Assembly: GCF_001921215.1 (NCBI RefSeq)
Contig: NZ_MSIF01000001.1
Coordinates: 372,001 to 436,000, forward strand
Source: Actinophytocola xinjiangensis
GTDB taxonomy: Bacteria > Actinomycetota > Actinomycetes > Mycobacteriales > Pseudonocardiaceae
Direction: 5' to 3'
DNA: 64,000 nt
Part shown: piece by piece, positions 1 to 64,000 of the stretch
Position numbering within the stretch: position 1 is the first letter of the stretch
How the letters are laid out: the number at the start of each line of letters is the position of its first letter
Position numbers and translations under genes: made by a program
Notes under the pieces: generated by a model
Seen by the model: the letters and a program-made list of their open reading frames with translations, nothing else
Database searches by the model: none
Told to the model about the DNA's origin: nothing

Positions 1-489
1 CGCGGCCGGGTCACGATCTCCCACGGCTTCGCCCTCGGCGAGCTGCCGCCCGACCGGCAGGAGCAGCTGCTCGACCGGCTCGCCGAGGCCGGCATCTCCG
101 GGACGACCGTCGCACCGGTACGCACCGCCCCGCTGCCCTGGCCCGGCCTGCGAGACCGGGGCCTGCCGCTGGGCCTGGGCACCGACGGCATCCGCGACCT
201 GTGGTCCCCCTACGGCGACGGCGACCTGCTGCGGGTGGCCCTGGACTTCGCCCGGCTGCACGGGTTGAGCACCGACGAGGACCTGACCAGGGTGGTGGAG
301 CTGGCGACCGTCGGCGGGGCGCCGTTCGTGCACCGCGCCAGCCACGGGCTGGTCCCCGGCGCCCGGGCCGACCTGGTGCTCCTCGACGCCGAGAACGTGC
401 CGGACGCGCTGGTCAGGGCGCCGCGCCGGCGGCTGGTGCTGGCCGGCGGCCGGCCGGTGGTGCGCGACGGTGAACCGCTGGCCGGTTGA
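1..489 (+). CDS. Cytosine deaminase-like amidohydrolase, C-terminal part (5' end outside window)
   Basis: The reading frame is open from the first base, so only about 162 C-terminal residues are present. The fragment has the layout of bacterial cytosine deaminases and related amidohydrolases. A SHGFAL segment corresponds to the metal-binding SHCF strand. It is followed by a GTDGIRD-x-WSPYGDGD segment, whose Asp is the usual catalytic or metal-ligand residue, and by the terminal beta-sandwich strand GARADLVLLDAENV. Enzymes of this family hydrolytically deaminate or cleave cyclic N-heterocycles in the cytosol. The exact substrate cannot be read from the sequence. The gene runs towards the regulator at 706 but is separated from it by 216 bases, and nothing links it to the cluster that follows. 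Confidence 0.85.
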   Translation, partial: RGRVTISHGFALGELPPDRQEQLLDRLAEAGISGTTVAPVRTAPLPWPGLRDRGLPLGLGTDGIRDLWSPYGDGDLLRVALDFARLHGLSTDEDLTRVVELATVGGAPFVHRASHGLVPGARADLVLLDAENVPDALVRAPRRRLVLAGGRPVVRDGEPLAG

Positions 490-705
490 CTGGTTGTGAC
501 CGCCACCGACCGGTCGGGCGGACCACCCCCGGCGCACCTGACACGTCGTGGTCCACGTTGGACCCACAGTCATACGGTTTTCCTGTTACCGGGTGACTGG
601 TCGTTGTTTCCCGCGTGAATTGGGTCTTCGGTGCTCCGTCGTCACCTTGTTCGAGCTATACCGTGGTCTGGTACCTGGGCGGCGTGGAACAGAAGGGGAA
701 GACCT

Positions 706-993
706 GTGATCAACGGGGTCCCGCAGCACTGTCCGCAATGTGGTGGTTCCAGTTGTCATGTCGTGGCCCACCGGGTGGACGATTCCCTGGTCTCCGCGGA
801 ATTCGGCCGCAGACTTCGTGCCAGCCGCCGGCGGCGCGGGTTGAGCCAACGCACGGCGGCCGAATTGGTCGGGTTGTCCCAGGGATTTCTGTCGATGGTG
901 GAAAACGGCAAACGCCGGTTGAACCGGCACCGCGACATCATCGCGCTCGCCGAGCTGCTCGACGTCGATCCCCGGTCATTCTCGGAGGAGTGA
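706..993 (+). CDS. XRE-family HTH regulator with N-terminal CxxC knuckle
   Basis: A 95-residue cytosolic DNA-binding protein. The first 20 residues contain a possible zinc knuckle (HCPQCGG, with another Cys and His shortly after). The rest is a lambda-repressor/Cro-type helix-turn-helix: EFGRRLRASRRRRGLSQRTAAELVG, then LSQGFLSMVENGKRR, a canonical XRE recognition helix. I chose the GTG at 706 because an AAGGGG Shine-Dalgarno lies about eight bases upstream; the longer frame from 631 has none. The 3' end overlaps the converging PfaD-like gene by 18 bases. The 216 bases before it presumably hold its promoter; no clear sigma-70 boxes were seen. It is a candidate local regulator of the lipid cluster, by position only. 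Confidence 0.8.
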   Translation: MINGVPQHCPQCGGSSCHVVAHRVDDSLVSAEFGRRLRASRRRRGLSQRTAAELVGLSQGFLSMVENGKRRLNRHRDIIALAELLDVDPRSFSEE

Positions 994-2499
994 GGACCGC
1001 CGGTACTCCCGGCACTCGGCCGGCAGCGGAACCCCGGCCAGCCGCAACTGCCACACCCGCGTCGCGTACGCGGCGCCGGCCATCAGATGGCGCGCCACGT
1101 CGGCGACCCCCCGCCGGTCGGGGTCGGCGAGGTAGGTGCCCCGCGCCCAGTCGTTGAAGTCGCCGACCGCCGGTCCGCACCAGATCTGGTAGTCCTCGGC
1201 CCGGTCGAGGTCGCCGCTGGTCGCCCAGCGCGCGGCCTTGCCCAGGTACCACCGGAACACCAGCGCCATCCGCAGCTTCGGGTCGCGCGCCGCCCGGTCG
1301 AGCAGCGGCTGGTCACGGCCGGTGAAGAACGACACCACCTCCTGCCAGACGTCCTCGACCGGCCGGCGCAGCACGTCCCGCTCCAGCTCCGCCCGGTCCC
1401 GCGCCGGGATGGCCTCCACGCCGGGGTGGGCGCGGTAGAGCTCGTAGAGCCGGCGGGCGCGCGCCGGGAACCGGGTTCCCCGGTGCAGCACCTGGATCTC
1501 CACGCCGTGCTCGAACCGGTCGGCGGCCGGCGCGGTGCCGAAGTCGGTGACCCCAGCCCCGGCCAGCAGGCGGCGTACCGCCGGGGACGTCCCGGCCTCG
1601 CGACACGACTGGTTCACCGACCCGGTCACCACGTAGTCGGCGCCGGTGGCGAACGCACCGGCCACCGCGTCCGGCGTGCCGATGCCGCCGGCCGCGCCGA
1701 CCCCGACCGGCGAGCCGAGCGCGTCGCGCAGCCGCAGCACGGCCGGCAGCAGCGCCGACAGTGGCCGGCGGTCGGTGTAGCCGCCGGAGTCGGCCTCCAC
1801 GGTGATGTCGTCGGCCAGCGGGGTGGCGGCGGCCAGCCGGGCCTGGGCGGCGGTGACCTGACCGGCCGCCACCAGCGCGGTGACCAGGTCGGCCGGTGGC
1901 GGGGCGAGGAACAGCGCCGCCACCTCGGGCCGGGACACCTTGGCGATCACCCGGTGCGCGGTGGCGGTCCGGCCGCCGTGGTCGTCGCGCAGGCCGCTGA
2001 CCCGGTAGCGCACCAGGTCCGGGGTCGGGGCGGCGAAGCCGGACGCCTCGACGCAGCGGACCCCGGCCCGCAGGTACAGGTCGACCGTGCGCGCCTCGGC
2101 CGCGCCGCGCACCAGGTTGGCGGCGAAGGGCAGCCCGGGGATCAGCGTGCCGAGGCGGCGCAGCGCCGACTCGACGGCCTCCGCCGGCAGGCCGGCCGCG
2201 CCGAACGACGCCAGGCACCCGGCGCCGGCCAGGGCGGCGACCAGGTCGGTCGACGCGATCCCGGCGGCCATCGCGCCCGCGTGGTAGGCCAGCCGGACGC
2301 CGTGGCGGCGGCGGAACTCCGCCGACCCCAACCGGTCGGGTGGCAGTGGTCCGACCTCGGCCAGCACCCGTCCGGGCGGACGCCGGTTGGTCAGGCGGAC
2401 CACGCCGTCGCGGCGCACCGCGTAGCAGGGCAGGTCGAGCGCGGCGAGCGCCGCGTGGTCGGCCCTGGCGGGCACCAGCACCGTGGTCGGTTCGGTCAT
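976..2499 (-). CDS. PfaD-like trans-acting enoyl reductase
   Basis: A 507-residue FMN-dependent TIM-barrel protein of the PfaD/nitronate monooxygenase-like group. These enzymes act in trans as enoyl reductases for PUFA synthases and trans-AT polyketide synthases. Family features are an N-terminal segment ending GVRLAYHAGAMAAGI, GCLASFGAAGL, a strand with IAKVSRPEVAALF, an EADSGGYTDRRP segment, and the phosphate-binding GVGAAGGIGTPDAVAGAF...GADYVVTGSVNQ. The C-terminal third (FRWYLGKAARWA, then CGPAVGDFNDWARGTYLA) is characteristic of PfaD rather than of simple nitronate monooxygenases. The ATG at 2499 overlaps the stop of the upstream acyltransferase (ATGA), so the two are translationally coupled. 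It is the last gene of the leftward operon and overlaps the regulator tail-to-tail. It probably reduces enoyl-ACP intermediates of the neighbouring synthase. Confidence 0.88.
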   Translation of the reverse strand: MTEPTTVLVPARADHAALAALDLPCYAVRRDGVVRLTNRRPPGRVLAEVGPLPPDRLGSAEFRRRHGVRLAYHAGAMAAGIASTDLVAALAGAGCLASFGAAGLPAEAVESALRRLGTLIPGLPFAANLVRGAAEARTVDLYLRAGVRCVEASGFAAPTPDLVRYRVSGLRDDHGGRTATAHRVIAKVSRPEVAALFLAPPPADLVTALVAAGQVTAAQARLAAATPLADDITVEADSGGYTDRRPLSALLPAVLRLRDALGSPVGVGAAGGIGTPDAVAGAFATGADYVVTGSVNQSCREAGTSPAVRRLLAGAGVTDFGTAPAADRFEHGVEIQVLHRGTRFPARARRLYELYRAHPGVEAIPARDRAELERDVLRRPVEDVWQEVVSFFTGRDQPLLDRAARDPKLRMALVFRWYLGKAARWATSGDLDRAEDYQIWCGPAVGDFNDWARGTYLADPDRRGVADVARHLMAGAAYATRVWQLRLAGVPLPAECREYRRSSLLRE

Positions 2500-4340
2500 G
2501 GCGTCGCGATCCGGTCGTGGCGGGCGGCGGCCAGCCGGGTGATCGCCGCGTCGGCCACGGCGGCGCCCGCGCGCAGCACGTCCCGGTGCGCCACCGCGAG
2601 CTGGTGGGCCACGGCCAGTGGCGGCGGCGGGAACAGGCGGGTCAGGTCGACCGGGAGGCCGTGGCTGACCAGCCCGGCGAGCAGCCGTACCAGGGCGAGG
2701 TCGGTGGACACCCCGCGCTGGTCGACCGACCGGGCCAGGTGCGGGCGGGCTCCGAGGGTGCGGCGGATCCACCGGGTGCAGCTGGCCGACGGGCCGACCT
2801 CGACGAAGTACCGGAACCCGCGCCGGTAGGCGGCTTCCACCAGGCGCGGGAAGTCCAGCGGCGCCACCAGCGCGGTGGCGACGGTGTGCCCGACGCTCCC
2901 GCCGGGCGGGGCGGCGGAGAACACCTCCACGGGCGAGGGCCGGCGCGGGCCGTGGTCGTGCAGCGAGGCCAGCTCGTCGAACGCGGCCGCCGCCGGCGGG
3001 CAGTGCACGACGTGGTTGGCCGGCGACGGGGTGGCCGGGCTGCCGAGCCGGGCCAGGACCTCCGCGCACCGCCGAGGGTCGCCGGCGATCACCGTCTCGG
3101 CCGGGGCGTTGACGTGGGTGAGGTAGACCCGGTCCGTGCCGCGCAGCGCGGCGCGGACCTCGTCGGCGCCGGCGAGCACGACGTGGGTCGCCCACACGTC
3201 CCCGTCCGGGCACCGCCAGGCGTCGCGGGCCAGGCTCCGGCGGCCGCTCAACCGAGATGTCCACAGTGGACTGGCGGCGACAGCCTGGACGTCCCAGTCG
3301 GCGAAGTCCAGTACTCCCAACGAGAACAGCGCGGTCAGTTCGCCGAAGCTGTAGGCCAGCGCCCCCTGTGGGCGCAGACCGAGAACGTCACGCAGCAGCC
3401 GGGTGCCGAGCACGGCGGTGTTCATGCCGATCGCCAGCTGGCTGACCGCGTCCTCGCGCAGCGCGTCGCGCCGCTGGGTGGTCACCGGGTACAGCGCGTC
3501 GAGCCGGTAACGCTGCGCCGGGAACGCCGACTCCGCCTCGAACCGCGCGTGCAGCGACGGGAACAGCCGCAGCAGGTCGCCACCGGCGCCGGGGTAGGCG
3601 GAGAACCCGCCGGGGTAGACGAACGCGACCCGCCCGCCGGGGCCGATCGGCCGGGTCGTGCAGTAGCTGCCGGCCGGCGTCGACCAGGTCGACTCCAGTG
3701 TCGGCAGGTCGTGCGCCGCCCGGTCCAGTTCCTCGCGCAGCTGCCCGGTGTCGCGGCCGACCACGGCGGCGGTGAACCGGCCGTGGGTCACCGGCACCGG
3801 CCGGCCGGCGTCCAGCGCCGCCCCCGCGTCCCTGGCCCGCGCGGCGAGCCCGGCCGGGTCGTCGGCGGACAGGGTGACCAGGCGCGCGTCGCGGTCGGGG
3901 TGCCAGGCCAGGCCGCCCCCGGCGTCGGCGGGGGAGTCGGCGACCACGGTCACCGGGCCGACGGTCGCGGCCCGGCGGAGGTCGCGGCGGCGGGTCACCC
4001 ACGGGCGCGGCCCCGGCAGGACCCGGTGGCGCAGCCGCAGGACGGCGGTGACCAGGTCGGTCACCGAATCCCCTCGCTCGACGTGGTCGACCTCGGCGGC
4101 GCCGGTCCGGCCCGGTTCGCCGGCGGCCAGCACGACCGCCGAGTCGTCGTCGTGGACCACCACGGTTCCGTTGGCACGCACCAGGTCGGTGACGTCCCCC
4201 CGAACAACAGTGTCTACTGTGGACATTCCGGCGTCGGTCAGCGCCGCGCGGACCGGGTCGAGGTCCCGGCGCCGGGGGGCCTCGCCGGCCCACAGCGCGT
4301 CCCGCAGGGCCAGACGGCTGCCGACCCCGACGATCCTCAC
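2496..4340 (-). CDS. PfaB-like acyltransferase protein of a PUFA-synthase-like system
   Basis: A 614-residue protein. The N-terminal ~200 residues are degenerate and resemble a decayed KS-like region. From about residue 235 there is an acyltransferase fold: VAFVYPGGFSAYPG, then the nucleophile elbow AYSFGELTALFSLG (Ser in A-Y-S-F-G instead of the usual GHSxG), VYLTHVNAPAETVIAG, and the His region VVHCPPAAAAFDEL. This order and length fit PfaB, the stand-alone acyltransferase of omega-3 PUFA synthases. It starts with GTG at 4340 overlapping the stop of the PKS gene (GTGA) and ends in an ATGA overlap with the PfaD-like gene. It likely transfers acyl groups to or from the ACP of the neighbouring synthase. 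Two copies of a palindromic GTCCAC-type motif lie inside the gene, where codon use is locally unusual. Confidence 0.82.
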   Translation of the reverse strand: MRIVGVGSRLALRDALWAGEAPRRRDLDPVRAALTDAGMSTVDTVVRGDVTDLVRANGTVVVHDDDSAVVLAAGEPGRTGAAEVDHVERGDSVTDLVTAVLRLRHRVLPGPRPWVTRRRDLRRAATVGPVTVVADSPADAGGGLAWHPDRDARLVTLSADDPAGLAARARDAGAALDAGRPVPVTHGRFTAAVVGRDTGQLREELDRAAHDLPTLESTWSTPAGSYCTTRPIGPGGRVAFVYPGGFSAYPGAGGDLLRLFPSLHARFEAESAFPAQRYRLDALYPVTTQRRDALREDAVSQLAIGMNTAVLGTRLLRDVLGLRPQGALAYSFGELTALFSLGVLDFADWDVQAVAASPLWTSRLSGRRSLARDAWRCPDGDVWATHVVLAGADEVRAALRGTDRVYLTHVNAPAETVIAGDPRRCAEVLARLGSPATPSPANHVVHCPPAAAAFDELASLHDHGPRRPSPVEVFSAAPPGGSVGHTVATALVAPLDFPRLVEAAYRRGFRYFVEVGPSASCTRWIRRTLGARPHLARSVDQRGVSTDLALVRLLAGLVSHGLPVDLTRLFPPPPLAVAHQLAVAHRDVLRAGAAVADAAITRLAAARHDRIATP

Positions 4341-7300
4341 GAGCCGGCCCCCAGCAGCGTGCCGAGCTGACGCAGCGTGCGCAGACCGGCGGCGGCGTCC
4401 GGCGCGAGGCCGTGCGCGGCCGGCAGCCGCTCACGCAGCGCGGCGAGGATCTCCATCCGCTTGACCGAGTCGATGCCGAGATCGGCCTCCAGGTCCATCG
4501 CCGGGTCCAGCACGTGCGGCGGGTACCCGGTCTTCTCGGCCACGACCTCCAGCAGCACCATCGGCACCGCGCCACCATCGTCACCGCCGGCACGCGGCCG
4601 GGGCACCGTGGTGTCCACGGCCGGGGTCTGGGCCGGCGCGACCCGGGCCAGCTCACCGAGCACCTCGGCGGTCCGGGCGTGCACCTCGCCCACCAGCCGG
4701 CTGTGCGCGGTGACGGCCGCGACGCCCTCGGCCAGCGCCGGGTCCACCGGGCCGTTCTCCAGCAACGCGGCCAGCCGGCGGGTCACCGCCAACTGCCCGT
4801 CCAGGTACTCGGCGTGCGTGGCCAGGTGCTCGGCCAACAGCGCCTCCGCCGGTGTCGACGCCGGTTCGGGGACCGTGTCCTCGACAGCGACGTCCTCGGC
4901 CGGCGGGCCGGCGCCGGTGAGCAGGACCGTGTCCGCCGCCGGTGGCGCCGGCGCCACCGGCGGGGGCGGGACGGCCACCGCACCGAGCACCGCCAGCCGG
5001 GCCACCGTCTCACGCAGGGCCAGCTCACCGTCCCCGTTCGGGCCGGGGTCGACCGAGAGCACCTCGACGTCCTCGCGCTCGCCCAGGATCTGGCGGACCA
5101 GACCGGCGAGCACCCGCCTCGGGCCGAACTCCACGAACACCCGGAACCCGTCGGCGTGCAGCCGCTCGACCCGGGGCGCGAACAGCACCGGCCGGCGCAG
5201 CTGCTCGGCCAGCGTGGTCACGTTGCCGGCGACGTCGTCGCCGTACACGCCGTCGGCGTACACCGGCACCCTCGGCGGCGCCACCCCGACCTCCTCGACC
5301 ACCCGCCGGAACGGCTCCACGGCGGCGGCCATCAGCTCGGTGTGGAACGCCGCGGCCACCGGCAGCCGCACCGCCGAGACCCCGCTGTCCCGGCAGAGCC
5401 CCAGGAACGCCGCCACCTCGGGCTCACCGCCGCCCACCACCACCTGGCACGGCCCGTTGACGTTGCACACCGTCACCCCGGCACGGGCGGCCGGCTCCTC
5501 GACCTCGGCCAGCGGGGCGGCCACCGCGACCATCGCGCCCGGCTCCGCCACCCCGGCCATCGCCCGGCCGCGCGCGGCCACCAGGCGGAACAGGTCGGCG
5601 TCGGTGAGGCTGCCCGCGCAGCACAGCGCGCACAGCTCGCCGAGACTGTGGCCGAGCACGGCGCCGGGCGTGAACCCCAGCCGTTCGAGGTAGCGGAACT
5701 GGCCCACCGCCAGCGCCGCGATGGCCGCCTGGGCGTAGTCGGTACGCCGCAGTGTCCCTTCGGGACAGTACGGCGGGGTCCCTTCGGGATGGTGACCGAA
5801 CGCCGGCGGGAACAGCACCCGGCCCAGCGCGGGCTCGGCGGCCAGCGCCAGCGACGCGGCGTCGAACGCCGCCCGCACCAGCGGCACCGCCACCGCCACC
5901 GCCCGGCCCATGTCCGGGTACTGGCTGCCCTGCCCCGCGAACAACGCCGCGACCCGCCCGGCCGGCCCGCGCCGCCGGTAGCGGACACCGGGCAGGTCGA
6001 AGGCCGGGACGTCCGGGTCGGCCGCCAGCCGGGCCACCGCCGCCGCCTGCCGCCGCGCCAGGTCCTCGGCCTCGGCCGCCCAGACGGCGAGCCGGGCGTG
6101 ACCGGCCGGCGCGCGGCCGGCACCCGGCGCGTCGAACAACGCGGCCGGGGTGGCGGCGTGCCAGAAGCGCACCAGGGAGTCGGCCGGGGCCGGCGGGTCC
6201 GCCTCCTCCAGGACACAGTGGAAGTTCGTGCCGCCGAAACCGAACGAGGACACCGCCGCCCGCCGCCGGGTCCGGCCCGGCTCCAGCAGCCACGGACGCG
6301 GCCGGTCGGCCAGGTGGAACGGCGAACCGGTCAGCTCGGGGTGCGGCTGGTCCACGCCCAGGGTCGGCGGCAGGACCCGGTGGTACAGCGCCAGCGCGGC
6401 CTTGATCAGCCCGGCCGCCCCCGCCGCGCCCCGGGTGTGCCCGATCTGGGACTTCACGCTGCCCAGCGCCACCGACCCCGTCGGCACCCCCGCGTACACC
6501 CGGCGCAGCGCCGCCAGCTCCACCCGGTCACCGGTCGGCGTGCCGGTGCCGTGGCACTCGACCAGGCCGATGTCGCCCGGCGCGATCCCCGCCTCGGCGT
6601 AGGCGTCGACCAACGTGCGGGCCTGGCCGGCGACGCTGGGCGCCAGGATGCCGTTGCCGCGCCCGTCGCTGCCCGCGCCAAGACCGCGCAGCACGGCGTA
6701 CACGCGGTCGCCGTCACGTTCGGCGTCGGCCAGTCGCTTGCACGCCAGCATCCCGATGCCCTCGCCGAGCAGGGTGCCGTCGCTGGCGGCGTCGAACGGG
6801 CGGACCCGGCCGGTCGGCGAGAGCACCCCGGCCCCGGCGAAGCACAGGTGCATGAACGCCGTGCTCTCCACGTCGCAGCCGCCGGTGAGCACCAGGTCGG
6901 CCCGGCCGCACACCAGCTCGGCGACCGCGACCCGGACCGCGGCCAGCGAGCTGGCGCTGGTCGCGTCGACCGTGCAGTTCAGGCCGCGCAGGTCGAACCG
7001 GTTGGCGATCCTGGCCGACACCACGCCGTCGAGCAGGCCGGGGAACGCGTGCCCGCGCCACGGCGTGAACAGCCGGCCGAACTCGGCCACCACCTCCCGC
7101 GCCCTGGCCGGCGCCAGTCCGGCCGAGCGCAGTACCCCGGCCAGCAGCGGGTCGTGCAGCCGCGCGGAGAACGCGTGACCGGCGCCGCCGGCACCGGTCA
7201 CGCCGAGCACCACGGCGGTGCGCGCCGGGTCGTGCTCACCGGCGTCGGCCAGCGTCGCCTCGGCGACCAGCAGCGACAGCGGCTGGACCACGTTCGTGGC

Positions 7301-7489
7301 CGCCAGCACGGCCGGTGGCAGGCCGTGGCGGGCCGGGGCGAACGGCACCGGCGGCAGGAACCCGCCCCGGCGGTCGTCGCGCTCGGTGAACCGGTGTGCG
7401 CCGCTGGCCACGGTCCGCCAGAAGGCGTGCACGTCGCCGGAACCGGCGAACAGGCCGCCCAGCCCGACTATCGCGATGGGGGTGTTCAT
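4337..7489 (-). CDS. PfaA-like polyketide synthase: KS-AT-ACP with Ser in place of the KS catalytic Cys
   Basis: A 1050-residue type I synthase subunit. The KS covers roughly residues 1-430 and keeps the two catalytic His and the Lys (ECHGTGTPTG with His313; VKSQIGHTRG with Lys346 and His351). The nucleophile motif, however, reads VDATSASSL, with Ser178 where VDAACASSL has Cys. The AT covers about 515-830, with FAGQGSQYPDMG, GHSLGEL (Ser615) and AAAFHTELM as in malonyl-specific ATs. A single ACP near the C-terminus has LGIDSVKRM (Ser1008 for phosphopantetheine), the wording typical of PUFA-synthase ACPs. There is no KR, DH, ER or thioesterase domain; those functions are encoded separately nearby. 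The ATG at 7489 lies 12 bases after the sigma factor gene. A KS lacking Cys but keeping His/His/Lys suggests a decarboxylating, chain-initiating domain analogous to KSQ loading domains; this is inference. Confidence 0.9.
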   Translation of the reverse strand: MNTPIAIVGLGGLFAGSGDVHAFWRTVASGAHRFTERDDRRGGFLPPVPFAPARHGLPPAVLAATNVVQPLSLLVAEATLADAGEHDPARTAVVLGVTGAGGAGHAFSARLHDPLLAGVLRSAGLAPARAREVVAEFGRLFTPWRGHAFPGLLDGVVSARIANRFDLRGLNCTVDATSASSLAAVRVAVAELVCGRADLVLTGGCDVESTAFMHLCFAGAGVLSPTGRVRPFDAASDGTLLGEGIGMLACKRLADAERDGDRVYAVLRGLGAGSDGRGNGILAPSVAGQARTLVDAYAEAGIAPGDIGLVECHGTGTPTGDRVELAALRRVYAGVPTGSVALGSVKSQIGHTRGAAGAAGLIKAALALYHRVLPPTLGVDQPHPELTGSPFHLADRPRPWLLEPGRTRRRAAVSSFGFGGTNFHCVLEEADPPAPADSLVRFWHAATPAALFDAPGAGRAPAGHARLAVWAAEAEDLARRQAAAVARLAADPDVPAFDLPGVRYRRRGPAGRVAALFAGQGSQYPDMGRAVAVAVPLVRAAFDAASLALAAEPALGRVLFPPAFGHHPEGTPPYCPEGTLRRTDYAQAAIAALAVGQFRYLERLGFTPGAVLGHSLGELCALCCAGSLTDADLFRLVAARGRAMAGVAEPGAMVAVAAPLAEVEEPAARAGVTVCNVNGPCQVVVGGGEPEVAAFLGLCRDSGVSAVRLPVAAAFHTELMAAAVEPFRRVVEEVGVAPPRVPVYADGVYGDDVAGNVTTLAEQLRRPVLFAPRVERLHADGFRVFVEFGPRRVLAGLVRQILGEREDVEVLSVDPGPNGDGELALRETVARLAVLGAVAVPPPPVAPAPPAADTVLLTGAGPPAEDVAVEDTVPEPASTPAEALLAEHLATHAEYLDGQLAVTRRLAALLENGPVDPALAEGVAAVTAHSRLVGEVHARTAEVLGELARVAPAQTPAVDTTVPRPRAGGDDGGAVPMVLLEVVAEKTGYPPHVLDPAMDLEADLGIDSVKRMEILAALRERLPAAHGLAPDAAAGLRTLRQLGTLLGAGS

Positions 7490-7501
7490 GGCCGGCGGCG
7501 C

Positions 7502-8143
7502 TCAGCGGGTGGACAGCGCGCGAGGGCGGCCGGCATCGCCACTGTTCGTGCGGGTCTGGTCGCGACGGTCGGTCTGGCGGGGGACCGCCGGCTCGGTGAA
7601 CTGCTCCCGCAGGTGGCGCAGGATGCGCTGGCGGGTCGGGCCGATCGAGCCGCGCGGGATCCGCAGGCGCAGGCTGATCTCGGTGTAGCTCAGGGCCTGC
7701 TCGCCGAACAGCAGGTCCAGCAGCTCCCGCTGCTCGGCGGGCAGCGAGGTCACCATCCGGTTCAGGCTCTCCGCCTCGGCGACGTCCAGCGCGCGTTCCT
7801 CCGGTGAGGCGTCGCTGCCGGACACCCCGCCCACCTCGGCGAGGTCCACCGCCGGGCGGGTGCGGGCCAGGGTTTCCTGGTGGCGCAACGCCTCCCGCCG
7901 CGCGACGGTGATGATCCAGGCGCGCACCCGGCCCGGGTCGCGGACGAGGTGGATCTTCTGGAAGACCCGCATCCAGACCAGCTGCCAGACGTCCTCTGCG
8001 TCGTCGCGGCTGTGTCCGCACGAACGAATGGTGACCCAGACCACGGGTCTGAATTTCTCTATGAGTTCCACCCAGGCTCGATTGTCGGCGTGCTGGCAAC
8101 GATTTACCAGAAAACCCAATCTGTCGTCCGGACCGTTCGACAA
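7502..8143 (-). CDS. ECF-type RNA polymerase sigma factor
   Basis: A 213-residue protein. The sigma-2 region is at about residues 15-85 (FRPVVWVTIRSCGHSRDDAEDVWQLVWMRVFQKI, then the RAWIITVARREALRHQ helix). After an acidic linker comes sigma-4 (residues ~125-185: LPAEQRELLDLLFGEQALSYTEISLRLRIPRGSIGPTRQRILRHLR). It directs RNA polymerase to cluster-specific promoters. The start is a TTG at 8143, preceded by a G-rich GGGGTGG Shine-Dalgarno. It lies between the CreD-like lyase (85-base gap) and the synthase (12 bases) in a leftward run, so it is probably co-transcribed with the PKS genes. I saw no anti-sigma gene next to it, so how its activity is controlled is open. Confidence 0.9.
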   Translation of the reverse strand: MSNGPDDRLGFLVNRCQHADNRAWVELIEKFRPVVWVTIRSCGHSRDDAEDVWQLVWMRVFQKIHLVRDPGRVRAWIITVARREALRHQETLARTRPAVDLAEVGGVSGSDASPEERALDVAEAESLNRMVTSLPAEQRELLDLLFGEQALSYTEISLRLRIPRGSIGPTRQRILRHLREQFTEPAVPRQTDRRDQTRTNSGDAGRPRALSTR

Positions 8144-8228
8144 TTCCCCACCCCATTCGTGCCGTGCCCGCTCGAATCCTTCGCCCAGCCGAACATAGCA
8201 ACGGATCTTGGGGATGCGTTCACGGTTG

Positions 8229-9641
8229 TTATCCCAGATCGATCGGGTGATTTTCGGCGCGTGCCCCCGCCCGGAATTCGACGTATTCCGTCAGTGCCCG
8301 GTCGACCAGCGGCCCGGCGAGACCGGTGTAGCGCGCCGGGTCCAGCAGGTCCACCAGCGACTCCGGCGCCAGACCGGCACCGGCCAGCGCCTCGGGCAGC
8401 GGGACACCCTCGGCGACCACCCCGGCGAGCAGCTCCTTGGCCGCCGCCTTGCCGATCGTCGGCGCCAGCACGGCACCGACCCGCTCGGTCACCAGCTCCG
8501 CGCCGGTCAACCCGAGGGTGGCGGCCATCCGCTCCGGCCGCACCACCAGACCCTCGGCCAGCTCGGCCGCGCAGCCGGCGGCGCCGGCGGTCAGCCGAAG
8601 TGCCTCCCGCAGCGGCTGCCACTCCGCGTGCCACGCGCCGGCCGGCCGCTCGTCCTCGGCCAGCAGACACTGGGTGAGGACCAACGCGTGCGCCGGCACC
8701 TGCTGGGCGGCCGACACCACGAGCGTGGCCAGCACCGGGTTGCGTTTCTGCGGCATGGCGCTGGACGCGCCCCGGCCGGGCGCCGCCGGCTCGGTCAGCT
8801 CACCGATCTCGGTGCGGCTCAACGTCCGCACGTCCACCGCGAACTTGCCGAGCACGCCGGTCACCAGCGCCAGCACCGAGCCCAGGTCGGCGATCGGGGT
8901 ACGCGCGGTGTGCCAGGGCAGCACCGACACCGCGAGGCCCAGCTGGTCGGCGACCGCGCCGACCAGGGCCAGGGTGACCGCATCGGCGTCACAGCCCGGC
9001 CGGTCCAGTGCCGCGTACTCCCGGTAGGCGGCCAGCGTGCCGGCCGCCCCACCCAGCTGCACCGGCAGCCGCCCGGCCAGGTCACGCACCCTGGCCAGGG
9101 CGTCCACCACCGGCAGCAGCCACCCGGCCGCCCGCAGCCCGAAGGTCGTCGGCACGGCGTGCTGGGCGAGGGTCCGCGCGGCGACGACCGTGTCCCGGTG
9201 CGTCCCGGCGTGCCGGGCCAGGGCCGCGGCGACCCGGTCGAGGTCGGCGGCGACCTGGCCCAACGCCCGGCCGGCCAGCACCATCGTCGCCGAGTCCAGG
9301 ACGTCCTGGCTGGTGGCGCCCCGGTGGACGAACTCGGCCGCCGGCCGGTGCTCGGCGGCGACCACCGCAGTGAACGCCGGCACCAGCGCGACCACCGGGT
9401 TGGCGGCCAGCCGCGCCCGGCGCGCCAGGTCCACCAGGTCGAGCCGCTCGGCGCGCGCGGCGCCGGTGATGGCCGCCGCCGCCCACGCCGGGACCAGGCC
9501 CAGCTCGGCCTGGCCCCTGGCCAGCGCCGCCTCGACGTCGAGCATCGCCTGCAACCACGCCTCGTCGGTCAGCCCGGCCTCGGCCGGCGTACCGGCCCAG
9601 CCGGGGGCCAGCAGACCGGCATCGGTTCCGGCATCGGTCAC
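8229..9641 (-). CDS. Aspartase/fumarase-superfamily lyase, candidate nitrosuccinate lyase (CreD-like)
   Basis: A 470-residue cytosolic lyase of the class II fumarase/aspartase superfamily, closest in layout to 3-carboxymuconate cycloisomerase and adenylosuccinate lyase. Visible conserved regions are FVHRGATSQDVLDSA (first signature), the LPVQLGGAAGTLAAY region, and the flexible catalytic loop GASSAMPQKRNPV. Pairing is the strongest clue: it lies 16 bases downstream of a large flavoprotein in the same operon. In the aspartate-nitrosuccinate pathway (CreE/CreD of cremeomycin and homologues), a flavoenzyme oxidises aspartate to nitrosuccinate and an aspartase-superfamily lyase releases nitrous acid. 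The CreD assignment rests on this pairing and on gene lengths; a cycloisomerase or another C-N lyase cannot be excluded from sequence alone. Confidence 0.72.
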   Translation of the reverse strand: MTDAGTDAGLLAPGWAGTPAEAGLTDEAWLQAMLDVEAALARGQAELGLVPAWAAAAITGAARAERLDLVDLARRARLAANPVVALVPAFTAVVAAEHRPAAEFVHRGATSQDVLDSATMVLAGRALGQVAADLDRVAAALARHAGTHRDTVVAARTLAQHAVPTTFGLRAAGWLLPVVDALARVRDLAGRLPVQLGGAAGTLAAYREYAALDRPGCDADAVTLALVGAVADQLGLAVSVLPWHTARTPIADLGSVLALVTGVLGKFAVDVRTLSRTEIGELTEPAAPGRGASSAMPQKRNPVLATLVVSAAQQVPAHALVLTQCLLAEDERPAGAWHAEWQPLREALRLTAGAAGCAAELAEGLVVRPERMAATLGLTGAELVTERVGAVLAPTIGKAAAKELLAGVVAEGVPLPEALAGAGLAPESLVDLLDPARYTGLAGPLVDRALTEYVEFRAGARAENHPIDLG

Positions 9642-9657
9642 GGTTTCCTCCTTGGGG

Positions 9658-11526
9658 TCAGCCGATCGGTTCGGACACCGCCACCGGCGTCACCGTCTCG
9701 GGCGTCACCGTCTCGGCCAGCGCGGCGCGGGCGATGGCGTCGGAGTCGAGCAGGGTCACCGACCCGACGCCCGGCCGCACACCGGCCGCGGTCACCCAGT
9801 GGACGTACTCGGTCGGCACGCCGAACGCGAACCGCCGGGGATGGGCGCGGCCGGCGGCGTCCACCAGGTGGTAGGGCCGCCCGGTCACCGACAGGCCGCC
9901 GGTGACGAACGAGTCCAGCCGGTAGGGCGCGCACTGGCCGGTGGCCAGCAGGTGGCGCAGCAGGGCGTTGGTGCTGCGCGTCAGGGCGACCTCCGGCAGC
10001 CGGGCCTCGACCAGCGCCTCGACCGTCAGCGGGGTGTCCCGTACCCGCGTCGCGTCGACCAGGAAACCGTTGGGCGAGAGGCGAACCCGCATCCCCGGGC
10101 CGAGCAGCCGCAGCACGTCGGCCGCCACCAGCGCGAGCGCCTGCTCCACCCGGTGCGGCGGCGGCCCGATCGACAGGTAGGCGTTGAGCGGGGTGTACCA
10201 GCCGTCCAGGTCGTCCCGGTAGGACGCTCCGGTGACCCCGCCGTGGTCCACGGCCAGCCGCACCTCGTTGCGGATGTCGCGCAGCACGTCCAGCGCGGCC
10301 TTGACCGGGTTGCCGACGTTGCCCTCCCCGGCCAGCGCCACGTCCCGGCGCAGGTGCTCGATCGCCCACGTGCGGAACTCCGCGCGGCCACCGAAGATCC
10401 GGCCCCCGCACGGCGCGGCCAGCCGCTCCCAGTCCCACCGGTCCGCCGGTGCCACCCCGTACCGGTCCAGCACCTCGGCCTCGCCCGGCCCGCCCAGCTC
10501 GCACGCCGCGTAGGCCGGCAGGAACCCGGCGGTGTCCCGGTGACGCGCGACGAGCGTCTCGTAGTAGACGGCCTGCACCTCGCGGGCGATCAGCGGCCAC
10601 ACGTCCCGCCGGAACGACACCGCCGGCCTGTCCCGCAGCCGCGCGACCACCGCCTCGGTGAGGTACCTCGGCTCGTGGCGCAGCACCGGGCCCTTCTGGT
10701 TCTCGCCGCGCGCGTGGTGCGGCACCCCGCGCCGCGACCCGGCGTAGAGCACCGGCTCCCGCCCGGAGGGCAGATACCGCAGCCGGCCGTCGTGGCGTTC
10801 GAACCGGCCGCCCCGGCCGGTGGTGAGCAGCGCCAGGTAGTCGAAGAAGCACAGGCCCAGCCCGCGCAGCGCCACCGGGGCGCCGGGCCGCAGGCACGAC
10901 AGGTCGACGTCGGCCGGGTTGGCCGGCGGGACGTAGCGCAGCCGGTGCGCGGCGGCGAAACGGGTCGACCGCCGCTGGTCGGCCGACAGTTCCACGTCGC
11001 CGTGACCCAGCGCGAGCACCACCACGTCCAGGCCGCTCAGCCGCGCGCCGCCGGCCAGGGTGAGGGTCTGCCGGCCGTCCGGGTCGTCGTCGAGCGCCAC
11101 GGCGCTGGCCCGGTGGACCAGCACCCGGACGTGGTCGGGTGCGGTGGCCACCACCCGGTCGAAGAACGCGCGCAGGTAGTGGCCGTAGCAGCGGCGAGTG
11201 GGGTAGGAGTCCGGGCCGAGACCGGCAGCCTCGGCGGCGATCTCCGCCGGGTGTTGGCCGCCGCGCGCCCACTCGTAGAGGCTCGGGCCGGCGACCACCG
11301 GGCCGGCGCAGGCCACGCTGTCGTCGGTGTACAGGGTGACCTGCGCGGCGACCGTGTTCATCAGCAGCTCACCCGACTGGGCGGTCCGCCACACCGCGCC
11401 GGCCCCCGGCGGGTACGGGTCGACCACGTGCACCACCAGCGGCGTGCCGGCCGGCGCGTTGGCACACAGCCGTTCGACCACGGAGGTACCTCGGGGCCCG
11501 GCGCCGACGACGCAGATCGCCGTCAT
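9658..11526 (-). CDS. FAD/NAD(P)-binding monooxygenase, candidate nitrosuccinate synthase (CreE-like)
   Basis: A 622-residue flavoprotein. It opens with a dinucleotide-binding motif, ICVVGAGPRGTSVVERL, of the NAD_binding_9 type, followed by DPYPPGAGAVWRTAQSGELLMNT. A second nucleotide-binding region occurs around ALRGLGLCFFDYLALL. The N-terminus and length match the large CreE/FzmM-type N-oxygenases that convert L-aspartate to nitrosuccinate. The ATG at 11526 has a GGAG about eight bases upstream. It leads the leftward arm and is divergent from the ketoreductase gene across about 257 bases that probably hold both promoters. With the lyase 16 bases downstream it would be a self-contained nitrite generator. 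Alternative: another member of this poorly characterised FAD/NAD(P)-binding family. Confidence is high for the fold, moderate for the reaction. Confidence 0.72.
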   Translation of the reverse strand: MTAICVVGAGPRGTSVVERLCANAPAGTPLVVHVVDPYPPGAGAVWRTAQSGELLMNTVAAQVTLYTDDSVACAGPVVAGPSLYEWARGGQHPAEIAAEAAGLGPDSYPTRRCYGHYLRAFFDRVVATAPDHVRVLVHRASAVALDDDPDGRQTLTLAGGARLSGLDVVVLALGHGDVELSADQRRSTRFAAAHRLRYVPPANPADVDLSCLRPGAPVALRGLGLCFFDYLALLTTGRGGRFERHDGRLRYLPSGREPVLYAGSRRGVPHHARGENQKGPVLRHEPRYLTEAVVARLRDRPAVSFRRDVWPLIAREVQAVYYETLVARHRDTAGFLPAYAACELGGPGEAEVLDRYGVAPADRWDWERLAAPCGGRIFGGRAEFRTWAIEHLRRDVALAGEGNVGNPVKAALDVLRDIRNEVRLAVDHGGVTGASYRDDLDGWYTPLNAYLSIGPPPHRVEQALALVAADVLRLLGPGMRVRLSPNGFLVDATRVRDTPLTVEALVEARLPEVALTRSTNALLRHLLATGQCAPYRLDSFVTGGLSVTGRPYHLVDAAGRAHPRRFAFGVPTEYVHWVTAAGVRPGVGSVTLLDSDAIARAALAETVTPETVTPVAVSEPIG

Positions 11527-11562
11527 CGTGTCGGCTCCGGGAAACCGTTGTGCGGCAAGGAG

Positions 11563-11787
11563 ATGAGGGTCTGCCGGGGATGGGTCATCGCGGGAGCGCT
11601 CCTGCTCTGCGGGCTCGTGCGGCACTCCCACAGACCCCACCGGCCCCGAACCGGATACATGGCGGGAATCGGCGCGCGGACGTATCCGCCGCCGGCCGGC
11701 GGCGGTCTGTGGACCTGTCGGCGGTGCTCCCGCCGAGTCCACTTGGGACCCATCGCGGCCCATCGGCGGAGAAGGAGACCACGATGA
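11563..11787 (+). CDS. Possible small membrane/zinc-ribbon protein upstream of the ketoreductase (doubtful)
   Basis: A 74-codon frame inside the divergent promoter region. It begins with an ATG directly abutting AAGGAG, which is too close for a good ribosome-binding site, and its stop overlaps the ketoreductase start as ATGA, like the verified junctions downstream. The product would have a hydrophobic N-terminal stretch (WVIAGALLLCGLV) and a C-terminal CRRC...H...H pattern ending in an Arg run. Third-position G+C is visibly lower than in the neighbouring genes. It may equally be leader sequence with a chance frame. I do not recognise a family. Confidence 0.25.
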   Translation: MRVCRGWVIAGALLLCGLVRHSHRPHRPRTGYMAGIGARTYPPPAGGGLWTCRRCSRRVHLGPIAAHRRRRRPR

Positions 11788-12524
11788 CGGAGCGTCCGTG
11801 CGCCGTCGTGACCGGTGCGTCGCGCGGGATCGGGCGGGCGATCGCCGTCCGTCTCGCCGCCGACGGGTTCGACATCGCCTTCTGCTCGCGGTCGCTGGAC
11901 GACAACGCGGAGAAGACCCGCGCGATGGTCCAGGAACACGGCGCCCGCTGCCTGCACGAGGTCTGCGACGTCGCCGACCACGACGCGGCGCGGGCGTTCA
12001 CCGAGCACGCCGAGGAGGAACTCGGGCCGGTCGCCGCGCTGGTCAACTCCGCCGGCGTGGTCCGGGACAACGCCCTGTTCCGGATGCCGCTCGCCGAATG
12101 GGACGCGGTCGTGTCGACCAACCTCACCGGCACGTTCTCCATGTGCCGGGCGGTGGTCTACGGCATGATGCGCCGGCGCGCCGGCGCGGTGGTCAACGTG
12201 TCGTCGGTGATCGGGATCTCCGGCAACGCCATGCAGAGCAACTACGCCGCCGCCAAGGCCGGCATCAACGGGCTGACCGTGTCACTGGCCCGCGAGGTCG
12301 CCGGCTTCGGTGTCCGGGTCAACGCCATCGCCCCGGGGTTCATCGAGACCGACATGACCGCCGGCCTCGCCGACAAGCACCGCGACCGGGCGCTCGACCT
12401 GATCCCGCTGCGCCGCTTCGGCGAACCGGAGGAGGTCGCCGAGCTGGCCTCGTTCCTGGTCTCCCCGCGCGCCGGCTACCTCGTCGGCCAGGTCATCCGG
12501 ATCGACGGCGGGATGATCCTGTGA
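11784..12524 (+). CDS. 3-oxoacyl-ACP reductase (FabG-like SDR)
   Basis: A 246-residue short-chain dehydrogenase. It has the Rossmann motif TGASRGIGRA near the N-terminus, a NSAGV strand, the catalytic Ser in NVSSVIG, YAAAKAG carrying the catalytic Tyr and Lys, and the family ending VGQVIRIDGGMIL. It would use NADPH to reduce 3-ketoacyl-ACP to 3-hydroxyacyl-ACP. The start has an AAGGAG Shine-Dalgarno. It is the first clear gene of the rightward arm, and its stop overlaps the carboxyltransferase start (GTGA), so the reductase and the malonyl-CoA-forming enzymes are likely one transcript. It supplies the KR activity missing from the KS-AT-ACP protein and the free KS. Confidence 0.92.
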   Translation: MTERPCAVVTGASRGIGRAIAVRLAADGFDIAFCSRSLDDNAEKTRAMVQEHGARCLHEVCDVADHDAARAFTEHAEEELGPVAALVNSAGVVRDNALFRMPLAEWDAVVSTNLTGTFSMCRAVVYGMMRRRAGAVVNVSSVIGISGNAMQSNYAAAKAGINGLTVSLAREVAGFGVRVNAIAPGFIETDMTAGLADKHRDRALDLIPLRRFGEPEEVAELASFLVSPRAGYLVGQVIRIDGGMIL

Positions 12525-14239
12525 ACGACGAGCGTGAGCGCCGGATCGACCAGCGCCGACGAGACCTGCTGCGCCGCCTGGACGAGGTCGCGGCCGGCAC
12601 CTGGACGCGCTGCCCCGGCTGCGCGGTGGCCCTGCACCGGGACAAACTCGCCGCGCACGTCGGCGTGTGCCCGCGCTGCGGCCACCACTTCCGCCTCACC
12701 GCGCACGAACGCCTGGCCGCGCTGCTGGACCCCGGCAGCTTCACCGAGACCGCCGCCGACCTGTCCCCGGCGGACCCGCTGGGCTTCGTCGACGCCCGCC
12801 CCTACCCCGAACGGCTGCGTGCCCTCGCCGAACGCACCGGCCTGCGTGAGGCGGCCGTCTGCGGCAGCGGCACCGTCGACGGGCACCGGATCTCGGTGTG
12901 CGTGCTGGACTTCCGCTTCCAGGGCGGCAGCATGGGCGTGGTCGTGGGGGAGAAGGTCACCCGCGCGGCCGAACTCGCGCTGGCCGAACGGATCCCGCTG
13001 GTGATCTGCTCGACCTCCGGCGGCGCGCGCATGCAGGAGGGCATCTTCTCCCTGCTGCAGATGGCCAAGACCGCCGCCGCCGTGGCCCGGCTGCGCGCGG
13101 CCGGCGTGCCGTTCGTGTCGCTGCTGGCCGACCCGGTCTACGGCGGCGTGTCGGCCTCCTTCGCCACCCTCGGTGACCTCGTGGTGGCCGAGCCCGGCGC
13201 GCGGGTCGGCTTCGCCGGCCCGAAGGTGATCAGTCAGACCATCCGCCAGGAGCTGCCGCCCGGCTTCCAGACCTCGGCGTTCCTGCTGGCCCACGGGCAC
13301 GTCGACGCCGTCGTGCCGCGCCAGGAGCTGCGCGCGTTCCTCGGCCGGGTACTCGGCCTGCACGTGCCGGCCCAGCCGCGCCCGCCGCTGCCCGCGCCGC
13401 GACCCGAACCCGGCCGTACCGCCCCGGACGCGTGGACCACCGTGGGGCTCGCCCGCCACCCCGACCGACCGCACTTCGACGACTACCTGCGCCTGCTGTT
13501 CGACGACTTCGTCGAGCTGCGTGGCGACCGGTGCGACGAGGACGACCCGGCGGTCGCCGCCGGGCTCGCCCGGTTCGCCGGCGCGCCGGTCGTGCTGATC
13601 GGGCACCGCAAGGGCCGGGGCACCACCGAGAACGTCGCCCGCAACTTCGGCATGCCCGGCCCGGCCGGCTACCGCAAGGCCGTGCGGCTGATGCGCCACG
13701 CCGAACGGTTCGGCCTGCCGGTCGTCACCTTCCTGGACACCCCCGGGGCGTACCCGGGGATCCGGGCCGAGGAACGCAACCAGAGCGGCGCCATCGCCGA
13801 GTGCCTGGCCACCCTGGCCGGGCTGCGGGTGCCGGTGATCGGGGTGCTCACCGGCGAGGGCGGCAGCGGCGGCGCGCTGGCGCTGGGGGTGACCGACCGG
13901 CTGCTCGCCCTCGAACACGCCGTCTACTCGGTGATCAGCCCGGAGGGCTGCGCCACGATCCTGTTCGGCGACAGCGACCAGGCCGCGCGGGCCGCCGCCG
14001 GCCTGCGGCTGACCGCCCGCGACCTGCGCGGCTTCGGCGTCGTCGACGACCTGCTCGGCGAGCCGGGCGACGGTGCGCACACCGACCACGCCGCCACCGC
14101 CGAGGCGGTACGCCACGCGCTGTACCGCCACCTCACCGAACTGTCCCGCACACCGATCGACGTCGTGCTGGACGCGCGCCAGGCCCGGTTCCGTGGCCCG
14201 GTGTCCGACACCGTCACCGCTGGGAAGGCGATGCCGTGA
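12521..14239 (+). CDS. Acetyl-CoA carboxylase carboxyltransferase, fused beta (AccD) and alpha (AccA) subunits
   Basis: A 572-residue protein. The N-terminal half is AccD-like: a four-Cys zinc ribbon (CPGC...CPRCGHH), VLDFRFQGGSMG, then CSTSGGARMQEG and DPVYGGVSASFA. The C-terminal half (from about residue 300) is AccA-like: LFDDFVELRGDR, IGHRKGRGTTENVARNFGMP, FLDTPGAYPG and GEGGSGGALALG with its oxyanion-hole glycines. The two halves form the transferase that moves CO2 from carboxybiotin to acetyl-CoA, giving malonyl-CoA. Start GTG at 12521 overlaps the upstream stop, and the stop overlaps the BCCP start. Together with the next two genes it makes a complete four-function acetyl-CoA carboxylase. 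E. coli encodes the two subunits separately; here they are one chain. Confidence 0.93.
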   Translation: MNDERERRIDQRRRDLLRRLDEVAAGTWTRCPGCAVALHRDKLAAHVGVCPRCGHHFRLTAHERLAALLDPGSFTETAADLSPADPLGFVDARPYPERLRALAERTGLREAAVCGSGTVDGHRISVCVLDFRFQGGSMGVVVGEKVTRAAELALAERIPLVICSTSGGARMQEGIFSLLQMAKTAAAVARLRAAGVPFVSLLADPVYGGVSASFATLGDLVVAEPGARVGFAGPKVISQTIRQELPPGFQTSAFLLAHGHVDAVVPRQELRAFLGRVLGLHVPAQPRPPLPAPRPEPGRTAPDAWTTVGLARHPDRPHFDDYLRLLFDDFVELRGDRCDEDDPAVAAGLARFAGAPVVLIGHRKGRGTTENVARNFGMPGPAGYRKAVRLMRHAERFGLPVVTFLDTPGAYPGIRAEERNQSGAIAECLATLAGLRVPVIGVLTGEGGSGGALALGVTDRLLALEHAVYSVISPEGCATILFGDSDQAARAAAGLRLTARDLRGFGVVDDLLGEPGDGAHTDHAATAEAVRHALYRHLTELSRTPIDVVLDARQARFRGPVSDTVTAGKAMP

Positions 14240-14694
14240 CCACGAACGAGAAACCGTTCCCGATGACCGACGAGCGGTTCACCGTGCTGCTCGGCCAGGC
14301 CAGGGACCTGGCCAGGCTGGTCGACACCACCGGCGTGCGGCGCATCGCGCTGTCGCTGGGCCAACTGCGGCTGGAGATCGAGGCCGGCGCGGCGCCGGTG
14401 ACGATCACCGGGGCGCCACTGCCGCCGGCACCACCGCCGGAGGCCGACCTCGACGGGCACGTGATGTCCGCGCCGCTGGTCGGCGTGTTCTTCCGGGCGC
14501 CGGAGCCGGGCGCGCCGCCGTTCGTCGAGGCCGGCGACCGGGTGGAGGTCGGGCAGCGGCTGGCGATCGTCGAGGCGATGAAGATGATGAACGACGTCGT
14601 CGCCGACCGGGCCGGTGTGGTGCGCACGATTCACGTCACCAACGGCGAGGTCGTCGAGCACGGCCAGCCCCTGTTCACCGTCGAACCGGCGTGA
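14236..14694 (+). CDS. accB: Biotin carboxyl carrier protein of acetyl-CoA carboxylase
   Basis: A 152-residue BCCP. An N-terminal helical region (ERFTVLLGQARDLARLVD) and a short Pro/Ala linker are followed by a biotinyl domain with the biotinylation motif EAMKMMNDV, about 37 residues from the C-terminus, ending in HGQPLFTVEP. The carrier shuttles CO2 between biotin carboxylase and carboxyltransferase. Starts (GTG) and stops overlap those of both neighbours, giving tight translational coupling of the carboxylase subunits. Confidence 0.93.
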   Translation: MTTNEKPFPMTDERFTVLLGQARDLARLVDTTGVRRIALSLGQLRLEIEAGAAPVTITGAPLPPAPPPEADLDGHVMSAPLVGVFFRAPEPGAPPFVEAGDRVEVGQRLAIVEAMKMMNDVVADRAGVVRTIHVTNGEVVEHGQPLFTVEPA

Positions 14695-16079
14695 GCGCCG
14701 TGTTCGACAAGATCCTGATCTGCAACCGGGGCGAGATCGCCCTGCGGGTGCTGCGCACCTGCCAGCGGCTGGGCATCGCCACCGTGGTCGCGCACTCCGA
14801 GGCCGACCGCGACACCCCGGCTGTGCGGCTGGCCGACGAGACCGTGACCCTGGGCCCTGGCGCGGCCGAGCACAGCTACCTCAACGTCCCCGCCGTGCTC
14901 TACGCCTGCGCCCGCACCGGCGCCGACGCCGTCCACCCCGGCTACGGCTTCCTGTCCGAGGACGCGCTGTTCGCCCGCTGCTGCGCCGAACTTGGCATCA
15001 CGTTCATCGGGCCGCCCGCCGAGCTGATCGGCCTGATGGGCGACAAGGTCGCCGCCCGCAACGCGGCCGCGGCCGCCGGGGTGCCGCTGCCGCCGGGCAC
15101 CCAGGACCCGCTGGAGGACCTCAACGACGCCCTGCGTCAGGCCGAGACACTGGGCTACCCGCTGATCCTCAAGGCCGCCGCCGGCGGGGGCGGGCGCGGG
15201 ATCGCCGTCGTCGCCGACCGGGACGCGCTGGTCAGGAGTTTCCCCGAGGTGCGGCACAACGCGCGCACGCTGTTCCAGGACGGCCGGGTGCACCTGGAGC
15301 GGTTCGTGCCGGGCGCCCGGCACGTCGAGGTCCAGGTGCTCGGCGACCGGCACGGCACCGTCGTGCACCTCGGCGAGCGGGACTGCTCGGTGCAGCGGCG
15401 CTGGCAGAAGCTCGTCGAGGAGTCACCCTCGGGCGTGCTGACCGAGGACCTGCGGCGCCGGATCGGCGAGACCGCGGTCGGCCTGGCGCGCTCGGTCGGC
15501 TACCACAGCGCGGGCACCGTGGAGTTCCTCGTCGACCAGGCCGGCGAGTTCTACTTCATCGAGCTCAACCCGCGGATCCAGGTCGAGCACCCGGTCACCG
15601 AGGTCCGCACCGGCATCGACATCGTCGAGCAGATGATCCGGGTCGCCGCCGGCGAGCCGCTCGGGTTCACCCAGGACGACGTCGTGCTCTCCGGCCACTC
15701 GGTGCAGTGCCGGGTCAACGCCGAGGACCCGGCCGACGGCTGGCGCGGCTCGGTCGGCGAGGTCGTGCGGTTCACCCCGCCGGCCGGCGACGGTGTACGG
15801 GTCGACACCCACGTCCACCCCGGCCACCACGTGCCCCCGTTCTACGACTCGCTGCTGGCCAAGGTCATCGTGCACGCCCCGACCAGGGACGAGGCGCTGG
15901 ACCGGATGGCGCGGGCGCTGACCGAGTTCGACTGTGCCGGCGTCACCACCACCATCGGCTTCCACCGCCAGCTGGTGGACCACCCCGTCTTCCGCGCCGA
16001 CCGCCACAGCGTGGACTTCCTGGCGCGCCATCTCGACGACCACGGAGCGCTGCGTGCCGCCCCGGAGGTCGCGCCATGA
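14691..16079 (+). CDS. accC: Biotin carboxylase subunit of acetyl-CoA carboxylase
   Basis: A 462-residue ATP-grasp enzyme that carboxylates biotin on BCCP using ATP and bicarbonate. Visible features: the N-terminal ILICNRGEIALRVLRTC, VHPGYGFLSED, GDKVAARN, the glycine-rich ATP loop AAAGGGGRGI, the metal/ATP region GTVEFLVD...FYFIELNPRIQVEHPVTE, and the C-terminal SLLAKVIVHA. The length is typical for stand-alone AccC (about 450). The GTG start overlaps the BCCP stop, and its stop overlaps the next start (ATGA). A dedicated carboxylase in the cluster implies a high malonyl-CoA demand for the adjacent synthases. Confidence 0.94.
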   Translation: MSAVFDKILICNRGEIALRVLRTCQRLGIATVVAHSEADRDTPAVRLADETVTLGPGAAEHSYLNVPAVLYACARTGADAVHPGYGFLSEDALFARCCAELGITFIGPPAELIGLMGDKVAARNAAAAAGVPLPPGTQDPLEDLNDALRQAETLGYPLILKAAAGGGGRGIAVVADRDALVRSFPEVRHNARTLFQDGRVHLERFVPGARHVEVQVLGDRHGTVVHLGERDCSVQRRWQKLVEESPSGVLTEDLRRRIGETAVGLARSVGYHSAGTVEFLVDQAGEFYFIELNPRIQVEHPVTEVRTGIDIVEQMIRVAAGEPLGFTQDDVVLSGHSVQCRVNAEDPADGWRGSVGEVVRFTPPAGDGVRVDTHVHPGHHVPPFYDSLLAKVIVHAPTRDEALDRMARALTEFDCAGVTTTIGFHRQLVDHPVFRADRHSVDFLARHLDDHGALRAAPEVAP

Positions 16080-17725
16080 CCGGCATCGTCCCGCTGACCG
16101 GCCTGGACCACCCGTCGCTGGTCAACGGCCAGGACGTGGTGTCCGACCGGCACGTCTACACCGTCGACTCCCGGGCGTTCCTGGAGGACGTGCTGGGCAG
16201 CGTGCGGCTCAAACGCGAACTGGAGCAGGGCCTGGTCGACCCGGCGACGGTGACCGGCCGGGTGGTCGGCCGGTGTGCGCTGGCCGGCCCGGATGTCGTG
16301 CGCGACGCGCTCAAGGCCGCGGCCGCCGCCGCGCCGGTGTGGGCGGCGTCCCCGCTGCGGAACCGCCTCGACGGCATGGCGCGCATCCGTGAGGAGATCC
16401 GGCTGCGACACGTGGAGCTGGTGGACCTGCTCATCGCCGAGGGCTCACCGCGCCGCCTCGCCGAGTGGCAGGTCGCCGGTGTGCTGGCGACGTGCAGCGA
16501 GGAAACCCTGTCCTGGTGCGCCGAGCAGATGTCCCGGGAGTTCACCGTCGGCCCCCGGCGGGTGCTGCTGCGCCGGGTCGCCGACGGGGTGGTGTGTGTC
16601 AACCCGCCGCAGAACGCGCCGACCGCCGGGGCGCTGTTCGGCTGTCTCGCGCTGGTCGCCGGCAACGCCGTGGTGATCCGCGCGCCGCGCAGCGCGCCGC
16701 TGGGCGTGATGCACGTACTGCGGGAGATCATCGCGCCGGTGCTGGCCGACGCCGGGGCGCCGCCCGGCACCCTCAACGTGTTCTGCTCGCGGCCCGGTGT
16801 CGCGCTGGACGCGTGGATCGCCAGCCCCCTGGTCGACGACGTGCTCTACGTCGGCGGTGTCGAGCGCGGCCAGGAGATCGAGCGCCGGTGCGTCGAGTCG
16901 GGCAAGAAACCGATCCTGGAGCTCAGCGGCAACGACTGCGTCGTCGTGTGGCACGACGCCGACCTCGACCTGGCGGTGGAGGCGCTGTGCGAGTCCTTCT
17001 ACGGGTCGGGCCAGATCTGCATGGTGCCCAACCAGGTCGTCGTGCACCCCCGGGTCGCCGACGAGCTGCTGGCCCGGCTGGACACCGCGTTGGCCGACGT
17101 GCGGCCCGGCTATCCCGACGAGCCCAACGCGCTGCTGTCGCCGGTACTGCGGACCGAGAAGTTCTTCGCCTTCGTCACCGAGGCCCTGGAGCACGGCGCC
17201 CGGCTGGTGCGCGGCACCCGCCGGCTGGAGGTCGACGGGACACCGTCGGAGACCGGCATGTTCCTCGAACCCACGGTGCTGCGCATCGACGGGCTGGAGG
17301 GCTGCCGGCGGATCAGGATGGTCGGCGAGGAGACGTTCTTCCCGCTGCTGCCGGTCGTGGTCCCCGACGACATCACCGAGGGCGTCGACGAGGACGTCCT
17401 GCTGGACCGGGTCATCGAGTTCGTCAACAGCAACCGCTACGGCCTGCGCAACTCGCTGTGGTCGGGTGACGATCGGGTGGTCGACGAGTTCGTCCGCCGG
17501 GTCGGCAACGGCGGCATCCTCAAGGTCAACGACTCGCACATCGGCTTCGTCCCGTACCTGCCGACCCACGGCGGCACCGGCCTGACCGGCGGTGTGTTCG
17601 GCGAGGCCAACTACCCGGCACTGCGCACCTCCCACCTGCAGGGCGTGAGCATCGCGTCCGGGGTGCGGCCGTCCGAGGCGGTCTTCGAGGCCTACCGCCG
17701 GATGGTCGGCGAGAGCCAGCACTGA
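16076..17725 (+). CDS. Aldehyde dehydrogenase-fold enzyme, candidate acyl-thioester reductase
   Basis: A 549-residue member of the ALDH superfamily. It has the cofactor region CVNPPQNAPTAG, the general-base Glu in LELSGNDC, and the catalytic Cys in GSGQICMVPNQ. The C-terminal substrate/oligomerisation region includes NGGILKVNDSHIGF. It is coupled to AccC (ATGA) and followed closely by an acyl-CoA dehydrogenase and a class III aminotransferase. ALDH-fold enzymes either oxidise aldehydes or, in the acylating group, reduce acyl thioesters to aldehydes. An aminotransferase two genes downstream favours aldehyde formation as chain release, but the direction is inference. Confidence 0.82.
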   Translation: MTGIVPLTGLDHPSLVNGQDVVSDRHVYTVDSRAFLEDVLGSVRLKRELEQGLVDPATVTGRVVGRCALAGPDVVRDALKAAAAAAPVWAASPLRNRLDGMARIREEIRLRHVELVDLLIAEGSPRRLAEWQVAGVLATCSEETLSWCAEQMSREFTVGPRRVLLRRVADGVVCVNPPQNAPTAGALFGCLALVAGNAVVIRAPRSAPLGVMHVLREIIAPVLADAGAPPGTLNVFCSRPGVALDAWIASPLVDDVLYVGGVERGQEIERRCVESGKKPILELSGNDCVVVWHDADLDLAVEALCESFYGSGQICMVPNQVVVHPRVADELLARLDTALADVRPGYPDEPNALLSPVLRTEKFFAFVTEALEHGARLVRGTRRLEVDGTPSETGMFLEPTVLRIDGLEGCRRIRMVGEETFFPLLPVVVPDDITEGVDEDVLLDRVIEFVNSNRYGLRNSLWSGDDRVVDEFVRRVGNGGILKVNDSHIGFVPYLPTHGGTGLTGGVFGEANYPALRTSHLQGVSIASGVRPSEAVFEAYRRMVGESQH

Positions 17726-17751
17726 ACCGACGAATCCCCCGAGGAGCCAAC

Positions 17752-18864
17752 GTGGTGTTCATGGACATGGAGCGCAGGGCGCTCGACGAGTACCTGCCCG
17801 GGCTGGCCGACCGCCTCGCCGGCTTCGAGCTGACCGAGCTGGAGACCGACGGCAACCCCGGTATCGAGGCGTTCCGGGCGTGCGGTGGCGCGAAACTCGT
17901 CGTTCCGGAACGGTTCGGCGGCAGTGGAGCGTCCATTGTGGACGCCGCGCGGGTGCTGCGGGAACTGGCGGCGCTCGCCCCGTCCACCGCCGTCGCCGCG
18001 ATGATGCACCAGTTCTCGGTGACCACCCTGGTCGCCGCCGTCGAGCAGGACCCGCAGGAGTTCGCCGCCTTCCCCGACCTGCTGGCCGCCATCTCCGGCA
18101 AGCGGATGCTGCTCGCCTCCGGGTTCGCCGAGGGGATGCGCGGGCAGAACATCCTGGAGCCGACCCTGCGCGCCGAGCGGACCGACGGCGGCTACCTGCT
18201 CAACGGCGTGAAGAAACCGTGCAGCCTGTCCGGGTCGATGGACCTGCTGACCGCCAGCGTCGCGGTCCCCGGCCCCGACGGCACGCCCGCCCTGGGCATC
18301 GCGCTCATCCCGGCCGACGCCGAGGGCCTGACCGTGGCGCCGTTCTGGTCGAGCTTCGCGCTGGCCGGCGCGGAGAGCAACGAGGTCCGGCTCGACGACG
18401 TGCTCCTCGCGCCGGAACAACTGGTCAACCCGCCGCTGGAGAAGGCGCTGCCGCTGCAGATGCTCGGCCTGGTGCACTTCCAGCTCTCGGTGTGCGCGGT
18501 CTACACCGGCGTGGTCAGCGCCCTGGTACGCCGGGTGCTCGCCCAGTCGCGCGGCTCGGTCACCGACCGCGCCGACCTCATCGTGGAGATCGAGTCCGCC
18601 GCCCTGACCGCCGAGGCGGTCGCCAGGCGGGTGCTCGCCGACGAACCCGTCGACCGCGCGCTCGCCGCCGTCCAGGTCGCCCGGTTCGCCACCCAGGAGT
18701 CGCTGGGCCGGGTGGTCAACCGGGCGGTCGAACTGCTCGGCGGCATGGCGTACGTGTCGTCCTCGGACGTCGGCTATCTGGCCGCCGCCGCACACGGCAT
18801 CGCCTTCCACCCGCCGTCGCGCACCAGCGCCGCCGGCGCCATCGTCGAGAGCTTCCCGGCATGA
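17752..18864 (+). CDS. Acyl-CoA (or acyl-ACP) dehydrogenase family flavoprotein
   Basis: A 370-residue protein of the acyl-CoA dehydrogenase fold. It has an N-terminal helical domain, a middle beta domain (ASGFAEGMRGQNILEPTLRAERTDGGYLLNGVKKPCSLSG) and a C-terminal helical bundle with FATQESLGRVVNRAVELLGGMAY. The very C-terminal segment is shorter than in housekeeping beta-oxidation enzymes, and I could not identify the usual catalytic Glu with confidence. The GTG start has GAGGAG five bases upstream; the stop overlaps the aminotransferase start (ATGA). A plausible role is introducing a double bond into, or oxidising, a carrier-bound fatty chain; alternatively it could oxidise nitrogen or act on an amine, as some members of this superfamily do. 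Confidence 0.85.
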   Translation: MVFMDMERRALDEYLPGLADRLAGFELTELETDGNPGIEAFRACGGAKLVVPERFGGSGASIVDAARVLRELAALAPSTAVAAMMHQFSVTTLVAAVEQDPQEFAAFPDLLAAISGKRMLLASGFAEGMRGQNILEPTLRAERTDGGYLLNGVKKPCSLSGSMDLLTASVAVPGPDGTPALGIALIPADAEGLTVAPFWSSFALAGAESNEVRLDDVLLAPEQLVNPPLEKALPLQMLGLVHFQLSVCAVYTGVVSALVRRVLAQSRGSVTDRADLIVEIESAALTAEAVARRVLADEPVDRALAAVQVARFATQESLGRVVNRAVELLGGMAYVSSSDVGYLAAAAHGIAFHPPSRTSAAGAIVESFPA

Positions 18865-20129
18865 GCACCGTCGTCGAACCGGGCCTGGAACCCGACGTCG
18901 AACAGGAGACGCTGCGCCGCTGCCGCGCCCACCTCGGGCGCGGCCGGGCGGCACTGGCCGAACTGGTCGGCGGCGAGGTGGAGGCGTCCTCCGACGGGGC
19001 CTGGGTGCGCACCACCAGCGGCCGTGAACTGCTCAACTGCGGCGGCTACGGCGTGCTCATCATGGGCTCGCGCCACCCCAGGGTGGTGGCCGAGGTCGCC
19101 GCCCAGCTCGCCCGCAACCCCGTCGCCACCCGGCTGCTGCTCGAACCGACCGTGGCCGCCGCGGCCGAGGCACTGGTGGCCGTCGCGCCGCCGGGACTGA
19201 CCAAGGTCCACTTCGCCAACTCGGGCGCCGAGGCCGTCGAGGCCGCGCTGAAAATGGCCCGTACCAAGGGAAAGCGCCGGCTGGTGTCGATGCTCGGCGG
19301 CTACCACGGCAAGACCCTGGGCGCGCTGTCGGTGACCTCGCGGCCCTGCTTCCAGGAGCCGTTCCGCCCGCTGCTGCCCGACGTCACCCACGTCCCGTTC
19401 GGCGACGCCGCCGCCCTGGACCACGAGCTGCGCCGCGACCCCACCCCCGCGTGCGTGGTGGTCGAACCGGTGCAGGGCGAGGCCGGGGTCGTGCTGGCGC
19501 CACCCGGCTACCTGGCCGAGGTCCAGGGAGTCTGCCACGACCGCGACGCCTTCCTCGTGCTCGACGAGGTGCAGACCGGCCTCGGCCGCCTCGGCCACTG
19601 GTGGGGCGCCGACGCCGAACGGGTCACCCCGGACGCGCTGCTGTCCGGCAAGGCGCTCGGCGGCGGGATCATGCCGGTCTCGGCCGTGCTCGCCACCCCG
19701 GACGCGTTCGCCGCGTTCGACCGCGACCCGCTGCTGCACACCTCGACGTTCTCCGGCAGCCCGCTGGGCATGGCCGCGGTCCTCGGCGCGCTGTCGGCCA
19801 TCGCCGAGGACGGCCTGGTCGAGCGGGCCGCCGCGCTCGGTGAGCTGCTGTGCGCCGAACTCGGCGAGGTCGTCACCTCGACCATGGGCGGCCTGGTGCG
19901 CGAGGTCCGGGGCGCCGGCCTGCTGATCGGCCTGGAGTTCACCCGCCCGGACGTGGCCACCGAACTGCTGGTCGAGCTGAACAACGAGGGCGTGGTCGTC
20001 AACACCTCGCTCAACTCGTCGTGCACCGTGCGGCTCACCCCGCCGGCCGTGCTCGACGGCGCCGAGGTGCGTTTCCTGCTGGACGCGTTCGCCAGGGCCA
20101 GCGCGACCGTGGCGGGCTGGCACCGATGA
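18861..20129 (+). CDS. Class III (omega-type) PLP aminotransferase
   Basis: A 422-residue PLP enzyme of the ornithine/4-aminobutyrate aminotransferase group. Visible are HFANSGAEAVEAALK for phosphate binding, GGYHGKTLGALSVT, VVVEPVQGEAGV, the PLP-ring Asp in LVLDEVQTGLGRLG, and the Schiff-base Lys in LSGKALGGGIMP. Family members transfer amino groups between terminal amines and aldehydes or ketones. Coming after a potential acyl-thioester reductase, it could convert a fatty aldehyde into a terminal amine, as described for reductive release plus transamination in coelimycin-type pathways. It is coupled to the acyl-CoA dehydrogenase gene (ATGA). Confidence 0.92.
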   Translation: MSTVVEPGLEPDVEQETLRRCRAHLGRGRAALAELVGGEVEASSDGAWVRTTSGRELLNCGGYGVLIMGSRHPRVVAEVAAQLARNPVATRLLLEPTVAAAAEALVAVAPPGLTKVHFANSGAEAVEAALKMARTKGKRRLVSMLGGYHGKTLGALSVTSRPCFQEPFRPLLPDVTHVPFGDAAALDHELRRDPTPACVVVEPVQGEAGVVLAPPGYLAEVQGVCHDRDAFLVLDEVQTGLGRLGHWWGADAERVTPDALLSGKALGGGIMPVSAVLATPDAFAAFDRDPLLHTSTFSGSPLGMAAVLGALSAIAEDGLVERAAALGELLCAELGEVVTSTMGGLVREVRGAGLLIGLEFTRPDVATELLVELNNEGVVVNTSLNSSCTVRLTPPAVLDGAEVRFLLDAFARASATVAGWHR

Positions 20130-20145
20130 GTGAGGAGCAGACCCG

Positions 20146-20634
20146 ATGAGAAGCACCCAGCTGTGGGCGGTCGTCCCGTGGGTGGCGCCGGACGTGGCGT
20201 TCGGCCGGCTGGTCGACGCGACCGTGTTTCCCGCGCTGTCCGAGGAGATCCGCTCCATCGACGAGGCCAGGCCCCCGGCCCCCGGCGTGCCCCGGCACAC
20301 CGAGTGGGCGGTGGCCTTCCGGCGCGGCGTGCTGCGCTGGACCCAGTGGGAGAACATCGACCACGTCCGGCGCGCCGCCGTGTTCGGTCAGGTCGACGGG
20401 GACTTCGCCGAGTTCGGCGGGGCCTGGCGCGTGCAGCCGGAGGACGAGGGCTGCCGGGTCGTGTTCGAGGTGACCTACGACTTCGGGATCGAGAGCCTGG
20501 CCAGCGCCATGGACCCGATCGCCGAACGCCTGCTGCTGCGAGTGGCCGGCGACATCCTGCGAGGCGTTTTCGGCCCGGAGACCGAGTTGCGGGTCGACCG
20601 GGACCACCACACCACGATTGCGGAGGTTGGCTGA
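20146..20634 (+). CDS. SRPBCC/START-like protein, possible polyketide cyclase or aromatase
   Basis: A 162-residue single-domain protein with the alternating pattern of the helix-grip (SRPBCC) fold: an N-terminal strand (TQLWAVVPWVAPDVAFGRLVDA), central strands such as LRWTQWENIDHVRR and GCRVVFEVTYDFG, and a long C-terminal helix around AERLLLRVAGDILRGVF. Members bind hydrophobic ligands and include polyketide aromatases/cyclases and coenzyme Q-binding proteins. No catalytic residues can be assigned. A GAGGAG lies about eight bases before the ATG, and the stop overlaps the ACP start (TGATG). Its place between aminotransferase and ACP suggests it handles an ACP-bound or hydrophobic intermediate. 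Confidence 0.72.
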   Translation: MRSTQLWAVVPWVAPDVAFGRLVDATVFPALSEEIRSIDEARPPAPGVPRHTEWAVAFRRGVLRWTQWENIDHVRRAAVFGQVDGDFAEFGGAWRVQPEDEGCRVVFEVTYDFGIESLASAMDPIAERLLLRVAGDILRGVFGPETELRVDRDHHTTIAEVG

Positions 20635-20873
20635 TGTCTGCCGTGCTGAAGGACCGTCTGTCGGATCTGCTGGTCAACCGGTTCGGCGTGCCGCAGGAGG
20701 AACTGCGGGACGACGCCCGGCTCACCGACCTGGACCTGGACTCCCTGGCCCTGGTCGAGCTGGGCATGGTCGTGGAGAACGAGTTCGGCGTGAAGATCCG
20801 CGAGGACGACGTCTCACCCGAGGACACCATCGCCGAGCTGGCCGTCGTCATCGCCGGCAAGGGCGCCTCCTGA
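20634..20873 (+). CDS. Acyl carrier protein
   Basis: A 79-residue free-standing ACP with the four-helix pattern and the phosphopantetheine attachment motif DLDLDSLALVEL (modified Ser in DSL), followed by the acidic helix II and EFGVKIREDD. Start and stop overlap the SRPBCC and KS genes. With the KS, KR, MaoC and InhA-like genes it forms a complete dissociated fatty-acid-type elongation set. No phosphopantetheinyl transferase is seen in the window, so activation must come from elsewhere. Confidence 0.93.
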   Translation: MSAVLKDRLSDLLVNRFGVPQEELRDDARLTDLDLDSLALVELGMVVENEFGVKIREDDVSPEDTIAELAVVIAGKGAS

Positions 20874-22090
20874 TGAGCTTCGAGCTGGCCGTGACCGGAC
20901 TGGGTATGGTCAGCCCGGCCGGGATCGGCGTGGCGGCCAGTTGGCCGCGCATCGTGCGCGGCGAGCCGACCGCCACGCCGGACCCGGCGCTCGCCGGGCT
21001 GCCGGTGGACTTCAGCTGCCGGGTCCCGGACTTCGACCCGACGGAGCTGCTCAACCCGCGCACGGTGTGGCGCCAGTCGCGGTGCACCCAGCTGGCGCTG
21101 CTCGCGGCCGGGGAGGCCATCGCCGACGCCGGCCTGGACCACCGCACGTGGGACGCGACCAGGGTCGGCGTGGTCATCGGCAACTGTCTGGGTGGGACGG
21201 CCACCTTCGAGCAACAGCACGGCGCGCTGCACGAGCAGGGCACCGACGCCGTGACCCCGCTGCTGATCCCGCTGATCGGCCAGAGCAGCCCGTCGGGCGG
21301 CATCGCCATCGAGTTCAACGCCAAGGGTCCGAGCTGGAGCGTCGGCGCCGCCTGCGCCTCCGGCTCGCTGGCGCTGGGCTCCGCCCGCGAACTGCTGCGG
21401 CAGGGGCTGTGTGACGTCGTCATCGCCGGCGGCACCGAGTCCGCACTCAGCCCGACGATCGTCACCGGGTTCGCCAGGATGGGCGCGTTGTCCACCCGGC
21501 GCTCGGACCCGGGCGCGGCGTCACGGCCCTTCGACGTCGACCGGGACGGGTTCGTCTCGGCCGAGGGCGCCGGCGTGGTGGTGCTGGAACGCGCCGAGGA
21601 CGCCGTGGCCAGGCGGGCCCACGTGCACGCCAGGATCAGCGGCTACGCGATGACCACCGACTCCTACCACATCAGCGCCCCGCGCCCGGACGGCGCTGAG
21701 GTCGAGCGGGCCGTCCGCGAGGCCCTGGCCGACGCCGGGGTCGGGGTGTCCGACGTGGACCACGTCAACGCGCACGGCACGTCGACGAAACTCAACGACC
21801 TCAACGAGTCCGCCGTGCTGCGCCGGGTCCTGGGCGACCGGCCGGCGGTGACGTCGGTGAAGGGCGCGCTCGGGCACTCGCTGGCCGCGGCCGGCGCCAT
21901 CGAGACCGTGTGCACCGTGCTGTCGGTCGAGCACGGCGTCGTCCCGGCGACCGCGAACCTCGACAGCCAGGACCCGGAGATCGACCTCGACCTGGTGGCG
22001 AAGGTGCCGAGGGAGATCCCGGTCCGCGCCGCCATCAACAACTCGTTCGGATTCGGCGGTGCCAACACCGTCGTCGTCGTCACGGGGTGA
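20873..22090 (+). CDS. Beta-ketoacyl-ACP synthase II (FabF-like), catalytically complete
   Basis: A 405-residue condensing enzyme. It keeps the Cys/His/His triad: GAACASGSLALG with the nucleophilic Cys, VNAHGTSTKLND, and KGALGHSLAAAGAIE. The tail NNSFGFGGANTVVV is the usual FabF ending. It elongates acyl chains by decarboxylative condensation with malonyl-ACP. There is no chain-length-factor partner next to it, so it resembles fatty-acid KS enzymes rather than the aromatic type II pair. It contrasts with the Cys-less KS in the KS-AT-ACP protein of the opposite arm and is probably the true elongating KS, or one of two. Its ATG overlaps the ACP stop. Confidence 0.93.
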   Translation: MSFELAVTGLGMVSPAGIGVAASWPRIVRGEPTATPDPALAGLPVDFSCRVPDFDPTELLNPRTVWRQSRCTQLALLAAGEAIADAGLDHRTWDATRVGVVIGNCLGGTATFEQQHGALHEQGTDAVTPLLIPLIGQSSPSGGIAIEFNAKGPSWSVGAACASGSLALGSARELLRQGLCDVVIAGGTESALSPTIVTGFARMGALSTRRSDPGAASRPFDVDRDGFVSAEGAGVVVLERAEDAVARRAHVHARISGYAMTTDSYHISAPRPDGAEVERAVREALADAGVGVSDVDHVNAHGTSTKLNDLNESAVLRRVLGDRPAVTSVKGALGHSLAAAGAIETVCTVLSVEHGVVPATANLDSQDPEIDLDLVAKVPREIPVRAAINNSFGFGGANTVVVVTG

Positions 22091-22098
22091 GCCACCAC

Positions 22099-22887
22099 AT
22101 GTTGTTGCAGGACAAGCGCATTCTCGTCACCGGGGTGCTGACCGAGAACTCCATCGCCGCCTCGGTGGCCAGACTCGCCCAACAGCAGGGCGCCGAGGTC
22201 GTGCTCACCGGGCACGGTCGCGCGCTGTCGCTGACCCGCCTGGTCGCCCAGCGGCTGCCCAGGACGTGCGACGTGCTGGAGATGGACGTCACCAGCCCCG
22301 AGCAGGTCGACGCGACCGCCGCCGAGCTGGACCGCCGGTGGGGCGCGGTCGACGGCGTGGTGCACGCCATCGGGTTCGCCCCGCCCTCGGCCATGGGCGG
22401 CGGGTTCCTCACCGCACCCTGGGAGGACGTGGCCACCGCGCTGCGGATCTCCACCTACTCCTTCGCCGCGCTGGGCAGGGCCTTCGGCCCGCTGCTGGGA
22501 AAGTCGGAGCACGGCAGCCTGGTCGGCCTGGACTTCGACGCCCGGCAGGCCTGGCCCGGCTACGACTGGATGGGCGTGGCCAAGGCCGGTCTGGAGAGCT
22601 GCTGCCGTTACCTGGCCGCCGCGCTCGGCTCCCAGGGCACCCGGGTCAACCTGGTCGCCGCCGGCCCGCTGCGGACCACCGCGATGCGCGCCATCGGCGG
22701 CGCCGACCGGTTGGCCTCGCTGTGGGAGCGCAACGCCCCGCTGGGCTGGGACGCCGACGACGCGTCCCCGGTCGGCCAGGTGGTGTGCGCGCTGCTCTCG
22801 TCGTGGCTGCCGGCCGTCACCGGTGAGGTGCTGCACGTCGACGGCGGCGCGCACGCCGTCGCCTTCGCCCCGGAGCTGGCCGGATGA
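22099..22887 (+). CDS. Enoyl-ACP reductase, InhA/FabI-like
   Basis: A 262-residue NADH-dependent SDR with striking resemblance to mycobacterial InhA. It shares ILVTGVLTENSIAASVARLAQQQGA, HAIGFAPPSAM, the catalytic region DFDARQAWPGYDWMGVAKAG with Tyr-x6-Lys, LVAAGPLRTTAM, and an ending with LSSWLPAVTGEVLHVDGGAHA. It reduces enoyl-ACP to saturated acyl-ACP. The ATG at 22099 has GGGGTGA eight bases upstream; an in-frame GTG at 22087 overlapping the KS stop is an alternative start. Together with the PfaD-like protein the cluster therefore has two unrelated enoyl reductases. A cluster copy of an InhA-type enzyme could also serve as a resistant variant, although nothing here shows that. Confidence 0.9.
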   Translation: MLLQDKRILVTGVLTENSIAASVARLAQQQGAEVVLTGHGRALSLTRLVAQRLPRTCDVLEMDVTSPEQVDATAAELDRRWGAVDGVVHAIGFAPPSAMGGGFLTAPWEDVATALRISTYSFAALGRAFGPLLGKSEHGSLVGLDFDARQAWPGYDWMGVAKAGLESCCRYLAAALGSQGTRVNLVAAGPLRTTAMRAIGGADRLASLWERNAPLGWDADDASPVGQVVCALLSSWLPAVTGEVLHVDGGAHAVAFAPELAG

Positions 22888-23363
22888 GCCAGTACGCCCG
22901 CCTCTCCGAGCTCACCGGCCGCGTCGGCACCCACCTCGGCCACAGCGACTGGTGGCCGATCGACCAGGACATGATCGACCGGTTCGCCGACCTCACCCAC
23001 GACCGCCAGTGGTTGCACGTCGACCGGGAACGGGCCGCCGCCGGACCCTTCGGCGCCACCATCGCCCACGGCTACCTGATCGTGTCGCTGCTGGCGGACA
23101 TGGTGCTGGGCATGCTGGCGGTCGACGAGGTCGACCTGATCGTGAACAAGGGCCTGGACCGGTTGCGGTTCAAGGCGCCGGTGCGCTGCGGCGACCGGGT
23201 GCGGGCCAGGGTGGAGCTGGTGTCGGCGACCCCCCGGGTCTACGGCTACACCGAACTGCTGCTCGGCGCCGTGGTGGAGACCGGCAGCGGCACGGTCGCC
23301 ATGACCGGCCAGGTGCGCATGCTGATGCACGTCCCCGAGCACGTGCCGGCCCCGACCGGATGA
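22884..23363 (+). CDS. MaoC-like (R)-hydratase/dehydratase
   Basis: A 159-residue single hot-dog protein. The MaoC hydratase motif is clear: an Asp/His pair in FADLTHDRQWLHVD followed by FGATIAHGYLIVSLL. It would dehydrate (R)-3-hydroxyacyl-ACP formed by the FabG-like reductase, giving the substrate of the enoyl reductase. Its ATG overlaps the enoyl reductase stop (ATGA). This is the last gene of the tightly coupled chain that starts with the ketoreductase; a 75-base gap follows. Confidence 0.92.
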   Translation: MSQYARLSELTGRVGTHLGHSDWWPIDQDMIDRFADLTHDRQWLHVDRERAAAGPFGATIAHGYLIVSLLADMVLGMLAVDEVDLIVNKGLDRLRFKAPVRCGDRVRARVELVSATPRVYGYTELLLGAVVETGSGTVAMTGQVRMLMHVPEHVPAPTG

Positions 23364-23438
23364 ACCGGATGAACTGGCGACCCGCCGACCGGCCCAGCAC
23401 AATGGCGCTGACCTTGACCCGTCGGGAAGGCGGAGCCG

Positions 23439-24191
23439 GTGCCGGAGGGAGGCACCTGGTCGGGGCTGGGCGCCCTCGGACCGGGCTGGACGCTGTACGT
23501 GGGTGCCGTCGGCGCGACCGGCGACCACGCCCACCACGCGGTCCAGGTCCTGCTGGCCGACACCCCGGTGACCCTGCGCGACGCCGCCGGCCACCGGCAC
23601 CGCTGCCGGGCGGCGACGATTCCCCCGAACGCACCGCACGGGATCACCGAGGGCAGCCCGCGCGCGGTGATGGTCCTGCTCGACCCGGTCAGCGCCGCCG
23701 GCCGGGCCGCGGCCCACCGGTCCACGGCCGACGCCCGCACGTGGGGCGCGCCCTGGCTGCCCGAGGTCGCCGACCTCGTGCCCGGCCGGGACGTCGACCC
23801 GCCGGCCGTCGTCACCCGCCTGCGCACCGCGCTCACGGGAGCGGCCAGCCCACCGAACCCGGCGGTGCACCCGGCGTTGACGAAGGCCATGGCGCACCTG
23901 CCGACCGTGCTCGACCGCACGGTCCGGCTGACCGAGGTCAGCGCCGAGGTCGGCCTGTCGCCCGGCCGGCTGCGGCACCTGTTCACCGCCGAGCTCGGCC
24001 TGCCGTTCCGCCGCTACGTGCTGTGGCTGCGCCTGCAACGCGCGCTGCGCTGCGCGGCGACCGGAGCGTCGCTGACCGAGGCGGCGCACGCCGCCGGGTT
24101 CGCCGACTCGTCCCACCTGACCCACGTGACCCGACGGATGTTCGGGCTCGCGCCCTCCGAGCTGGCCAGGGCCGTCCAGCCGGTCGGCTGA
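23439..24191 (+). CDS. AraC-family transcriptional regulator
   Basis: A 250-residue regulator. The N-terminal ~110 residues form a cupin-like sensor (ATGDHAHHAVQVLL, then RCRAATIPPNAPHGI). The C-terminal ~100 residues are the double helix-turn-helix of AraC proteins: LTEVSAEVGLSPGRLRHLFTAELGLPFRRYVLWLRLQRA and LTEAAHAAGFADSSHLTHVTRRMFGLAPSE. It begins with GTG and lies 75 bases after the MaoC gene. Probably a cluster-situated regulator. A palindrome just downstream (24214-24236) could be its site or a terminator. Confidence 0.9.
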   Translation: MPEGGTWSGLGALGPGWTLYVGAVGATGDHAHHAVQVLLADTPVTLRDAAGHRHRCRAATIPPNAPHGITEGSPRAVMVLLDPVSAAGRAAAHRSTADARTWGAPWLPEVADLVPGRDVDPPAVVTRLRTALTGAASPPNPAVHPALTKAMAHLPTVLDRTVRLTEVSAEVGLSPGRLRHLFTAELGLPFRRYVLWLRLQRALRCAATGASLTEAAHAAGFADSSHLTHVTRRMFGLAPSELARAVQPVG

Positions 24192-24213
24192 CCCACCAGC
24201 CCCTTCGTACAAG

Positions 24214-24236
24214 TGTCGCGCCGAGTGTGCGCGACA
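24214..24236. terminator. Inverted repeat between the AraC regulator and ANL ligase genes
   Basis: TGTCGCGC and GCGCGACA form a perfect 8-bp dyad around a 7-base centre, 22 bases after the regulator stop and 35 bases before the ligase start. There is no T-tract. It can fold as a transcript hairpin (attenuator or terminator), or it could be the operator of a dimeric regulator. Confidence 0.4.
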
Positions 24237-24270
24237 GACTCGATCATGCGCCGTGAAAGGGAGCGTCCGC

Positions 24271-25956
24271 ATGTCCCACGTAACCGAGGTTCCCGAGTTC
24301 CTCCGGCGCTACGCGCCCACCCGAGGCAAACGGCGGCTCACCCCGTTCTCGCGCGTGCCACCGACCGGCAACATCGCCGAGGTCTGGAACAGCGCCGCCA
24401 GCCGCAACCCCTACCAGCGCATCACCCTCGACCGTGCCCCGGACATCGACCCGACCGGCCCGACCGTCGGCACCTACGCGCAGTGGGCGCGGTTCGTCGA
24501 GGAGGTCGCCGAATGGCTGCACGAGGCCGGGGTCCGGCCGTGGGACCGGGTGGCGGTGCTCAAGGCCAACCACTTCGACGTCGCCCTGCTCGGCTGTGCC
24601 GCCGCCCGGCTTGGCGCGGTGCCCGCGCTGCTGGCCTGGACGCACCCGCCGGAGTTCGCCCAGCCGATGCTGCGCCGGCTGGAGCGCCCGTTCCTGATCG
24701 CCGACCAGGAACGGCTCAAGCTCGCCGGGATGGACCCCGAGGCGGTCGCCGCGCTGACCAGGCGCACGATCGTCGTCGACGGCGCCGGTGACCGCGCCGA
24801 CCTGGTGTCGCTGGACGACCTCAAGGGCGCCGGGCGGGCCCCGTTCCGGCCGCGCGCCGACGACGAGCCGATGGTCGTCACGCACACCTCCGGCACCACC
24901 GGCGTGCCGAAGCTGGTGATGCACTCGGCCGAGTCGGCGCTGGCGCTGAGCCTGGTCGAGGCCGAGCGCTGGCCGCTGATCGGGCTGCGCGGCTCCGACG
25001 TTCTCGCCTACTGCGACCCGTTCTGCCACCAGCGCACCACCACCGGCATGATCGCCATGGCGACCGTGGCGCCCCGGATGACGATGCTGTCCGACCCGGA
25101 CTCGCCCAAGGTCGCCGAGCTGCTGGCCGCCGACCCGCCGACCGCGGTGGAGACGCTGCCCAACATCTACCTGCACTGGGAGCCGCTGGCCCGCGATCCC
25201 CGCCGGCTGTTCCGCAACGTGCGGCTCTACGTCAACTCCTTCGACGCCATCCACACCCGCACCATCCGGACGTTCCTGGACGCCTCGTCGCGCCGGATGC
25301 CGGTGTGGTGGCAGTCGTGGAGCCAGAGCGAGGCCGGCGCGATGGTGATCCGCCCGTACCTCAGGGCGTCGGTGCGCCGGCGCGGTGTCCGCCCGCCGGT
25401 CACCCAGGTCCTCGGCTGGCCGGTGCCCGGCCTGTGCCGGGCGCGCGCGGTCGACCCGGACACCGGCCAGCCGGTCGCGCCGGGCGAGGTCGGCGTGGTG
25501 GAGATCAGCCAGCCCGGCCGCTGCCTGGGCTACGTCGGCGAGCAGCACCGCCACGACGCCAAGTGCCGGGGCTGGTGGTGGAACACCGGCGACCTCGGCA
25601 CGGTCAGCCGGCTGGGCGCGATCCGCCTGGTGGACCGGGAGATCGACCGCATCGAGGGCGGCAGCGCGCTGGAGCTGGAGGACGTGCTGCTCGACCGTCT
25701 GCCGCAGGCCACGGAGATCGTCATCCTGCCGCGCGGCGGTGACCTGCCGGTGCCGGTGCTGAGCACCCAGGACGACCAGCCGCTCGACCAGCTGGCCTGG
25801 GCCCGCGCGGTCCGCGACCTGCCCCCGCTGGCCGACCCGGTGCACATCGACTGGCTGGACTGGGAGCGCACGGCCACCTGGAAGATCCGCCGCGTGGCGA
25901 TGCGCGAGCGGCTGTTCGACGGAGCACGGGCCATCGGCACCGGCCGCTGGACCTGA
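24271..25956 (+). CDS. ANL-superfamily AMP-forming ligase (acyl-CoA ligase-like; diazotase-like role possible)
   Basis: A 561-residue adenylating enzyme. The P-loop THTSGTTGVPKLVMH is followed by an aromatic/polar core (PNIYLHWEPL), WWQSWSQSEAGAM (the A5-like region), NTGDLGTVSRLGAIRLVDREIDRI (A7/A8 hinge) and a near-terminal Lys in TATWKIRRVAMRE that could be the A10 lysine. The usual reaction is carboxylate + ATP giving acyl-AMP, then transfer to CoA or a carrier. ATP-dependent diazotases and N-N-forming ligases working with nitrite in cremeomycin- and triacsin-type pathways belong to this same superfamily, which is relevant because a CreE/CreD-like pair is present. The ATG at 24271 has an AAAGGGAG upstream; a GTG at 24253 is an alternative. 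Substrate unknown. Confidence 0.85.
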   Translation: MSHVTEVPEFLRRYAPTRGKRRLTPFSRVPPTGNIAEVWNSAASRNPYQRITLDRAPDIDPTGPTVGTYAQWARFVEEVAEWLHEAGVRPWDRVAVLKANHFDVALLGCAAARLGAVPALLAWTHPPEFAQPMLRRLERPFLIADQERLKLAGMDPEAVAALTRRTIVVDGAGDRADLVSLDDLKGAGRAPFRPRADDEPMVVTHTSGTTGVPKLVMHSAESALALSLVEAERWPLIGLRGSDVLAYCDPFCHQRTTTGMIAMATVAPRMTMLSDPDSPKVAELLAADPPTAVETLPNIYLHWEPLARDPRRLFRNVRLYVNSFDAIHTRTIRTFLDASSRRMPVWWQSWSQSEAGAMVIRPYLRASVRRRGVRPPVTQVLGWPVPGLCRARAVDPDTGQPVAPGEVGVVEISQPGRCLGYVGEQHRHDAKCRGWWWNTGDLGTVSRLGAIRLVDREIDRIEGGSALELEDVLLDRLPQATEIVILPRGGDLPVPVLSTQDDQPLDQLAWARAVRDLPPLADPVHIDWLDWERTATWKIRRVAMRERLFDGARAIGTGRWT

Positions 25957-25979
25957 CGGCACGGCATCAAGGAGGACGG

Positions 25980-28313
25980 ATGGACTGGCCTCGGCGGCGA
26001 GCGGTCGTCCCGCGCGTTCCGGACGGGCGCGGCGACGCCCCCGCCGAGGCCGGCCCACCACCGCCTTCCGTGCCACCGCCTTCCGTGCCGCCGCCGTCGG
26101 TGCCGCCGCCCAGGGATCCGCTGGCCGACCGGTCGCTGCTGGGCCGGATCGGGTCGTGGGTGTTCCGGCGGCGGCTGTGGGTGCTGGCCGGTGTGGTGGC
26201 CACCATGGCGCTGGCGGTGCCCTTCGGCGCGGACGTCACCGACCGGCTCACCGAGGGCGGCATCACCGCCGAGGACGCCGAGGCGACCCGCGCCGACGAC
26301 CTGCTCAACCGCGAGTTCGGCACCGGCACGCCCCAACTGGTGTTCGTGGTGCACACCGAGGACACCGTCGAGTCGCCGGCGGCGACGGCGTTCGGCGCCG
26401 ACCTCACCAGGCGGCTGGCCGGCGAACCGGGTGTGGTGGGGGCCGAGTCCTACTGGACGACCGGCGGGTCCGAGCCGTTGCGCTCGGAGGACGGCCGCTC
26501 GGCCATGGTCCTGCTCCGCCTGGCCGGCGACGAGGACCAGATCGGTGACACCGCGCAACGGCTGGTGCCGACCGTGGTCGGCGAGCGGGACGGGTTCCGC
26601 GTCGAGGCGACCGGGTCGGCGCAGGTGCGCAACGAGGTCAACGACCAGAGCGAACGGGACCTGATCAAGGCCGAGCTGATCGCCGCGCCGCTGTCGTTCC
26701 TGATCCTGCTGTGGGTCTTCCGCAGTCTGATCGCGGCGCTCACCCCGGTGGCGGTGGGGCTGTTCGCGGTCGTGGGGTCGCTGGTGGTGCTCAAGATCGT
26801 CAACGAGTTCGTGCCGGTGTCGGTGTTCGCGGTCAACATCACCACCGCGCTGGGGTTCGGTCTCGCCGTCGACTACAGCCTGTTCACCGTGACCCGTTTC
26901 CGCGAGGAGCTGGCGGCCGGTGCGGACGTGCGGCGGGCGATCGCCACCACCACCCGCACCGCCGGCCGCACGATCGTGTTCTCCGCGGTGACCGTCGCGG
27001 TGTCGATGTCGGCGTTGTTGTTGTTCCCCCTGGACTTCCTGCGGTCGTTCGCCTACTCCGGGATCGCCGTGGTACTGCTGGCGGCGTTCGGCGCGATCGT
27101 GGTGCTCTCGGCGCTGCTGGCCGTGGTCGGCCGGGGCATCGACCGGTGGAGCCCACAACGGTTGTTCCGCCGTCGGGACAAGGTCGCGGGTCACGGTTTC
27201 TGGCACCGGTGGACGCTGGTCGTGATGCGCCGGCCGTGGGCGTTCTTCGTCAGCACGGCGGCGGTGCTGCTGGTGATGGGCGTGCCGCTGCTGGGCATCC
27301 AGTTCGGTGAGAGCGACGACCGGGTCCTGCCGCCGTCCGCGCCCGCGCACGTCGCCGCCGAGCACCTGCGGGCCGAGTTCGCGACCCGCGAGGACACGCC
27401 GCTGAGTGTGGTGCTGCCCGACGTCGCCCCGGCCGCCGTCGGTGACTACCCGCTGCGGCTGTCGGGTCTGCCCGGGGTCATCCGGGTCGACGCGGCCAGC
27501 GGGTCGTTCGCCGGCGGTGAGCAGGTCGCGCCGGCCACCGAGCTGTCGCGGCGGTTCGTCGCCCCGACCGGGACGTGGGTGTCGGTGGTGACCGTCGACG
27601 AGCCGTACTCACCGGCGACCGCCGACCTGCTGGCGAAGGTGCGGGCGACCCCGGCGCCGGGCGAGGTCCTGGTCGGTGGCCAGGCCGCGCAGCTGGCGGA
27701 CGCGAAGACCGGGATCGGGGAGGTGCTGCCGGAGGTGCTGGCGTTCATCGCGGTGGCGACGTTCGTGCTGCTGTTCCTGTTCACCGGGAGCCTGGTGATC
27801 CCACTACAGGCGATCGTGCTCAACCTGCTCAGTCTCAGTGCCGCGTTCGGGGCGATGGTGTTCATCTTCCAGGACGGCCACCTGCGGTCGCTGGTCGGCG
27901 ATTTCACGGTGACCGACACGATCAACATCCGGATGCCGATCCTGATGTTCTGTGTGGCGTTCGGCGTGTCGATGGACTACCAGCTGTTCATGTTGTCGCG
28001 GATCAAGGAGCACTACCTGGCCACCGGTGACCATCGGGCGTCGGTCGCGTGGGGTCTTGAGCGTGTCGGGCGGCTGGTGACGGCGGCGGCCGTGCTGGTG
28101 GCGGTGGTGCTGTTCGCGTTCGCCACCTCGGGGCTGACGCCGGTGAAGCTGCTGGGAGTGGGCCTGGCGATCGCGGTGATCGTCGACGCGACGCTGGTCC
28201 GGGGGGCGCTCATGCCGGCGGCGTTGCGGCTGACCGGGCGGGCGACGTGGTGGCTGCCGGGCTGGTTGCGGCGGGTCCACGACCGGGTTGGCCTGAACGA
28301 GGCACGCTCGTAA
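25980..28313 (+). CDS. MMPL/RND-family membrane exporter
   Basis: A 777-residue polytopic protein. A Pro-rich cytoplasmic N-terminus with three PPPSV repeats is followed by TM1 (about residues 62-83), a large extracytoplasmic loop, and five TM helices (about 235-390), including GFGLAVDYSLFTVTRFREEL with the proton-relay Asp-Tyr motif of MMPL proteins. A second TM and loop follow, then the mirrored set with FGVSMDYQLFMLSRIKEHY. MMPL transporters use the proton gradient to export lipids and hydrophobic metabolites. AAGGAGG precedes the ATG, and the gene lies 23 bases after the ligase. It is the natural candidate for exporting the cluster product or a lipid conjugate. Confidence 0.93.
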   Translation: MDWPRRRAVVPRVPDGRGDAPAEAGPPPPSVPPPSVPPPSVPPPRDPLADRSLLGRIGSWVFRRRLWVLAGVVATMALAVPFGADVTDRLTEGGITAEDAEATRADDLLNREFGTGTPQLVFVVHTEDTVESPAATAFGADLTRRLAGEPGVVGAESYWTTGGSEPLRSEDGRSAMVLLRLAGDEDQIGDTAQRLVPTVVGERDGFRVEATGSAQVRNEVNDQSERDLIKAELIAAPLSFLILLWVFRSLIAALTPVAVGLFAVVGSLVVLKIVNEFVPVSVFAVNITTALGFGLAVDYSLFTVTRFREELAAGADVRRAIATTTRTAGRTIVFSAVTVAVSMSALLLFPLDFLRSFAYSGIAVVLLAAFGAIVVLSALLAVVGRGIDRWSPQRLFRRRDKVAGHGFWHRWTLVVMRRPWAFFVSTAAVLLVMGVPLLGIQFGESDDRVLPPSAPAHVAAEHLRAEFATREDTPLSVVLPDVAPAAVGDYPLRLSGLPGVIRVDAASGSFAGGEQVAPATELSRRFVAPTGTWVSVVTVDEPYSPATADLLAKVRATPAPGEVLVGGQAAQLADAKTGIGEVLPEVLAFIAVATFVLLFLFTGSLVIPLQAIVLNLLSLSAAFGAMVFIFQDGHLRSLVGDFTVTDTINIRMPILMFCVAFGVSMDYQLFMLSRIKEHYLATGDHRASVAWGLERVGRLVTAAAVLVAVVLFAFATSGLTPVKLLGVGLAIAVIVDATLVRGALMPAALRLTGRATWWLPGWLRRVHDRVGLNEARS
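26058..26102 (+). repeat. Three tandem 15-bp units encoding PPPSV
   Basis: Three in-frame copies of a 15-base unit (two identical, CCACCGCCTTCCGTG, and one diverged) sit in the cytoplasmic N-terminus of the MMPL protein, giving a Pro-rich linker ahead of the first membrane helix. It is probably prone to copy-number change. Confidence 0.85.
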
Positions 28314-28419
28314 CCGGCCCGCCTCACCCCGTTCCTGGACAAAGATCGTTCCCGTAGGTGAAGCTGTTTCGGTCATCCTTCGTAGTCTGTTGCTTGTTCA
28401 CAGTGTGGGAGGCCGTTCC

Positions 28420-29994
28420 GTGGGACGAAGCGATCTGAGTCGCCGTGGTTTTCTGGGCTTGGCCGGCGCCGGGGTGCTGGTCGGCGCGTTACCCGTGGCC
28501 GGGGCGTCGACCGCGTCGGCCTGGTCACGTCCGGCGTTCGCCGCCAACCCGTTCGCCCTGGGCGTCGCCTCGGGTGACCCGCGACCGGACGGGGTGGTGT
28601 TGTGGACGCGGCTGGCGCCGGACCCGGTCGCCGAGGACGGCACGGGCGGCATGCCCGACCGGCGGGTTCCGGTCGGCTGGCAGATCGCCGAGGACCCGGG
28701 CTTCCGCCGGGTGGTGCGCGGCGGCACCGAGCACGCGGTACCGGAGCTGGCGCACTCGGTGCACGTCGAGGTCGGTGGCCTGCGTCCGGGCCGCGACTAC
28801 TGGTACCGCTTCCGGGTGGGCAACGAGGTCAGCGGGACCGGCCGGACGCGGACCGCGCCGGCGAGGGCGTCGAACCCGTCGGAGCTGTCGTTCGGTTTCG
28901 TCAGCTGCCAGAACTATCCCGAGGGCTACTTCACCGCGTTCCGCCACCTGGCCGAGGAGGACCTGGACGTCGTCATCCACCTCGGGGACTACATCTACGA
29001 GGGCGCGGGCCAGGGCACGATCGGCCGGGGGCATCTGCCCAACGCCGAGATCTTCTCGCTGACCGACTACCGCATCCGCTACGGCCAGTACAAGAGTGAC
29101 GGGGACCTGCGCGCGGCCCACGCGGCGGCGCCGTGGGTGGTGGTGCTGGACGACCACGAGGTGGACAACAACTGGGCGGCCGACCTCGACGGCCAGGACA
29201 ACGGCGGCGAGGCGTTCCTGGCCCGCCGCGCGGCCGCGTTCCAGGCGTACTACGAGAACATGCCGCTGCGCCGGGCGTCGATGCCCGCCGGCCCAGACAT
29301 GCGCCTCTACCGCAGGTTGTCGTACGGGAACCTGGCCCAGTTCGACGTGGTCGACACCCGCCAGTACCGAGCCAACCAGGCCTGCGGCGACGGCCAGCAG
29401 ATCGGCTGCGAGGACCGCCTCGACCCCACCCGCACCATGTTCGGCGCCGACCAGGAACGCTGGCTCCTCAATGGACTGACCAACTCCACCGCGACCTGGA
29501 ACATCATGGCGAACCAGATCTTCGTCATGCAGGGCGATTCCGCCGCCGGCCCGGACCAGGCCTTCGGAATGGACACCTGGGACGGTTACGCCGGCGCCCG
29601 CCAACGCCTCTTCACCGAAATCCAGAACCGCGACGTGGACAATTTCGTCGTGATCACCGGCGACGCCCACCGCAGCGTCGCGGCCGACCTGAAAGCCGAT
29701 TTCGACGACCCGGACTCGGTGACGGTCGGAACGGAGTTCCTCGGCACCTCGGTCAGCTCAGGCGGCGACGGCGAGGACCACGACAGCTGGGGCAGGACCT
29801 GGCTGGCGGAGAACCCACACATGAAGTTCCACAACTCCCAGCGCGGCTACGCCCGCTGCCGCGTAACCCCCACCCGGTGGACGACCGACTATCGCGTGGT
29901 GTCCCATGTCCGAACACCGGACGCCCCGATCACCACGAGGGCCAGCATTCACGTGGAGGCGGGCAGGCCGGGAATTCAACAGGTGGACCAGTAA
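28420..29994 (+). CDS. Tat-exported PhoD-like alkaline phosphatase/phosphodiesterase (first copy)
   Basis: A 524-residue secreted metalloenzyme. It has a twin-arginine signal (SRRGFLGLAGAGVLVGALPVAGASTASA), an Ig-like N-terminal domain (FALGVASGDPRPDGVVLWTRL), and the PhoD catalytic core with metal ligands in FGFVSCQNYPEG, IHLGDYIYE, VVLDDHEVDNNWA and VITGDAHRS. PhoD enzymes release phosphate from phosphomono- and diesters outside the cell, using Ca and Fe. I chose the GTG at 28420 because GGGAGG lies seven bases upstream and the Tat motif follows at once. A TTA codon occurs in the signal peptide (28489), rare in such genomes. A strong hairpin follows the stop. Expression is probably phosphate-regulated, but no clear PHO box was identified. 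Confidence 0.93.
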   Translation: MGRSDLSRRGFLGLAGAGVLVGALPVAGASTASAWSRPAFAANPFALGVASGDPRPDGVVLWTRLAPDPVAEDGTGGMPDRRVPVGWQIAEDPGFRRVVRGGTEHAVPELAHSVHVEVGGLRPGRDYWYRFRVGNEVSGTGRTRTAPARASNPSELSFGFVSCQNYPEGYFTAFRHLAEEDLDVVIHLGDYIYEGAGQGTIGRGHLPNAEIFSLTDYRIRYGQYKSDGDLRAAHAAAPWVVVLDDHEVDNNWAADLDGQDNGGEAFLARRAAAFQAYYENMPLRRASMPAGPDMRLYRRLSYGNLAQFDVVDTRQYRANQACGDGQQIGCEDRLDPTRTMFGADQERWLLNGLTNSTATWNIMANQIFVMQGDSAAGPDQAFGMDTWDGYAGARQRLFTEIQNRDVDNFVVITGDAHRSVAADLKADFDDPDSVTVGTEFLGTSVSSGGDGEDHDSWGRTWLAENPHMKFHNSQRGYARCRVTPTRWTTDYRVVSHVRTPDAPITTRASIHVEAGRPGIQQVDQ

Positions 29995-30008
29995 TAAAAG
30001 CGGCTCCC

Positions 30009-30039
30009 CGTGGTCGAGGTTCCGGTAACCTCGACCACG
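30009..30039 (+). terminator. Strong hairpin after the first PhoD gene
   Basis: A perfect 13-bp stem, CGTGGTCGAGGTT paired with AACCTCGACCACG, around a CCGGT loop, 15 bases after the PhoD stop and 17 bases before the next start. No long T-tract follows, as is common in actinomycetes. It separates the phosphatase from the ESX/toxin operon. Confidence 0.75.
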
Positions 30040-30056
30040 CCTGGGGAGGTGTCGCC

Positions 30057-30392
30057 ATGGATTTCGAGGTCGACCCGGAGAACTTACGCACGGTCGGCTC
30101 CGCCATCACGGAAACCGGACTGACCGCGGCCGCGGATCTCGGTCGCGACCGCGCGCTCATCGAACCCGCCGGTGATTCGCCGTGGGGTTCGTCCCTCGGC
30201 GCCAACGCGGTGATCAGCGCGTTCTACGGGCAGTTGACCGAACTGACCGGCGTGGCACTCGACCTCGCCAGCAGCGGCATGGGCCACAGCGGCTCCGGCC
30301 TGCTGGCGATGGGTGAGTCCTACGAGCACGCGGACGAGACCGCCCACGACGGCTTCCAGCGCATCGAAGGCGAGTTCCGGGGCCTGACGTGA
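30057..30392 (+). CDS. ESX/type VII secretion-associated small helical protein
   Basis: A 111-residue protein rich in helix, starting MDFEVDPENLRTVGSAI. It resembles the small ESX-associated proteins (DUF2580/WXG100-like) that precede secreted toxins in actinomycetes and typically act as partners or targeting factors. The ATG has a GGGGAGG Shine-Dalgarno eight bases upstream. The stop overlaps the toxin GTG (GTGA), so the two are coupled, and the context defines its job as toxin partner. There is a TTA codon at position 30084. Confidence 0.72.
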   Translation: MDFEVDPENLRTVGSAITETGLTAAADLGRDRALIEPAGDSPWGSSLGANAVISAFYGQLTELTGVALDLASSGMGHSGSGLLAMGESYEHADETAHDGFQRIEGEFRGLT

Positions 30393-31426
30393 CCGTGACG
30401 CTGCCCCCGGAACTCGCCGATCTCCTCGGCAGAACCGGACACCGCTGGCCGGACGGCAACGAGGACCACCTCCTCACCATGGCCGACGGCTGGCGTGCCC
30501 TGGGCGCCACACTCGACTCGACCCGCACCAGCCACCGCACCTCGGCCAGCGCCGTCCTCGACCACAACAACGGCCCCGCCGTCTCCGCCTACGGCGAATG
30601 GACCCGCAAGTACGACGACCTGCTGTTGCGGCTGGTGGAACTGTGCGCCCGGGTGGAGGCGTTGCTGCTGGCGATCGCCCGCTCGCTGCTCGCCGCGAAG
30701 AAGGCCATCCTCGACGCGCTGAAGAACCTCGCCCGCGCGATCGAGCAAGCGAAACGCGGCATCAGGAACGTGCCCGTCATCGGCCCCGGCATCGCGGAGA
30801 TCCTGGAGGAGGTCATCCAGCCGCTCGTCGAGGCCGCCCGGACGGTGATCGGCGAGATCCTGGAGAAACTCAGCGCCCTGGTGGTCGAGGTGGTGGTGCC
30901 CCGGCTCACCGCGTTCATCGAGCAGGTCAAGACCCTGATCCAGGACCTGCGCAAGCTGATCAAGGACGAGTCCGGCGCCGACTGGCCAACCCCACCGTCG
31001 AACGACCCGAACCCGGAGAACCGACCAACTGGCAAGCCGGCGACATGGAGAAGCAAGGACGATCCTTCCACCAAGCGGGGACGCAAGCTGGAGAATGAGG
31101 CGGCGGTGACTCTTGCCCAGGCCGGCTACGACGTTGAACAGGGCCCGACGGTGCCGGGCACAAAGAAGCCCGACTACAGGATCGAGGGCAAGATATTCGA
31201 CTGCGCGTCTCCGACCAGCCCGGACGCCTACAGCATCTGGTCGAACATCAAGAAGAAGAAGGTCGAGCGGGGGCAAGCGGACCGTATGATCATCAATATT
31301 GACGACCCGGCTGCGGAGGTCAGTGTTGAGGAACTGCGCAGGCAGTTCCAGCAGCATCCGATCGCCGGACTGAAAGAGGTCAAGGTGATCGGGCGCGGTG
31401 GTGCTGTCATTGACATCTATCCGTAG
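30389..31426 (+). CDS. Polymorphic toxin with WXG-like N-terminus and CdiA-type tRNase C-terminal domain
   Basis: A 345-residue protein in three parts. Residues ~1-75 are a WXG/LXG-like helical domain for type VII export (DGWRALGATLDSTR, then SAYGEWTRKYDDLLLRL). Residues ~75-195 form long amphipathic helices. A Pro/Asn-rich linker leads to a C-terminal domain from about residue 228. That domain reads KLENEAAVTLAQAGYDV, then KKPDYRIEGKIFDCASP, an IKKKKVERGQADRMIINIDD stretch and the ending GGAVIDIYP, matching the CdiA C-terminal tRNase/PD-(D/E)xK family. The Asp, Glu and Lys of PDYRIEGK are the likely catalytic residues. It probably kills rival cells by RNA cleavage after ESX delivery. The SitI3-like gene 30 bases downstream would be its immunity partner. 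Confidence 0.8.
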   Translation: MTVTLPPELADLLGRTGHRWPDGNEDHLLTMADGWRALGATLDSTRTSHRTSASAVLDHNNGPAVSAYGEWTRKYDDLLLRLVELCARVEALLLAIARSLLAAKKAILDALKNLARAIEQAKRGIRNVPVIGPGIAEILEEVIQPLVEAARTVIGEILEKLSALVVEVVVPRLTAFIEQVKTLIQDLRKLIKDESGADWPTPPSNDPNPENRPTGKPATWRSKDDPSTKRGRKLENEAAVTLAQAGYDVEQGPTVPGTKKPDYRIEGKIFDCASPTSPDAYSIWSNIKKKKVERGQADRMIINIDDPAAEVSVEELRRQFQQHPIAGLKEVKVIGRGGAVIDIYP

Positions 31427-31456
31427 TGGACCAGCGGGCAACGTGAACGGAGGCGC

Positions 31457-31927
31457 ATGGCGATCGAGTACGGGTTCGAACTGGGCGAACCAGCCACGGT
31501 TGATCGGGTCGTCGGCACGCTGGCCCGGACCGCTACCGCGTTCGGGATGTCGGAGCCGGACGATGTCGGGTTCGGTGGACCTGGTACGGAGCTGCGTGGC
31601 GGAATGCTGGTGTCAGTGGCCGGGTCGACACCGGCACCGCTCCCGGACCCGGTGGAACGGACGTTCGGCATCGTAGGTGTCCTGGATGTGTTGTTCCGCT
31701 TCGACAGGGACAGCGACTCGACAGCACAACGCCTCGACATGATGCGGTTGGTTGTGGCGGTGCTTGCCGACGTTCCGGGGGATGCCGTACTGGAGTTCGC
31801 CGGTGAGATCGTGTGGTTGGTGCGGCAGGGTGGACTGCTCAGGATCACGTCGGCCGAGGGTTACTGGACGCCGGAGTTGCGGGCGCTGCTTCCGGCGCAC
31901 GAGTGCGCCGTGTTGCCGAATCTGTAG
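31457..31927 (+). CDS. SitI3-like immunity protein
   Basis: A 156-residue cytosolic protein beginning MAIEYGFELGEPATVDRVVGTL, with a central FGIVGVLDVLFRFDRDSDS strand region. The pattern resembles SitI3-family proteins, which neutralise polymorphic toxins. It follows the tRNase-type toxin by 30 bases on the same strand, the standard toxin-immunity order. Third-position G+C is somewhat lower than in the metabolic genes, as often seen in transferred toxin modules. The family call is from recall of the fold pattern and is moderate; the role as immunity protein rests mainly on position. Confidence 0.62.
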   Translation: MAIEYGFELGEPATVDRVVGTLARTATAFGMSEPDDVGFGGPGTELRGGMLVSVAGSTPAPLPDPVERTFGIVGVLDVLFRFDRDSDSTAQRLDMMRLVVAVLADVPGDAVLEFAGEIVWLVRQGGLLRITSAEGYWTPELRALLPAHECAVLPNL

Positions 31928-31937
31928 GAGGGCTGGC

Positions 31938-32291
31938 GTGGCACGTTTCGGTTTCACCGCGCCCGAGGACGACACCGAGGGCGAGCCCGACACGGCGGAG
32001 CGGGCCGCTGGTGTCGGGGTGGCGGTGGACGCGCGGATCCGGGCGGTGGTCGGCGTGGACGGGAGGCTGCGCGAGTTGGCCATCGATCCCGGGTTGCTGG
32101 GCCGGCCGGGCGACGCCGCCGCGCTGGCCGGCGCGATCATCGACGCGGTCAACGCTGCCATGGACGATCTCGTGCGGCAGGCCGTTCCCGGGACCGACGG
32201 GATCGCCGCGGTCGGGGTCGGCTTCGAGCGGGCGCTCGACGGGGTGCGGGCGGACCTGGAGCGCGCGGAACAGCGTATCGCCGATCGGTGA
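31938..32291 (+). CDS. YbaB/EbfC-like small protein
   Basis: A 117-residue protein with a YbaB-like core: beta strands with VDARIRAVVGVDGRLRELAIDP, followed by a long C-terminal helix (AALAGAIIDAVNAAMDDLVRQA). YbaB-like proteins are often encoded next to WXG100/ESX toxin loci in actinomycetes; some bind DNA. The GTG at 31938 has AGGAGGG five bases upstream and lies 10 bases after the immunity gene, so it is probably the last gene of the toxin operon. Confidence 0.65.
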   Translation: MARFGFTAPEDDTEGEPDTAERAAGVGVAVDARIRAVVGVDGRLRELAIDPGLLGRPGDAAALAGAIIDAVNAAMDDLVRQAVPGTDGIAAVGVGFERALDGVRADLERAEQRIADR

Positions 32292-32635
32292 GTGGGGGCG
32301 CACCGCTCGTTGCTCCCTCGAACGACTGGCCGGCCTCCCCGGTCGGACACGGAACGTCGCGCACATGGCCGGATACGGTGAATCGGGAACCGGTGCGCGG
32401 GCTCGGGCGGTCACTCCATCGGGAAACTGTGTCGCATGTGGACCAGTGAATCCGTCGTGATCATCCACACTGGACACGCGCGGGCGTTCAGGGTTCACTC
32501 GGGTGGGTTGTTTCCCCTGTGTCGCAGCGATTTCCTGTTCGCCGGACCTGGTGGACGACGGCCGTGAGCACCTGCGGCACGCATCCTCCGGTCCTATGGT
32601 CGCCCTGTTGGCGGGGTATCGGCGGGAGGCGGATC
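32292..32635. other. 344-base gap without a recognisable gene
   Basis: No convincing coding frame or RNA gene was seen. The right part should hold the promoter of the deacetylase-like gene. A near match to the TCCAC-x-GTGGA palindrome seen elsewhere lies around 32464 (TCCACACTGGAC). Confidence 0.5.
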
Positions 32636-33811
32636 ATGGGGCAGGGCACAGGTAGCGGACGACTACGGCGTTTTCTCGGCCAGGGGCCGTTGCTCACCGG
32701 CGTCGCGCTCGCGTTGACGTTGGTGGTGCTGGTGGTGGTCGGCACCCAGCGGGACGACGTCGACGCCGAACGTGGCGCCACGATGTCGGACAATGACAAA
32801 CAGTCCAAGTCGGACGGTGAAGTGGTCGAGGAGGACACCGCGCAGCCGGCCTGGATGCACAAGTTGGCACCGGGGGAGAAGCCGCCGCAGTTCGTGTTGT
32901 TCTCCTTCGACGGTGGCGGTTCGCACGACCACTGGAAGCGGGTGCTGCCGATCGCCGAGCGGACGGGGGCGGCGTTCACCGTCTTCCTGTCGGGGATCTA
33001 CCTGCTCTCCGACGAGCAGCGTGAGCAGTACACCGGCCCGGGGCACAGCCCTGGGCGTGCCTCGATCGGTTTCGGCGGCACCCCGCAGGACGTGCGGACG
33101 CTCGTGGACGACCTGAACAAGGCCTCCGCCCTCGGGATCGAGGTCGGCACGCACTACAACGGGCACTTCTGTCAGGGCAGCGAACCCAGCGCGAACCGGT
33201 GGACCGCCGACGCCTGGAACGACGAGCTGAACCAGTTCTTCCGGTTCGTCACCAACGCCACCGGGCACGGCCTCAAGGTCGACCCGGCCACCATCAAGGG
33301 CGGGCGCACCCCCTGCCTGGAGGGCGACTTCGACATCGTCCTCCCCACCCTCGCCAAGCGGGGCATGACCTACGACTCCAGCCAGGTCTCCGACGGTGTC
33401 GCCTGGCCCGTGCAGAAGCACGGGGTGTGGGAGTTCGCCATGCCTGAGGTCAAGGTGCCAGCGCTGGGGCGCAAGGTGATCATGATGGACTACAACCTCT
33501 GGTACTCGTTCAACGGTGCACGCAACGAGCCGGCGCAGGCGGCAAAGTTCCGTGAGGACACCCTGGCGACGTACCGGGCCGCGCACCTTGCCGCGCTGCA
33601 TGGCAACCGTGCGCCGCTGGTGGTCGGCAACCACTTCAACGAGTGGTCCGGCGGCGGGTTCAGCGACGCGGTGGAGACCTTCATGTCCGAGGTCTGCACC
33701 TCCAAGGACACCGTCTGCGCCACCTACTCCCAGGTCATCGAGTGGATGGCCCTGCAGGACAAGAAGACCATGGACGATCTTCGTGCCCTGCCCAACGCCC
33801 AGGTGTCCTGA
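32636..33811 (+). CDS. Membrane-anchored polysaccharide deacetylase-like protein
   Basis: A 391-residue protein with one N-terminal membrane anchor (TGVALALTLVVLVVVGT, residues ~20-37), then an acidic linker and an extracellular catalytic-like domain. The domain opens with QFVLFSFDGGGSHDHW, resembling the first NodB motif, and later has IEVGTHYNGHFC with paired His, and VVGNHFNEW near the end. This fits carbohydrate esterase family 4-like deacetylases acting on cell-wall or exopolysaccharide, though the motif spacing is divergent. The ATG at 32636 has GGGAGGCGG upstream; longer in-frame starts lack a ribosome site. It appears monocistronic and converges on the secreted repeat protein. Confidence 0.75.
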   Translation: MGQGTGSGRLRRFLGQGPLLTGVALALTLVVLVVVGTQRDDVDAERGATMSDNDKQSKSDGEVVEEDTAQPAWMHKLAPGEKPPQFVLFSFDGGGSHDHWKRVLPIAERTGAAFTVFLSGIYLLSDEQREQYTGPGHSPGRASIGFGGTPQDVRTLVDDLNKASALGIEVGTHYNGHFCQGSEPSANRWTADAWNDELNQFFRFVTNATGHGLKVDPATIKGGRTPCLEGDFDIVLPTLAKRGMTYDSSQVSDGVAWPVQKHGVWEFAMPEVKVPALGRKVIMMDYNLWYSFNGARNEPAQAAKFREDTLATYRAAHLAALHGNRAPLVVGNHFNEWSGGGFSDAVETFMSEVCTSKDTVCATYSQVIEWMALQDKKTMDDLRALPNAQVS

Positions 33812-33865
33812 CCACACCGCACCAGCGCCGGCGGCCCCCGCGACAGGGGACCGCCGGCGTTGGCG

Positions 33866-35077
33866 TCACCAGGTCGAGTTGGTCAAACCGGTACCGATGA
33901 GGATGTCGTCGAAACCGTCCCCGTCGGCGTCGTCGGTGTAGGTCATCGTGATCCGGCCGAACGGGTCGACCGCCAACGCTGGCTGGGTCTGCCGGCCGGC
34001 CGTCACCGTGTTCGCCCGGATCCTCGGCTGACGGTCGGCGGTCGTGCCGTCCGGGTTGATGCCCTGGACGTACACGTCCTCGCCCTCGGTCCAGTACACC
34101 ACCGCGTGCCGCTGGTCGCTCAGACCGGCCTGCGGATCACTTCCCGGCACGAACGCCTCCGCCGGGGCGGACCCGGTCGCGGTGAACGAGCGCACCGCCG
34201 TCTGCGGCGAACCGAGGTGGTCGGTCACCCACGCGGCGACGAAGTCACCGTTGAAGTTGGCCGCCACCGTCACGTTCGTCTGCTGCCCGCCGGTCGCCTG
34301 GTTCGCCACCCGCTTGGCCAGCTTCGCCCCACCGCTGGGCGTGAAGCTGGCCAGACCGATGTTGTAGTAGCCGTTGGCGTCACCGTCCTCGTCCCACACG
34401 ACGATCGCGTTGCCGGCCGCGCCCATCGCGACGTCCGGGTGCCGGTTGGTGCCGCCCGCCGCGTGCACCCGCACCTCGTAGGCCTTGGACGTGATCGAGT
34501 TGAAGCCCGACAGCCGCACGGTCGGCTCCGCGTCGGTCTGCTCGTCCTCGAACACGACCGCGAAGCCGTTGCCGTCCGGGTCGACCGCGATCTCCGGGTT
34601 CACCTGCTGGCCGGCGGCGGTCGCGTTGGCCGTGGCCGACCCGGTCTCGGTGCCGGCGGCGTTGTAAGTCTTGACCTTGATCTGGTAGTAGCCGTTGCCG
34701 TCCGGGTCGTCGGCCCAGACCACGGCCACCCGGCCGTCCGGCCAGACCGCGACGTCGGGCTGGACGTGGCGCCAGTTGCCGGTGCCGCCGGGGGTCACCT
34801 TCTTCTCGAACAGCGACGTGCCGTCCTTGTACAGCCGGACGTAGACCTCGCTGTGGATGCTGTCGTCGGGGTTGGTGGCGTCCCGGTCGTCCTCCCACAC
34901 GATCGCGGTGTGGCCGCCGCGCGAGGACGCGACCGAGGAGTTGTCCTGGTCACCGGTGGTCGTGGTGTTCGCCGGCGCCCAGGTGAGCGTGCCGTCGGCG
35001 GACGCCGCCGGTGCCTGCGCGAGGACCAGTCCGAGCGTGCTCAACAGCGACAGCGCCGTCAGGATTGTGCGTCTCAT
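33866..35077 (-). CDS. Secreted repeat (beta-propeller-like) protein
   Basis: A 403-residue exported protein with a Sec signal peptide (RTILTALSLLSTLGLVLAQAPAASA). The mature part has about seven repeats of the type PDVAVWPDGRVAVVWADDPDGNGYYQIKV, PEIAVDPDGNGFAVVFEDE and PDVAMGAAGNAIVVWDEDG, each ending in an acidic, Asp-rich turn. Such repeats fold as a beta-propeller and may bind calcium. It lies 9 bases after the second PhoD gene in the same direction and is probably co-transcribed with it. The molecular role is unknown; a surface or extracellular binding function is the most that can be said. Confidence 0.7.
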   Translation of the reverse strand: MRRTILTALSLLSTLGLVLAQAPAASADGTLTWAPANTTTTGDQDNSSVASSRGGHTAIVWEDDRDATNPDDSIHSEVYVRLYKDGTSLFEKKVTPGGTGNWRHVQPDVAVWPDGRVAVVWADDPDGNGYYQIKVKTYNAAGTETGSATANATAAGQQVNPEIAVDPDGNGFAVVFEDEQTDAEPTVRLSGFNSITSKAYEVRVHAAGGTNRHPDVAMGAAGNAIVVWDEDGDANGYYNIGLASFTPSGGAKLAKRVANQATGGQQTNVTVAANFNGDFVAAWVTDHLGSPQTAVRSFTATGSAPAEAFVPGSDPQAGLSDQRHAVVYWTEGEDVYVQGINPDGTTADRQPRIRANTVTAGRQTQPALAVDPFGRITMTYTDDADGDGFDDILIGTGLTNSTW

Positions 35078-35086
35078 GGCGTCCGT

Positions 35087-36592
35087 TCAGGGGTTCTGGA
35101 GGCCGGGGGCGCCGGCCTGGATGACGTAGCTCTTGGCGGTCTTGACCGGGTAGTCGCGCACGGTGACCTTGTCCACCACACGGAAGTCCACGGTCATCTG
35201 GGTGGGCCGGGTGACCGTGCGGACGTAACCGCGCAGGTTCTTGTTGAACTTCACGTGCGGGTTGACGCTGGAGGTCCCGTCGTCGGCCGCGTTGCCGTCG
35301 CCGCCGGAGGTGATCGACGTGGTGACCAGTTCGGTGCCGATGACCTTGTCCTGGCTGGTGTAGTTGTTCATGATGTTGGCGGCCCAGTGCTTGTGCACGT
35401 CACCGGTGAGCACGACGGTGCTGGTGTTGCCGCTGGCCTGCCAGCCGTCCTGGAGCCGCTTGCGGTTGGCGGTGTAGCCGTCCCAGGCGTCCATGCTGCG
35501 GTTGCCGGCGGAGGTCAGCCGCTGGGCGAAGAACACCTGCTGGCCGATCAGGTCCCAGGTCGCCAGGCGCTGGCCGAGGCCGGCGAGCAGCCAGTCCTGC
35601 TGCGCGGTGCCGGTGAGGCTGCGCGCCGGGTCGTCGGCCTCCGGGCAGTTCTTGCTGCCGTCGCCGCAGGCCTGGTCGCTGCGGTACTGGCGGGTGTCGA
35701 GCATGTGGAAGGTCGCCAGGCTGCCCCAGCGCAACCGTCGGTAGAGCTGGAGGTTCTCGCCGCTGGGCGCCTGCGGGGAGCGCAGCGGCATGTGCTCGTA
35801 GTAGGCCTGGTAGGCCGCCGCCCGGCGGGCGCGGAAGTCGCCGGTCGGGGTGTCGTTCTCGCGCACGAGACCGGCGTAGTTGTTCTCCACCTCGTGGTCG
35901 TCCCAGATCACGACCCAGGGCGCGACCTGGTGCGCGGCCTGGAGGTCGAGGTCGTTGCGGTACTGGGCGTGCCGGACCCGGTAGTCGGCCAGGCTGGTGA
36001 TCTCCTTGGTCGGCAGGTGGTCACGCACGCCGGTGGCGCCGCTCTCGTAGATGTAGTCGCCCAGGTGCAGGATCAGGTCGGGGTTCTCCTCGGCCATCCG
36101 CCGGTAGGCGGTGTAGTAGCCGGAGGCGTAGTGGGCGCAGGAGGCGAACAGCATCGTCAGCGCGGGGCTGGTGCCCACGGCCGGAGCGGTCCTGGTGCGG
36201 CCGACGGGGGAGAGCTGGCCGTTGGCCCGGAAGCGGTACCAGTAGGGCCGGCCGGCGGGCAGGCCGGCGACCTCGACGTGCACGCTGTGCGCGGAGGCGC
36301 GCACGGCGCTGACCCGGCCCGAGGCGACGACCGTGCCGAAGTACTCGTCGGCGGCGACCTGCCACTCGACGTCGACCGGGGTGTCGGGCATGCCGCCGAG
36401 CCCGTCGAGGGCCAGCGGGTTGGTGGCCAGGCGGGTCCACAGGACGAACCCGTCGGCGGTCGGTTCGCCGGACGCGACACCGAGGGTGAACGGATAGGAC
36501 GCGTCGGCGCCGCTGGCGGATCTGAAGGTCAGGAGTCCCGCCCCGGTTCCGGCGAGACTGCCCAGCAAAAAGGTTCTTCTGCGCAGGGACAT
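35087..36592 (-). CDS. Tat-exported PhoD-like alkaline phosphatase/phosphodiesterase (second copy)
   Basis: A 501-residue PhoD family enzyme: a twin-arginine signal (LRRRTFLLGSLAGTGAGLLTF), an N-terminal Ig-like domain starting YPFTLGVASGEPTADG, and metal-site motifs in LFASCAHYASGYY, LHLGDYIYE, VIWDDHEVENNYA and VLTGDVHKHWAAN. It resembles the first copy along its whole length but with clear divergence, so it is a paralogue rather than a recent duplicate. I preferred the ATG at 36592 to the longer frame from 36652 because the Tat motif follows immediately. A 9-bp inverted repeat lies 17 bases upstream. It releases phosphate outside the cell. Confidence 0.93.
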   Translation of the reverse strand: MSLRRRTFLLGSLAGTGAGLLTFRSASGADASYPFTLGVASGEPTADGFVLWTRLATNPLALDGLGGMPDTPVDVEWQVAADEYFGTVVASGRVSAVRASAHSVHVEVAGLPAGRPYWYRFRANGQLSPVGRTRTAPAVGTSPALTMLFASCAHYASGYYTAYRRMAEENPDLILHLGDYIYESGATGVRDHLPTKEITSLADYRVRHAQYRNDLDLQAAHQVAPWVVIWDDHEVENNYAGLVRENDTPTGDFRARRAAAYQAYYEHMPLRSPQAPSGENLQLYRRLRWGSLATFHMLDTRQYRSDQACGDGSKNCPEADDPARSLTGTAQQDWLLAGLGQRLATWDLIGQQVFFAQRLTSAGNRSMDAWDGYTANRKRLQDGWQASGNTSTVVLTGDVHKHWAANIMNNYTSQDKVIGTELVTTSITSGGDGNAADDGTSSVNPHVKFNKNLRGYVRTVTRPTQMTVDFRVVDKVTVRDYPVKTAKSYVIQAGAPGLQNP

Positions 36593-36608
36593 GCACGTTG
36601 TTGTACGA

Positions 36609-36640
36609 CACCAGATTGCACGACAGCCATTAATCTGGTG
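36609..36640. promoter_or_regulatory. Inverted repeat upstream of the second PhoD gene
   Basis: CACCAGATT and AATCTGGTG form a perfect 9-bp dyad with a 14-base spacer, immediately upstream of the PhoD start and between divergent genes. The relatively A/T-rich arms stand out. Likely an operator of a dimeric regulator; a transcript hairpin is less likely because of the position. Confidence 0.45.
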
Positions 36641-36753
36641 AAAATCTGACAAAGAGGCGGCGAAGGACGTAGCGACGGTCCCCCGTTGGATGTAACAGTG
36701 CGGGAACGACGCACCCGAGTGGACGACTCCCGGGACGTCGTCGCGGTGTTAGG

Positions 36754-37593
36754 TTGGGCCGACGGCCAGTCACGCGGGGTGGTGATCGGTTCTTGGGGCA
36801 GGCGCGCGGAATCACCAGGTACGCACCACAGTTGACCGCCGTGCTGTTCGTGGTCGTCGCGCTGCTGCTGCCGCTCGCGCTGGTCACCGCCTCCTTCGCC
36901 CAGGGCGTCGGGGAACCGTTGGGGGAGGAGACCTGGCCGGCCGCGGTCCGCACGGTCGTACTGGCGGTGGGCGTTGCCGCCGTCTCGCTGCCGGTCGCGA
37001 TCGTCATCGCCAGCACGCTGAGCCGGCGGGCGGCCTGGGTACGAGCCATGGGAATCCTGCTCTGCGGCGCGCCGCTGGTGCTCAACCTGCTGGTGGTCAT
37101 CCTGTCCTGGCAGGTGATGCTCGAACAGGACGGGCTGGTCGGCCAGGTCTGGACGGCGCTGCTGCCCGGCGAGCCGCCGGCGATCCTGTTCACCCCGCTG
37201 GCCAGTGTGCTGGCCATGGCCTACGTCGTCGTGCCGGTGATGGTGCTGATCCTGCTGTTCAGCTTCCGGCGGATCGACCCGAGGACCCGCGAGGCCGCCC
37301 GGCTGCTCGGCGCCTCGCCCTGGCAGCGGTTCGTGCTCGTCGAACTGGGCAGCGTCACACCGTCGCTGATCGCCGCGTTCGTCATGGGCTACGCGATCTG
37401 CCTCAACCTCTACCTCGTCCCGGAGTACCTGAGCGGGCCGGACCTGACGATGCTCGGGTTGCTCGCCCACCAGGACGTGGTCAAGAGCTTCCGGATCGAC
37501 CAGGCGGCCGCGCGGTCGGGCGTGCTGCTGCTGGTGGCGATCGTGCCGGTGTGCCTGGCGTCGGTGCTCGAGTGGAAGCAGCAGCGGCGGTGA
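36754..37593 (+). CDS. ABC transporter permease, spermidine/putrescine type (PotB-like)
   Basis: A 279-residue membrane protein with about six TM helices (for example TAVLFVVVALLLPLALVTASF and VLAMAYVVVPVMVLILLFSF). It has the cytoplasmic EAA loop EAARLLGASPWQRF that docks to the ATPase. It belongs to the binding-protein-dependent permeases for polyamines, iron or sulfonates. The only starts in frame are TTG codons at 36754 and 36793, neither with a strong Shine-Dalgarno. The stop overlaps the next permease (GTGA). Its ATPase and binding protein are encoded on the opposite strand in the facing operon. Confidence 0.87.
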   Translation: MGRRPVTRGGDRFLGQARGITRYAPQLTAVLFVVVALLLPLALVTASFAQGVGEPLGEETWPAAVRTVVLAVGVAAVSLPVAIVIASTLSRRAAWVRAMGILLCGAPLVLNLLVVILSWQVMLEQDGLVGQVWTALLPGEPPAILFTPLASVLAMAYVVVPVMVLILLFSFRRIDPRTREAARLLGASPWQRFVLVELGSVTPSLIAAFVMGYAICLNLYLVPEYLSGPDLTMLGLLAHQDVVKSFRIDQAAARSGVLLLVAIVPVCLASVLEWKQQRR

Positions 37594-38399
37594 GCGGGCG
37601 CTGGACCGGCCGGGTCGGGGCCACGCTCGCCCTGGCCTACGTGGCGGTGCCGCTGGCGCTGGTGGTGTGGATCGGCACCGGAACGGCGCGGTCGATCTCG
37701 CTGCCGGCCGGGGTGCCCGGCGTCGAGCCGGTCCGCCGGCTGCTGGCCGACCCTGGCTGGTTCGACGCCCTGGTCCGCAGCCTGGTGCTGGCCGGCTACG
37801 TCGCGGTGGTGGCGGTGGTGGTCGGCTCGCTGGGCGCCTACGCCAGCCTGCGCCGGGGACCGGTGGTGCGGGCGGTGGTGCTCGGCGTGCTGCTGGCGCC
37901 GGCGGTCGTGCCGACCGTGGTGTACGCGTTGGGCCTGGTACTGGTGTCCACCGAGGTGCCGGTCGACCCGGCCTACCTGCTGGTCGTCGGGCACGCGGTG
38001 CTGGCGACCCCGTTGGCGTTGCTGGTGATGCGGGTCGGTGTGGCGAGCCTGCGGCCGGAACAGGTCGAGTCGGCGCGGCTGCTCGGGGCCTCGCGCACGC
38101 TGACCCTCGCGACCGTGGTGGTGCCCCACCTGCTGCCCTTCGGGCTGGTCGCGGCGGCGCTGGCGGCGTCGGTCTCGCTCGCTGAACCGGTCCTGGCGAT
38201 CTTCCTGCTCAACGACAGCACGGCGACCCTGCCGCAGAAATCGTTCCAGGGACTACGTTTCAGCTTCGACCCGCTCATCTTCACCGCGGCGACGGTGATC
38301 ATCCTGATGGTCGGTGCCGTGGTGGCGACCGGCGCGGCCCTGCTGCTGATCCGGTCGAGAACGGCCGGTGGACCGAGGAACGGAGACCGCACGACGTGA
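37590..38399 (+). CDS. ABC transporter permease, spermidine/putrescine type (PotC-like)
   Basis: A 269-residue inner-membrane permease with six predicted TM helices and the EAA-type loop ESARLLGASRTLTL. The GTG start overlaps the stop of the first permease and its own stop overlaps the kinase start (GTGA), so the three are a tightly coupled operon. It should form a heterodimer with the upstream permease. Confidence 0.87.
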   Translation: MSGRWTGRVGATLALAYVAVPLALVVWIGTGTARSISLPAGVPGVEPVRRLLADPGWFDALVRSLVLAGYVAVVAVVVGSLGAYASLRRGPVVRAVVLGVLLAPAVVPTVVYALGLVLVSTEVPVDPAYLLVVGHAVLATPLALLVMRVGVASLRPEQVESARLLGASRTLTLATVVVPHLLPFGLVAAALAASVSLAEPVLAIFLLNDSTATLPQKSFQGLRFSFDPLIFTAATVIILMVGAVVATGAALLLIRSRTAGGPRNGDRTT

Positions 38400-39022
38400 A
38401 CGACAAACCCCCGCTGATCGCGATCTCGGGCATCGACGGAGCCGGCAAGTCCACCCAGGCGCGGCGGGTGGTCGAGGCGCTCACCCCGGCCTACCCCGGG
38501 ATCCGGGGGGTCAAGACCGAGTTCTACGGCATGTACGGGGTGTTCGAGCTGGCCCGCACGCTCACCGGCGACGCCCGGGGCTACCACCCGCTGATCCCCG
38601 CCACGCTGCGCGAGTTCGTGATCGCCTGCGACGCGCTGACCTTCTCCGAGCGGGTGCTGCGCCCGGCGGCCGAGCAGGGCGTCGCGCTGGTCTGGGACCG
38701 CAGCCCGCTGTGCTACGAGGTCTACGGCCACTGCTACGGCGCCGACATGACCTGGCCGATGAAGGCCCTGGCCCAGGTGCGCCGGCCGGACCTGATCGTG
38801 CTCGTCGACCTCGACGCGGAGCTGGCCGTCAAGCGGCTGGCCGAGCGGGCCGAGCAGCCGCACCAGAGCGACGAGGACCTCGACCTGCTCTCCCGGGTCC
38901 GCGCCAGATACCTGGAGCGGGCGAGCCGGCGCGACGACGTCGAGATCGTCGACGGCGACCGGTCCACCGAGGAGGTGACGACCGCGATCCTGGACGTGGT
39001 GGCCGCGCGCCTGGGCGAGTGA
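38396..39022 (+). CDS. Thymidylate kinase-like P-loop protein
   Basis: A 208-residue cytosolic kinase of the dTMP kinase fold. The P-loop SGIDGAGKSTQARR is at the N-terminus, the DRS-type motif in LVWDRSPLCYEVYG is at about residue 100, and a lid-like Arg-rich segment (RRDDVEIVDGDRS) is near the end. Housekeeping thymidylate kinases are this size. Being last in an operon with two transporter permeases is odd and suggests phosphorylation of an imported nucleoside-like or other small molecule rather than DNA precursor supply. It converges on the ATPase gene with a 2-base gap. The substrate is open. Confidence 0.78.
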   Translation: MNDKPPLIAISGIDGAGKSTQARRVVEALTPAYPGIRGVKTEFYGMYGVFELARTLTGDARGYHPLIPATLREFVIACDALTFSERVLRPAAEQGVALVWDRSPLCYEVYGHCYGADMTWPMKALAQVRRPDLIVLVDLDAELAVKRLAERAEQPHQSDEDLDLLSRVRARYLERASRRDDVEIVDGDRSTEEVTTAILDVVAARLGE

Positions 39023-39024
39023 GC

Positions 39025-40083
39025 TCAGCCCACGGCGTGTGCGCCGGCCGGCGGCCAGCGCAGGCCGACCCGGTCACCCACCGCCGGTGTGCCGGCGGTC
39101 GCCGGTACGTGCACGCGGACCCGCTCGCCCAGCGCGCAGTTCACCAGCACGTCGACGGCCGCGCCGGCGTACTCGGTGGCCACGACCGTCGCCGGCAGGC
39201 CGCCGTCGGCGATCTCCAGGTGGTGCGGGCGCAGCGCCAGCCGGCAGCGGTCACCGGCGGCGAACTCCGCCGACGCGGTCACCGTCAGCTCGCCGGCGCC
39301 GGGGACCCGGCAGCGCAGTCTGCCGGCGCCGGTCGCGAGCACCTCGGCGTCGACCAGGGTCACCCGGCCGAGGAACCCGGCCACGAACGCGTTCGCCGGT
39401 CTCTCGAACAGCTCCCTTGGCGCTCCGGACTGCACGATCCGGCCGTCGGCCAGCACGGCCAGCCGGTCCGCCCAGCGCAGCGCGAAGCCGACGTCGTGGG
39501 TCACGATCACCACCGGCACGTCGGAGCTGGCCCGCACCTTCTCCAGCCACCGCGCGAAGTGGTCGACCAGGTGCGGGTCCAGCGAGGCGAACGGCTCGTC
39601 GAGCAGCAGCACCAGCGGCTCGCTGAGCAGGATCCGCAGGATCGCCACCCGCTGCCGTTCGCCGCCGCTGAGTGCTGCGGGGAACCGGTTGGCGTGCTGG
39701 CCGAGACCCGCCTCGGCCAGCGCCGCCTCGGCCCGGCGTCGCCTTTGCGCGCGTGGAACACCCTTGGCCAGCAACGGGAACGCCACGTTGGCCAGGACCC
39801 GCATCCGGGGGAACAGGCCGAGGTCCTGGAACAGCAGGCCCACCCGGACCGTGCCGGCCGACGGCCCGACGCCGTGGTCGCCCGAGCGCGGCATCCGCAG
39901 ACTGCCGGCGGCCGGTTGCTCCAGACCGGCCAGCACCCGCAGCAGCGTGGTCTTCCCGGCGCCGCTCGGCCCGACGATGGCGATCCGTTCGTTGCTGGAG
40001 ATCCGCACGGTGACGTCGTCGAGGATCGTGCGCTGTCCACGGTGGAACGACAGTCGCTCGGCGACCAGCACCGGATCGGTCAT
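39025..40083 (-). CDS. ABC transporter ATP-binding protein, spermidine/putrescine type
   Basis: A 352-residue nucleotide-binding subunit. Walker A GPSGAGKTT, signature LSGGERQRV, Walker B LVLLLDEPFASLD and switch His in VIVTHD are all intact. A C-terminal TOBE-like domain (residues ~245-350: ALRPHHLEIADG) is typical of polyamine- and iron-type importers. The ATG at 40083 overlaps the dioxygenase stop. It energises the two permeases of the facing operon. Confidence 0.92.
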   Translation of the reverse strand: MTDPVLVAERLSFHRGQRTILDDVTVRISSNERIAIVGPSGAGKTTLLRVLAGLEQPAAGSLRMPRSGDHGVGPSAGTVRVGLLFQDLGLFPRMRVLANVAFPLLAKGVPRAQRRRRAEAALAEAGLGQHANRFPAALSGGERQRVAILRILLSEPLVLLLDEPFASLDPHLVDHFARWLEKVRASSDVPVVIVTHDVGFALRWADRLAVLADGRIVQSGAPRELFERPANAFVAGFLGRVTLVDAEVLATGAGRLRCRVPGAGELTVTASAEFAAGDRCRLALRPHHLEIADGGLPATVVATEYAGAAVDVLVNCALGERVRVHVPATAGTPAVGDRVGLRWPPAGAHAVG

Positions 40084-41033
40084 CGCGCCGACCGGCCCTC
40101 GTCCCACAGGACCGGGCACAGCAGGGGATCGCGGTAGTCCGGACGGTCGTCGCCGGTGCGCGCGCACCGGCGGTCGTTCTGGTGGACGTAGAGCGGGCCG
40201 GTGTCGTCGTCGCGGGGGAAGTAGGCGTTGTGCTCGGGCTGGAGCTCGATGATCAGCGTCTGGCGGAAACCGTCCGTGCGGTTGAGATCGCTGCCGTGGA
40301 AGATCCGGTGGTCGTGGAAGCTGACCTGGCCGCGTTTCACCTCGACCGGCCGGCGTTCCAGCGTGAACCCGGAGTCCACGATGTCGGCCAGCAGCCGTTC
40401 GCCCTCCCCGGACCGGAAGGTGCGCTTGAACCGCAGTTGCCGCACCGGGCCCTCGTCCGGCCAGCGGTGGCTGCCAGGGGCCATCGCGATCGGACCCATC
40501 TCGGCGGGACAGTCGTGCAGCGCCACCCAGGCGGTGATCATCCGGTCGGCCGTGCAGTTGCGCAGGTAGGCCTGGTCGGCGTGCCAGCCGACCTTGCCCC
40601 GGTCGCCCTCCAGGTTGGGCGGTTTGACCAGCAACGTGCTGGTGTACAGGCGAACCTGGGAGGTGCGCAGCAGTCGGGCGGCGGTCGCGGCGATCATCGG
40701 GTGGCCGGCGAGCCTGGCCAGACCGGCGCTCTGCTGGATGACCAGGTCGTTCTCCCGCATGCCGGTGCCGCCGCCGGGACGCCAGTCGTAGGGCGGTTTC
40801 GGGGTGATCGGGCGGCCGATGACGCTCGGGTGCTCCGGCGGCACCGGCGCGTCGCGTTCGCCCCGGTGGTACCGCTCGACGGCGGCCACCGCGAGGTCGA
40901 GCTCGTCGGGCGGCAGGATGACCGGCGAGACCCACCAGCCGTCGCGGTCGTAGTCCGCGACGTCGGCGTCGGTCGGCAGGAGGCCGGTGGCCACCGGCCG
41001 GTCCGGGACGAGGTCGTGCGGGAAGTCCGGCAT
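40080..41033 (-). CDS. Phytanoyl-CoA dioxygenase (PhyH) family Fe(II)/2-oxoglutarate oxygenase
   Basis: A 317-residue non-heme iron oxygenase. The double-stranded beta-helix carries the metal triad His-x-Asp in VGWHADQAYL and a distal His in RIFHGSDLNRT. LKRTFRSGEG and RQTLIIELQ surround the co-substrate site. PhyH members hydroxylate diverse small molecules or lipids. I chose the ATG at 41033 because GAGAGG lies about nine bases upstream; an ATG at 41054 would overlap the binding-protein gene. It is sandwiched between binding protein and ATPase genes, so it may modify the imported compound. Substrate unknown. Confidence 0.83.
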   Translation of the reverse strand: MPDFPHDLVPDRPVATGLLPTDADVADYDRDGWWVSPVILPPDELDLAVAAVERYHRGERDAPVPPEHPSVIGRPITPKPPYDWRPGGGTGMRENDLVIQQSAGLARLAGHPMIAATAARLLRTSQVRLYTSTLLVKPPNLEGDRGKVGWHADQAYLRNCTADRMITAWVALHDCPAEMGPIAMAPGSHRWPDEGPVRQLRFKRTFRSGEGERLLADIVDSGFTLERRPVEVKRGQVSFHDHRIFHGSDLNRTDGFRQTLIIELQPEHNAYFPRDDDTGPLYVHQNDRRCARTGDDRPDYRDPLLCPVLWDEGRSAR

Positions 41034-41038
41034 TGTCG

Positions 41039-42127
41039 TCAGCCTCTCAGCCATTCCGTCCAGCGAGTGAGCTGTTCGTCGTCGTGTTCACCCCACCATT
41101 CCCAGTCGTAGCTCAACTGTTGGGACTTCTGCGGCTCGACGCTGGCCATCCTGGCGCGGTACCGGGGTTCGAGCAGTGCGACGGCCTGCTCGGTCACCGG
41201 GCCGTTGCCGGTCCGGCGGGCCATCTCCGCCTGGTGGCGCGGGCCGAGCGCGAAGCGCAGCAGGTCCAGCGCGCCCTCCCGGTTGGGGGCGTTCGCCGGG
41301 ATCATCCAGTAGTCCCTGGTGTAGATCCCCTGGTTCCACCCGACCTCAAGGGGTTCGCCCTTGTCCACCAGGCCGTAGGCGTCGCCGCCGTAGAACATCG
41401 CGACGTCGACCTGGTCCTCGGTGAAGTAGCGCGCGCCCTGCGCGCCGCTCTCGTACCAGAGGACCTTGTCCTTGATCCGGTCCAGCGACGCGTACGCCTG
41501 GTCGATCTTCTTGTCGGTCAACGGGTACAGCTCGCCCGGGGCGACGCCGTCGGCCAGCAGCGCGGCCTCCAGCACGTAGTTGGGCCGGGCGCCGAACAGC
41601 GCGACCCGGCGGGGGTGGGCGATCGCGTGGTCCCAGACCTGCTTCCAGGTGGTCGGGCCGCCGCCGGGGAACGCGTCGTGGTTGTGGACGATGTTCATGG
41701 ACCAGTACAGGATTCCGACGCCGTGGCTGGCCAGGGCGTCGGCGAAGATGCCGGTGTCGGAGTAGGTGGCGGGGTCGATGGGCGCCCACAGGTTCTCCCG
41801 CTGGCCCCTGGTCAGCCAGGACGCGTCGCCGTGCACCAGGTCGATCTCGCCGGTCGGTCTGGCGGCCTGGGCCTTGACCTTCGCGTACATGTTCTCGGCG
41901 TCGCTGAGTTGGACGACCTCGGTGCCGGTCTGTTCGGTGTAGGGCTCGAAGAGCACCTGCGACTGTGCCTGTTGGAAGACCCCGCCCCAGGAGTCGACGA
42001 CGACCCGCCGGCTCGCGTCGCCGGTGCTGCCGGAGCTGAGGGCGCCGCAACCCGGGAGGAGGAGGGTGACCGTGGCCAGCAGGGCCACGAGCCGGATCCG
42101 TCGACACCCCAGGTTGTCGAAGGTCAA
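41039..42127 (-). CDS. Lipoprotein substrate-binding protein of the ABC importer (PotD-like)
   Basis: A 362-residue secreted lipoprotein. The lipobox LLLPGC places the modified Cys at about residue 27 of a signal that starts RRIRLVALLATVT. The mature protein has the periplasmic-binding fold of the spermidine/putrescine group (VVVDSWGGVFQQAQ, DLVHGDASWL, VGILYWSMNIVHN, ANAPNREGALDLLRFAL). I chose the TTG at 42127 because GGGAGG lies five bases upstream and it gives a proper-length signal; the frame also runs to 42265 without a better site. It is divergent from the SIS isomerase gene across about 227 bases that contain two DasR-like operators. Ligand unknown. Confidence 0.88.
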   Translation of the reverse strand: MTFDNLGCRRIRLVALLATVTLLLPGCGALSSGSTGDASRRVVVDSWGGVFQQAQSQVLFEPYTEQTGTEVVQLSDAENMYAKVKAQAARPTGEIDLVHGDASWLTRGQRENLWAPIDPATYSDTGIFADALASHGVGILYWSMNIVHNHDAFPGGGPTTWKQVWDHAIAHPRRVALFGARPNYVLEAALLADGVAPGELYPLTDKKIDQAYASLDRIKDKVLWYESGAQGARYFTEDQVDVAMFYGGDAYGLVDKGEPLEVGWNQGIYTRDYWMIPANAPNREGALDLLRFALGPRHQAEMARRTGNGPVTEQAVALLEPRYRARMASVEPQKSQQLSYDWEWWGEHDDEQLTRWTEWLRG

Positions 42128-42244
42128 TAGTCCTCCCAGGACGAACGGGCGCAGCCGGCGTCGGACCATCTGGCCCGATGCTACAGGTGGACGTGCGGTA
42201 ACGGAACAGAATCGCGGTGTGGCCGGCGGGGTCCTGACCGGACA

Positions 42245-42260
42245 AGTGGTGTAGACCACT
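42245..42260. promoter_or_regulatory. DasR-like GntR operator (dre-like site 1)
   Basis: AGTGGTGTAGACCACT differs by one base from the AGTGGTCTAGACCACT palindrome bound by DasR-type GntR regulators, which respond to glucosamine-6-phosphate. It lies between the divergent binding-protein and SIS isomerase genes, 94 bases before the isomerase start. Confidence 0.68.
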
Positions 42261-42264
42261 ACCA

Positions 42265-42280
42265 ATTGGTGTGGACCATT
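42265..42280. promoter_or_regulatory. DasR-like GntR operator (dre-like site 2)
   Basis: ATTGGTGTGGACCATT keeps the TGGT...ACCA half-sites of the DasR consensus and begins 20 bases after the start of site 1, two helical turns, so two dimers could bind the same DNA face. A TATAAA box (42312-42317) lies between it and the isomerase start. Confidence 0.58.
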
Positions 42281-42354
42281 TGTTACTGTGTGCGCTGGTG
42301 CTCTGATCTGGTATAAAGCAGGCCGGAAGGCCCGAACTCACACGTGGAGTGGTT

Positions 42355-43236
42355 GTGCCCTACATCGAGGAAGAGATCGCGAGCCAGCCCCAGATGTGGC
42401 GGCAGGCGGCCGCGTTGCTCTCGTCCGGTTCCGTCGCTGGGCTGCCCGAGCCCGGTGAGCGGATCGCCGTGATCGGTTGTGGCACCTCCCAGTTCATGGC
42501 CCAGACCTACGCCCGGCTGCGCGAGGAGACCGGCAAGGGCGAGTCGGACGCGTTCCAGGCCTCGGAGTTCCCGCTGGCCCGGCGCTACGACCGCGTCCTG
42601 GCCATCACCAGGACCGGCACCACCACCGAGGTCGTCCGCACGCTGGACGCCATCGGCGACAGCACGCCGACCACCGTGTTCACCGCCGAGCCGACCAGCG
42701 ACGTCGTCGGCCTGGCCAAGCACGCGGTGATCCTCGACTTCGCCAACGAGCGGTCGGTCGTGCAGACCCGCTTCGCCACCAGCACCATCGCCCTGCTGCG
42801 CGCGCACCTCGGCCAGGACGTCGAGGCGCTGGCCGCCGACGCGGAGGCCGCGCTGGCACTGCCCGTGCCGCGGGAGGCCTTCGACACCAGGCAGTTCACG
42901 TTCCTGGGCACCGGCTGGACGGTGGGCCTGGCCCACGAGGCCGCGCACAAGCTGCGCGAGTCCACCCAGTCCTGGACCGAGTCCTACGCGGGCATGGAGT
43001 ACCGCCACGGCGCCAACTGCGTGGCCGACGAGCGCACGCTGGCCTGGACCTTCGGCGAGCCGGCCCCGAACCTGGTCGAGGACGTGCGGGCCACCGGCGC
43101 CACCGTGGAGGTCGGCGAGCGGGACGCGCTGGTCGAGCTGGTGCGGGTGCACCAGCTGGCGGTCGAACTGGCGGCGGCCAAGGGGTTGGACGTGGACAAC
43201 CCGCGCAACCTGACCCGCTCGGTCATCCTGACCTGA
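42355..43236 (+). CDS. SIS-domain phosphosugar isomerase-like protein
   Basis: A 293-residue cytosolic protein resembling the isomerase half of GlmS and AgaS/FrlB-type enzymes. It starts YIEEEIASQPQMW. The first SIS unit has VIGCGTSQFMAQ and AITRTGTTTEVVRTLDAIGD; the second has FLGTGWTVGLAHEAAHKLRESTQSW with SYAGMEYRHG, a pattern used for phosphosugar binding. Such proteins interconvert aldose/ketose phosphates with or without loss of an amino group. I chose the GTG at 42355, five bases after GGAG; a GTG at 42349 is also in frame. Two DasR-like sites upstream support a link to amino-sugar metabolism. It converges on the ACP gene with an 8-base gap. Confidence 0.85.
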   Translation: MPYIEEEIASQPQMWRQAAALLSSGSVAGLPEPGERIAVIGCGTSQFMAQTYARLREETGKGESDAFQASEFPLARRYDRVLAITRTGTTTEVVRTLDAIGDSTPTTVFTAEPTSDVVGLAKHAVILDFANERSVVQTRFATSTIALLRAHLGQDVEALAADAEAALALPVPREAFDTRQFTFLGTGWTVGLAHEAAHKLRESTQSWTESYAGMEYRHGANCVADERTLAWTFGEPAPNLVEDVRATGATVEVGERDALVELVRVHQLAVELAAAKGLDVDNPRNLTRSVILT

Positions 43237-43244
43237 GCCGGAAC

Positions 43245-43493
43245 TCAGTCCGTCCGCAGGTTCGCCACCACCGACCACAGCGCCGCCGCCGAGGCGAACG
43301 TCTCGGCGCGGAGCTGGTCGTCGGGGATCCGCACCCCGTACAGCTCCTCGACGTCGAGCAGCAGGCCCACGGTCGACATCGAGTCGAGGCCGAGGTCGGG
43401 CAGCGAGGTACTGGCGGTGAGCGGACTGCCGTCGGACAGCAGCGGCAGGTAGGTCCGCAGCAGCTTGTCGAACTCCGCCGGCCACTCGGTCAT
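43245..43493 (-). CDS. Acyl/peptidyl carrier protein
   Basis: An 82-residue carrier protein with phosphopantetheine motif DLGLDSMSTVGLLLDVEELYGV (Ser in DSM) and a final helix ending VANLRTD. Its ATG overlaps the stop of the PLP decarboxylase (ATGA), so carrier and decarboxylase are made together. No condensing enzyme is nearby. It probably carries an amino acid or small acyl group on which the decarboxylase acts. Confidence 0.9.
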   Translation of the reverse strand: MTEWPAEFDKLLRTYLPLLSDGSPLTASTSLPDLGLDSMSTVGLLLDVEELYGVRIPDDQLRAETFASAAALWSVVANLRTD

Positions 43494-44728
43494 GTCCGCT
43501 CCAGGGGGTCGAGGGGTGTGCGGCGCAGTTCCAGGCGCGAGGCGTCCAGCACCGTCCCGCCGCGCAGCACGATCTCGGCGGCCGCCGGGCGGCCGAGGAA
43601 GCCGATCAGGCTCGCGGTCAGCCCGTAGGCGCCGACGTTGGGGATCACCACCAGCTCACCGCGACGGTAGGTCCCGGTCGCGCTGTCCCGGGACAACAGG
43701 TCGGCCGGAGTACACAGTGGACCGACGATGGTGACGCCGTTGCCGGTGGCCGGCGTGCCGGTGGCGGCGACCGGGACGGCGGCCATGGGCAGCAGCCGGC
43801 CGAGGCCGGCCAGGCCGCCGAGGTGGTTGATCCCGCTGTCCAGCACGACGAACGTGCGGTCCCGGCTGTGCTTGACGTCGGCGACCGTGGCGACCAGCCG
43901 CCCGCAGGTGCCGGTCAGGTAGCGCCCGGACTCGAAGGCCACCACCGGTTTCCCGGCGCGCCAGCCGGGGAAGTGCTGGTCCAGGCCGGATTCGAGCAGC
44001 GGACGCAGCTCGGCGTAGTCCGGCCGCGAGCCGGGGTTGGCGTAGGGCGCGGCGAACCCGCCGCCCAGGTCGAGCACCGCCGGGTCGAGGCCGGTCTCCG
44101 CGCGCAGCCTGGCGGCCTGCTCCAGGTTGGCCAGCGCCTCGGCGGCGATCGTGGTGGCGTCGCGGGCGTTGCTCAGCGAGAAGAAGTGCAGGCCGGTGAC
44201 CCGCCCGCCCGGCCGGGGCGCGAACCGGTCCGGGTGCGCGGCGACCTCGTCGGCGTCCAGGCCGAACTGGGACGCCACCCCGGTCATCCGCAGGCCGCTG
44301 CCGCCGTGCGCCCGGTGGGCGTTCACCCGGACCAGACAGTCCACAGTGGAGTCCAGGGCGTCGGCGGTGGCGGTGACCCGCTGGTAGTCGGCGACCGACT
44401 CCACCGAGAAACCCCGCACCCCGGCACCGACGGCCGCCGCGATCTCCTCGCCGGACTTGCCGGGACCGGTGTAGAGGCACTGGTCACCGGTGAAACCGGC
44501 GGCCAGCGCCGCCGCCAGCTCGCCGGTCGAGCTGATCTCGGCACGGGCGCCGGCCAGCCGCAGCGCGCCGGCCAGCACCGGGTGCGGGTTGGCCTTGAGC
44601 GAGTAGTACAGCAGCGCGCCCTCGGGCAGCGCGCCGCGCAGGGCGGTCACCGCCGCGTCCACCTCGTCGAGTTCGTACAGGTAGCACGGCGTGCCGAAGC
44701 GCCGGACCAGGTCGGGCAGGCCGGTCAC
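43490..44728 (-). CDS. Fold-type III PLP-dependent decarboxylase (DAP/ornithine decarboxylase-like)
   Basis: A 412-residue PLP enzyme with an alanine-racemase-like barrel and C-terminal beta domain. The PLP lysine is in LLYYSLKANPHPVLAGAL; other features are QCLYTGPGKSGEEI, the His/Gly region GLHFFSLSNARDATT, VLDLGGGFAAPY, and the C-terminal CTPADLLSRD (the substrate Cys/Asp motif of DAP decarboxylases) and NVGAYGLTASLIGFLG. The GTG at 44728 overlaps the nucleotidyltransferase stop (GTGA). With a coupled ACP it is reminiscent of BtrK/BtrI of butirosin synthesis, where the decarboxylase acts on a carrier-bound glutamyl group; this parallel is inference. Two GTCCAC-type palindromes lie in the gene. 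Confidence 0.88.
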   Translation of the reverse strand: MTGLPDLVRRFGTPCYLYELDEVDAAVTALRGALPEGALLYYSLKANPHPVLAGALRLAGARAEISSTGELAAALAAGFTGDQCLYTGPGKSGEEIAAAVGAGVRGFSVESVADYQRVTATADALDSTVDCLVRVNAHRAHGGSGLRMTGVASQFGLDADEVAAHPDRFAPRPGGRVTGLHFFSLSNARDATTIAAEALANLEQAARLRAETGLDPAVLDLGGGFAAPYANPGSRPDYAELRPLLESGLDQHFPGWRAGKPVVAFESGRYLTGTCGRLVATVADVKHSRDRTFVVLDSGINHLGGLAGLGRLLPMAAVPVAATGTPATGNGVTIVGPLCTPADLLSRDSATGTYRRGELVVIPNVGAYGLTASLIGFLGRPAAAEIVLRGGTVLDASRLELRRTPLDPLERT

Positions 44729-45864
44729 CGCAGACCGGCGCGGGCCGCCGCGGCGAACCGGGGCTCCGGCGCGGGCAGCAGCGACAGCGGCCCGGCCGAA
44801 CGCAGCCGCTCGCGCATGTCGCCGGTCCACGACAGGTACCGGCCGTTCTCCGCGCACGCGCTGTGCAGCCAGCCCTGGTCGCGGTAGTCCTCCAGACCGA
44901 GCCCGGCGACGATGTCACTGCCGAACAGCGCGTCGACGTGGTGGCCGACCCAGGCGACCGGGGGAGCGATCGCGTGCCGCTCGACCAGCGCGGCCAGGCT
45001 GGCGACCCCGGCGGCGTCCAACCCGTTCCACAGCCGCCAGATGTCGCCGTACTGGAGGAGCCGGTTGCCGTTCATCGTGCGCTCGAACCAGGACTCGCGG
45101 AACAGGTGGGTCACCGCGAAGACCACGTCGTAGGGCTCGGTGAGCGCCGGCAGGTCCACCGACCCGTCCGGGACCGGCACCTCGACCCGGCGCACCTCGG
45201 CCAGTACCTCGTCCATCGGGATGTGCCAGGCGGCGCCGAACCAGGTGATGTCGAAGCAGATGTCCACGACGAAACAGGGCCGCGCCTGGCCGGTCAGCGG
45301 CCGGTGGAAGTGCGGCAGGTGGTCGGGGAACAGCCGGTACATCGCCAGGTCCCGCCGGGAGCGCGGGACCAGGCTGTCGGACAGGTACTGGAAGTCCAGG
45401 TTGGGCAGGTAGTCCAACTCGGCCATCGTCGCCTCGGCGCGCGCGGCGTTCTCCGGGTGGATCATCACGTCGATGTCGTCGAACACGCGCCCGCCCGACC
45501 CGTGGTAGAGCGAGGACTGGAACACCACGCCCTTCGTGCACACCGCCGGCACCCCGTTGCCGGCCAGCGCCTCCACCACCCGGGCGGCCTCGGCGGCGGC
45601 CGTGGCGCCCAGGTGCCGGTTCACCTGTCTGGCCTCGACCAGAATGCGGCGGAACGGTGGCGGAACAAGGCGCATACCGTCCGATTCGATGACGAAATCG
45701 GCGAGTCGCGGCAGCATCCGTTGGGTTGCCGCGAGAACCGTCAGCTGATTCCAGTCGATACCGGTCAACAGCGAGTCGATGTCCGTTTCCGGATCACCCG
45801 CCGACGAGTCGTGGACGCAGGTGTATTCGAGAAGGTGCCAGGCTTCGGCGGCCCCGGTGGTCAC
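44725..45864 (-). CDS. NTP_transf_5-like nucleotidyltransferase family protein (first copy)
   Basis: A protein of about 379 residues. The central signature is VCTKGVVFQSSLYHGSGGRVFDDIDVMIHPEN, with the KG...DxD pattern of the nucleotidyltransferase-like family often found near peptide-modification genes. LTEPYDVVFAVTHLFRESWF lies in the helical C-terminal half. The start is uncertain: the frame is open to 45891, but I prefer the GTG at 45864. It is coupled to the decarboxylase. A second family member (50898-52025) lies in the peptide operon. Members transfer nucleotidyl groups or are of unknown activity; the substrate here is not readable. Confidence 0.72.
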   Translation of the reverse strand: MTTGAAEAWHLLEYTCVHDSSAGDPETDIDSLLTGIDWNQLTVLAATQRMLPRLADFVIESDGMRLVPPPFRRILVEARQVNRHLGATAAAEAARVVEALAGNGVPAVCTKGVVFQSSLYHGSGGRVFDDIDVMIHPENAARAEATMAELDYLPNLDFQYLSDSLVPRSRRDLAMYRLFPDHLPHFHRPLTGQARPCFVVDICFDITWFGAAWHIPMDEVLAEVRRVEVPVPDGSVDLPALTEPYDVVFAVTHLFRESWFERTMNGNRLLQYGDIWRLWNGLDAAGVASLAALVERHAIAPPVAWVGHHVDALFGSDIVAGLGLEDYRDQGWLHSACAENGRYLSWTGDMRERLRSAGPLSLLPAPEPRFAAAARAGLR

Positions 45865-45913
45865 GCAGACCGAGGTTTCCAGCCACCACAACCGGTGTCA
45901 AGACCGGCCGTGG

Positions 45914-46708
45914 TCACGGGAATTCCAGTGTTCCCCGGCGCCGGCCCAGTCCGACGAGGGCGGCCAGCAGCGACGCGCCGATACCGAGCCAGCCGACACC
46001 GACCAGTACCAGCAGGCCGGCATTCGACAGAATGGTGAACGTGATTTCTTCTCGGCTCAGCCGGTGAAGTGCGTCCAGGCCGTAGGTCGCGGGCAGCAGG
46101 TGCGCCACGAATCGCACGCCGGCCGGCCAGAAGTCCACCGGAACCACCGCGCCGGAGATCGCCGTCGTGATCGCCGTGACGACCGCGCCGACCAGATTTC
46201 TCAGCTCGATGAAACCGAGTACCAGCATCGAGACGGCGAACCCGAACAGATACGTGGCCAGACAGGTGAGCACCAGGACCGCCCAGGCGAGCAACGCCGT
46301 CCCCACCGTCCAGCCCACCCCGAACACCGGACCGAGCGCGAACAGCGCGATCGACGAGGTCGCCAGCGCGCTGGGGATCCACTGCACGCTGCGGCCGAGG
46401 AACACCGGCACCATGCTGACCGGGGCGACCACCAGCAGCGGCAGCGTGCCGGCCTGACGTTCCCAGGCCGTCGACGCGCACACCAGCAGGACCTCGGTCA
46501 CCATGACCGTCACCGCCCCGCCGACCAGCAGGAACCGTTGCTGGGCCGGTGACTCCAGCAGCGTGCCGATCAGCGCGTAGAACGCCACCTGCGCGAGCAC
46601 CCGCACCAGCCAGCCGAACACCCAGCTCGCTGGCGTGTAGATGACCACGAGGTCGGCGAACGCGTTGGCCGCACTGGCCCGCCCGACCCGCCACCACGTG
46701 CTCACCAC
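45914..46708 (-). CDS. ABC-2 type transporter permease
   Basis: A 264-residue membrane protein with about six TM helices (for example LLAWAVLVLTCLATYLFGFAVSMLVLG and LSNAGLLVLVGVGWLGIGASLLAAL) and a STAWERQAGTLPLLVVAP cytoplasmic segment typical of ABC-2 exporters. Start GTG at 46708. It lies 10 bases downstream of the second permease and is part of an ATPase-permease-permease exporter in one leftward operon. Confidence 0.87.
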   Translation of the reverse strand: MVSTWWRVGRASAANAFADLVVIYTPASWVFGWLVRVLAQVAFYALIGTLLESPAQQRFLLVGGAVTVMVTEVLLVCASTAWERQAGTLPLLVVAPVSMVPVFLGRSVQWIPSALATSSIALFALGPVFGVGWTVGTALLAWAVLVLTCLATYLFGFAVSMLVLGFIELRNLVGAVVTAITTAISGAVVPVDFWPAGVRFVAHLLPATYGLDALHRLSREEITFTILSNAGLLVLVGVGWLGIGASLLAALVGLGRRRGTLEFP

Positions 46709-46718
46709 GTGTTCATCC

Positions 46719-47489
46719 TCAGCCTCCGAGGGCGATCGATCCGGTGCGCCGTGCCCGGCGCAGCACGACCGACAGCAGCCACCAGCTCAGCGCCGCCCCG
46801 GCAGCGCCGAGACCCAGCACCATCCCCACCCGCAGCACCGGGGAGTCCGGGGCGGCCGGGCGGAGGCTGTCGCGCAGCAGGTCCGCGCTCCACGACAGGA
46901 ACACCACGGTGCTCACCGGGCGCAGGAACGCCGGCAGCAGCGCGACCGGCACCAGCACCCCGCCCAGGACGTAGAACGGGAAACTCAGCGAGTTCTGGAA
47001 GATCCGCGCCGACCGGGACAGCACGAACAGCGAGGTCATCACTCCGGCGTGGCCGCTCATCGCCAGCACGGTCGCCAGCAGCGTCACCGCGAACAGGCCC
47101 GGGTGCGCGACACGCAGCGGTACCCCGAACACCACCGTCGCCACCAGCCAGGACTCCACCAGCCCGAGCAGGCTCACCACGGTGACCACCAGCACCCGGC
47201 CGGTGAACAGCGGCCAGAGCCGGGCCGGGGTGGCCACCAGCACCTCGAAGGTCCCGGTGGCCCGCTCGGCGTCGATCATGTCGCCGGCGATCAGCAGGGA
47301 CATGCCCCACAACGCGATCAGCGCCGGCGCGAGCACCGCGTTCACCGCCAGGTCGGGGCGGCCGTTGTGCTCGACGACCGCGAGGAACACCACCGTCAGC
47401 AGCGGGGTGGTGGCCAGGGCGATCAGGTCGCCGGGGGAGCGGCGCAGCAGCCGCAGCTGGTAGGCCGCGCCGGTGAGCAGCAGGCGCAT
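46719..47489 (-). CDS. ABC-2 type transporter permease
   Basis: A 256-residue permease with an N-terminal cytoplasmic helix (LLRRSPGDLIALATTPLLTVVFLAVV), six TM spans and the IDAERATGTFEVLVATPA loop used by ABC-2 permeases for coupling. The ATG at 47489 overlaps the ATPase stop by one base. It likely pairs with the other permease to export the product or peptide made by the surrounding genes. Confidence 0.87.
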   Translation of the reverse strand: MRLLLTGAAYQLRLLRRSPGDLIALATTPLLTVVFLAVVEHNGRPDLAVNAVLAPALIALWGMSLLIAGDMIDAERATGTFEVLVATPARLWPLFTGRVLVVTVVSLLGLVESWLVATVVFGVPLRVAHPGLFAVTLLATVLAMSGHAGVMTSLFVLSRSARIFQNSLSFPFYVLGGVLVPVALLPAFLRPVSTVVFLSWSADLLRDSLRPAAPDSPVLRVGMVLGLGAAGAALSWWLLSVVLRRARRTGSIALGG

Positions 47490-48463
47490 CAGTCGACCCT
47501 CATGCCCCGCTGCCCACCCATCAGGTGCAGGTAGATCTCCTCCAGGCTCGGCTCGCTGTTGCGGATCCTGGTCACCTCCGCGTCGACCAGGGCGCGCAGG
47601 ACGGCGGTCGCGGCGGGCCGGTCGGTCGCGTGGAAGCGGACGTACCCGTCGGGCAGGTCCTCGACCCGCTCGACCCCGGCGATGGTGCTCACCCGCGCCC
47701 GCGTCGGCTCCGTCACACCGAGCGCGTCGATGCGTTCGTACCGGGACACCAGCGCGGACAGCGTGGCCGGGTCGGCGTCCAGGATCGTGCCGTTGTCGAT
47801 GAACGAGACCCGGTCACAGACCTGTTCGGCCTCGGCCATGTTGTGCGTGGTGAGCAGGATCGTCCTGCCCTCCGCGCGCAGCTGGCCGACCAGCGCGCGG
47901 AACTCGGTGGCGGCCACCGGGTCGAGGCCGTCGGTCGGCTCGTCGAGCAGCAGCAGCTCCGGGTCGGCGATCAGGCCCCTGGCGAGGTGCACGCGCTGCT
48001 TCATGCCCCGGGAGAAGGTCTCGACGCGGTCGTGCTGGCGGGTGGTGAGGCCGAACCGTTCGGTCAGCTCGTCGATCCTGGACCTCAGCGCGGTGCCGTG
48101 CAGGCCGTACAGCGCGCCCCAGTGCCGCAGGTTCTGCCGGGCGGTGAGCCGGCCGTAGAGCCCCCGGTCGCCGCCGAGGACGATGCCGATCCGCCGGCGG
48201 ACCGCGCGCGGGTCGGTGACCACGTCCGACCCGCACACGGTGACCGTGCCGGCCGTGGGCAGCAGAATGGTCGCGAGAATTTTGCACAATGTGGTCTTGC
48301 CGGCACCGTTCGGGCCGAGCAGGCCGTGGACCTCGCCGTATTCAACAATGAGATTGACGTGATCAAGGGCGATGGTCCCGGTGATCGGGCGACGAGCGAG
48401 GAATATTCGGTGGGAAAACGTCCGGGTGAGACCTTCGATCTCGATGCAGGGCGATTCCGTCAT
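47489..48463 (-). CDS. ABC transporter ATP-binding protein (exporter)
   Basis: A 324-residue ATPase of the drug/antibiotic/peptide export group. Walker A GLLGPNGAGKTT, signature FSRGMKQRVHLARGL, Walker B ELLLLDEPTDGLDPV and switch His in LLTTHN are intact. A DUF4162-like C-terminal extension follows. I chose the ATG at 48463 with GGAGGGACAGGGA upstream rather than a TTG at 48520. It is divergent from the 23-residue peptide gene across 257 bases, which makes it the likely exporter for that system. Confidence 0.92.
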   Translation of the reverse strand: MTESPCIEIEGLTRTFSHRIFLARRPITGTIALDHVNLIVEYGEVHGLLGPNGAGKTTLCKILATILLPTAGTVTVCGSDVVTDPRAVRRRIGIVLGGDRGLYGRLTARQNLRHWGALYGLHGTALRSRIDELTERFGLTTRQHDRVETFSRGMKQRVHLARGLIADPELLLLDEPTDGLDPVAATEFRALVGQLRAEGRTILLTTHNMAEAEQVCDRVSFIDNGTILDADPATLSALVSRYERIDALGVTEPTRARVSTIAGVERVEDLPDGYVRFHATDRPAATAVLRALVDAEVTRIRNSEPSLEEIYLHLMGGQRGMRVD

Positions 48464-48533
48464 TCCCTGTCCCTCCACGGCGGATCGCCTGACCGTCACA
48501 TGAGGGGTAGGGATTGTCAAGTGTCGCAGGGGC

Positions 48534-48563
48534 TTGCGGGGTTCGGTGGGCCACTGCTAGCCT
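48534..48563 (+). promoter_or_regulatory. Possible promoter of the short-peptide operon
   Basis: TTGCGG and TAGCCT boxes separated by 18 bases lie in the divergent gap, pointing to the peptide gene with a leader of about 150 bases. The match to vegetative consensus is moderate and unverified. Confidence 0.35.
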
Positions 48564-48720
48564 GGCGCTCGGGGGGACTGGATAGCTGACCAGTCGTGCT
48601 GGCGCTGTTTTCGCGCACCACCCTACCCAATTCCGTTCCCGGTTGCGGGTATTTCGCGGTTGATCCGTTCTCCGGTTTCCCTCGGCCAGTTCCCACTCAC
48701 TGTCGCCGAAAGGAGAGGAA

Positions 48721-48792
48721 ATGACGCGCAAGCACGTGGCGACCCTGCGGCCGAAGTTGGTCGTGAAGGCCAAGGGCAGGGGAAAGAAATAA
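48721..48792 (+). CDS. 23-residue Lys/Arg-rich peptide, candidate RiPP precursor
   Basis: A 24-codon frame (ATG to TAA), too short for routine gene calls but with one of the best ribosome sites of the window: GAAAGGAGAGG just before the ATG. The product starts MTRKHVATLRPK and ends KAKGRGKK, with six Lys, three Arg, one His and no Asp, Glu, Ser or Cys. It is the first gene of a rightward operon with an M16 peptidase, an acetyltransferase and a nucleotidyltransferase, opposite an ABC exporter. The context resembles short precursor peptides such as PqqA. Alternatives: a leader peptide controlling translation, or a small cationic structural peptide. No family is recognised. Confidence 0.65.
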   Translation: MTRKHVATLRPKLVVKAKGRGKK

Positions 48793-48883
48793 GTAGGTGA
48801 AACCGGCGCGCGGCCGGGGTACTGACGAGCCGCGCGCCCATTTCGTCGCGCCCGTTCCTCGTCGCGCACGATGGGAGACGCCG

Positions 48884-50089
48884 TTGTTCGCGGTGCGCCG
48901 GCCCAGCGGTGACCTGTCGGTGGTGACCGACAGCGACCTCGGCCTGTCCAGCTTCACCGTCGCCGTGCTGGTCCCGGTCTCCTCGCGCGACGAGCCCGGC
49001 GACCGGATCGGCCTGTCCCACCTGCTCGAACACCTCGTCATGTCGGTGCCCGGCGCGGCCGGCGAGCGCCCGTTCTGCGACTGGGTCAGCGAGGTCGGCG
49101 GCCAGGCGAACGCCATGACCACCAAGGAGTCCGTGCTCTACTGGGCGCGCACCCCACCGGCCACCGGGTTGGCCTGCGTCGCCCGGCTCGCCAGGGCGGT
49201 GGCCGCCCCGGAGATCACCGACGAGCTGTGCGCGGCCGAACGCCGGGTCGTGCTCCAGGAACTCCTCAGCGCCGCCGCCGACCCGGAGGACGTGGCCACC
49301 GAACGCTTCTACGCCACCCTGTTCGCCGGGCACCCGCTCGCCCGCCCGGTCGGCGGCACCGCCGCCTCGTTCCCCGAACCGTCGGCCGCCGAGGTCCTCG
49401 CCTGGCACCACGCCAACCTCGACGCCGTGTCGCCGGTCGTGTCCCTGGTCGGCCCGCGCGCGCTGCTCGACGACGCCGTCGACGTGCTCGCCGCCTCCGG
49501 TCTCGCCCGCACGGTCACCGGCGTCCGCCGCCCCCGCGACCCGGCCCCGCCGCCCCGGCCGCGTCCGGATCGGATCGACCTCACCCAGGACTACGTGCAC
49601 TTGGCCGCCGGCGGTCTCGGGGTGTCCCGCGCGGATCCGCTGTGGGGCGCCTACGAGGTGCTGACGGCGATGGTCGGCGGCATCCCCGGCTCGCTGCTCT
49701 ACGACCGGCTGCGCAACGACCTCGGCGCGGTGTACCAACTCGTCTCGGTGCACTCGACGTTGTCGGACACCGGCGCCTGGCGGGTCTCGGTCGGCACCAC
49801 GCCCGAGGAGTCGGTCGCCGTGCGGTCGGTGATCCGGCGAACGTTGGCCGACGTCGCCGCGCGCCGGGTCCCGCCGGCCGCCTTCACCTCGGCCGTCGAC
49901 CAGTGCCTTGGCGCGAACCTGCTCGACAACGAGGACCCGGTCGAGCGGGCCTACCTCAACGCGCGCGAGGGCCTCGACGGTGAGTCGCCGGTGGAACGCG
50001 ACGAGAAAGCGTTGCGGCGCACCGAATCCGGCCAGGTCGCCGAGGCGGCGGCCCGGGTGCTCGCCAGCTACACGGTGGTCGGCTCGTGA
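48884..50089 (+). CDS. M16-family zinc metallopeptidase (PqqF/processing-peptidase-like)
   Basis: A protein of about 401 residues. The inverted zinc motif is intact: HLLEHLV with the catalytic Glu, and a downstream Glu ligand in ERRVVLQELLSAAADPED. The second half is the homologous inactive M16 domain (LGVSRADPLWGAYEVLTAMVGGIPGSLLYDRLRNDLGAVYQL). The length of one two-domain half matches M16B peptidases that dimerise. The start is either the TTG at 48884, with GGGAG about seven bases upstream, or a GTG at 48797. It directly follows the short peptide gene and is coupled to the acetyltransferase (GTGA). M16 enzymes mature or degrade peptides in PQQ and some lanthipeptide pathways, so the peptide is its likely substrate. 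Confidence 0.87.
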   Translation: MFAVRRPSGDLSVVTDSDLGLSSFTVAVLVPVSSRDEPGDRIGLSHLLEHLVMSVPGAAGERPFCDWVSEVGGQANAMTTKESVLYWARTPPATGLACVARLARAVAAPEITDELCAAERRVVLQELLSAAADPEDVATERFYATLFAGHPLARPVGGTAASFPEPSAAEVLAWHHANLDAVSPVVSLVGPRALLDDAVDVLAASGLARTVTGVRRPRDPAPPPRPRPDRIDLTQDYVHLAAGGLGVSRADPLWGAYEVLTAMVGGIPGSLLYDRLRNDLGAVYQLVSVHSTLSDTGAWRVSVGTTPEESVAVRSVIRRTLADVAARRVPPAAFTSAVDQCLGANLLDNEDPVERAYLNAREGLDGESPVERDEKALRRTESGQVAEAAARVLASYTVVGS

Positions 50090-50901
50090 GATCCCGGGTG
50101 GACGCGCTGGTCGCGCTGGGCGTCCCGGCCGACCAGGCGGAGGTGTTCGTCGACGAGGACATGGTCCTCGACCTGGCCGGCCACACGCTGCTGGTGTCGG
50201 TGCACGACGAGGACATGACCGGCCGGGCGCGCGGATTCGTCGCCCTGGGCGCGGAATCACTGCTCGGTGACCCGGCCGCGTTGACCGCGCTGCGCGCCGA
50301 ACTCACCGCCAGGGCCGGCGGGCCCACCACCGTCGTGGTCCGTCTCGGACCCGGCCACGAACCGCCAGAGCCCCTGGGCGCCCGGCTGATCAGCCGCTAC
50401 CTGACCGCCGGCCAGGACGTGCGGCTCACCGACCCGGCGGGGGAGTGGACGGTGCGCCGCTACCGGGCGGCCGACCGTGACGCGGTGGCCGAACTGCTGC
50501 TGGCCGCTCTCCGCGAGGGCTACCGGATTCTCGGTGACGGCCCGGTCGAGGGCCTGCCGGAGGCCTACGTGGCGTCGCTGCTGGACCGGGAGGGCGACGA
50601 GGTCACCGTGTTCACCGCCCACCACGGCGAGGTGTTCACCGGCCACGCGACGCTGATGTACGAGGAGGACGACCTCACCGGCACCCCGCAACTGGAGCTG
50701 TTCGACCTGTTCGTGCTGGGCGAGTGGCGGGGCACCGAGGCCGGCCGGCTGCTGACCACCTCGGCGATCCGGCACGCCCGCGAGGCGGGCCTGCCGCTGC
50801 GCGGGCACGTCGCCGGGGACGACGACAACGCCGTCACCGTCGCCGCCAGGCTGTGTGCCGCCGGCTGGCTGGCGGCCGAGAGCTACTGGGAACTGCCGTG
50901 A
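50086..50901 (+). CDS. GNAT-family N-acetyltransferase
   Basis: A 271-residue protein with an unfamiliar N-terminal ~115 residues (LVALGVPADQAEVFVDEDMVLDLAG) and a C-terminal GNAT domain: VRRYRAADRDAVAELLLAAL, GEVFTGHATLMYEEDDL, LELFDLFVLGEWRGTEAGRLLTTSAIRHA, which is the acetyl-CoA loop with an imperfect RGxGxG, and DNAVTVAARLCAAGWLA. It transfers an acyl group from acyl-CoA to an amine, or in peptide systems could modify lysines. Start and stop overlap those of the peptidase and nucleotidyltransferase genes (GTGA each), so the three proteins act together. The Lys-rich peptide or a product derived from it is the natural candidate substrate. Confidence 0.83.
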   Translation: MRSRVDALVALGVPADQAEVFVDEDMVLDLAGHTLLVSVHDEDMTGRARGFVALGAESLLGDPAALTALRAELTARAGGPTTVVVRLGPGHEPPEPLGARLISRYLTAGQDVRLTDPAGEWTVRRYRAADRDAVAELLLAALREGYRILGDGPVEGLPEAYVASLLDREGDEVTVFTAHHGEVFTGHATLMYEEDDLTGTPQLELFDLFVLGEWRGTEAGRLLTTSAIRHAREAGLPLRGHVAGDDDNAVTVAARLCAAGWLAAESYWELP

Positions 50902-52025
50902 CCGTGACCGCCGAGCACGTCAGCGCCCTGGCCGAGTCGTGGCTGCCGGCCGAACCCGACTCGGCCTTCGAGATCCTGACGGCCCTGCGCGGGCGCGCGC
51001 CGTCGTTCGTGCCGACCTGGCTCAGTGCCCTGGCCACCCGGGGCCCGCTGCCCGAGGACCTGGCCGGCGAGCTGCGTCGTGTCCGGGAGCGCACCGCGTG
51101 GCTGCGCACCGTGCGCGACGCCGTCCTCGCCCACGTTCCCGGTTCCTACGCGGTGAAGGGGCATGCCGTGGCCGACCGGTACCCGGCGCCGCTGGTGCGG
51201 TCGATGGCCGACCTCGACGTCGTCGTGCCCGACCTGCCGGGTGCCTGGTCGCTGGCCGAGTACCTCGCCGCCGAACACGGCGCCTCGATCCACGCCGTGG
51301 TCACCTATCCGACCGCCGGGTGCGCGGTGATGACCCTGGTCGCCTTTCCCGAGGCGACCTTCGACCCGCCGCTGGCCGTCGACGTGTACACCTTCGGATT
51401 CCCCGGGGACGCCGGCAATGTTCCGTCCCGGAAAGCATACGGCCGCGTCCCGGACGCCGGTCCGGCCGAACATCTGACAATGATCGCCGCCGAGGGACTG
51501 GAAGGCGATTTCGGCCCCAAGGACATCCTCGACGCCGCCGTTCTGGTCACCGGCGAGGACGGCGAGGACGAATTCGCCCTGGCCCGCCGCTACGCCCACG
51601 AACTGCGCCTGGTTCCCGAACTCGCGGCGCTGCTCGACCTGGCCGCCGGGCACGGCCTGCCGGTCCCCGAGTTCGCCAGCGTCCCCGCCGCCGAGGCCCG
51701 TGCCGCGCGGGCCGCGCGCACCGCCCGGCGGCTGGCCGAGGGCCTTCGCCACCCGGCCGTGGTGACGTTGCAGACCCTCCAGCGTGGCGAGGCCTACCCC
51801 ACCCGCCTGCGCACCGCCCGCCGGCTGGCGTGGCGGCTGGTCGACGGGGTGTTGCCGCCGCGTTCGCCGGTCAGGACACACCTGCTGCGCTTCGGCGTGC
51901 CGGTGCGGGTCACCGGCCGCTACCCCGGTGACCTGCTCACCTCGCCACACGGCGAGTTCCTGCTGGTCAACTCGGCGCGGATCACCCGCAGGGTGCTGCA
52001 TCCGGCCCTGGAACCGCTGCTGTAG
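50898..52025 (+). CDS. NTP_transf_5-like nucleotidyltransferase family protein (second copy)
   Basis: A 375-residue protein with the family signature SYAVKGHAVADRYPAPLVRSMADLDVVVPD (KG...R..DxD). LAVDVYTFGFPGD and the acidic LEGDFGPKDILDAAVLVTGEDGEDE follow. It is coupled to the acetyltransferase gene and ends the short-peptide operon. It shares the core motif with the protein at 44725-45864 but little else visible, so the two probably have different substrates. A nucleotidyl (AMP/NMP) transferase in a peptide operon suggests activation or capping of a peptide or sugar; unproven. Confidence 0.72.
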   Translation: MTVTAEHVSALAESWLPAEPDSAFEILTALRGRAPSFVPTWLSALATRGPLPEDLAGELRRVRERTAWLRTVRDAVLAHVPGSYAVKGHAVADRYPAPLVRSMADLDVVVPDLPGAWSLAEYLAAEHGASIHAVVTYPTAGCAVMTLVAFPEATFDPPLAVDVYTFGFPGDAGNVPSRKAYGRVPDAGPAEHLTMIAAEGLEGDFGPKDILDAAVLVTGEDGEDEFALARRYAHELRLVPELAALLDLAAGHGLPVPEFASVPAAEARAARAARTARRLAEGLRHPAVVTLQTLQRGEAYPTRLRTARRLAWRLVDGVLPPRSPVRTHLLRFGVPVRVTGRYPGDLLTSPHGEFLLVNSARITRRVLHPALEPLL

Positions 52026-52048
52026 TCGATCATGTGACGGCGGGCTCG

Positions 52049-52065
52049 CCAGGTGCCGCACCTGG
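52049..52065. promoter_or_regulatory. 17-bp palindrome upstream of the GlmS-like gene
   Basis: CCAGGTGC-C-GCACCTGG is a perfect dyad in the 101-base gap between the nucleotidyltransferase stop and the GlmS-like start. It is probably an operator; a weak transcript hairpin (6-bp stem, 5-base loop) is also possible. Confidence 0.45.
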
Positions 52066-52126
52066 GCCGTATGAGAGTCTGAACCTCCACGAGCGACCGA
52101 CCGCGACAGATCCTCAGGAGGCTTGG

Positions 52127-55100
52127 ATGTGTGGGATCGTTGTGGCTCTGCCCGTCTACTCGGACCAGGGTGAGCTGCTGGCCGAGACCCTCGCCGGGGC
52201 GCTGCCGACGCTGCCGGAGACCGTGTTCGACGCGGGCCCGGACGAGCTGGGCGAGCAGCTCGCAGCGCTGACCGAGCGCCTCGTCGCGGCCCTGGACCTC
52301 TACGGCACCTCGGCCGCCGCGCAGACGCTGTCGGGCGCGCCCGAGCGGGTGAACGCCGAGGTCACGCGGCTGGCCGAGTCCGTCGCGCGGCTGGAGGCCC
52401 AGCTCGACGCGCGCACCGCCGACTGGGGCGCCGACGCCGTCGAGCAGGTGCAGGGCCAGGTCCGGCAGGTCCGCGACCAGGTGTGGGCGCTGCGCCACGA
52501 CCGGATGGACGCCGCCGTGCGCGCCCGGGACCTGGCCGCCGGGGGCTGGACCGCCCACTCGGTGACCTCCTACACCGCCCTGAGCGCGGTGCTCGACGGC
52601 ATCGACCGGCTGGAGGTGCGCGGCCGCGACTCCGCCGGTGTCACCGTCTGGGTCGAGCTGGACGCCACGGACCGGGCCACGGCCGCCGTCGGGGCGCTCG
52701 ACCGGCAGGACCCGCAGTTCCGCGACCGCTCGGTGGTGCCCACCACGCACGGCGCCTGCTTCGCCTACAAGCACGCCGCCATCATCGGCCGCCTCGGCGA
52801 CAACACCCGCCACCTGCGCGAGTCCATCAGCGCCGACACCGACCTGCACCGCGTACTGGCCCTGCCCTCGGCCACGGTCACCGTGCTCGCGCACACCCGC
52901 TGGGCCAGCGTCGGGCGCACCAGCGAGGCCAACGCGCACCCCGTCGACAGCCGCGACGTCACCGGCGAGCAGGCCGGCCGGTACTCCATCGCCGTGGCCA
53001 ACGGCGACGTCGACAACTACGTGGCGTTGCAGAGCGGCTGCGGGTACGTGCCCGACGAGGCCGGCATCACCACCGACGCCAAGCTCATCCCGCTGCTGCT
53101 GTCCCGCGAGCTGGCCGCCGGGCGCTCGTCGCACGAGGCGATGGTCGCCGCGCTGTCGCTGTGCGAGGGCTCGATAGCGATCGGCGCGCAGTGCGACGGC
53201 GAGCCGGGCGAGGTGCTGCTGGCCGCCAAGGGCAGCGGCCAGTCGCTCTACGTCGGCTTCGCGCCCACCGGGTACTTCGTGGCCAGCGAGGCCTACGGCC
53301 TGGTCGGCGTGACCTCGTGGTTCACCAAGGTCGACGGCGGGCTCTGGCCGGAGGCCGGCGCGCCGGGCACGGTCGTGCGGCTGACCCGTGCCGGACTGGG
53401 CGACCAGGCGGCGCTGGAGCGCTGGGACGGCGACGGCACCCCGCGTCCGCTCGCCGGCCAGGAGGTGCGGCTGGCCGAGGTGACCACCCACGACCTCGCC
53501 CTCGGTGACTTCGAGCACTACCTGCAGAAGGAGATCTTCGAGGCGGCCTCGTCGTTCCGCAAGACGCTGCGTGGCCGGATCACCACCGACGACGCCGGGC
53601 GCCCGGCGGTGCGCCTGCCGGACTCGTCGGTGCCCGAGGAGCTGCGCGGTCGGCTGCTCGCCGGCAAGATTCACCAGATCGTGGTGCTCGGTCAGGGCAC
53701 GGCGGCGGTCGCCTGCCAGGGCATCGCGCACACCATGCAGTCGATGATCGGCGACGACCTGCCGGTCAGGGCCTACCCGGCGACCGAGTTCTCCGCGTGG
53801 TGGCTGCGTGAGGACATGTCCGACTCGTGCGTGGTGGCGGTCAGCCAGTCCGGCTCGACCACCGACACCAACCGGGCCGTCGACCTCGTCCGGGAGCGCG
53901 GCGCGCTGGTCGTGTCGATCATCAACCGGCGCGACAGCGACCTGGCGGAGAAGAGCGACGGCATCCTCTACACCTCCGACGGCCGCGACGTGGAGCTGTC
54001 GGTCGCGTCGACCAAGGCGTTCTACGCCCAGGTCGCGGCCGGCGCGCTGCTGGGCGCGGAGCTGGCCAAGGAACTGGGCCGGCTGACCCCGGCGCGCGAG
54101 GAGTCGCTGCTGCGCGGCCTGCAGCGGATCCCCGGTCAGCTGGAGGCGCTGCAGAAGGTCAACGAGCAGGTGGCCAAGACCGCCGACGAGGTCGCCGCCG
54201 CCTACCCGTACTGGGCGGTCGTCGGGTCGGGGCCCAACCGGGTGGCCGCCGCCGAGATCCGGATCAAGCTCTCCGAGCTGTGCTACAAGACGATCTCCGC
54301 CGACGCCGTCGAGGACAAGAAGCACATCGACCTGTCGGCCGAGGCGCTGGTCGTGGTGTGTGTCGCCGGGGCGCCGCCCGCGCAGGTCAGTGACCTGATC
54401 AAGGAGGTGGAGATCCTCAACGCGCACCGCAACCGGGCGGTGGTGGTGTGTGACGAGGGCACCGAGTACCTCTGGCCGACCGACGCGCTGGTCCCGGTGC
54501 CCCGGGCGCACCCGGAGCTGGCGTGGATCATGGCCACCGCCGCCGGGCACCTGTTCGCCTACCACGCCGCCCGGGCCATCGACGCGACCGCCGACGACGT
54601 GCGGCTGGCGCTGGCCGGTCTGGAGGCGGCCGTCGACCGGGGCGCCACCGCCGCGCAGCGGCTGCCGATCGAGGTCGTCCGGCTGGTGCAGCAGGTGCTC
54701 GCCGCCGCCGCCAGGGGCGAGGTGCGGGGCGTGCTCAGCAGCCAGACCGCCGTGGCGCTGGCGGGTCTGGCCTACCAGGCCGACCCGGTGCAGCCGGCGC
54801 AGGCGCGGGCGGTGCTGACGGCCGCGCTCGACGAGCTGGCCCGGCCGATCGACACGGTCAAGCACCAGGCCAAGACGGTCACCGTCGGCACCTCGCGCGG
54901 CGACTCCGACCTCTACGACAACGACATCATCCGCGCGCTGAGCGACGCCGGCACCGATCCGGCCGACCTGACCTTCCCGGTGCTGGACGTCATCCGGGCG
55001 CACGCGCGGGTCGTCGACCGGCCGACGGGCGTGACCCGCTACCGGCTCGGCCAGGAGGCCGGCACCGACATGGTGACCGTGGTGACCAAGACCGGTGTCG

Positions 55101-55465
55101 CCGAGGGTCTGACGAGCCGGGCCGACGCGGGCGCCGCGCTGACCGGGTCCAAGCGCCGGGTGGCCGAGATCCGGGTGCCGCAGCTGGTGCGTGGGCGCGC
55201 CGACGACCGGATCGTGCTGATCGTGCCGGAGCACCTGGCCGGTGACGTGGCCGCGCTGTCGGTGGTGCACGTCGCGCTGCGCGAGTCCTGCCCGCTGCCG
55301 GACCTGCGGGCGGCCATGGACTCCGTGGGCGACCGGATGGCGGAGATCATCGCGGCGGTGTCGGAGACCCGGCCGGGCTTCCAGCCCGAGCAGCTCCAGG
55401 TCCTGCCGACCGCCGCGGTCCTGCTCGACGATCTGGAGTCGCTCACCAGGGCACTTCCCGCCTGA
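52127..55465 (+). CDS. Enlarged glucosamine-6-phosphate synthase homologue (glutaminase + two SIS domains)
   Basis: A 1112-residue protein against about 610 for ordinary GlmS. It starts MCGIV, so Cys2 is the glutaminase nucleophile. An insertion of about 135 residues, partly coiled-coil-like (RLAESVARLEAQLDARTADW), follows at once. The rest of the glutaminase is recognisable: GIDRLEVRGRDSAGV, HTRWASVGRTSEANAHPVD, VANGDVDNYVAL. The isomerase half has VSQSGSTTDTNRAVDL, VASTKAFYAQ and a second SIS unit at VVGSGPNRVAAAEI; the segment TVKHQAKTVTVGTSR resembles the GlmS C-terminal lysine region. About 190 further residues follow. It would make an aminosugar phosphate from a ketose phosphate and glutamine. 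CAGGAGG precedes the ATG. Hairpins flank the gene, suggesting its own transcript. Confidence 0.87.
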   Translation: MCGIVVALPVYSDQGELLAETLAGALPTLPETVFDAGPDELGEQLAALTERLVAALDLYGTSAAAQTLSGAPERVNAEVTRLAESVARLEAQLDARTADWGADAVEQVQGQVRQVRDQVWALRHDRMDAAVRARDLAAGGWTAHSVTSYTALSAVLDGIDRLEVRGRDSAGVTVWVELDATDRATAAVGALDRQDPQFRDRSVVPTTHGACFAYKHAAIIGRLGDNTRHLRESISADTDLHRVLALPSATVTVLAHTRWASVGRTSEANAHPVDSRDVTGEQAGRYSIAVANGDVDNYVALQSGCGYVPDEAGITTDAKLIPLLLSRELAAGRSSHEAMVAALSLCEGSIAIGAQCDGEPGEVLLAAKGSGQSLYVGFAPTGYFVASEAYGLVGVTSWFTKVDGGLWPEAGAPGTVVRLTRAGLGDQAALERWDGDGTPRPLAGQEVRLAEVTTHDLALGDFEHYLQKEIFEAASSFRKTLRGRITTDDAGRPAVRLPDSSVPEELRGRLLAGKIHQIVVLGQGTAAVACQGIAHTMQSMIGDDLPVRAYPATEFSAWWLREDMSDSCVVAVSQSGSTTDTNRAVDLVRERGALVVSIINRRDSDLAEKSDGILYTSDGRDVELSVASTKAFYAQVAAGALLGAELAKELGRLTPAREESLLRGLQRIPGQLEALQKVNEQVAKTADEVAAAYPYWAVVGSGPNRVAAAEIRIKLSELCYKTISADAVEDKKHIDLSAEALVVVCVAGAPPAQVSDLIKEVEILNAHRNRAVVVCDEGTEYLWPTDALVPVPRAHPELAWIMATAAGHLFAYHAARAIDATADDVRLALAGLEAAVDRGATAAQRLPIEVVRLVQQVLAAAARGEVRGVLSSQTAVALAGLAYQADPVQPAQARAVLTAALDELARPIDTVKHQAKTVTVGTSRGDSDLYDNDIIRALSDAGTDPADLTFPVLDVIRAHARVVDRPTGVTRYRLGQEAGTDMVTVVTKTGVAEGLTSRADAGAALTGSKRRVAEIRVPQLVRGRADDRIVLIVPEHLAGDVAALSVVHVALRESCPLPDLRAAMDSVGDRMAEIIAAVSETRPGFQPEQLQVLPTAAVLLDDLESLTRALPA

Positions 55466-55493
55466 GTAAAAGAAAACAAGGAATCGTACCCGA

Positions 55494-55517
55494 GGCGCAT
55501 TGCGTGATCAATGCGCC
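55494..55517 (+). terminator. Hairpin after the GlmS-like gene
   Basis: A perfect 9-bp stem, GGCGCATTG with CAATGCGCC, and a CGTGAT loop begins 29 bases after the stop. No T-tract, as usual for actinomycete terminators. Confidence 0.65.
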
Positions 55518-55578
55518 GATCGGGGTCGGCTCGTCCTGGACAACCGCTGGACACCTGGGTTATCTTCGTCGTTGGGTC

Positions 55579-55629
55579 TTATTCAAAACACTCCGGTTTC
55601 GCGACCGGACGCCGACCTGTTTTGAATAA
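55579..55629. promoter_or_regulatory. A/T-rich inverted repeat with nested dyad upstream of the radical SAM operon
   Basis: TTATTCAAAACA and TGTTTTGAATAA form a perfect 12-bp dyad spaced by 27 bases. The spacer contains a second dyad, TCCGGT...ACCGGA. Arms this A/T-rich are exceptional here. It lies 105 bases before the first radical SAM start. It may be a pair of operators, or an RNA element of two stacked stems. It does not show the B12-box or other features by which I would recognise a cobalamin riboswitch. Confidence 0.5.
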
Positions 55630-55733
55630 TGCTCATTTCCGCGAATTGCGGACGACGTGGGGGTCGGCGACGCAACATCGGGCTGGAATAACGCAGACAA
55701 TTCAGCCGCCCTGCCAGTGAGGAGCTGTTGCGC

Positions 55734-57560
55734 GTGTCTGTCGCTGCTGCCGAAACCTCCACCGACCAACTGGTGACCGTCCTGGTCGTGCCGCCGCTCA
55801 TCCACGCCGGCGTGGCCTTCACCTCCGTGGCGGGCCCGGAGCACATCGGGGTCGCCTACCTGGCCGCGTCGTTGCGGCGTGAGGGAATCCGCACGGTGAT
55901 CCTCAACTTCGACCTCGACACCTACCTGAAGGTGATGAAACACGAGGGATTCGTTGAGGTACAACCGGATCCGGTCGACATGGCGGATCGGATCCTGGCC
56001 GAGGACCCGGCCTTCGTCGGGATCACCGTCACCGGTCCGACGCTCACCACGTCACTGGAACTGTCCGCCGAACTGAAACGCCGCCGGCCGGAACTGCATG
56101 TCTGTTTCGGTGGGCACCAGGCCACTTCTGCCGCGCTTCCGCTCATGCTGGAGGAAACCACGATCGACTCGATCGGCCTGGGCGACTGCGACTTCACGCT
56201 GCCCTCGTTCGTGCGCGGCGTGATCGCCGGCGAGGATCTGGCCGGATTCGAGGGCTTCTACTACCGCAATGACGACGGATCCCTCGGCGGTGGCTGGAAA
56301 ACCGGTGCGCGCAAGGGAGATCTGATCCGGATCGAACCGAACCCCGCGCACAAACCGGCCGACTCGGACAAGTACGCGTTGTGGGACCTGCCGCACCCGG
56401 CCCGCGACGACCTCATGACCATCCGCCAGCACACCGGCGCCAACGAGGCGAGGCTGAGCACCAGCCGGGGCTGTATGGACTTCTGCACGTTCTGCGCCAC
56501 GTCGGACCGCGCCGGGTTCCGCCGGCACACGCTGCGCCCGCCGCAGGACGTCGTCGACGAGATCACCCTGTTGAACGAGCGGTTCGGCATCGACCACTTC
56601 TGGTTGGTGGACGACAACTTCGTCAGCCGGTCGGAGGCCTCGCAGGTGCGCGCCGCCGAGATCTGCGAGGCGATCCTCGCGAGCCCGCTGCGCACCACGA
56701 TGCGTGCCTACTTCCGCGCCGACGCCTTCGACGGCCGGTCGGACCTGCTGGGGCTGATGTTCCGCGCCGGGGTGACGATGGGGCTGATCGGCGTCGAGTC
56801 GGCGACCCCCCGGCGGCTCAAGTACTTCGGCAAGCACTGCACCTCCGACCAGGTCCGCTCGACGATCAGGGCGATCCGCGAGATCGGGATGGGCCTGCAG
56901 ATCGGCTACATCTTCTTCGACCCGATGACGTCCTTCCCCGACATGCGGGAGGACACCAACTTCCTGATGGAGATCGACGAGGCGTACAACCTGTTCAACT
57001 TCGTGCAGAGCATGGACGTCTACCCGGCCACCCCCTACCGGCGGATGATCCAGAACAAGGGCCTCGGCCACTTCGACCACCCGTACCGGGGCGGTTTCCG
57101 GCTCTACGAGTACGACGACCCGCGCATCCAGCCGCTGGCCGAGGCGATCGACGAGGAGTACTCGCCGCCGCTGATGGCCATCGACCGGTCGCTGATGCGG
57201 CTGCGCGCGTTCAACCTTCCCCGGCTGCGCTGGCTGGCCGAGGGCGGCGTGCTCAACTCCACCGAGGAGGACCTGTGGAGCCGGTCCAACCGGCTGGCCG
57301 AGGAACTGTTCGGGGTGCTCGCCAAACGGCACACCGAGTGGATGCACAACGCCATCGACAACGCGGAGAACGACTTCGACCGCGCGGCCTTCAACCACAC
57401 GGTGACCGCGTTGCAGGTCGCCCGGCGCGGTGAGCTGCGCCAGCTGGAGCGGATCGCGAAGGAGGTCGACGCCGTCGCGACCAGGGTGCACGCCCACCTC
57501 AACGGCCACAAGCCCACGGCCAACATGGAACGAGAGGACGCATCGTGGCCAATCGGGTGA
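55734..57560 (+). CDS. Cobalamin-type radical SAM protein 1
   Basis: A 608-residue cytosolic enzyme. The N-terminal ~150 residues form a B12-binding-like Rossmann domain (VTVLVVPPLIHAGVAF, GVAYLAASLRREGIRTVILNFD, FVGITVTGPTLTTSLELS). The radical SAM core has the cluster motif SRGCMDFCTFC (Cys247, 251, 254), then FWLVDDNFV and MGLIGVESATPRRLKYFGK. A helical C-terminal region of ~170 residues follows. The DxHxxG cobalamin motif is not visible, as in several subgroups. Family members methylate unactivated carbons or form/rearrange C-C bonds. GAGGAG lies nine bases before the GTG at 55734; a TTG at 55728 is too close. The stop overlaps the next gene by 16 bases. Confidence 0.88.
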   Translation: MSVAAAETSTDQLVTVLVVPPLIHAGVAFTSVAGPEHIGVAYLAASLRREGIRTVILNFDLDTYLKVMKHEGFVEVQPDPVDMADRILAEDPAFVGITVTGPTLTTSLELSAELKRRRPELHVCFGGHQATSAALPLMLEETTIDSIGLGDCDFTLPSFVRGVIAGEDLAGFEGFYYRNDDGSLGGGWKTGARKGDLIRIEPNPAHKPADSDKYALWDLPHPARDDLMTIRQHTGANEARLSTSRGCMDFCTFCATSDRAGFRRHTLRPPQDVVDEITLLNERFGIDHFWLVDDNFVSRSEASQVRAAEICEAILASPLRTTMRAYFRADAFDGRSDLLGLMFRAGVTMGLIGVESATPRRLKYFGKHCTSDQVRSTIRAIREIGMGLQIGYIFFDPMTSFPDMREDTNFLMEIDEAYNLFNFVQSMDVYPATPYRRMIQNKGLGHFDHPYRGGFRLYEYDDPRIQPLAEAIDEEYSPPLMAIDRSLMRLRAFNLPRLRWLAEGGVLNSTEEDLWSRSNRLAEELFGVLAKRHTEWMHNAIDNAENDFDRAAFNHTVTALQVARRGELRQLERIAKEVDAVATRVHAHLNGHKPTANMEREDASWPIG

Positions 57561-60205
57561 TGCTGCCACTGGTCGACCACCACGATCCCGACGTCGACAC
57601 CCCGGAGAACTACGTCGGGGTGCGGCACGTGCGCCGAGGCGGCCACCCCCGGTTCACCCTCGTCCTGCCGCGCACCGAGTCGATGCGTTCCAGCGCGGTG
57701 TCCATGGCCGGCGCCGAACACCTGGGTCTCGGCTCGATCGCCGCGTGCCTGCGTGAGCGCGGCCACCCGGTGACCCAGCTGAACTTCCAGCTGAGCACGT
57801 TCTTCAACGCCTGGGACGGCCTGGCCGACCCGCGCTCGTCCTACGAGGCGCCGGCGATCGCGGCGGAGATCCTGGCCACCGAACCGGACGTGGTCGGCAT
57901 CTGCGTCACCTCGATGACCCTGCTGGAGAGCATCAAGGTCTGCGAGATCATCCGGGCCGAGCGGCCGGACTGCGTGCTCGGTTTCGGTGGCCCGCACGCG
58001 ATCCTGTGCGCCAAGGAGCTGATGGCGACCTTCGACGTGCTGGACTTCATCGGCATGAACGACGGCGAGCGGGCCATGTCGCTGCTGGGGGACGCGCTGC
58101 GCCGGGGCGTGTTCCCCTGTGCCATCCCCGAACTGGTGACCCGCGCGCCCGACGAGCGCGACCGGCTGGTGTACGAGAACTACCGCAAGATGCCCAAGGG
58201 TGTGCTCGACCTGCCGGTGCCGGCCCGCGACGACCTGCTGTGGATGCTGCTGCGCGCGCCGATCACCGAGAGCCGGATCACCACCAGTCGGGGCTGCAAC
58301 TACGACTGCACGTTCTGCATCGACGCCATGCGCTACGACCGCATGTGGTACGCCAGATCGGCCGAGCAGACCGCCGAGGAGATGGAGATGCTCCACCGGC
58401 GGCTGGGCATCGACCACTTCTGGATGTCCGACGACAACTTCGTCACCGGTGCCCCGTCCTCGCGCCGGCGCGCCCGGGAGATCGCCGACGAGCTGGCGGC
58501 GCGGAACCTGGACGTCACCTACCGGGTGCGGTTCCGCTCGGACACCTTCAACCCCGACCCCGACCTGTTGGCGCGCCTGGCCGAGAGCGGGCTGGTGTCG
58601 GCGTTCGTCGGGCTGGAGGCGGGCAGCGCCGAGCAGCTCGACCGGTTCAAGAAGCGCACCACGGTCGAGCAGCACAAGACGTGCGTGCGGGAGATGCGGG
58701 AGCTGGGCGTCGCGTTGCAGTGCGGGTTCATCATGTTCGAGCCCTACGCGAACTTCGACGACCTGGAGGCGTCGGCGACGTTCCTGCACGAGATCGACGA
58801 GATGTACCTGGAGAGCAACTTCACCCACAGCCTCGACGTGTTCCCCGGCACCGAGATCGCCGTGGACATGGACCGCGACGGCCTGCTGCACCCCGGGTTC
58901 AACGCCACCTCGCCCTACGACGCCTACGACTTCGCCGACCCGAACCTGGGGTGGCTGGCCAGGGCGATCGAGACCTCGCACGGCGGCGACACCATCACCC
59001 GCGACAAGTGGCTCTACCGGTACCGGACGAACCTGCTGCCCCGCGCCTACCGCAAGCTGGGCCACCACCGGTCGCTGGACGAGTGGAAACGGCGCGAGCT
59101 GGAGATCATCCGCCGGCTCAACGACGCCAACATGACGTTCTTCATGTCGGCCATCGGCGAGGCCCGCCGGGGCGAGTGCGGCCAGCGCTACCGCGACTTC
59201 CAGGACACGGCCTGGGTCGTGCAGCGGGAGGGCTCGACGGCGCTGCGCGAGCTGTACGGCGAGATCAGCACGGCGCTGCGGGACCGGCGACCGCCGCGCC
59301 GCCGGCCGCCGGTGGTGCCGGTGCGGCCGGCCGACCTGCCACCGGAGGTGGCCGCGCACCTGGCCGAGGCGGAGGCCGCGCTCGCCGGGTACGGCCCGTT
59401 CACCCGTACCGAGCTGACCGGCGGCAACCTCAACCACTCGATCATGCTCACCGGCCCGGAACGCACCTTCGCCTTCCGCAACCGCTCGGACCGCTCCCGC
59501 GCGGACATCGAGGACTACCTGGCCGAGCTGTACACCGCCGCCGGCATGGCCGGTCTCGGCGGCTCGTTCCGGCTGCGCACCATGCCGGAGGAGATCGCGG
59601 CCATCGCCAGGGCCCGCGCGGCCGGCGTGCGCACCCCGGAGGTGCTGGCGCACGGCGAACGGTGGCTGGTCCGCGCGCACATCCCCGGCGAACCGCTGGG
59701 CGACGCGCTCACCTCGGGCACCGCCGGTCCGGCGACCGTGCTGCGCCTGTTGTTCCAGCTGATGCAGGCCCACGAGGGCGGGGTGGTGCTCGGCGACCGT
59801 TGGGGCTACAACGAGATCGTCGACGAGCAGGGACACCTGCACTTCATCGACTTCGACGTCGAGTGGGTGCCGGCGCGTCCTGGCCAGGACGCGGGGCTGC
59901 GGGACATGGAGATGGCCGTCGCCCTGTTCGGCGCGGTGCTCTTCGCCGGCGCGCAGCGGGAGAACCTGGTGACCGCGCTGCGCGAGTACGGGATCCCGCT
60001 GCTGGCCGAGTGGGGCTACCGGACCACGCGCGTGGCCGACGTGCTGGGCGGCTACTGCGAGTTCTACGGCGAGCCGGGCAAACGCCAGTCGGCGCTCTCG
60101 CTCGACCACGACACCTACGCCGCCGCGCTGGCGTTCATCCGGGAGCTGATCGGCCTGCTGCGCAGCGACACGCCGCTCACCACGGCCACGGGGTGCGTCC
60201 GATGA
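57545..60205 (+). CDS. Cobalamin-type radical SAM protein fused to an APH-like kinase domain
   Basis: An 886-residue fusion. Residues ~35-580 match radical SAM proteins 1 and 3: AEHLGLGSIAACLRERGHPV, the cluster motif SRGCNYDCTFC (Cys251, 255, 258), MSDDNFV, and SAFVGLEAGSAEQLDRFKK. After an Arg/Pro-rich linker (~580-600), residues ~605-880 read as an aminoglycoside-phosphotransferase/choline-kinase-type fold: LTGGNLNHSIMLTG with a glycine loop, VLGDRWGYNEIV with Asp751 and Asn756 as catalytic-loop residues, and HFIDFD with Asp769 as metal ligand. All key kinase positions seem to be present. The GTG start has GAGAGGA upstream and overlaps gene 1. The fusion suggests that the radical SAM product or substrate is phosphorylated, or is bound through a kinase-like pocket. 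Confidence 0.84.
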   Translation: MANRVMLPLVDHHDPDVDTPENYVGVRHVRRGGHPRFTLVLPRTESMRSSAVSMAGAEHLGLGSIAACLRERGHPVTQLNFQLSTFFNAWDGLADPRSSYEAPAIAAEILATEPDVVGICVTSMTLLESIKVCEIIRAERPDCVLGFGGPHAILCAKELMATFDVLDFIGMNDGERAMSLLGDALRRGVFPCAIPELVTRAPDERDRLVYENYRKMPKGVLDLPVPARDDLLWMLLRAPITESRITTSRGCNYDCTFCIDAMRYDRMWYARSAEQTAEEMEMLHRRLGIDHFWMSDDNFVTGAPSSRRRAREIADELAARNLDVTYRVRFRSDTFNPDPDLLARLAESGLVSAFVGLEAGSAEQLDRFKKRTTVEQHKTCVREMRELGVALQCGFIMFEPYANFDDLEASATFLHEIDEMYLESNFTHSLDVFPGTEIAVDMDRDGLLHPGFNATSPYDAYDFADPNLGWLARAIETSHGGDTITRDKWLYRYRTNLLPRAYRKLGHHRSLDEWKRRELEIIRRLNDANMTFFMSAIGEARRGECGQRYRDFQDTAWVVQREGSTALRELYGEISTALRDRRPPRRRPPVVPVRPADLPPEVAAHLAEAEAALAGYGPFTRTELTGGNLNHSIMLTGPERTFAFRNRSDRSRADIEDYLAELYTAAGMAGLGGSFRLRTMPEEIAAIARARAAGVRTPEVLAHGERWLVRAHIPGEPLGDALTSGTAGPATVLRLLFQLMQAHEGGVVLGDRWGYNEIVDEQGHLHFIDFDVEWVPARPGQDAGLRDMEMAVALFGAVLFAGAQRENLVTALREYGIPLLAEWGYRTTRVADVLGGYCEFYGEPGKRQSALSLDHDTYAAALAFIRELIGLLRSDTPLTTATGCVR

Positions 60206-60212
60206 CCAGCCG

Positions 60213-62081
60213 ATGCCCGTGACAGCGGCCCTGCACCCCCGTCCACCGGTGCTGCGGCGCTTCGGTCAGACCGGGCTGACCGTCGCCGAGGTCGGCCTGA
60301 GCATGCCCGACCACCGCCCCGAGCTGGTCGGGGCCGCGCAGCGGCTGGGCATGCGGTTCCTGTGCCTGCCGGCGCCGGTGCCGGCCGGGGTGCTCGCCGA
60401 GGCCGGCGGGGACACCCTGCTGGCCACCTCCGGCGCGTTCCGCTCGGCCGGCCGCTGGGCCGCGCCCGACCCGCCCGGCGACCGGGGATGGGACCTGCTG
60501 ATCGTCGACCCGGTGGGGGACCGGGGTTTTCTCACCGACTTTCTCACGGCTGCCCGGTCGGCCATGGACGCCGGCCGGTTCGGCGCGCTCGCCGCGCGGG
60601 CGCACGACCGGGCCGGTGTGGCCCGGGTGGTCGAGGCCGGCGCGTTCGCCGCGGTGGAGCTGGCCTTCGGCCCGCACCACCAGGACCTGCTGCTGGAGAG
60701 CCTGCCGCTGCTGCGGGAATGGGCCGGCGCGGTGATCGTGCGACTGGTCCCGTCGGCCGGCGGTCCCCGGACCGGCCGGTGGTTACGCGCCGAGGCCGGC
60801 GGCCGGACCCTCACCCAGCTCACCGTGCAGGCCGCGCTGCTGTCCGACGTGGTCTCGGTCGTCGTCGGGCACCCCGGCGACGAGACCGACCTGCGGGAGC
60901 TGGTCGCCTGCTCGCGGGACCTGCCGCCGCTCACCCCCGCCGACACCGCCGCGCTCGACCGGGCGCTGAGCGCAGACGGGGCACCGTCCCACCTCGCCGA
61001 GCTGCACCGGCGGCGGCCGGCCTCACCCCGCACGGCACGCCGGCTCGACGACGCGTGGACGCTGGGGCCGCTGCGGGTGGGCAACCGGATCGTCCGCTCC
61101 GGCGCCACCGAACGCGCCGTGGACGAGGAGTGCCTGCCGACCGGCGCGATGGTCTCGCTGCACCGGGACCTGGCCGCCGGGGGCGCCGGCATGGTGATCA
61201 CCGGCTACCTCGCGGTCACCCGGGACACCAGGGCCAGCCGCAGCCACGGCGTGTTGCGCCCCGGCCCGGCCGTCGACGCCTGGGCCGGCCTGCTGACCAC
61301 CTGCCGCCGGGCGGCCGACGGCGACGTCGTGTTCTGCGCCCAGCTCGGCCACGGCGGCGTGCTGTCCACCGGCTCGTTCGACGAGCGGGACGTCGTGGCG
61401 AGCTTCACCGAGGCGGCCAGCGCCGCCGAGGCCGCCGGGTTCGACGCCGTCCAGTTGCACGGCGCGCACGGCTACCTGCTGGGCCAGCTGCTCGCCGAGC
61501 AACCGCCGCTGCGCACCGGCGCCACCGGTCGCCACCACGGCCTGGACCTGGTGCGCCGGGTGATCGGCGCGGTCCGGGCCGAGATCGGCGACCGGCTGGC
61601 GTTGCTGCTCAAGCTCAACTGCTCGGACTTCGTCACCGCCGGCTACGACCAGCGGGACTCGCTGGTCGCCGTCCGGGCGCTGGCCGACACCGGGATCGAC
61701 GGCGTCGAGTGGAGCGGTTGGGTGCCCGCGGCGCCGGCCGCCCGCACCCCCTCGCGGCTGGGGGAGGTCGAGGTCCGCTCCGAGGGGTTCTTCGTCCCGT
61801 TCGCCGCGCGGACCAAGGCGGAGAACCCGCACCTGGCGGTCGGCACCTGCGGCGGGTTCCGCAGCGCCGACGGCATGACCAGGGCGGTCGCCGACCACGG
61901 CCTGGACTTCGTCTCCCTCGCCCGGCCACTGGTCGCCGAGCCCGACCTGCCGCGCAAGATGCTCGGCGGCCAGGCGCGGGCCCGGTGCGACGGCTGCAAC
62001 GAGTGCCTTGCCAAGCACGTCCGTCCCCTGCACTGCCCGCGAGCACTGGTGCTGACACCGATAGGAGAAGCCGGGTCATGA
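60213..62081 (+). CDS. Old yellow enzyme-like flavin/iron-sulfur reductase with degenerate aldo-keto reductase N-domain
   Basis: A 622-residue protein. Residues ~12-270 resemble an aldo-keto reductase (VLRRFGQTGLTVAEVGLS, AAQRLGMRFL) but I do not see the usual Asp/Tyr/Lys/His catalytic set, so this half looks vestigial or repurposed. From ~290 it is an NADH:flavin oxidoreductase barrel: WTLGPLRVGNRIVRSGATERA, FDAVQLHGAHGYLLGQLLAE, VGTCGGFRS and FVSLARPLVAEPDLPRKM. It closes with CDGCNECLAKHVRPLHC, a four-Cys 4Fe-4S site as in dienoyl-CoA reductase-type enzymes. It probably reduces a double bond or C=N of a pathway intermediate. A TTA codon occurs at 60783. Its stop overlaps radical SAM gene 3 (ATGA). 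Confidence 0.83.
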   Translation: MPVTAALHPRPPVLRRFGQTGLTVAEVGLSMPDHRPELVGAAQRLGMRFLCLPAPVPAGVLAEAGGDTLLATSGAFRSAGRWAAPDPPGDRGWDLLIVDPVGDRGFLTDFLTAARSAMDAGRFGALAARAHDRAGVARVVEAGAFAAVELAFGPHHQDLLLESLPLLREWAGAVIVRLVPSAGGPRTGRWLRAEAGGRTLTQLTVQAALLSDVVSVVVGHPGDETDLRELVACSRDLPPLTPADTAALDRALSADGAPSHLAELHRRRPASPRTARRLDDAWTLGPLRVGNRIVRSGATERAVDEECLPTGAMVSLHRDLAAGGAGMVITGYLAVTRDTRASRSHGVLRPGPAVDAWAGLLTTCRRAADGDVVFCAQLGHGGVLSTGSFDERDVVASFTEAASAAEAAGFDAVQLHGAHGYLLGQLLAEQPPLRTGATGRHHGLDLVRRVIGAVRAEIGDRLALLLKLNCSDFVTAGYDQRDSLVAVRALADTGIDGVEWSGWVPAAPAARTPSRLGEVEVRSEGFFVPFAARTKAENPHLAVGTCGGFRSADGMTRAVADHGLDFVSLARPLVAEPDLPRKMLGGQARARCDGCNECLAKHVRPLHCPRALVLTPIGEAGS

Positions 62082-63778
62082 AGCGGATCGCCCTTGTGCT
62101 GCCCTCCAGCGACGAAAAACGGTCCTCGGCCATCTCCCAGGCCGGTGCCGAACACCTCGGACTCGGCTACATCGCCGCCTACCTGCGCCAGCACGGCTAC
62201 CACGTCGACGTGTTCAACATGCAGGTGGACAACTACCTGTCCTACTGGGAGCTCGCCGAGGACGGCCCGGCCAAGTCGGTCGAGGAGACCGTGGCGCAGA
62301 TCCTGCGCGGCGAGCCGGACCTGGTCGGCATGTCGATCACCGGCATCACCATCAACCAGGCGCTGCGGATGAGCTACCGGATGAAGGAGCTGCGCCCGGA
62401 ACTGCCGATCATCTGGGGCGGCCACCAGGCCTTCTACAGCGCCCGCGACCTGATGGAACGCGAACCGTGTGTGGACGCCGTGGTCGCCAGCGACGGCGAG
62501 ATCACCATGGTGCGGGTGATGGAGGCGCTGTCCTCGGGCGGTGACCTCGCCTCGATCACCGGCCTGTACCTGCGCACGCCCGAGGGCCGGATGCGCTACA
62601 CCGGTCCTCCGCCGGAGCCAGCGCTCGACGAGCTGCCCGAGCCGGCCCGCGACACCCTGGAGGAGATGATCGCGCGCGGCCTGCACGTCACCGACGCGCG
62701 GATCACCACCAGCCGGGGCTGCCCGTTCAAGTGCACGTTCTGCGTCGACCCGTCGCTGGGCTACCGGGTGAAGTGGCGGGCGCGCAGCGCGGAGCTGGTG
62801 GTGGCCGAGATGAAGAACCTGGTCGACCGGTACGGCATCGAGTTCTTCTGGTTCAGCGAGGACAACTTCATCCCGTCCACCCGCCGTGGCCGCGAGCGGG
62901 CCTCCCGGATCGCCGACCTGATCATGGAGTCCGGGATGCGGATCGGCTACCGGGCACTGATGCGCGCCGACGCCATCGTCGGTGAGCGGGCGCTGATCGA
63001 GAAGATGATGGACAGCGGCCTGAGCTGTGTCTACATCGGCGTCGAGTCCGGTTCGCCGCGCCGGCTGGAGTACTTCAAGAAGCAGGAGTCGCCCGAGGAG
63101 TACCGCGAGGTACTGGAGATGCTCGCCCAGACCCGGGTGGGCCTGCAGATCGGGTTCATCATGTTCGACCCGCTGACCACCTGGGAGGACCTGCGCATCG
63201 ACGGCCGGTTCCTGCACTCCATCGGCCAGATGTACCTGTACTCCAACTACTGCCAGACGCTGGACGTGTTCCCCGGCACCGAGATGTCCATGATGCTCAT
63301 CCAGCGCAGGCTGCTGGCCGCCGACTTCAGCTACGACTCGCCCTACGACGAGTACGACTGGGAGATCCCGGCGATCGGTTCGCTGGGCCGGGCCTACATG
63401 AAGGGCTACACCGAGGAGCAGATCGAGGCGGACAAGCTGTTCCAGCGGTTCGCGGTGGTCGACGTGCCGGGGATCTGGCGGCAGGTCCGCGGCGGCGAGC
63501 GGCCGGAGAGCGTGGCGCTGCGCGTGCAGGAGATCGCCGACCGCCACCTCGGCGAGCTCAACGACGCCGGCCTGCGGTTCTTCGAGGACAGCCTCGACCT
63601 GGCGTCGTCGGCCTGGGACCAGGACTCTTTCGACGCCCGCCGTAAGCAGCACCTGGAACGCACGCTGGAGATCAGGGACCGGATGTGGGAGGACCTGCGT
63701 GAGCTGCCCTCGGACATGCTCGACGAGATCACCTGTCTGCGCGGCGCGAAGGTCGGCGCCCGGTCCGAGTTCTGCTAG
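62078..63778 (+). CDS. Cobalamin-type radical SAM protein 3
   Basis: A 566-residue paralogue of the two radical SAM proteins upstream. It has a B12-binding-like N-domain (IALVLPSSDEKRSSAI, AEHLGLGYIAAYLRQHGYHVDVF), the cluster motif SRGCPFKCTFC (Cys215, 219, 222), FWFSEDNFI and CVYIGVESGSPRRLEYFKK, and a C-terminal helical region. The opening segment up to AEHLGLG is most like that of the kinase-fused protein, suggesting duplication of these two. The ATG has AGGAGAAG upstream. It is followed after 9 bases by the creatininase-like gene. Its reaction is unknown; methyl transfer or C-C bond chemistry is typical for the class. Confidence 0.88.
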   Translation: MKRIALVLPSSDEKRSSAISQAGAEHLGLGYIAAYLRQHGYHVDVFNMQVDNYLSYWELAEDGPAKSVEETVAQILRGEPDLVGMSITGITINQALRMSYRMKELRPELPIIWGGHQAFYSARDLMEREPCVDAVVASDGEITMVRVMEALSSGGDLASITGLYLRTPEGRMRYTGPPPEPALDELPEPARDTLEEMIARGLHVTDARITTSRGCPFKCTFCVDPSLGYRVKWRARSAELVVAEMKNLVDRYGIEFFWFSEDNFIPSTRRGRERASRIADLIMESGMRIGYRALMRADAIVGERALIEKMMDSGLSCVYIGVESGSPRRLEYFKKQESPEEYREVLEMLAQTRVGLQIGFIMFDPLTTWEDLRIDGRFLHSIGQMYLYSNYCQTLDVFPGTEMSMMLIQRRLLAADFSYDSPYDEYDWEIPAIGSLGRAYMKGYTEEQIEADKLFQRFAVVDVPGIWRQVRGGERPESVALRVQEIADRHLGELNDAGLRFFEDSLDLASSAWDQDSFDARRKQHLERTLEIRDRMWEDLRELPSDMLDEITCLRGAKVGARSEFC

Positions 63779-63787
63779 CGGGCCGGC

Positions 63788-64000
63788 ATGCCGCTGATCG
63801 ACGAGCTGAGCACGACCGAGGTCACCGACCTGCGCGCGCGGCGCGACCCGACGGCCGTGCTGGTCACGGGTTCCTGCGAGCAGCACGGCGCGCACCTGCC
63901 GCTGGACACCGACACCTACCTGGCCACCCAGGTGGCGACGGCGGCGTGCACGGTGACCGGGGACGTGCTGCTCCCGTCGCTGCCGTTCGGGTACAACGAG
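63788..64000 (+). CDS. Creatininase/MftE-like amidohydrolase, N-terminal part (3' end outside window)
   Basis: The first 71 codons of a gene that runs off the edge. LVTGSCEQHGAHLPLDTDTYLA is the metal-binding motif of the creatininase family, which includes MftE, the peptidase releasing the C-terminal dipeptide of modified MftA in mycofactocin synthesis, and FAPy deformylases. The start lies 9 bases after radical SAM gene 3, with no strong Shine-Dalgarno, so it is probably coupled. A creatininase-type amidase together with radical SAM and M16 genes is one reason to suspect peptide-derived chemistry here. Confidence 0.85.
   Translation, partial: MPLIDELSTTEVTDLRARRDPTAVLVTGSCEQHGAHLPLDTDTYLATQVATAACTVTGDVLLPSLPFGYNE

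What the first reader, a model, noticed from the sequence alone, without database searches (positions are those of the whole stretch)
8229..25956. Nitrous-acid (CreE/CreD-like) pair inside a fatty-chain/amine cluster with an ANL ligase
The sequence shows a 622-aa NAD_binding_9-type flavoprotein and a 470-aa aspartase-superfamily lyase 16 bases apart, divergent from genes for malonyl-CoA supply, chain assembly, an ALDH-fold enzyme, an aminotransferase and an AMP-forming ligase. In the aspartate-nitrosuccinate pathway, CreE/CreD homologues make nitrous acid, and ANL-family enzymes couple nitrite to amines or hydrazines (cremeomycin- and triacsin-type pathways). Inference: the product may be a lipid-like amine carrying an N-N, N-nitroso or diazo group. 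I know of no described cluster joining PUFA-synthase-like genes, a dedicated carboxylase and this pair.
Basis: partly seen in the sequence, partly recalled or inferred. Interest (0 to 1): 0.82.

Follow-up and report, generated by a model that had tools for sequence, protein, structure and literature searches.

The report
Azoxy-type lipid cluster with nitrite enzymes
A soil actinobacterium carries a gene cluster that seems to build a fatty hydroxylamine and then join it to nitrite, which would give an oily, metal-binding compound with a nitrogen-nitrogen bond; the modules are known, but this combination turned up only once in the genomes searched.

Summary
8229-9641(-) is a nitrosuccinate lyase (CreD-type) and 9658-11526(-) a CreE-type flavoprotein, 16 bp apart, in a cluster spanning about 976-28313.

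The "acyl-CoA dehydrogenase" at 17752-18864, with its ALDH, aminotransferase and SRPBCC neighbours, matches the alkylhydroxylamine module of aliphatic azoxy clusters (azodyrecin Ady2/3/4; VlmH). Of 38 loci with this gene, 28 carry VlmO-like and 28 VlmA-like genes. The window has neither. It has CreE, CreD and an AMP-forming ligase instead. That ligase falls in a partly CreE-linked clade, sister to AvaA6/CmaA6-type diazotases. Its two nearest relatives (G265, G043) also lie near a VlmH-type gene and lack VlmA/VlmO.

Best reading: an acyl chain is made, reduced, transaminated and N-hydroxylated. The ligase then couples CreE/CreD-derived nitrite to the alkylhydroxylamine, giving an alkyl N-nitrosohydroxylamine (diazeniumdiolate). 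Gene identities and context are shown; the chemistry is inferred.

Of 33 VlmH-type matches in 249 same-family genomes, only the window's has a strong CreE match within 90 kb. It is a new variant assembled from known modules. There is no product, assay or isotope evidence.

The parts
976..2499 (-). PfaD-like enoyl reductase
   Evidence: TIGR02814 549 bits, above cut-off 449
2496..4340 (-). PfaB-like acyltransferase
   Evidence: TIGR02816 100 bits, below cut-off 144; Acyl_transf_1 24 bits, below gathering
4337..7489 (-). PfaA-like KS-AT-ACP; the KS motif reads VDATSASS, i.e. Ser at the usual Cys (motif knowledge recalled)
   Evidence: Pfam KS, AT, ACP; TIGR02813 750 bits, below cut-off 1010; motif
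7502..8143 (-). ECF-type sigma factor
   Evidence: TIGR02937 69 bits
8229..9641 (-). CreD-type nitrosuccinate lyase
9658..11526 (-). CreE-type flavoprotein
11784..12524 (+). FabG-like ketoreductase (start approximate)
   Evidence: TIGR01830 297.0 bits against a cut-off of 297.75
12521..14239 (+). fused AccD-AccA carboxyltransferase
   Evidence: AccD TIGR00515 349 bits and AccA TIGR00513 331 bits, both above cut-off
14236..14694 (+). biotin carboxyl carrier protein, EAMKM motif present
   Evidence: 110.9 bits, cut-off 115.2; motif
14691..16079 (+). biotin carboxylase AccC
   Evidence: PRK08591 614 bits, above cut-off 597
16076..17725 (+). ALDH-fold enzyme, proposed acyl-thioester reductase (Ady2-like)
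   Evidence: Aldedh; in G265 an NAD_binding_4 protein stands between the ACAD-type gene and the aminotransferase and no ALDH match was found
17752..18864 (+). ACAD-fold flavoenzyme, proposed alkylamine N-hydroxylase (VlmH/Ady3-like)
18861..20129 (+). class-III aminotransferase (Ady4-like)
   Evidence: LLSGKALGG motif
20146..20634 (+). SRPBCC/polyketide-cyclase-like protein, a match in 33 of 38 VlmH-type loci
20634..20873 (+). acyl carrier protein
20870..22090 (+). FabF-like ketosynthase
22090..22887 (+). FabI-like enoyl reductase (start approximate)
   Evidence: PRK07889 363 bits, above cut-off 299
22884..23363 (+). MaoC-like dehydratase
23439..24191 (+). AraC-type HTH protein with a beta-rich N-terminal half; cupin nature suspected, not shown
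   Evidence: HTH_18; model of low confidence, mean pLDDT 47
24253..25956 (+). AMP-forming ANL ligase, proposed nitrite-hydroxylamine coupling enzyme
25980..28313 (+). MMPL-family exporter

Best explanation
This is one biosynthetic cluster (about 976-28313) for a lipid N-nitrosohydroxylamine (alkyl diazeniumdiolate). A dedicated acetyl-CoA carboxylase and PfaABD-like plus FabG/MaoC/FabI/FabF-like enzymes assemble an acyl-ACP (inferred). The ALDH-fold enzyme reduces it to the aldehyde, the class-III aminotransferase makes the alkylamine, and the ACAD-fold flavoenzyme hydroxylates the nitrogen, as proposed for azodyrecin (the module's membership is shown by homology and context; the reactions are inferred). 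CreE oxidises aspartate to nitrosuccinate and CreD releases nitrite (by homology). The ANL ligase activates nitrite with ATP and couples it to the alkylhydroxylamine, R-NHOH to R-N(OH)-N=O (inferred). This replaces the VlmA/VlmO(/VlmB) route by which related clusters form azoxy bonds. The MMPL protein exports the product (inferred).
For: CreE/CreD. Azoxy module: neighbours in related loci are LPG_synthase_C (VlmA family), a flavin reductase, DAGK and MmgE/PrpD proteins above Pfam gathering, and weak DUF4260 and AurF hits. The DUF4260-like family keeps D51, H82, H110 and D114 in 14 of 14 clustered sequences; these are the residue numbers reported essential in VlmO. The azodyrecin pathway is dehydrogenase, transaminase, VlmH-type hydroxylase, then VlmA/O/B. 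The ACAD-fold family profile scores best against DszC (72.7 bits); next come a 'FAD-dependent oxidoreductase' at 57.0 and the first acyl-CoA dehydrogenase at 54.1. Concatenated tree of 34 loci: the window nests with 14 loci in which VlmA-like genes were found, 100/100, midpoint root. Swap: of 38 VlmH-type loci, 9 have neither VlmA- nor VlmO-like genes, and all 3 with this ligase are among those 9 (hypergeometric 0.010, relatedness not corrected). Ligase: window, G265 and G043 form a 100/100 group inside a 29-row clade (100/99) that includes CreE-adjacent members. CmaA6 diazotase chains are Foldseek ranks 1-6 and CmaA6 is the best single-sequence PDB hit at 71.5 bits. 7 of 26 ligase-clade matches lie within 20 kb of a CreE (6 of 25 without the window) against about 0.16 expected; 7 of 8 CreE-bearing and 6 of 52 other genomes have the ligase clade.
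Against: No chemistry was tested. 19 of the 26 ligase-clade matches are not within 20 kb of a CreE, and 6 of 52 genomes without a CreE match still have the clade. The ligase gene in G265 has no CreE at >=54% identity in its genome, only 37-40% matches on other contigs. The clade's best PDB profile hit is 9xb8, named 'Fatty-acid-CoA ligase FadD' (178 bits), ahead of Tri17 (159) and CmaA6 (137). The AvaA6 diazotase model gives the window ligase only 77 of 975 bits, and a general long-chain-fatty-acid-CoA ligase model scores higher (130). CreD is below its model's cut-off. No flavin reductase (VlmR-like) passed the threshold in the window or its 20 kb left flank; the genome has 4 Flavin_Reduct genes elsewhere. 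The replacement of the dehydrogenase base rests on a recalled motif. Six of the 9 loci without VlmA/VlmO have no such ligase either, so loss of VlmA/VlmO does not require it.
Confidence: 0.5

Rival explanations
1. The ligase nitrosates the primary alkylamine itself, giving a diazo or diazonium species that is kept or lost as N2 (diazotisation-dependent deamination), and the ACAD-fold protein only desaturates the chain, as proposed for TamT (recalled).
For: The ligase clade is sister to AvaA6/CmaA6-type diazotases in a midpoint-rooted tree; CmaA6 is the best Foldseek match.
Against: The ACAD-fold family profile ranks flavin monooxygenases first and its relatives sit with VlmA/VlmO-like genes in azoxy-type loci. 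Simple aliphatic diazonium ions are unstable (established chemistry).
Confidence: 0.15
2. The end product is an azoxy or hydrazine lipid: the nitrite-derived N-N bond is later reduced or rearranged, so the module swap changes the route and not the product class.
For: The whole module before N-N formation is shared with azoxy-type clusters.
Against: No VlmA-, VlmO- or VlmB-like gene passed the thresholds in the window or its 20 kb left flank, and no obvious N-N reductase was seen among the cluster genes scanned.
Confidence: 0.12
3. The ligase is an ordinary acyl- or amide-forming enzyme, and another protein joins nitrite to the hydroxylamine, for example the AraC-type protein at 23439-24191 by analogy with AlnA of the alanosine cluster, or the SRPBCC protein by analogy with HamE of fragin.
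For: Alanosine is proposed to use an ACAD-type hydroxylase, CreD/CreE homologues and a cupin-AraC protein AlnA. HamE is a predicted polyketide cyclase/dehydrase of the fragin cluster. Profile A2 scores best against a structure named FadD.
Against: The AraC-type protein has no match in the other loci searched, including the other two ligase-VlmH loci. Its N-terminal half could not be modelled with confidence. SRPBCC proteins also occur in azoxy-type loci. AlnA's role is itself putative.
Confidence: 0.14
4. Two independent neighbours: CreE/CreD (with the Pfa-like genes) belong to one pathway and the alkylamine genes to another.
For: They are on opposite strands. The window's CreE and CreD are nearest to those of Kutzneria, Allokutzneria and Lentzea loci, some of whose ligases are AvaA6-type (L032).
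Against: The ligase clade is linked to CreE in other genomes far above chance, and here the ligase lies in the alkylamine operon.
Confidence: 0.06

Closest known systems
Azodyrecin (ady) and valanimycin (vlm) aliphatic azoxy clusters
   Same: Aldehyde-forming dehydrogenase, PLP transaminase and VlmH-type N-hydroxylase; related genomes keep VlmA/VlmO/VlmB-like genes beside them.
   Different: The window lacks VlmA/VlmO/VlmB-like matches and has CreE, CreD and an ANL ligase; it has its own carboxylase and PfaABD-like genes.
L-Alanosine (aln/ala) cluster
   Same: As described in a review (section read): putative ACAD-type N-hydroxylase, CreE/CreD homologues and a cupin-AraC protein, for an N-nitrosohydroxylamine.
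   Different: The substrate there is diaminopropionate, not a lipid amine. The review section names no ANL ligase for it. I did not compare the sequences.
AvaA6/CmaA6/CreM diazotases and Tri17
   Same: Nitrite-dependent ANL enzymes found with CreE/CreD; CmaA6 and Tri17 are among the nearest solved structures.
   Different: About 25% identity to AvaA6-type ligases from Kutzneria loci; a separate clade; the expected acceptor is a hydroxylamine.
Nitrosoxacins A-C
   Same: Natural products cited among diazeniumdiolates as 5-lipoxygenase inhibitors (passage). That they are long-chain alkyl N-nitrosohydroxylamines from Streptomyces is recalled, not verified.
   Different: I found no gene cluster for them in the searches; whether this window makes one is unknown.
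Fragin (ham) cluster
   Same: Diazeniumdiolate product; transaminase, reductase and polyketide-cyclase-like proteins (passages).
   Different: NRPS-based, with an AurF-like oxygenase and a heme-oxygenase-like protein.

Membership tests
Aspartate-nitrosuccinate (CreE/CreD) pair | Lyase closer to nitrosuccinate lyase than to cycloisomerase or adenylosuccinate lyase | tested here: met
   600 against 347 bits; 445 against 254 bits in PDB. Below the model's curated cut-off of 650.
Aspartate-nitrosuccinate (CreE/CreD) pair | CreE-type flavoprotein next to the lyase | tested here: met
   16 bp apart; nearest CreE rows lie in loci with CreD
Aspartate-nitrosuccinate (CreE/CreD) pair | Nitrite released from aspartate | not testable with these tools
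   needs an enzyme assay
Nitrite-coupling ANL ligase | Intact ANL motifs for adenylation | tested here: met
   TSGTTGVPK, Glu360, TGD and Lys544 are in the window sequence and conserved in the 15-row alignment; the meaning of the motifs is recalled
Nitrite-coupling ANL ligase | Equivalence to AvaA6 (NF058622) | tested here: not met
   77 of 975 bits, against 1093 for the Kutzneria viridogrisea ligase
Nitrite-coupling ANL ligase | Genomic link to CreE | tested here: met
   7 of 26 clade matches within 20 kb of a CreE against about 0.16 expected; 19 of 26 are not
Nitrite-coupling ANL ligase | ATP- and nitrite-dependent N-N bond formation | not testable with these tools
   needs an enzyme assay
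Aliphatic azoxy cluster | Aldehyde-forming enzyme, transaminase and VlmH-type hydroxylase | tested here: met
   window genes are 44-68% identical to those of loci with VlmA/VlmO-like genes
Aliphatic azoxy cluster | VlmA- and VlmO-like genes | tested here: not met
   no match above thresholds in the window plus 20 kb to its left
Aliphatic azoxy cluster | VlmR-like flavin reductase in the cluster | tested here: not met
   none above threshold; only 10 of 38 loci have one
Diazeniumdiolate cluster (alanosine type) | ACAD-type N-hydroxylase plus nitrite source | tested here: met
   by homology and context; function not tested
Diazeniumdiolate cluster (alanosine type) | Cupin-AraC protein like AlnA | tested here: inconclusive
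   AraC HTH present; N-terminal fold unresolved; AlnA itself not compared

The most novel reading that the evidence does not exclude
A subclade of ANL ligases (window, G265, G043) performs an undescribed reaction: ATP-dependent coupling of nitrite to an alkylhydroxylamine to form a diazeniumdiolate. It has been recruited at least twice into azoxy-type alkylhydroxylamine clusters in place of VlmA/VlmO, and the window would encode a genetic basis for lipid diazeniumdiolates of the nitrosoxacin kind.
Probability: 0.4. Interest if true: 0.85.

Novelty: new variant of a known kind. Interest (0 to 1): 0.68.

Why it matters
The review section I read says the enzymes proposed to form N-nitrosohydroxylamine groups in alanosine, fragin, gramibactin and chalkophomycin remain under investigation. 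Here a nitrite-activating ligase, a dedicated nitrite source and an alkylhydroxylamine module lie in one cluster, so the step becomes directly testable with a few purified proteins. If right, it adds a reaction to a useful enzyme family, offers a genetic basis for lipid diazeniumdiolates (metal chelators and possible NO or HNO donors), and shows how an azoxy pathway can be re-routed by exchanging one module.

Tried and rejected
Considered and set aside: (1) the lyase as a cycloisomerase or adenylosuccinate lyase. (2) The ACAD-fold gene as an ordinary acyl-CoA dehydrogenase: weak Pfam scores, family profile nearest to monooxygenases. (3) A triacsin-type pathway: no hydrazine-synthetase-like gene was noticed among the cluster genes scanned; no dedicated search was made. 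(4) The ligase as AvaA6 itself. (5) The Pfa-like genes as the novelty: PfaA-like matches occur in other module loci, though some may be ordinary type I PKS.

Led nowhere: the structure model of the AraC-type protein; a paper search for PDB codes 8ZTZ/9IJF, whose identity came later; blast of the AraC-type protein against the other loci.

Corrections: one search printed a probability with 11 loci lacking VlmO; the recount gives 10 lacking VlmO, and 9 lacking both VlmA and VlmO (probability 0.010). The tree labels mark G005 as VlmA+O, but only VlmA was found there because the contig ends. The chance figure is rough. The list holds the 26 ligase matches at about 292 bits or more; two matches near 167 bits were left out, and one search's table was itself cut short. 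The gene picks come from a GC-position heuristic and miss some genes (the VlmB-like gene of G043:C426 was found by tblastn). Rows dropped from the ligase tree: duplicate loci L001-L010, L022, and matches under 380 columns.
Full report
Observation. The lyase scores 600 bits against the NCBIfam nitrosuccinate lyase model (cut-off 650, so not above it) and 347 against the best cycloisomerase model. Its best PDB match is CreD (5xny) at 445 bits; a cycloisomerase follows at 254. The flavoprotein matches PDB 8cp2 along nearly its whole length at 693 bits, the only hit at E <= 0.001. The chain named 8cp2 is called only 'FAD-binding protein'; that it is an aspartate N-oxygenase is recalled.

Setting. 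The window is G000:C1:372001-436000 of a 9.5 Mb genome. Its family is Pseudonocardiaceae by inference: contig C3 of the same-family genome G024 has the length of a Kutzneria viridogrisea contig. The left arm (-) carries PfaD, PfaB and PfaA-like genes, an ECF sigma factor, CreD and CreE. The right arm (+) carries FabG, AccDA, BCCP, AccC, ALDH, ACAD-fold, aminotransferase, SRPBCC, ACP, KS, FabI, MaoC, an AraC-type protein, the ANL ligase and MMPL. A PhoD-type phosphatase follows at 28390, which I take as the border.

The alkylhydroxylamine module. ACAD-type matches at E <= 1e-40 occur in 29 of 249 same-family genomes, 33 matches in all, the window's and a second in its own genome (C24) included. 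With four class-level loci (found by an ALDH search of 394 genomes) and G043, I examined 38 loci that hold the gene. In this set 34 have the aminotransferase, 33 the SRPBCC protein and 32 the ALDH. Their neighbours include LPG_synthase_C, flavin-reductase, DAG-kinase and MmgE/PrpD proteins and weak DUF4260 and AurF matches. These are the gene kinds of the valanimycin and azodyrecin clusters: VlmA, VlmR, VlmJ, VlmK, VlmO, VlmB (PMC9379638, main text read). In the DUF4260-like family D51, H82, H110 and D114 are conserved in 14 of 14 clustered sequences, the positions reported essential in VlmO (PMC11705231, passage). Azodyrecin is proposed to use a dehydrogenase (Ady2), a transaminase (Ady4) and a VlmH/VlmR-type hydroxylase (Ady3/Ady10) before VlmA/O/B. 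The window's ALDH, aminotransferase and ACAD-type genes match that order of chemistry. In G265 a thioester-reductase-like protein (NAD_binding_4) stands between the ACAD-type gene and the aminotransferase, and no ALDH match was found, which fits the ALDH being the acyl reductase.

The ACAD-type gene. The profile of 15 family members scores highest against DszC (72.7 bits); a FAD-dependent oxidoreductase follows at 57.0 and the first acyl-CoA dehydrogenase at 54.1; nitrososynthase DnmZ is at 45.7. The single window sequence, by contrast, has an acyl-CoA dehydrogenase as its best hit, at 54 bits. The C-terminal end reads FHPP in 20 of 22 aligned sequences and LFHPP/YHPP variants or similar in the rest, where dehydrogenases carry their catalytic Glu in many families (the dehydrogenase motif is recalled).

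The swap. Of the 38 loci, 28 have a VlmA-like and 28 a VlmO-like match; 9 have neither. The ligase occurs in 3, all among those 9: window, G265, G043 (hypergeometric 0.010, not corrected for relatedness). CreE is in the stretch examined in 1 of 38, the window. No other ACAD-type match has a CreE match at E <= 1e-80 on its contig within 90 kb (coordinates compared by eye). A concatenated tree of 34 loci nests the window's module with 14 loci that have VlmA-like genes (100/100) and places G265 elsewhere, so the ligase seems to have joined such modules at least twice; the root is at the midpoint. Six of the nine loci without VlmA/VlmO lack the ligase, and five of those six carry an MMPL gene: another, unexplained type.

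The ligase. It belongs to a clade of 29 rows (100/99), sister, in a midpoint-rooted tree, to a group that holds AvaA6/CmaA6-type ligases; window, G265 and G043 form a 100/100 group within it. The Kutzneria viridogrisea ligase of the other group scores 1093 bits against the AvaA6 model (cut-off 975), the window's 77. Adenylation motifs are intact. By single sequence the best PDB hit is 8ztz (71.5 bits), titled ATP-dependent diazotase CmaA6, and CmaA6 chains hold Foldseek ranks 1 to 6 for the model (mean pLDDT 82), with Tri17 at rank 45. By profile the order is 9xb8 'FadD' 178, Tri17 159, CmaA6 137, others 133 or less, so the nearest kin is not settled. Matches of the 100/100 group's kind are rare: at E <= 1e-140, 2 of 249 same-family genomes (own and G265) and 1 of 394 class genomes (own); G043 came from the 60 relatives.

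Link to CreE. In 60 relatives, 7 of 26 ligase-clade matches lie within 20 kb of a CreE of at least 54% identity (6 of 25 without the window); about 0.16 are expected. Seven of 8 CreE-bearing genomes and 6 of 52 others have the clade (Fisher 3e-5). Among 67 loci fetched by CreE, 13 hold a ligase-clade match above 150 bits; none holds an ALDH, ACAD-type or SRPBCC match above 100 bits, and three hold an aminotransferase match of 145-216 bits.

Mechanism. Shown: gene identities by homology, module membership, absence of VlmA/VlmO/VlmB-like matches above threshold, association of the ligase clade with CreE and of its nearest members with VlmH-type genes. Inferred: every reaction. I favour acyl chain, aldehyde, amine, hydroxylamine, then ligase-catalysed nitrosation to the N-nitrosohydroxylamine. 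Alanosine, an N-nitrosohydroxylamine, is described with an ACAD-type N-hydroxylase, CreE/CreD homologues and a cupin-AraC protein (PMC11705231 section 4.3.2; PMC7347517 passages). The window has the first two and an AraC-type protein whose N-terminal fold I could not settle. Tri17 is reported to activate nitrite by adenylation and to accept varied nitrogen nucleophiles (section 4.4), which makes a hydroxylamine acceptor plausible.

Novelty. The paper searches listed no paper whose title or abstract start describes this combination; only open-licence PMC papers are held and most listed papers were not read. I class it as a new variant of known kinds.

Noticed in passing
window 4337-7489(-): The PfaA-like ketosynthase has Ser where the active-site Cys is usual (VDATSASS); it may be non-condensing or decarboxylating.
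   Followed up: no
G000:C24 about 84.7-93.8 kb (L102, L103): The same genome has a second module of this kind with VlmA-, VlmO- and VlmB-like genes (contig ends there), i.e. a likely true azoxy cluster.
   Followed up: partly
G000:C13:81586-82899 (L012): A second CreD-like gene (558 bits to the nitrosuccinate lyase model) with no CreE match seen in the 32 kb around it.
   Followed up: partly
L155 (G062), L164 (G150), L165 (G113), L168 (G238): VlmH-type modules with MMPL and without VlmA, VlmO or this ligase: another use of the alkylhydroxylamine, product unknown. Two of them (L155, L164) were read and also hold a beta-propeller-like protein.
   Followed up: partly
L040, L047, L048, L052, L057, L067 and L029: Ligase-clade genes share loci with PhzE-like and, in most, DAHP-synthase-like genes (by eye); six of the seven also hold CreE, suggesting nitrite coupling to aminochorismate-derived aromatics.
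   Followed up: no
L044 (Kitasatospora sp. MAA4): Ligase-clade gene with a second AMP ligase, an acyl-adenylating-like ligase, a diiron-like protein, an acyl-CoA dehydrogenase and CreE: another possible lipid N-N cluster.
   Followed up: no
window 30389-31426(+): WXG100-like protein with a CdiA_C domain, a likely contact-dependent or type VII-secreted toxin.
   Followed up: no
window 28390-29994(+) and 35087-36652(-): Two PhoD-type phosphatases near each other, followed by transport genes.
   Followed up: no
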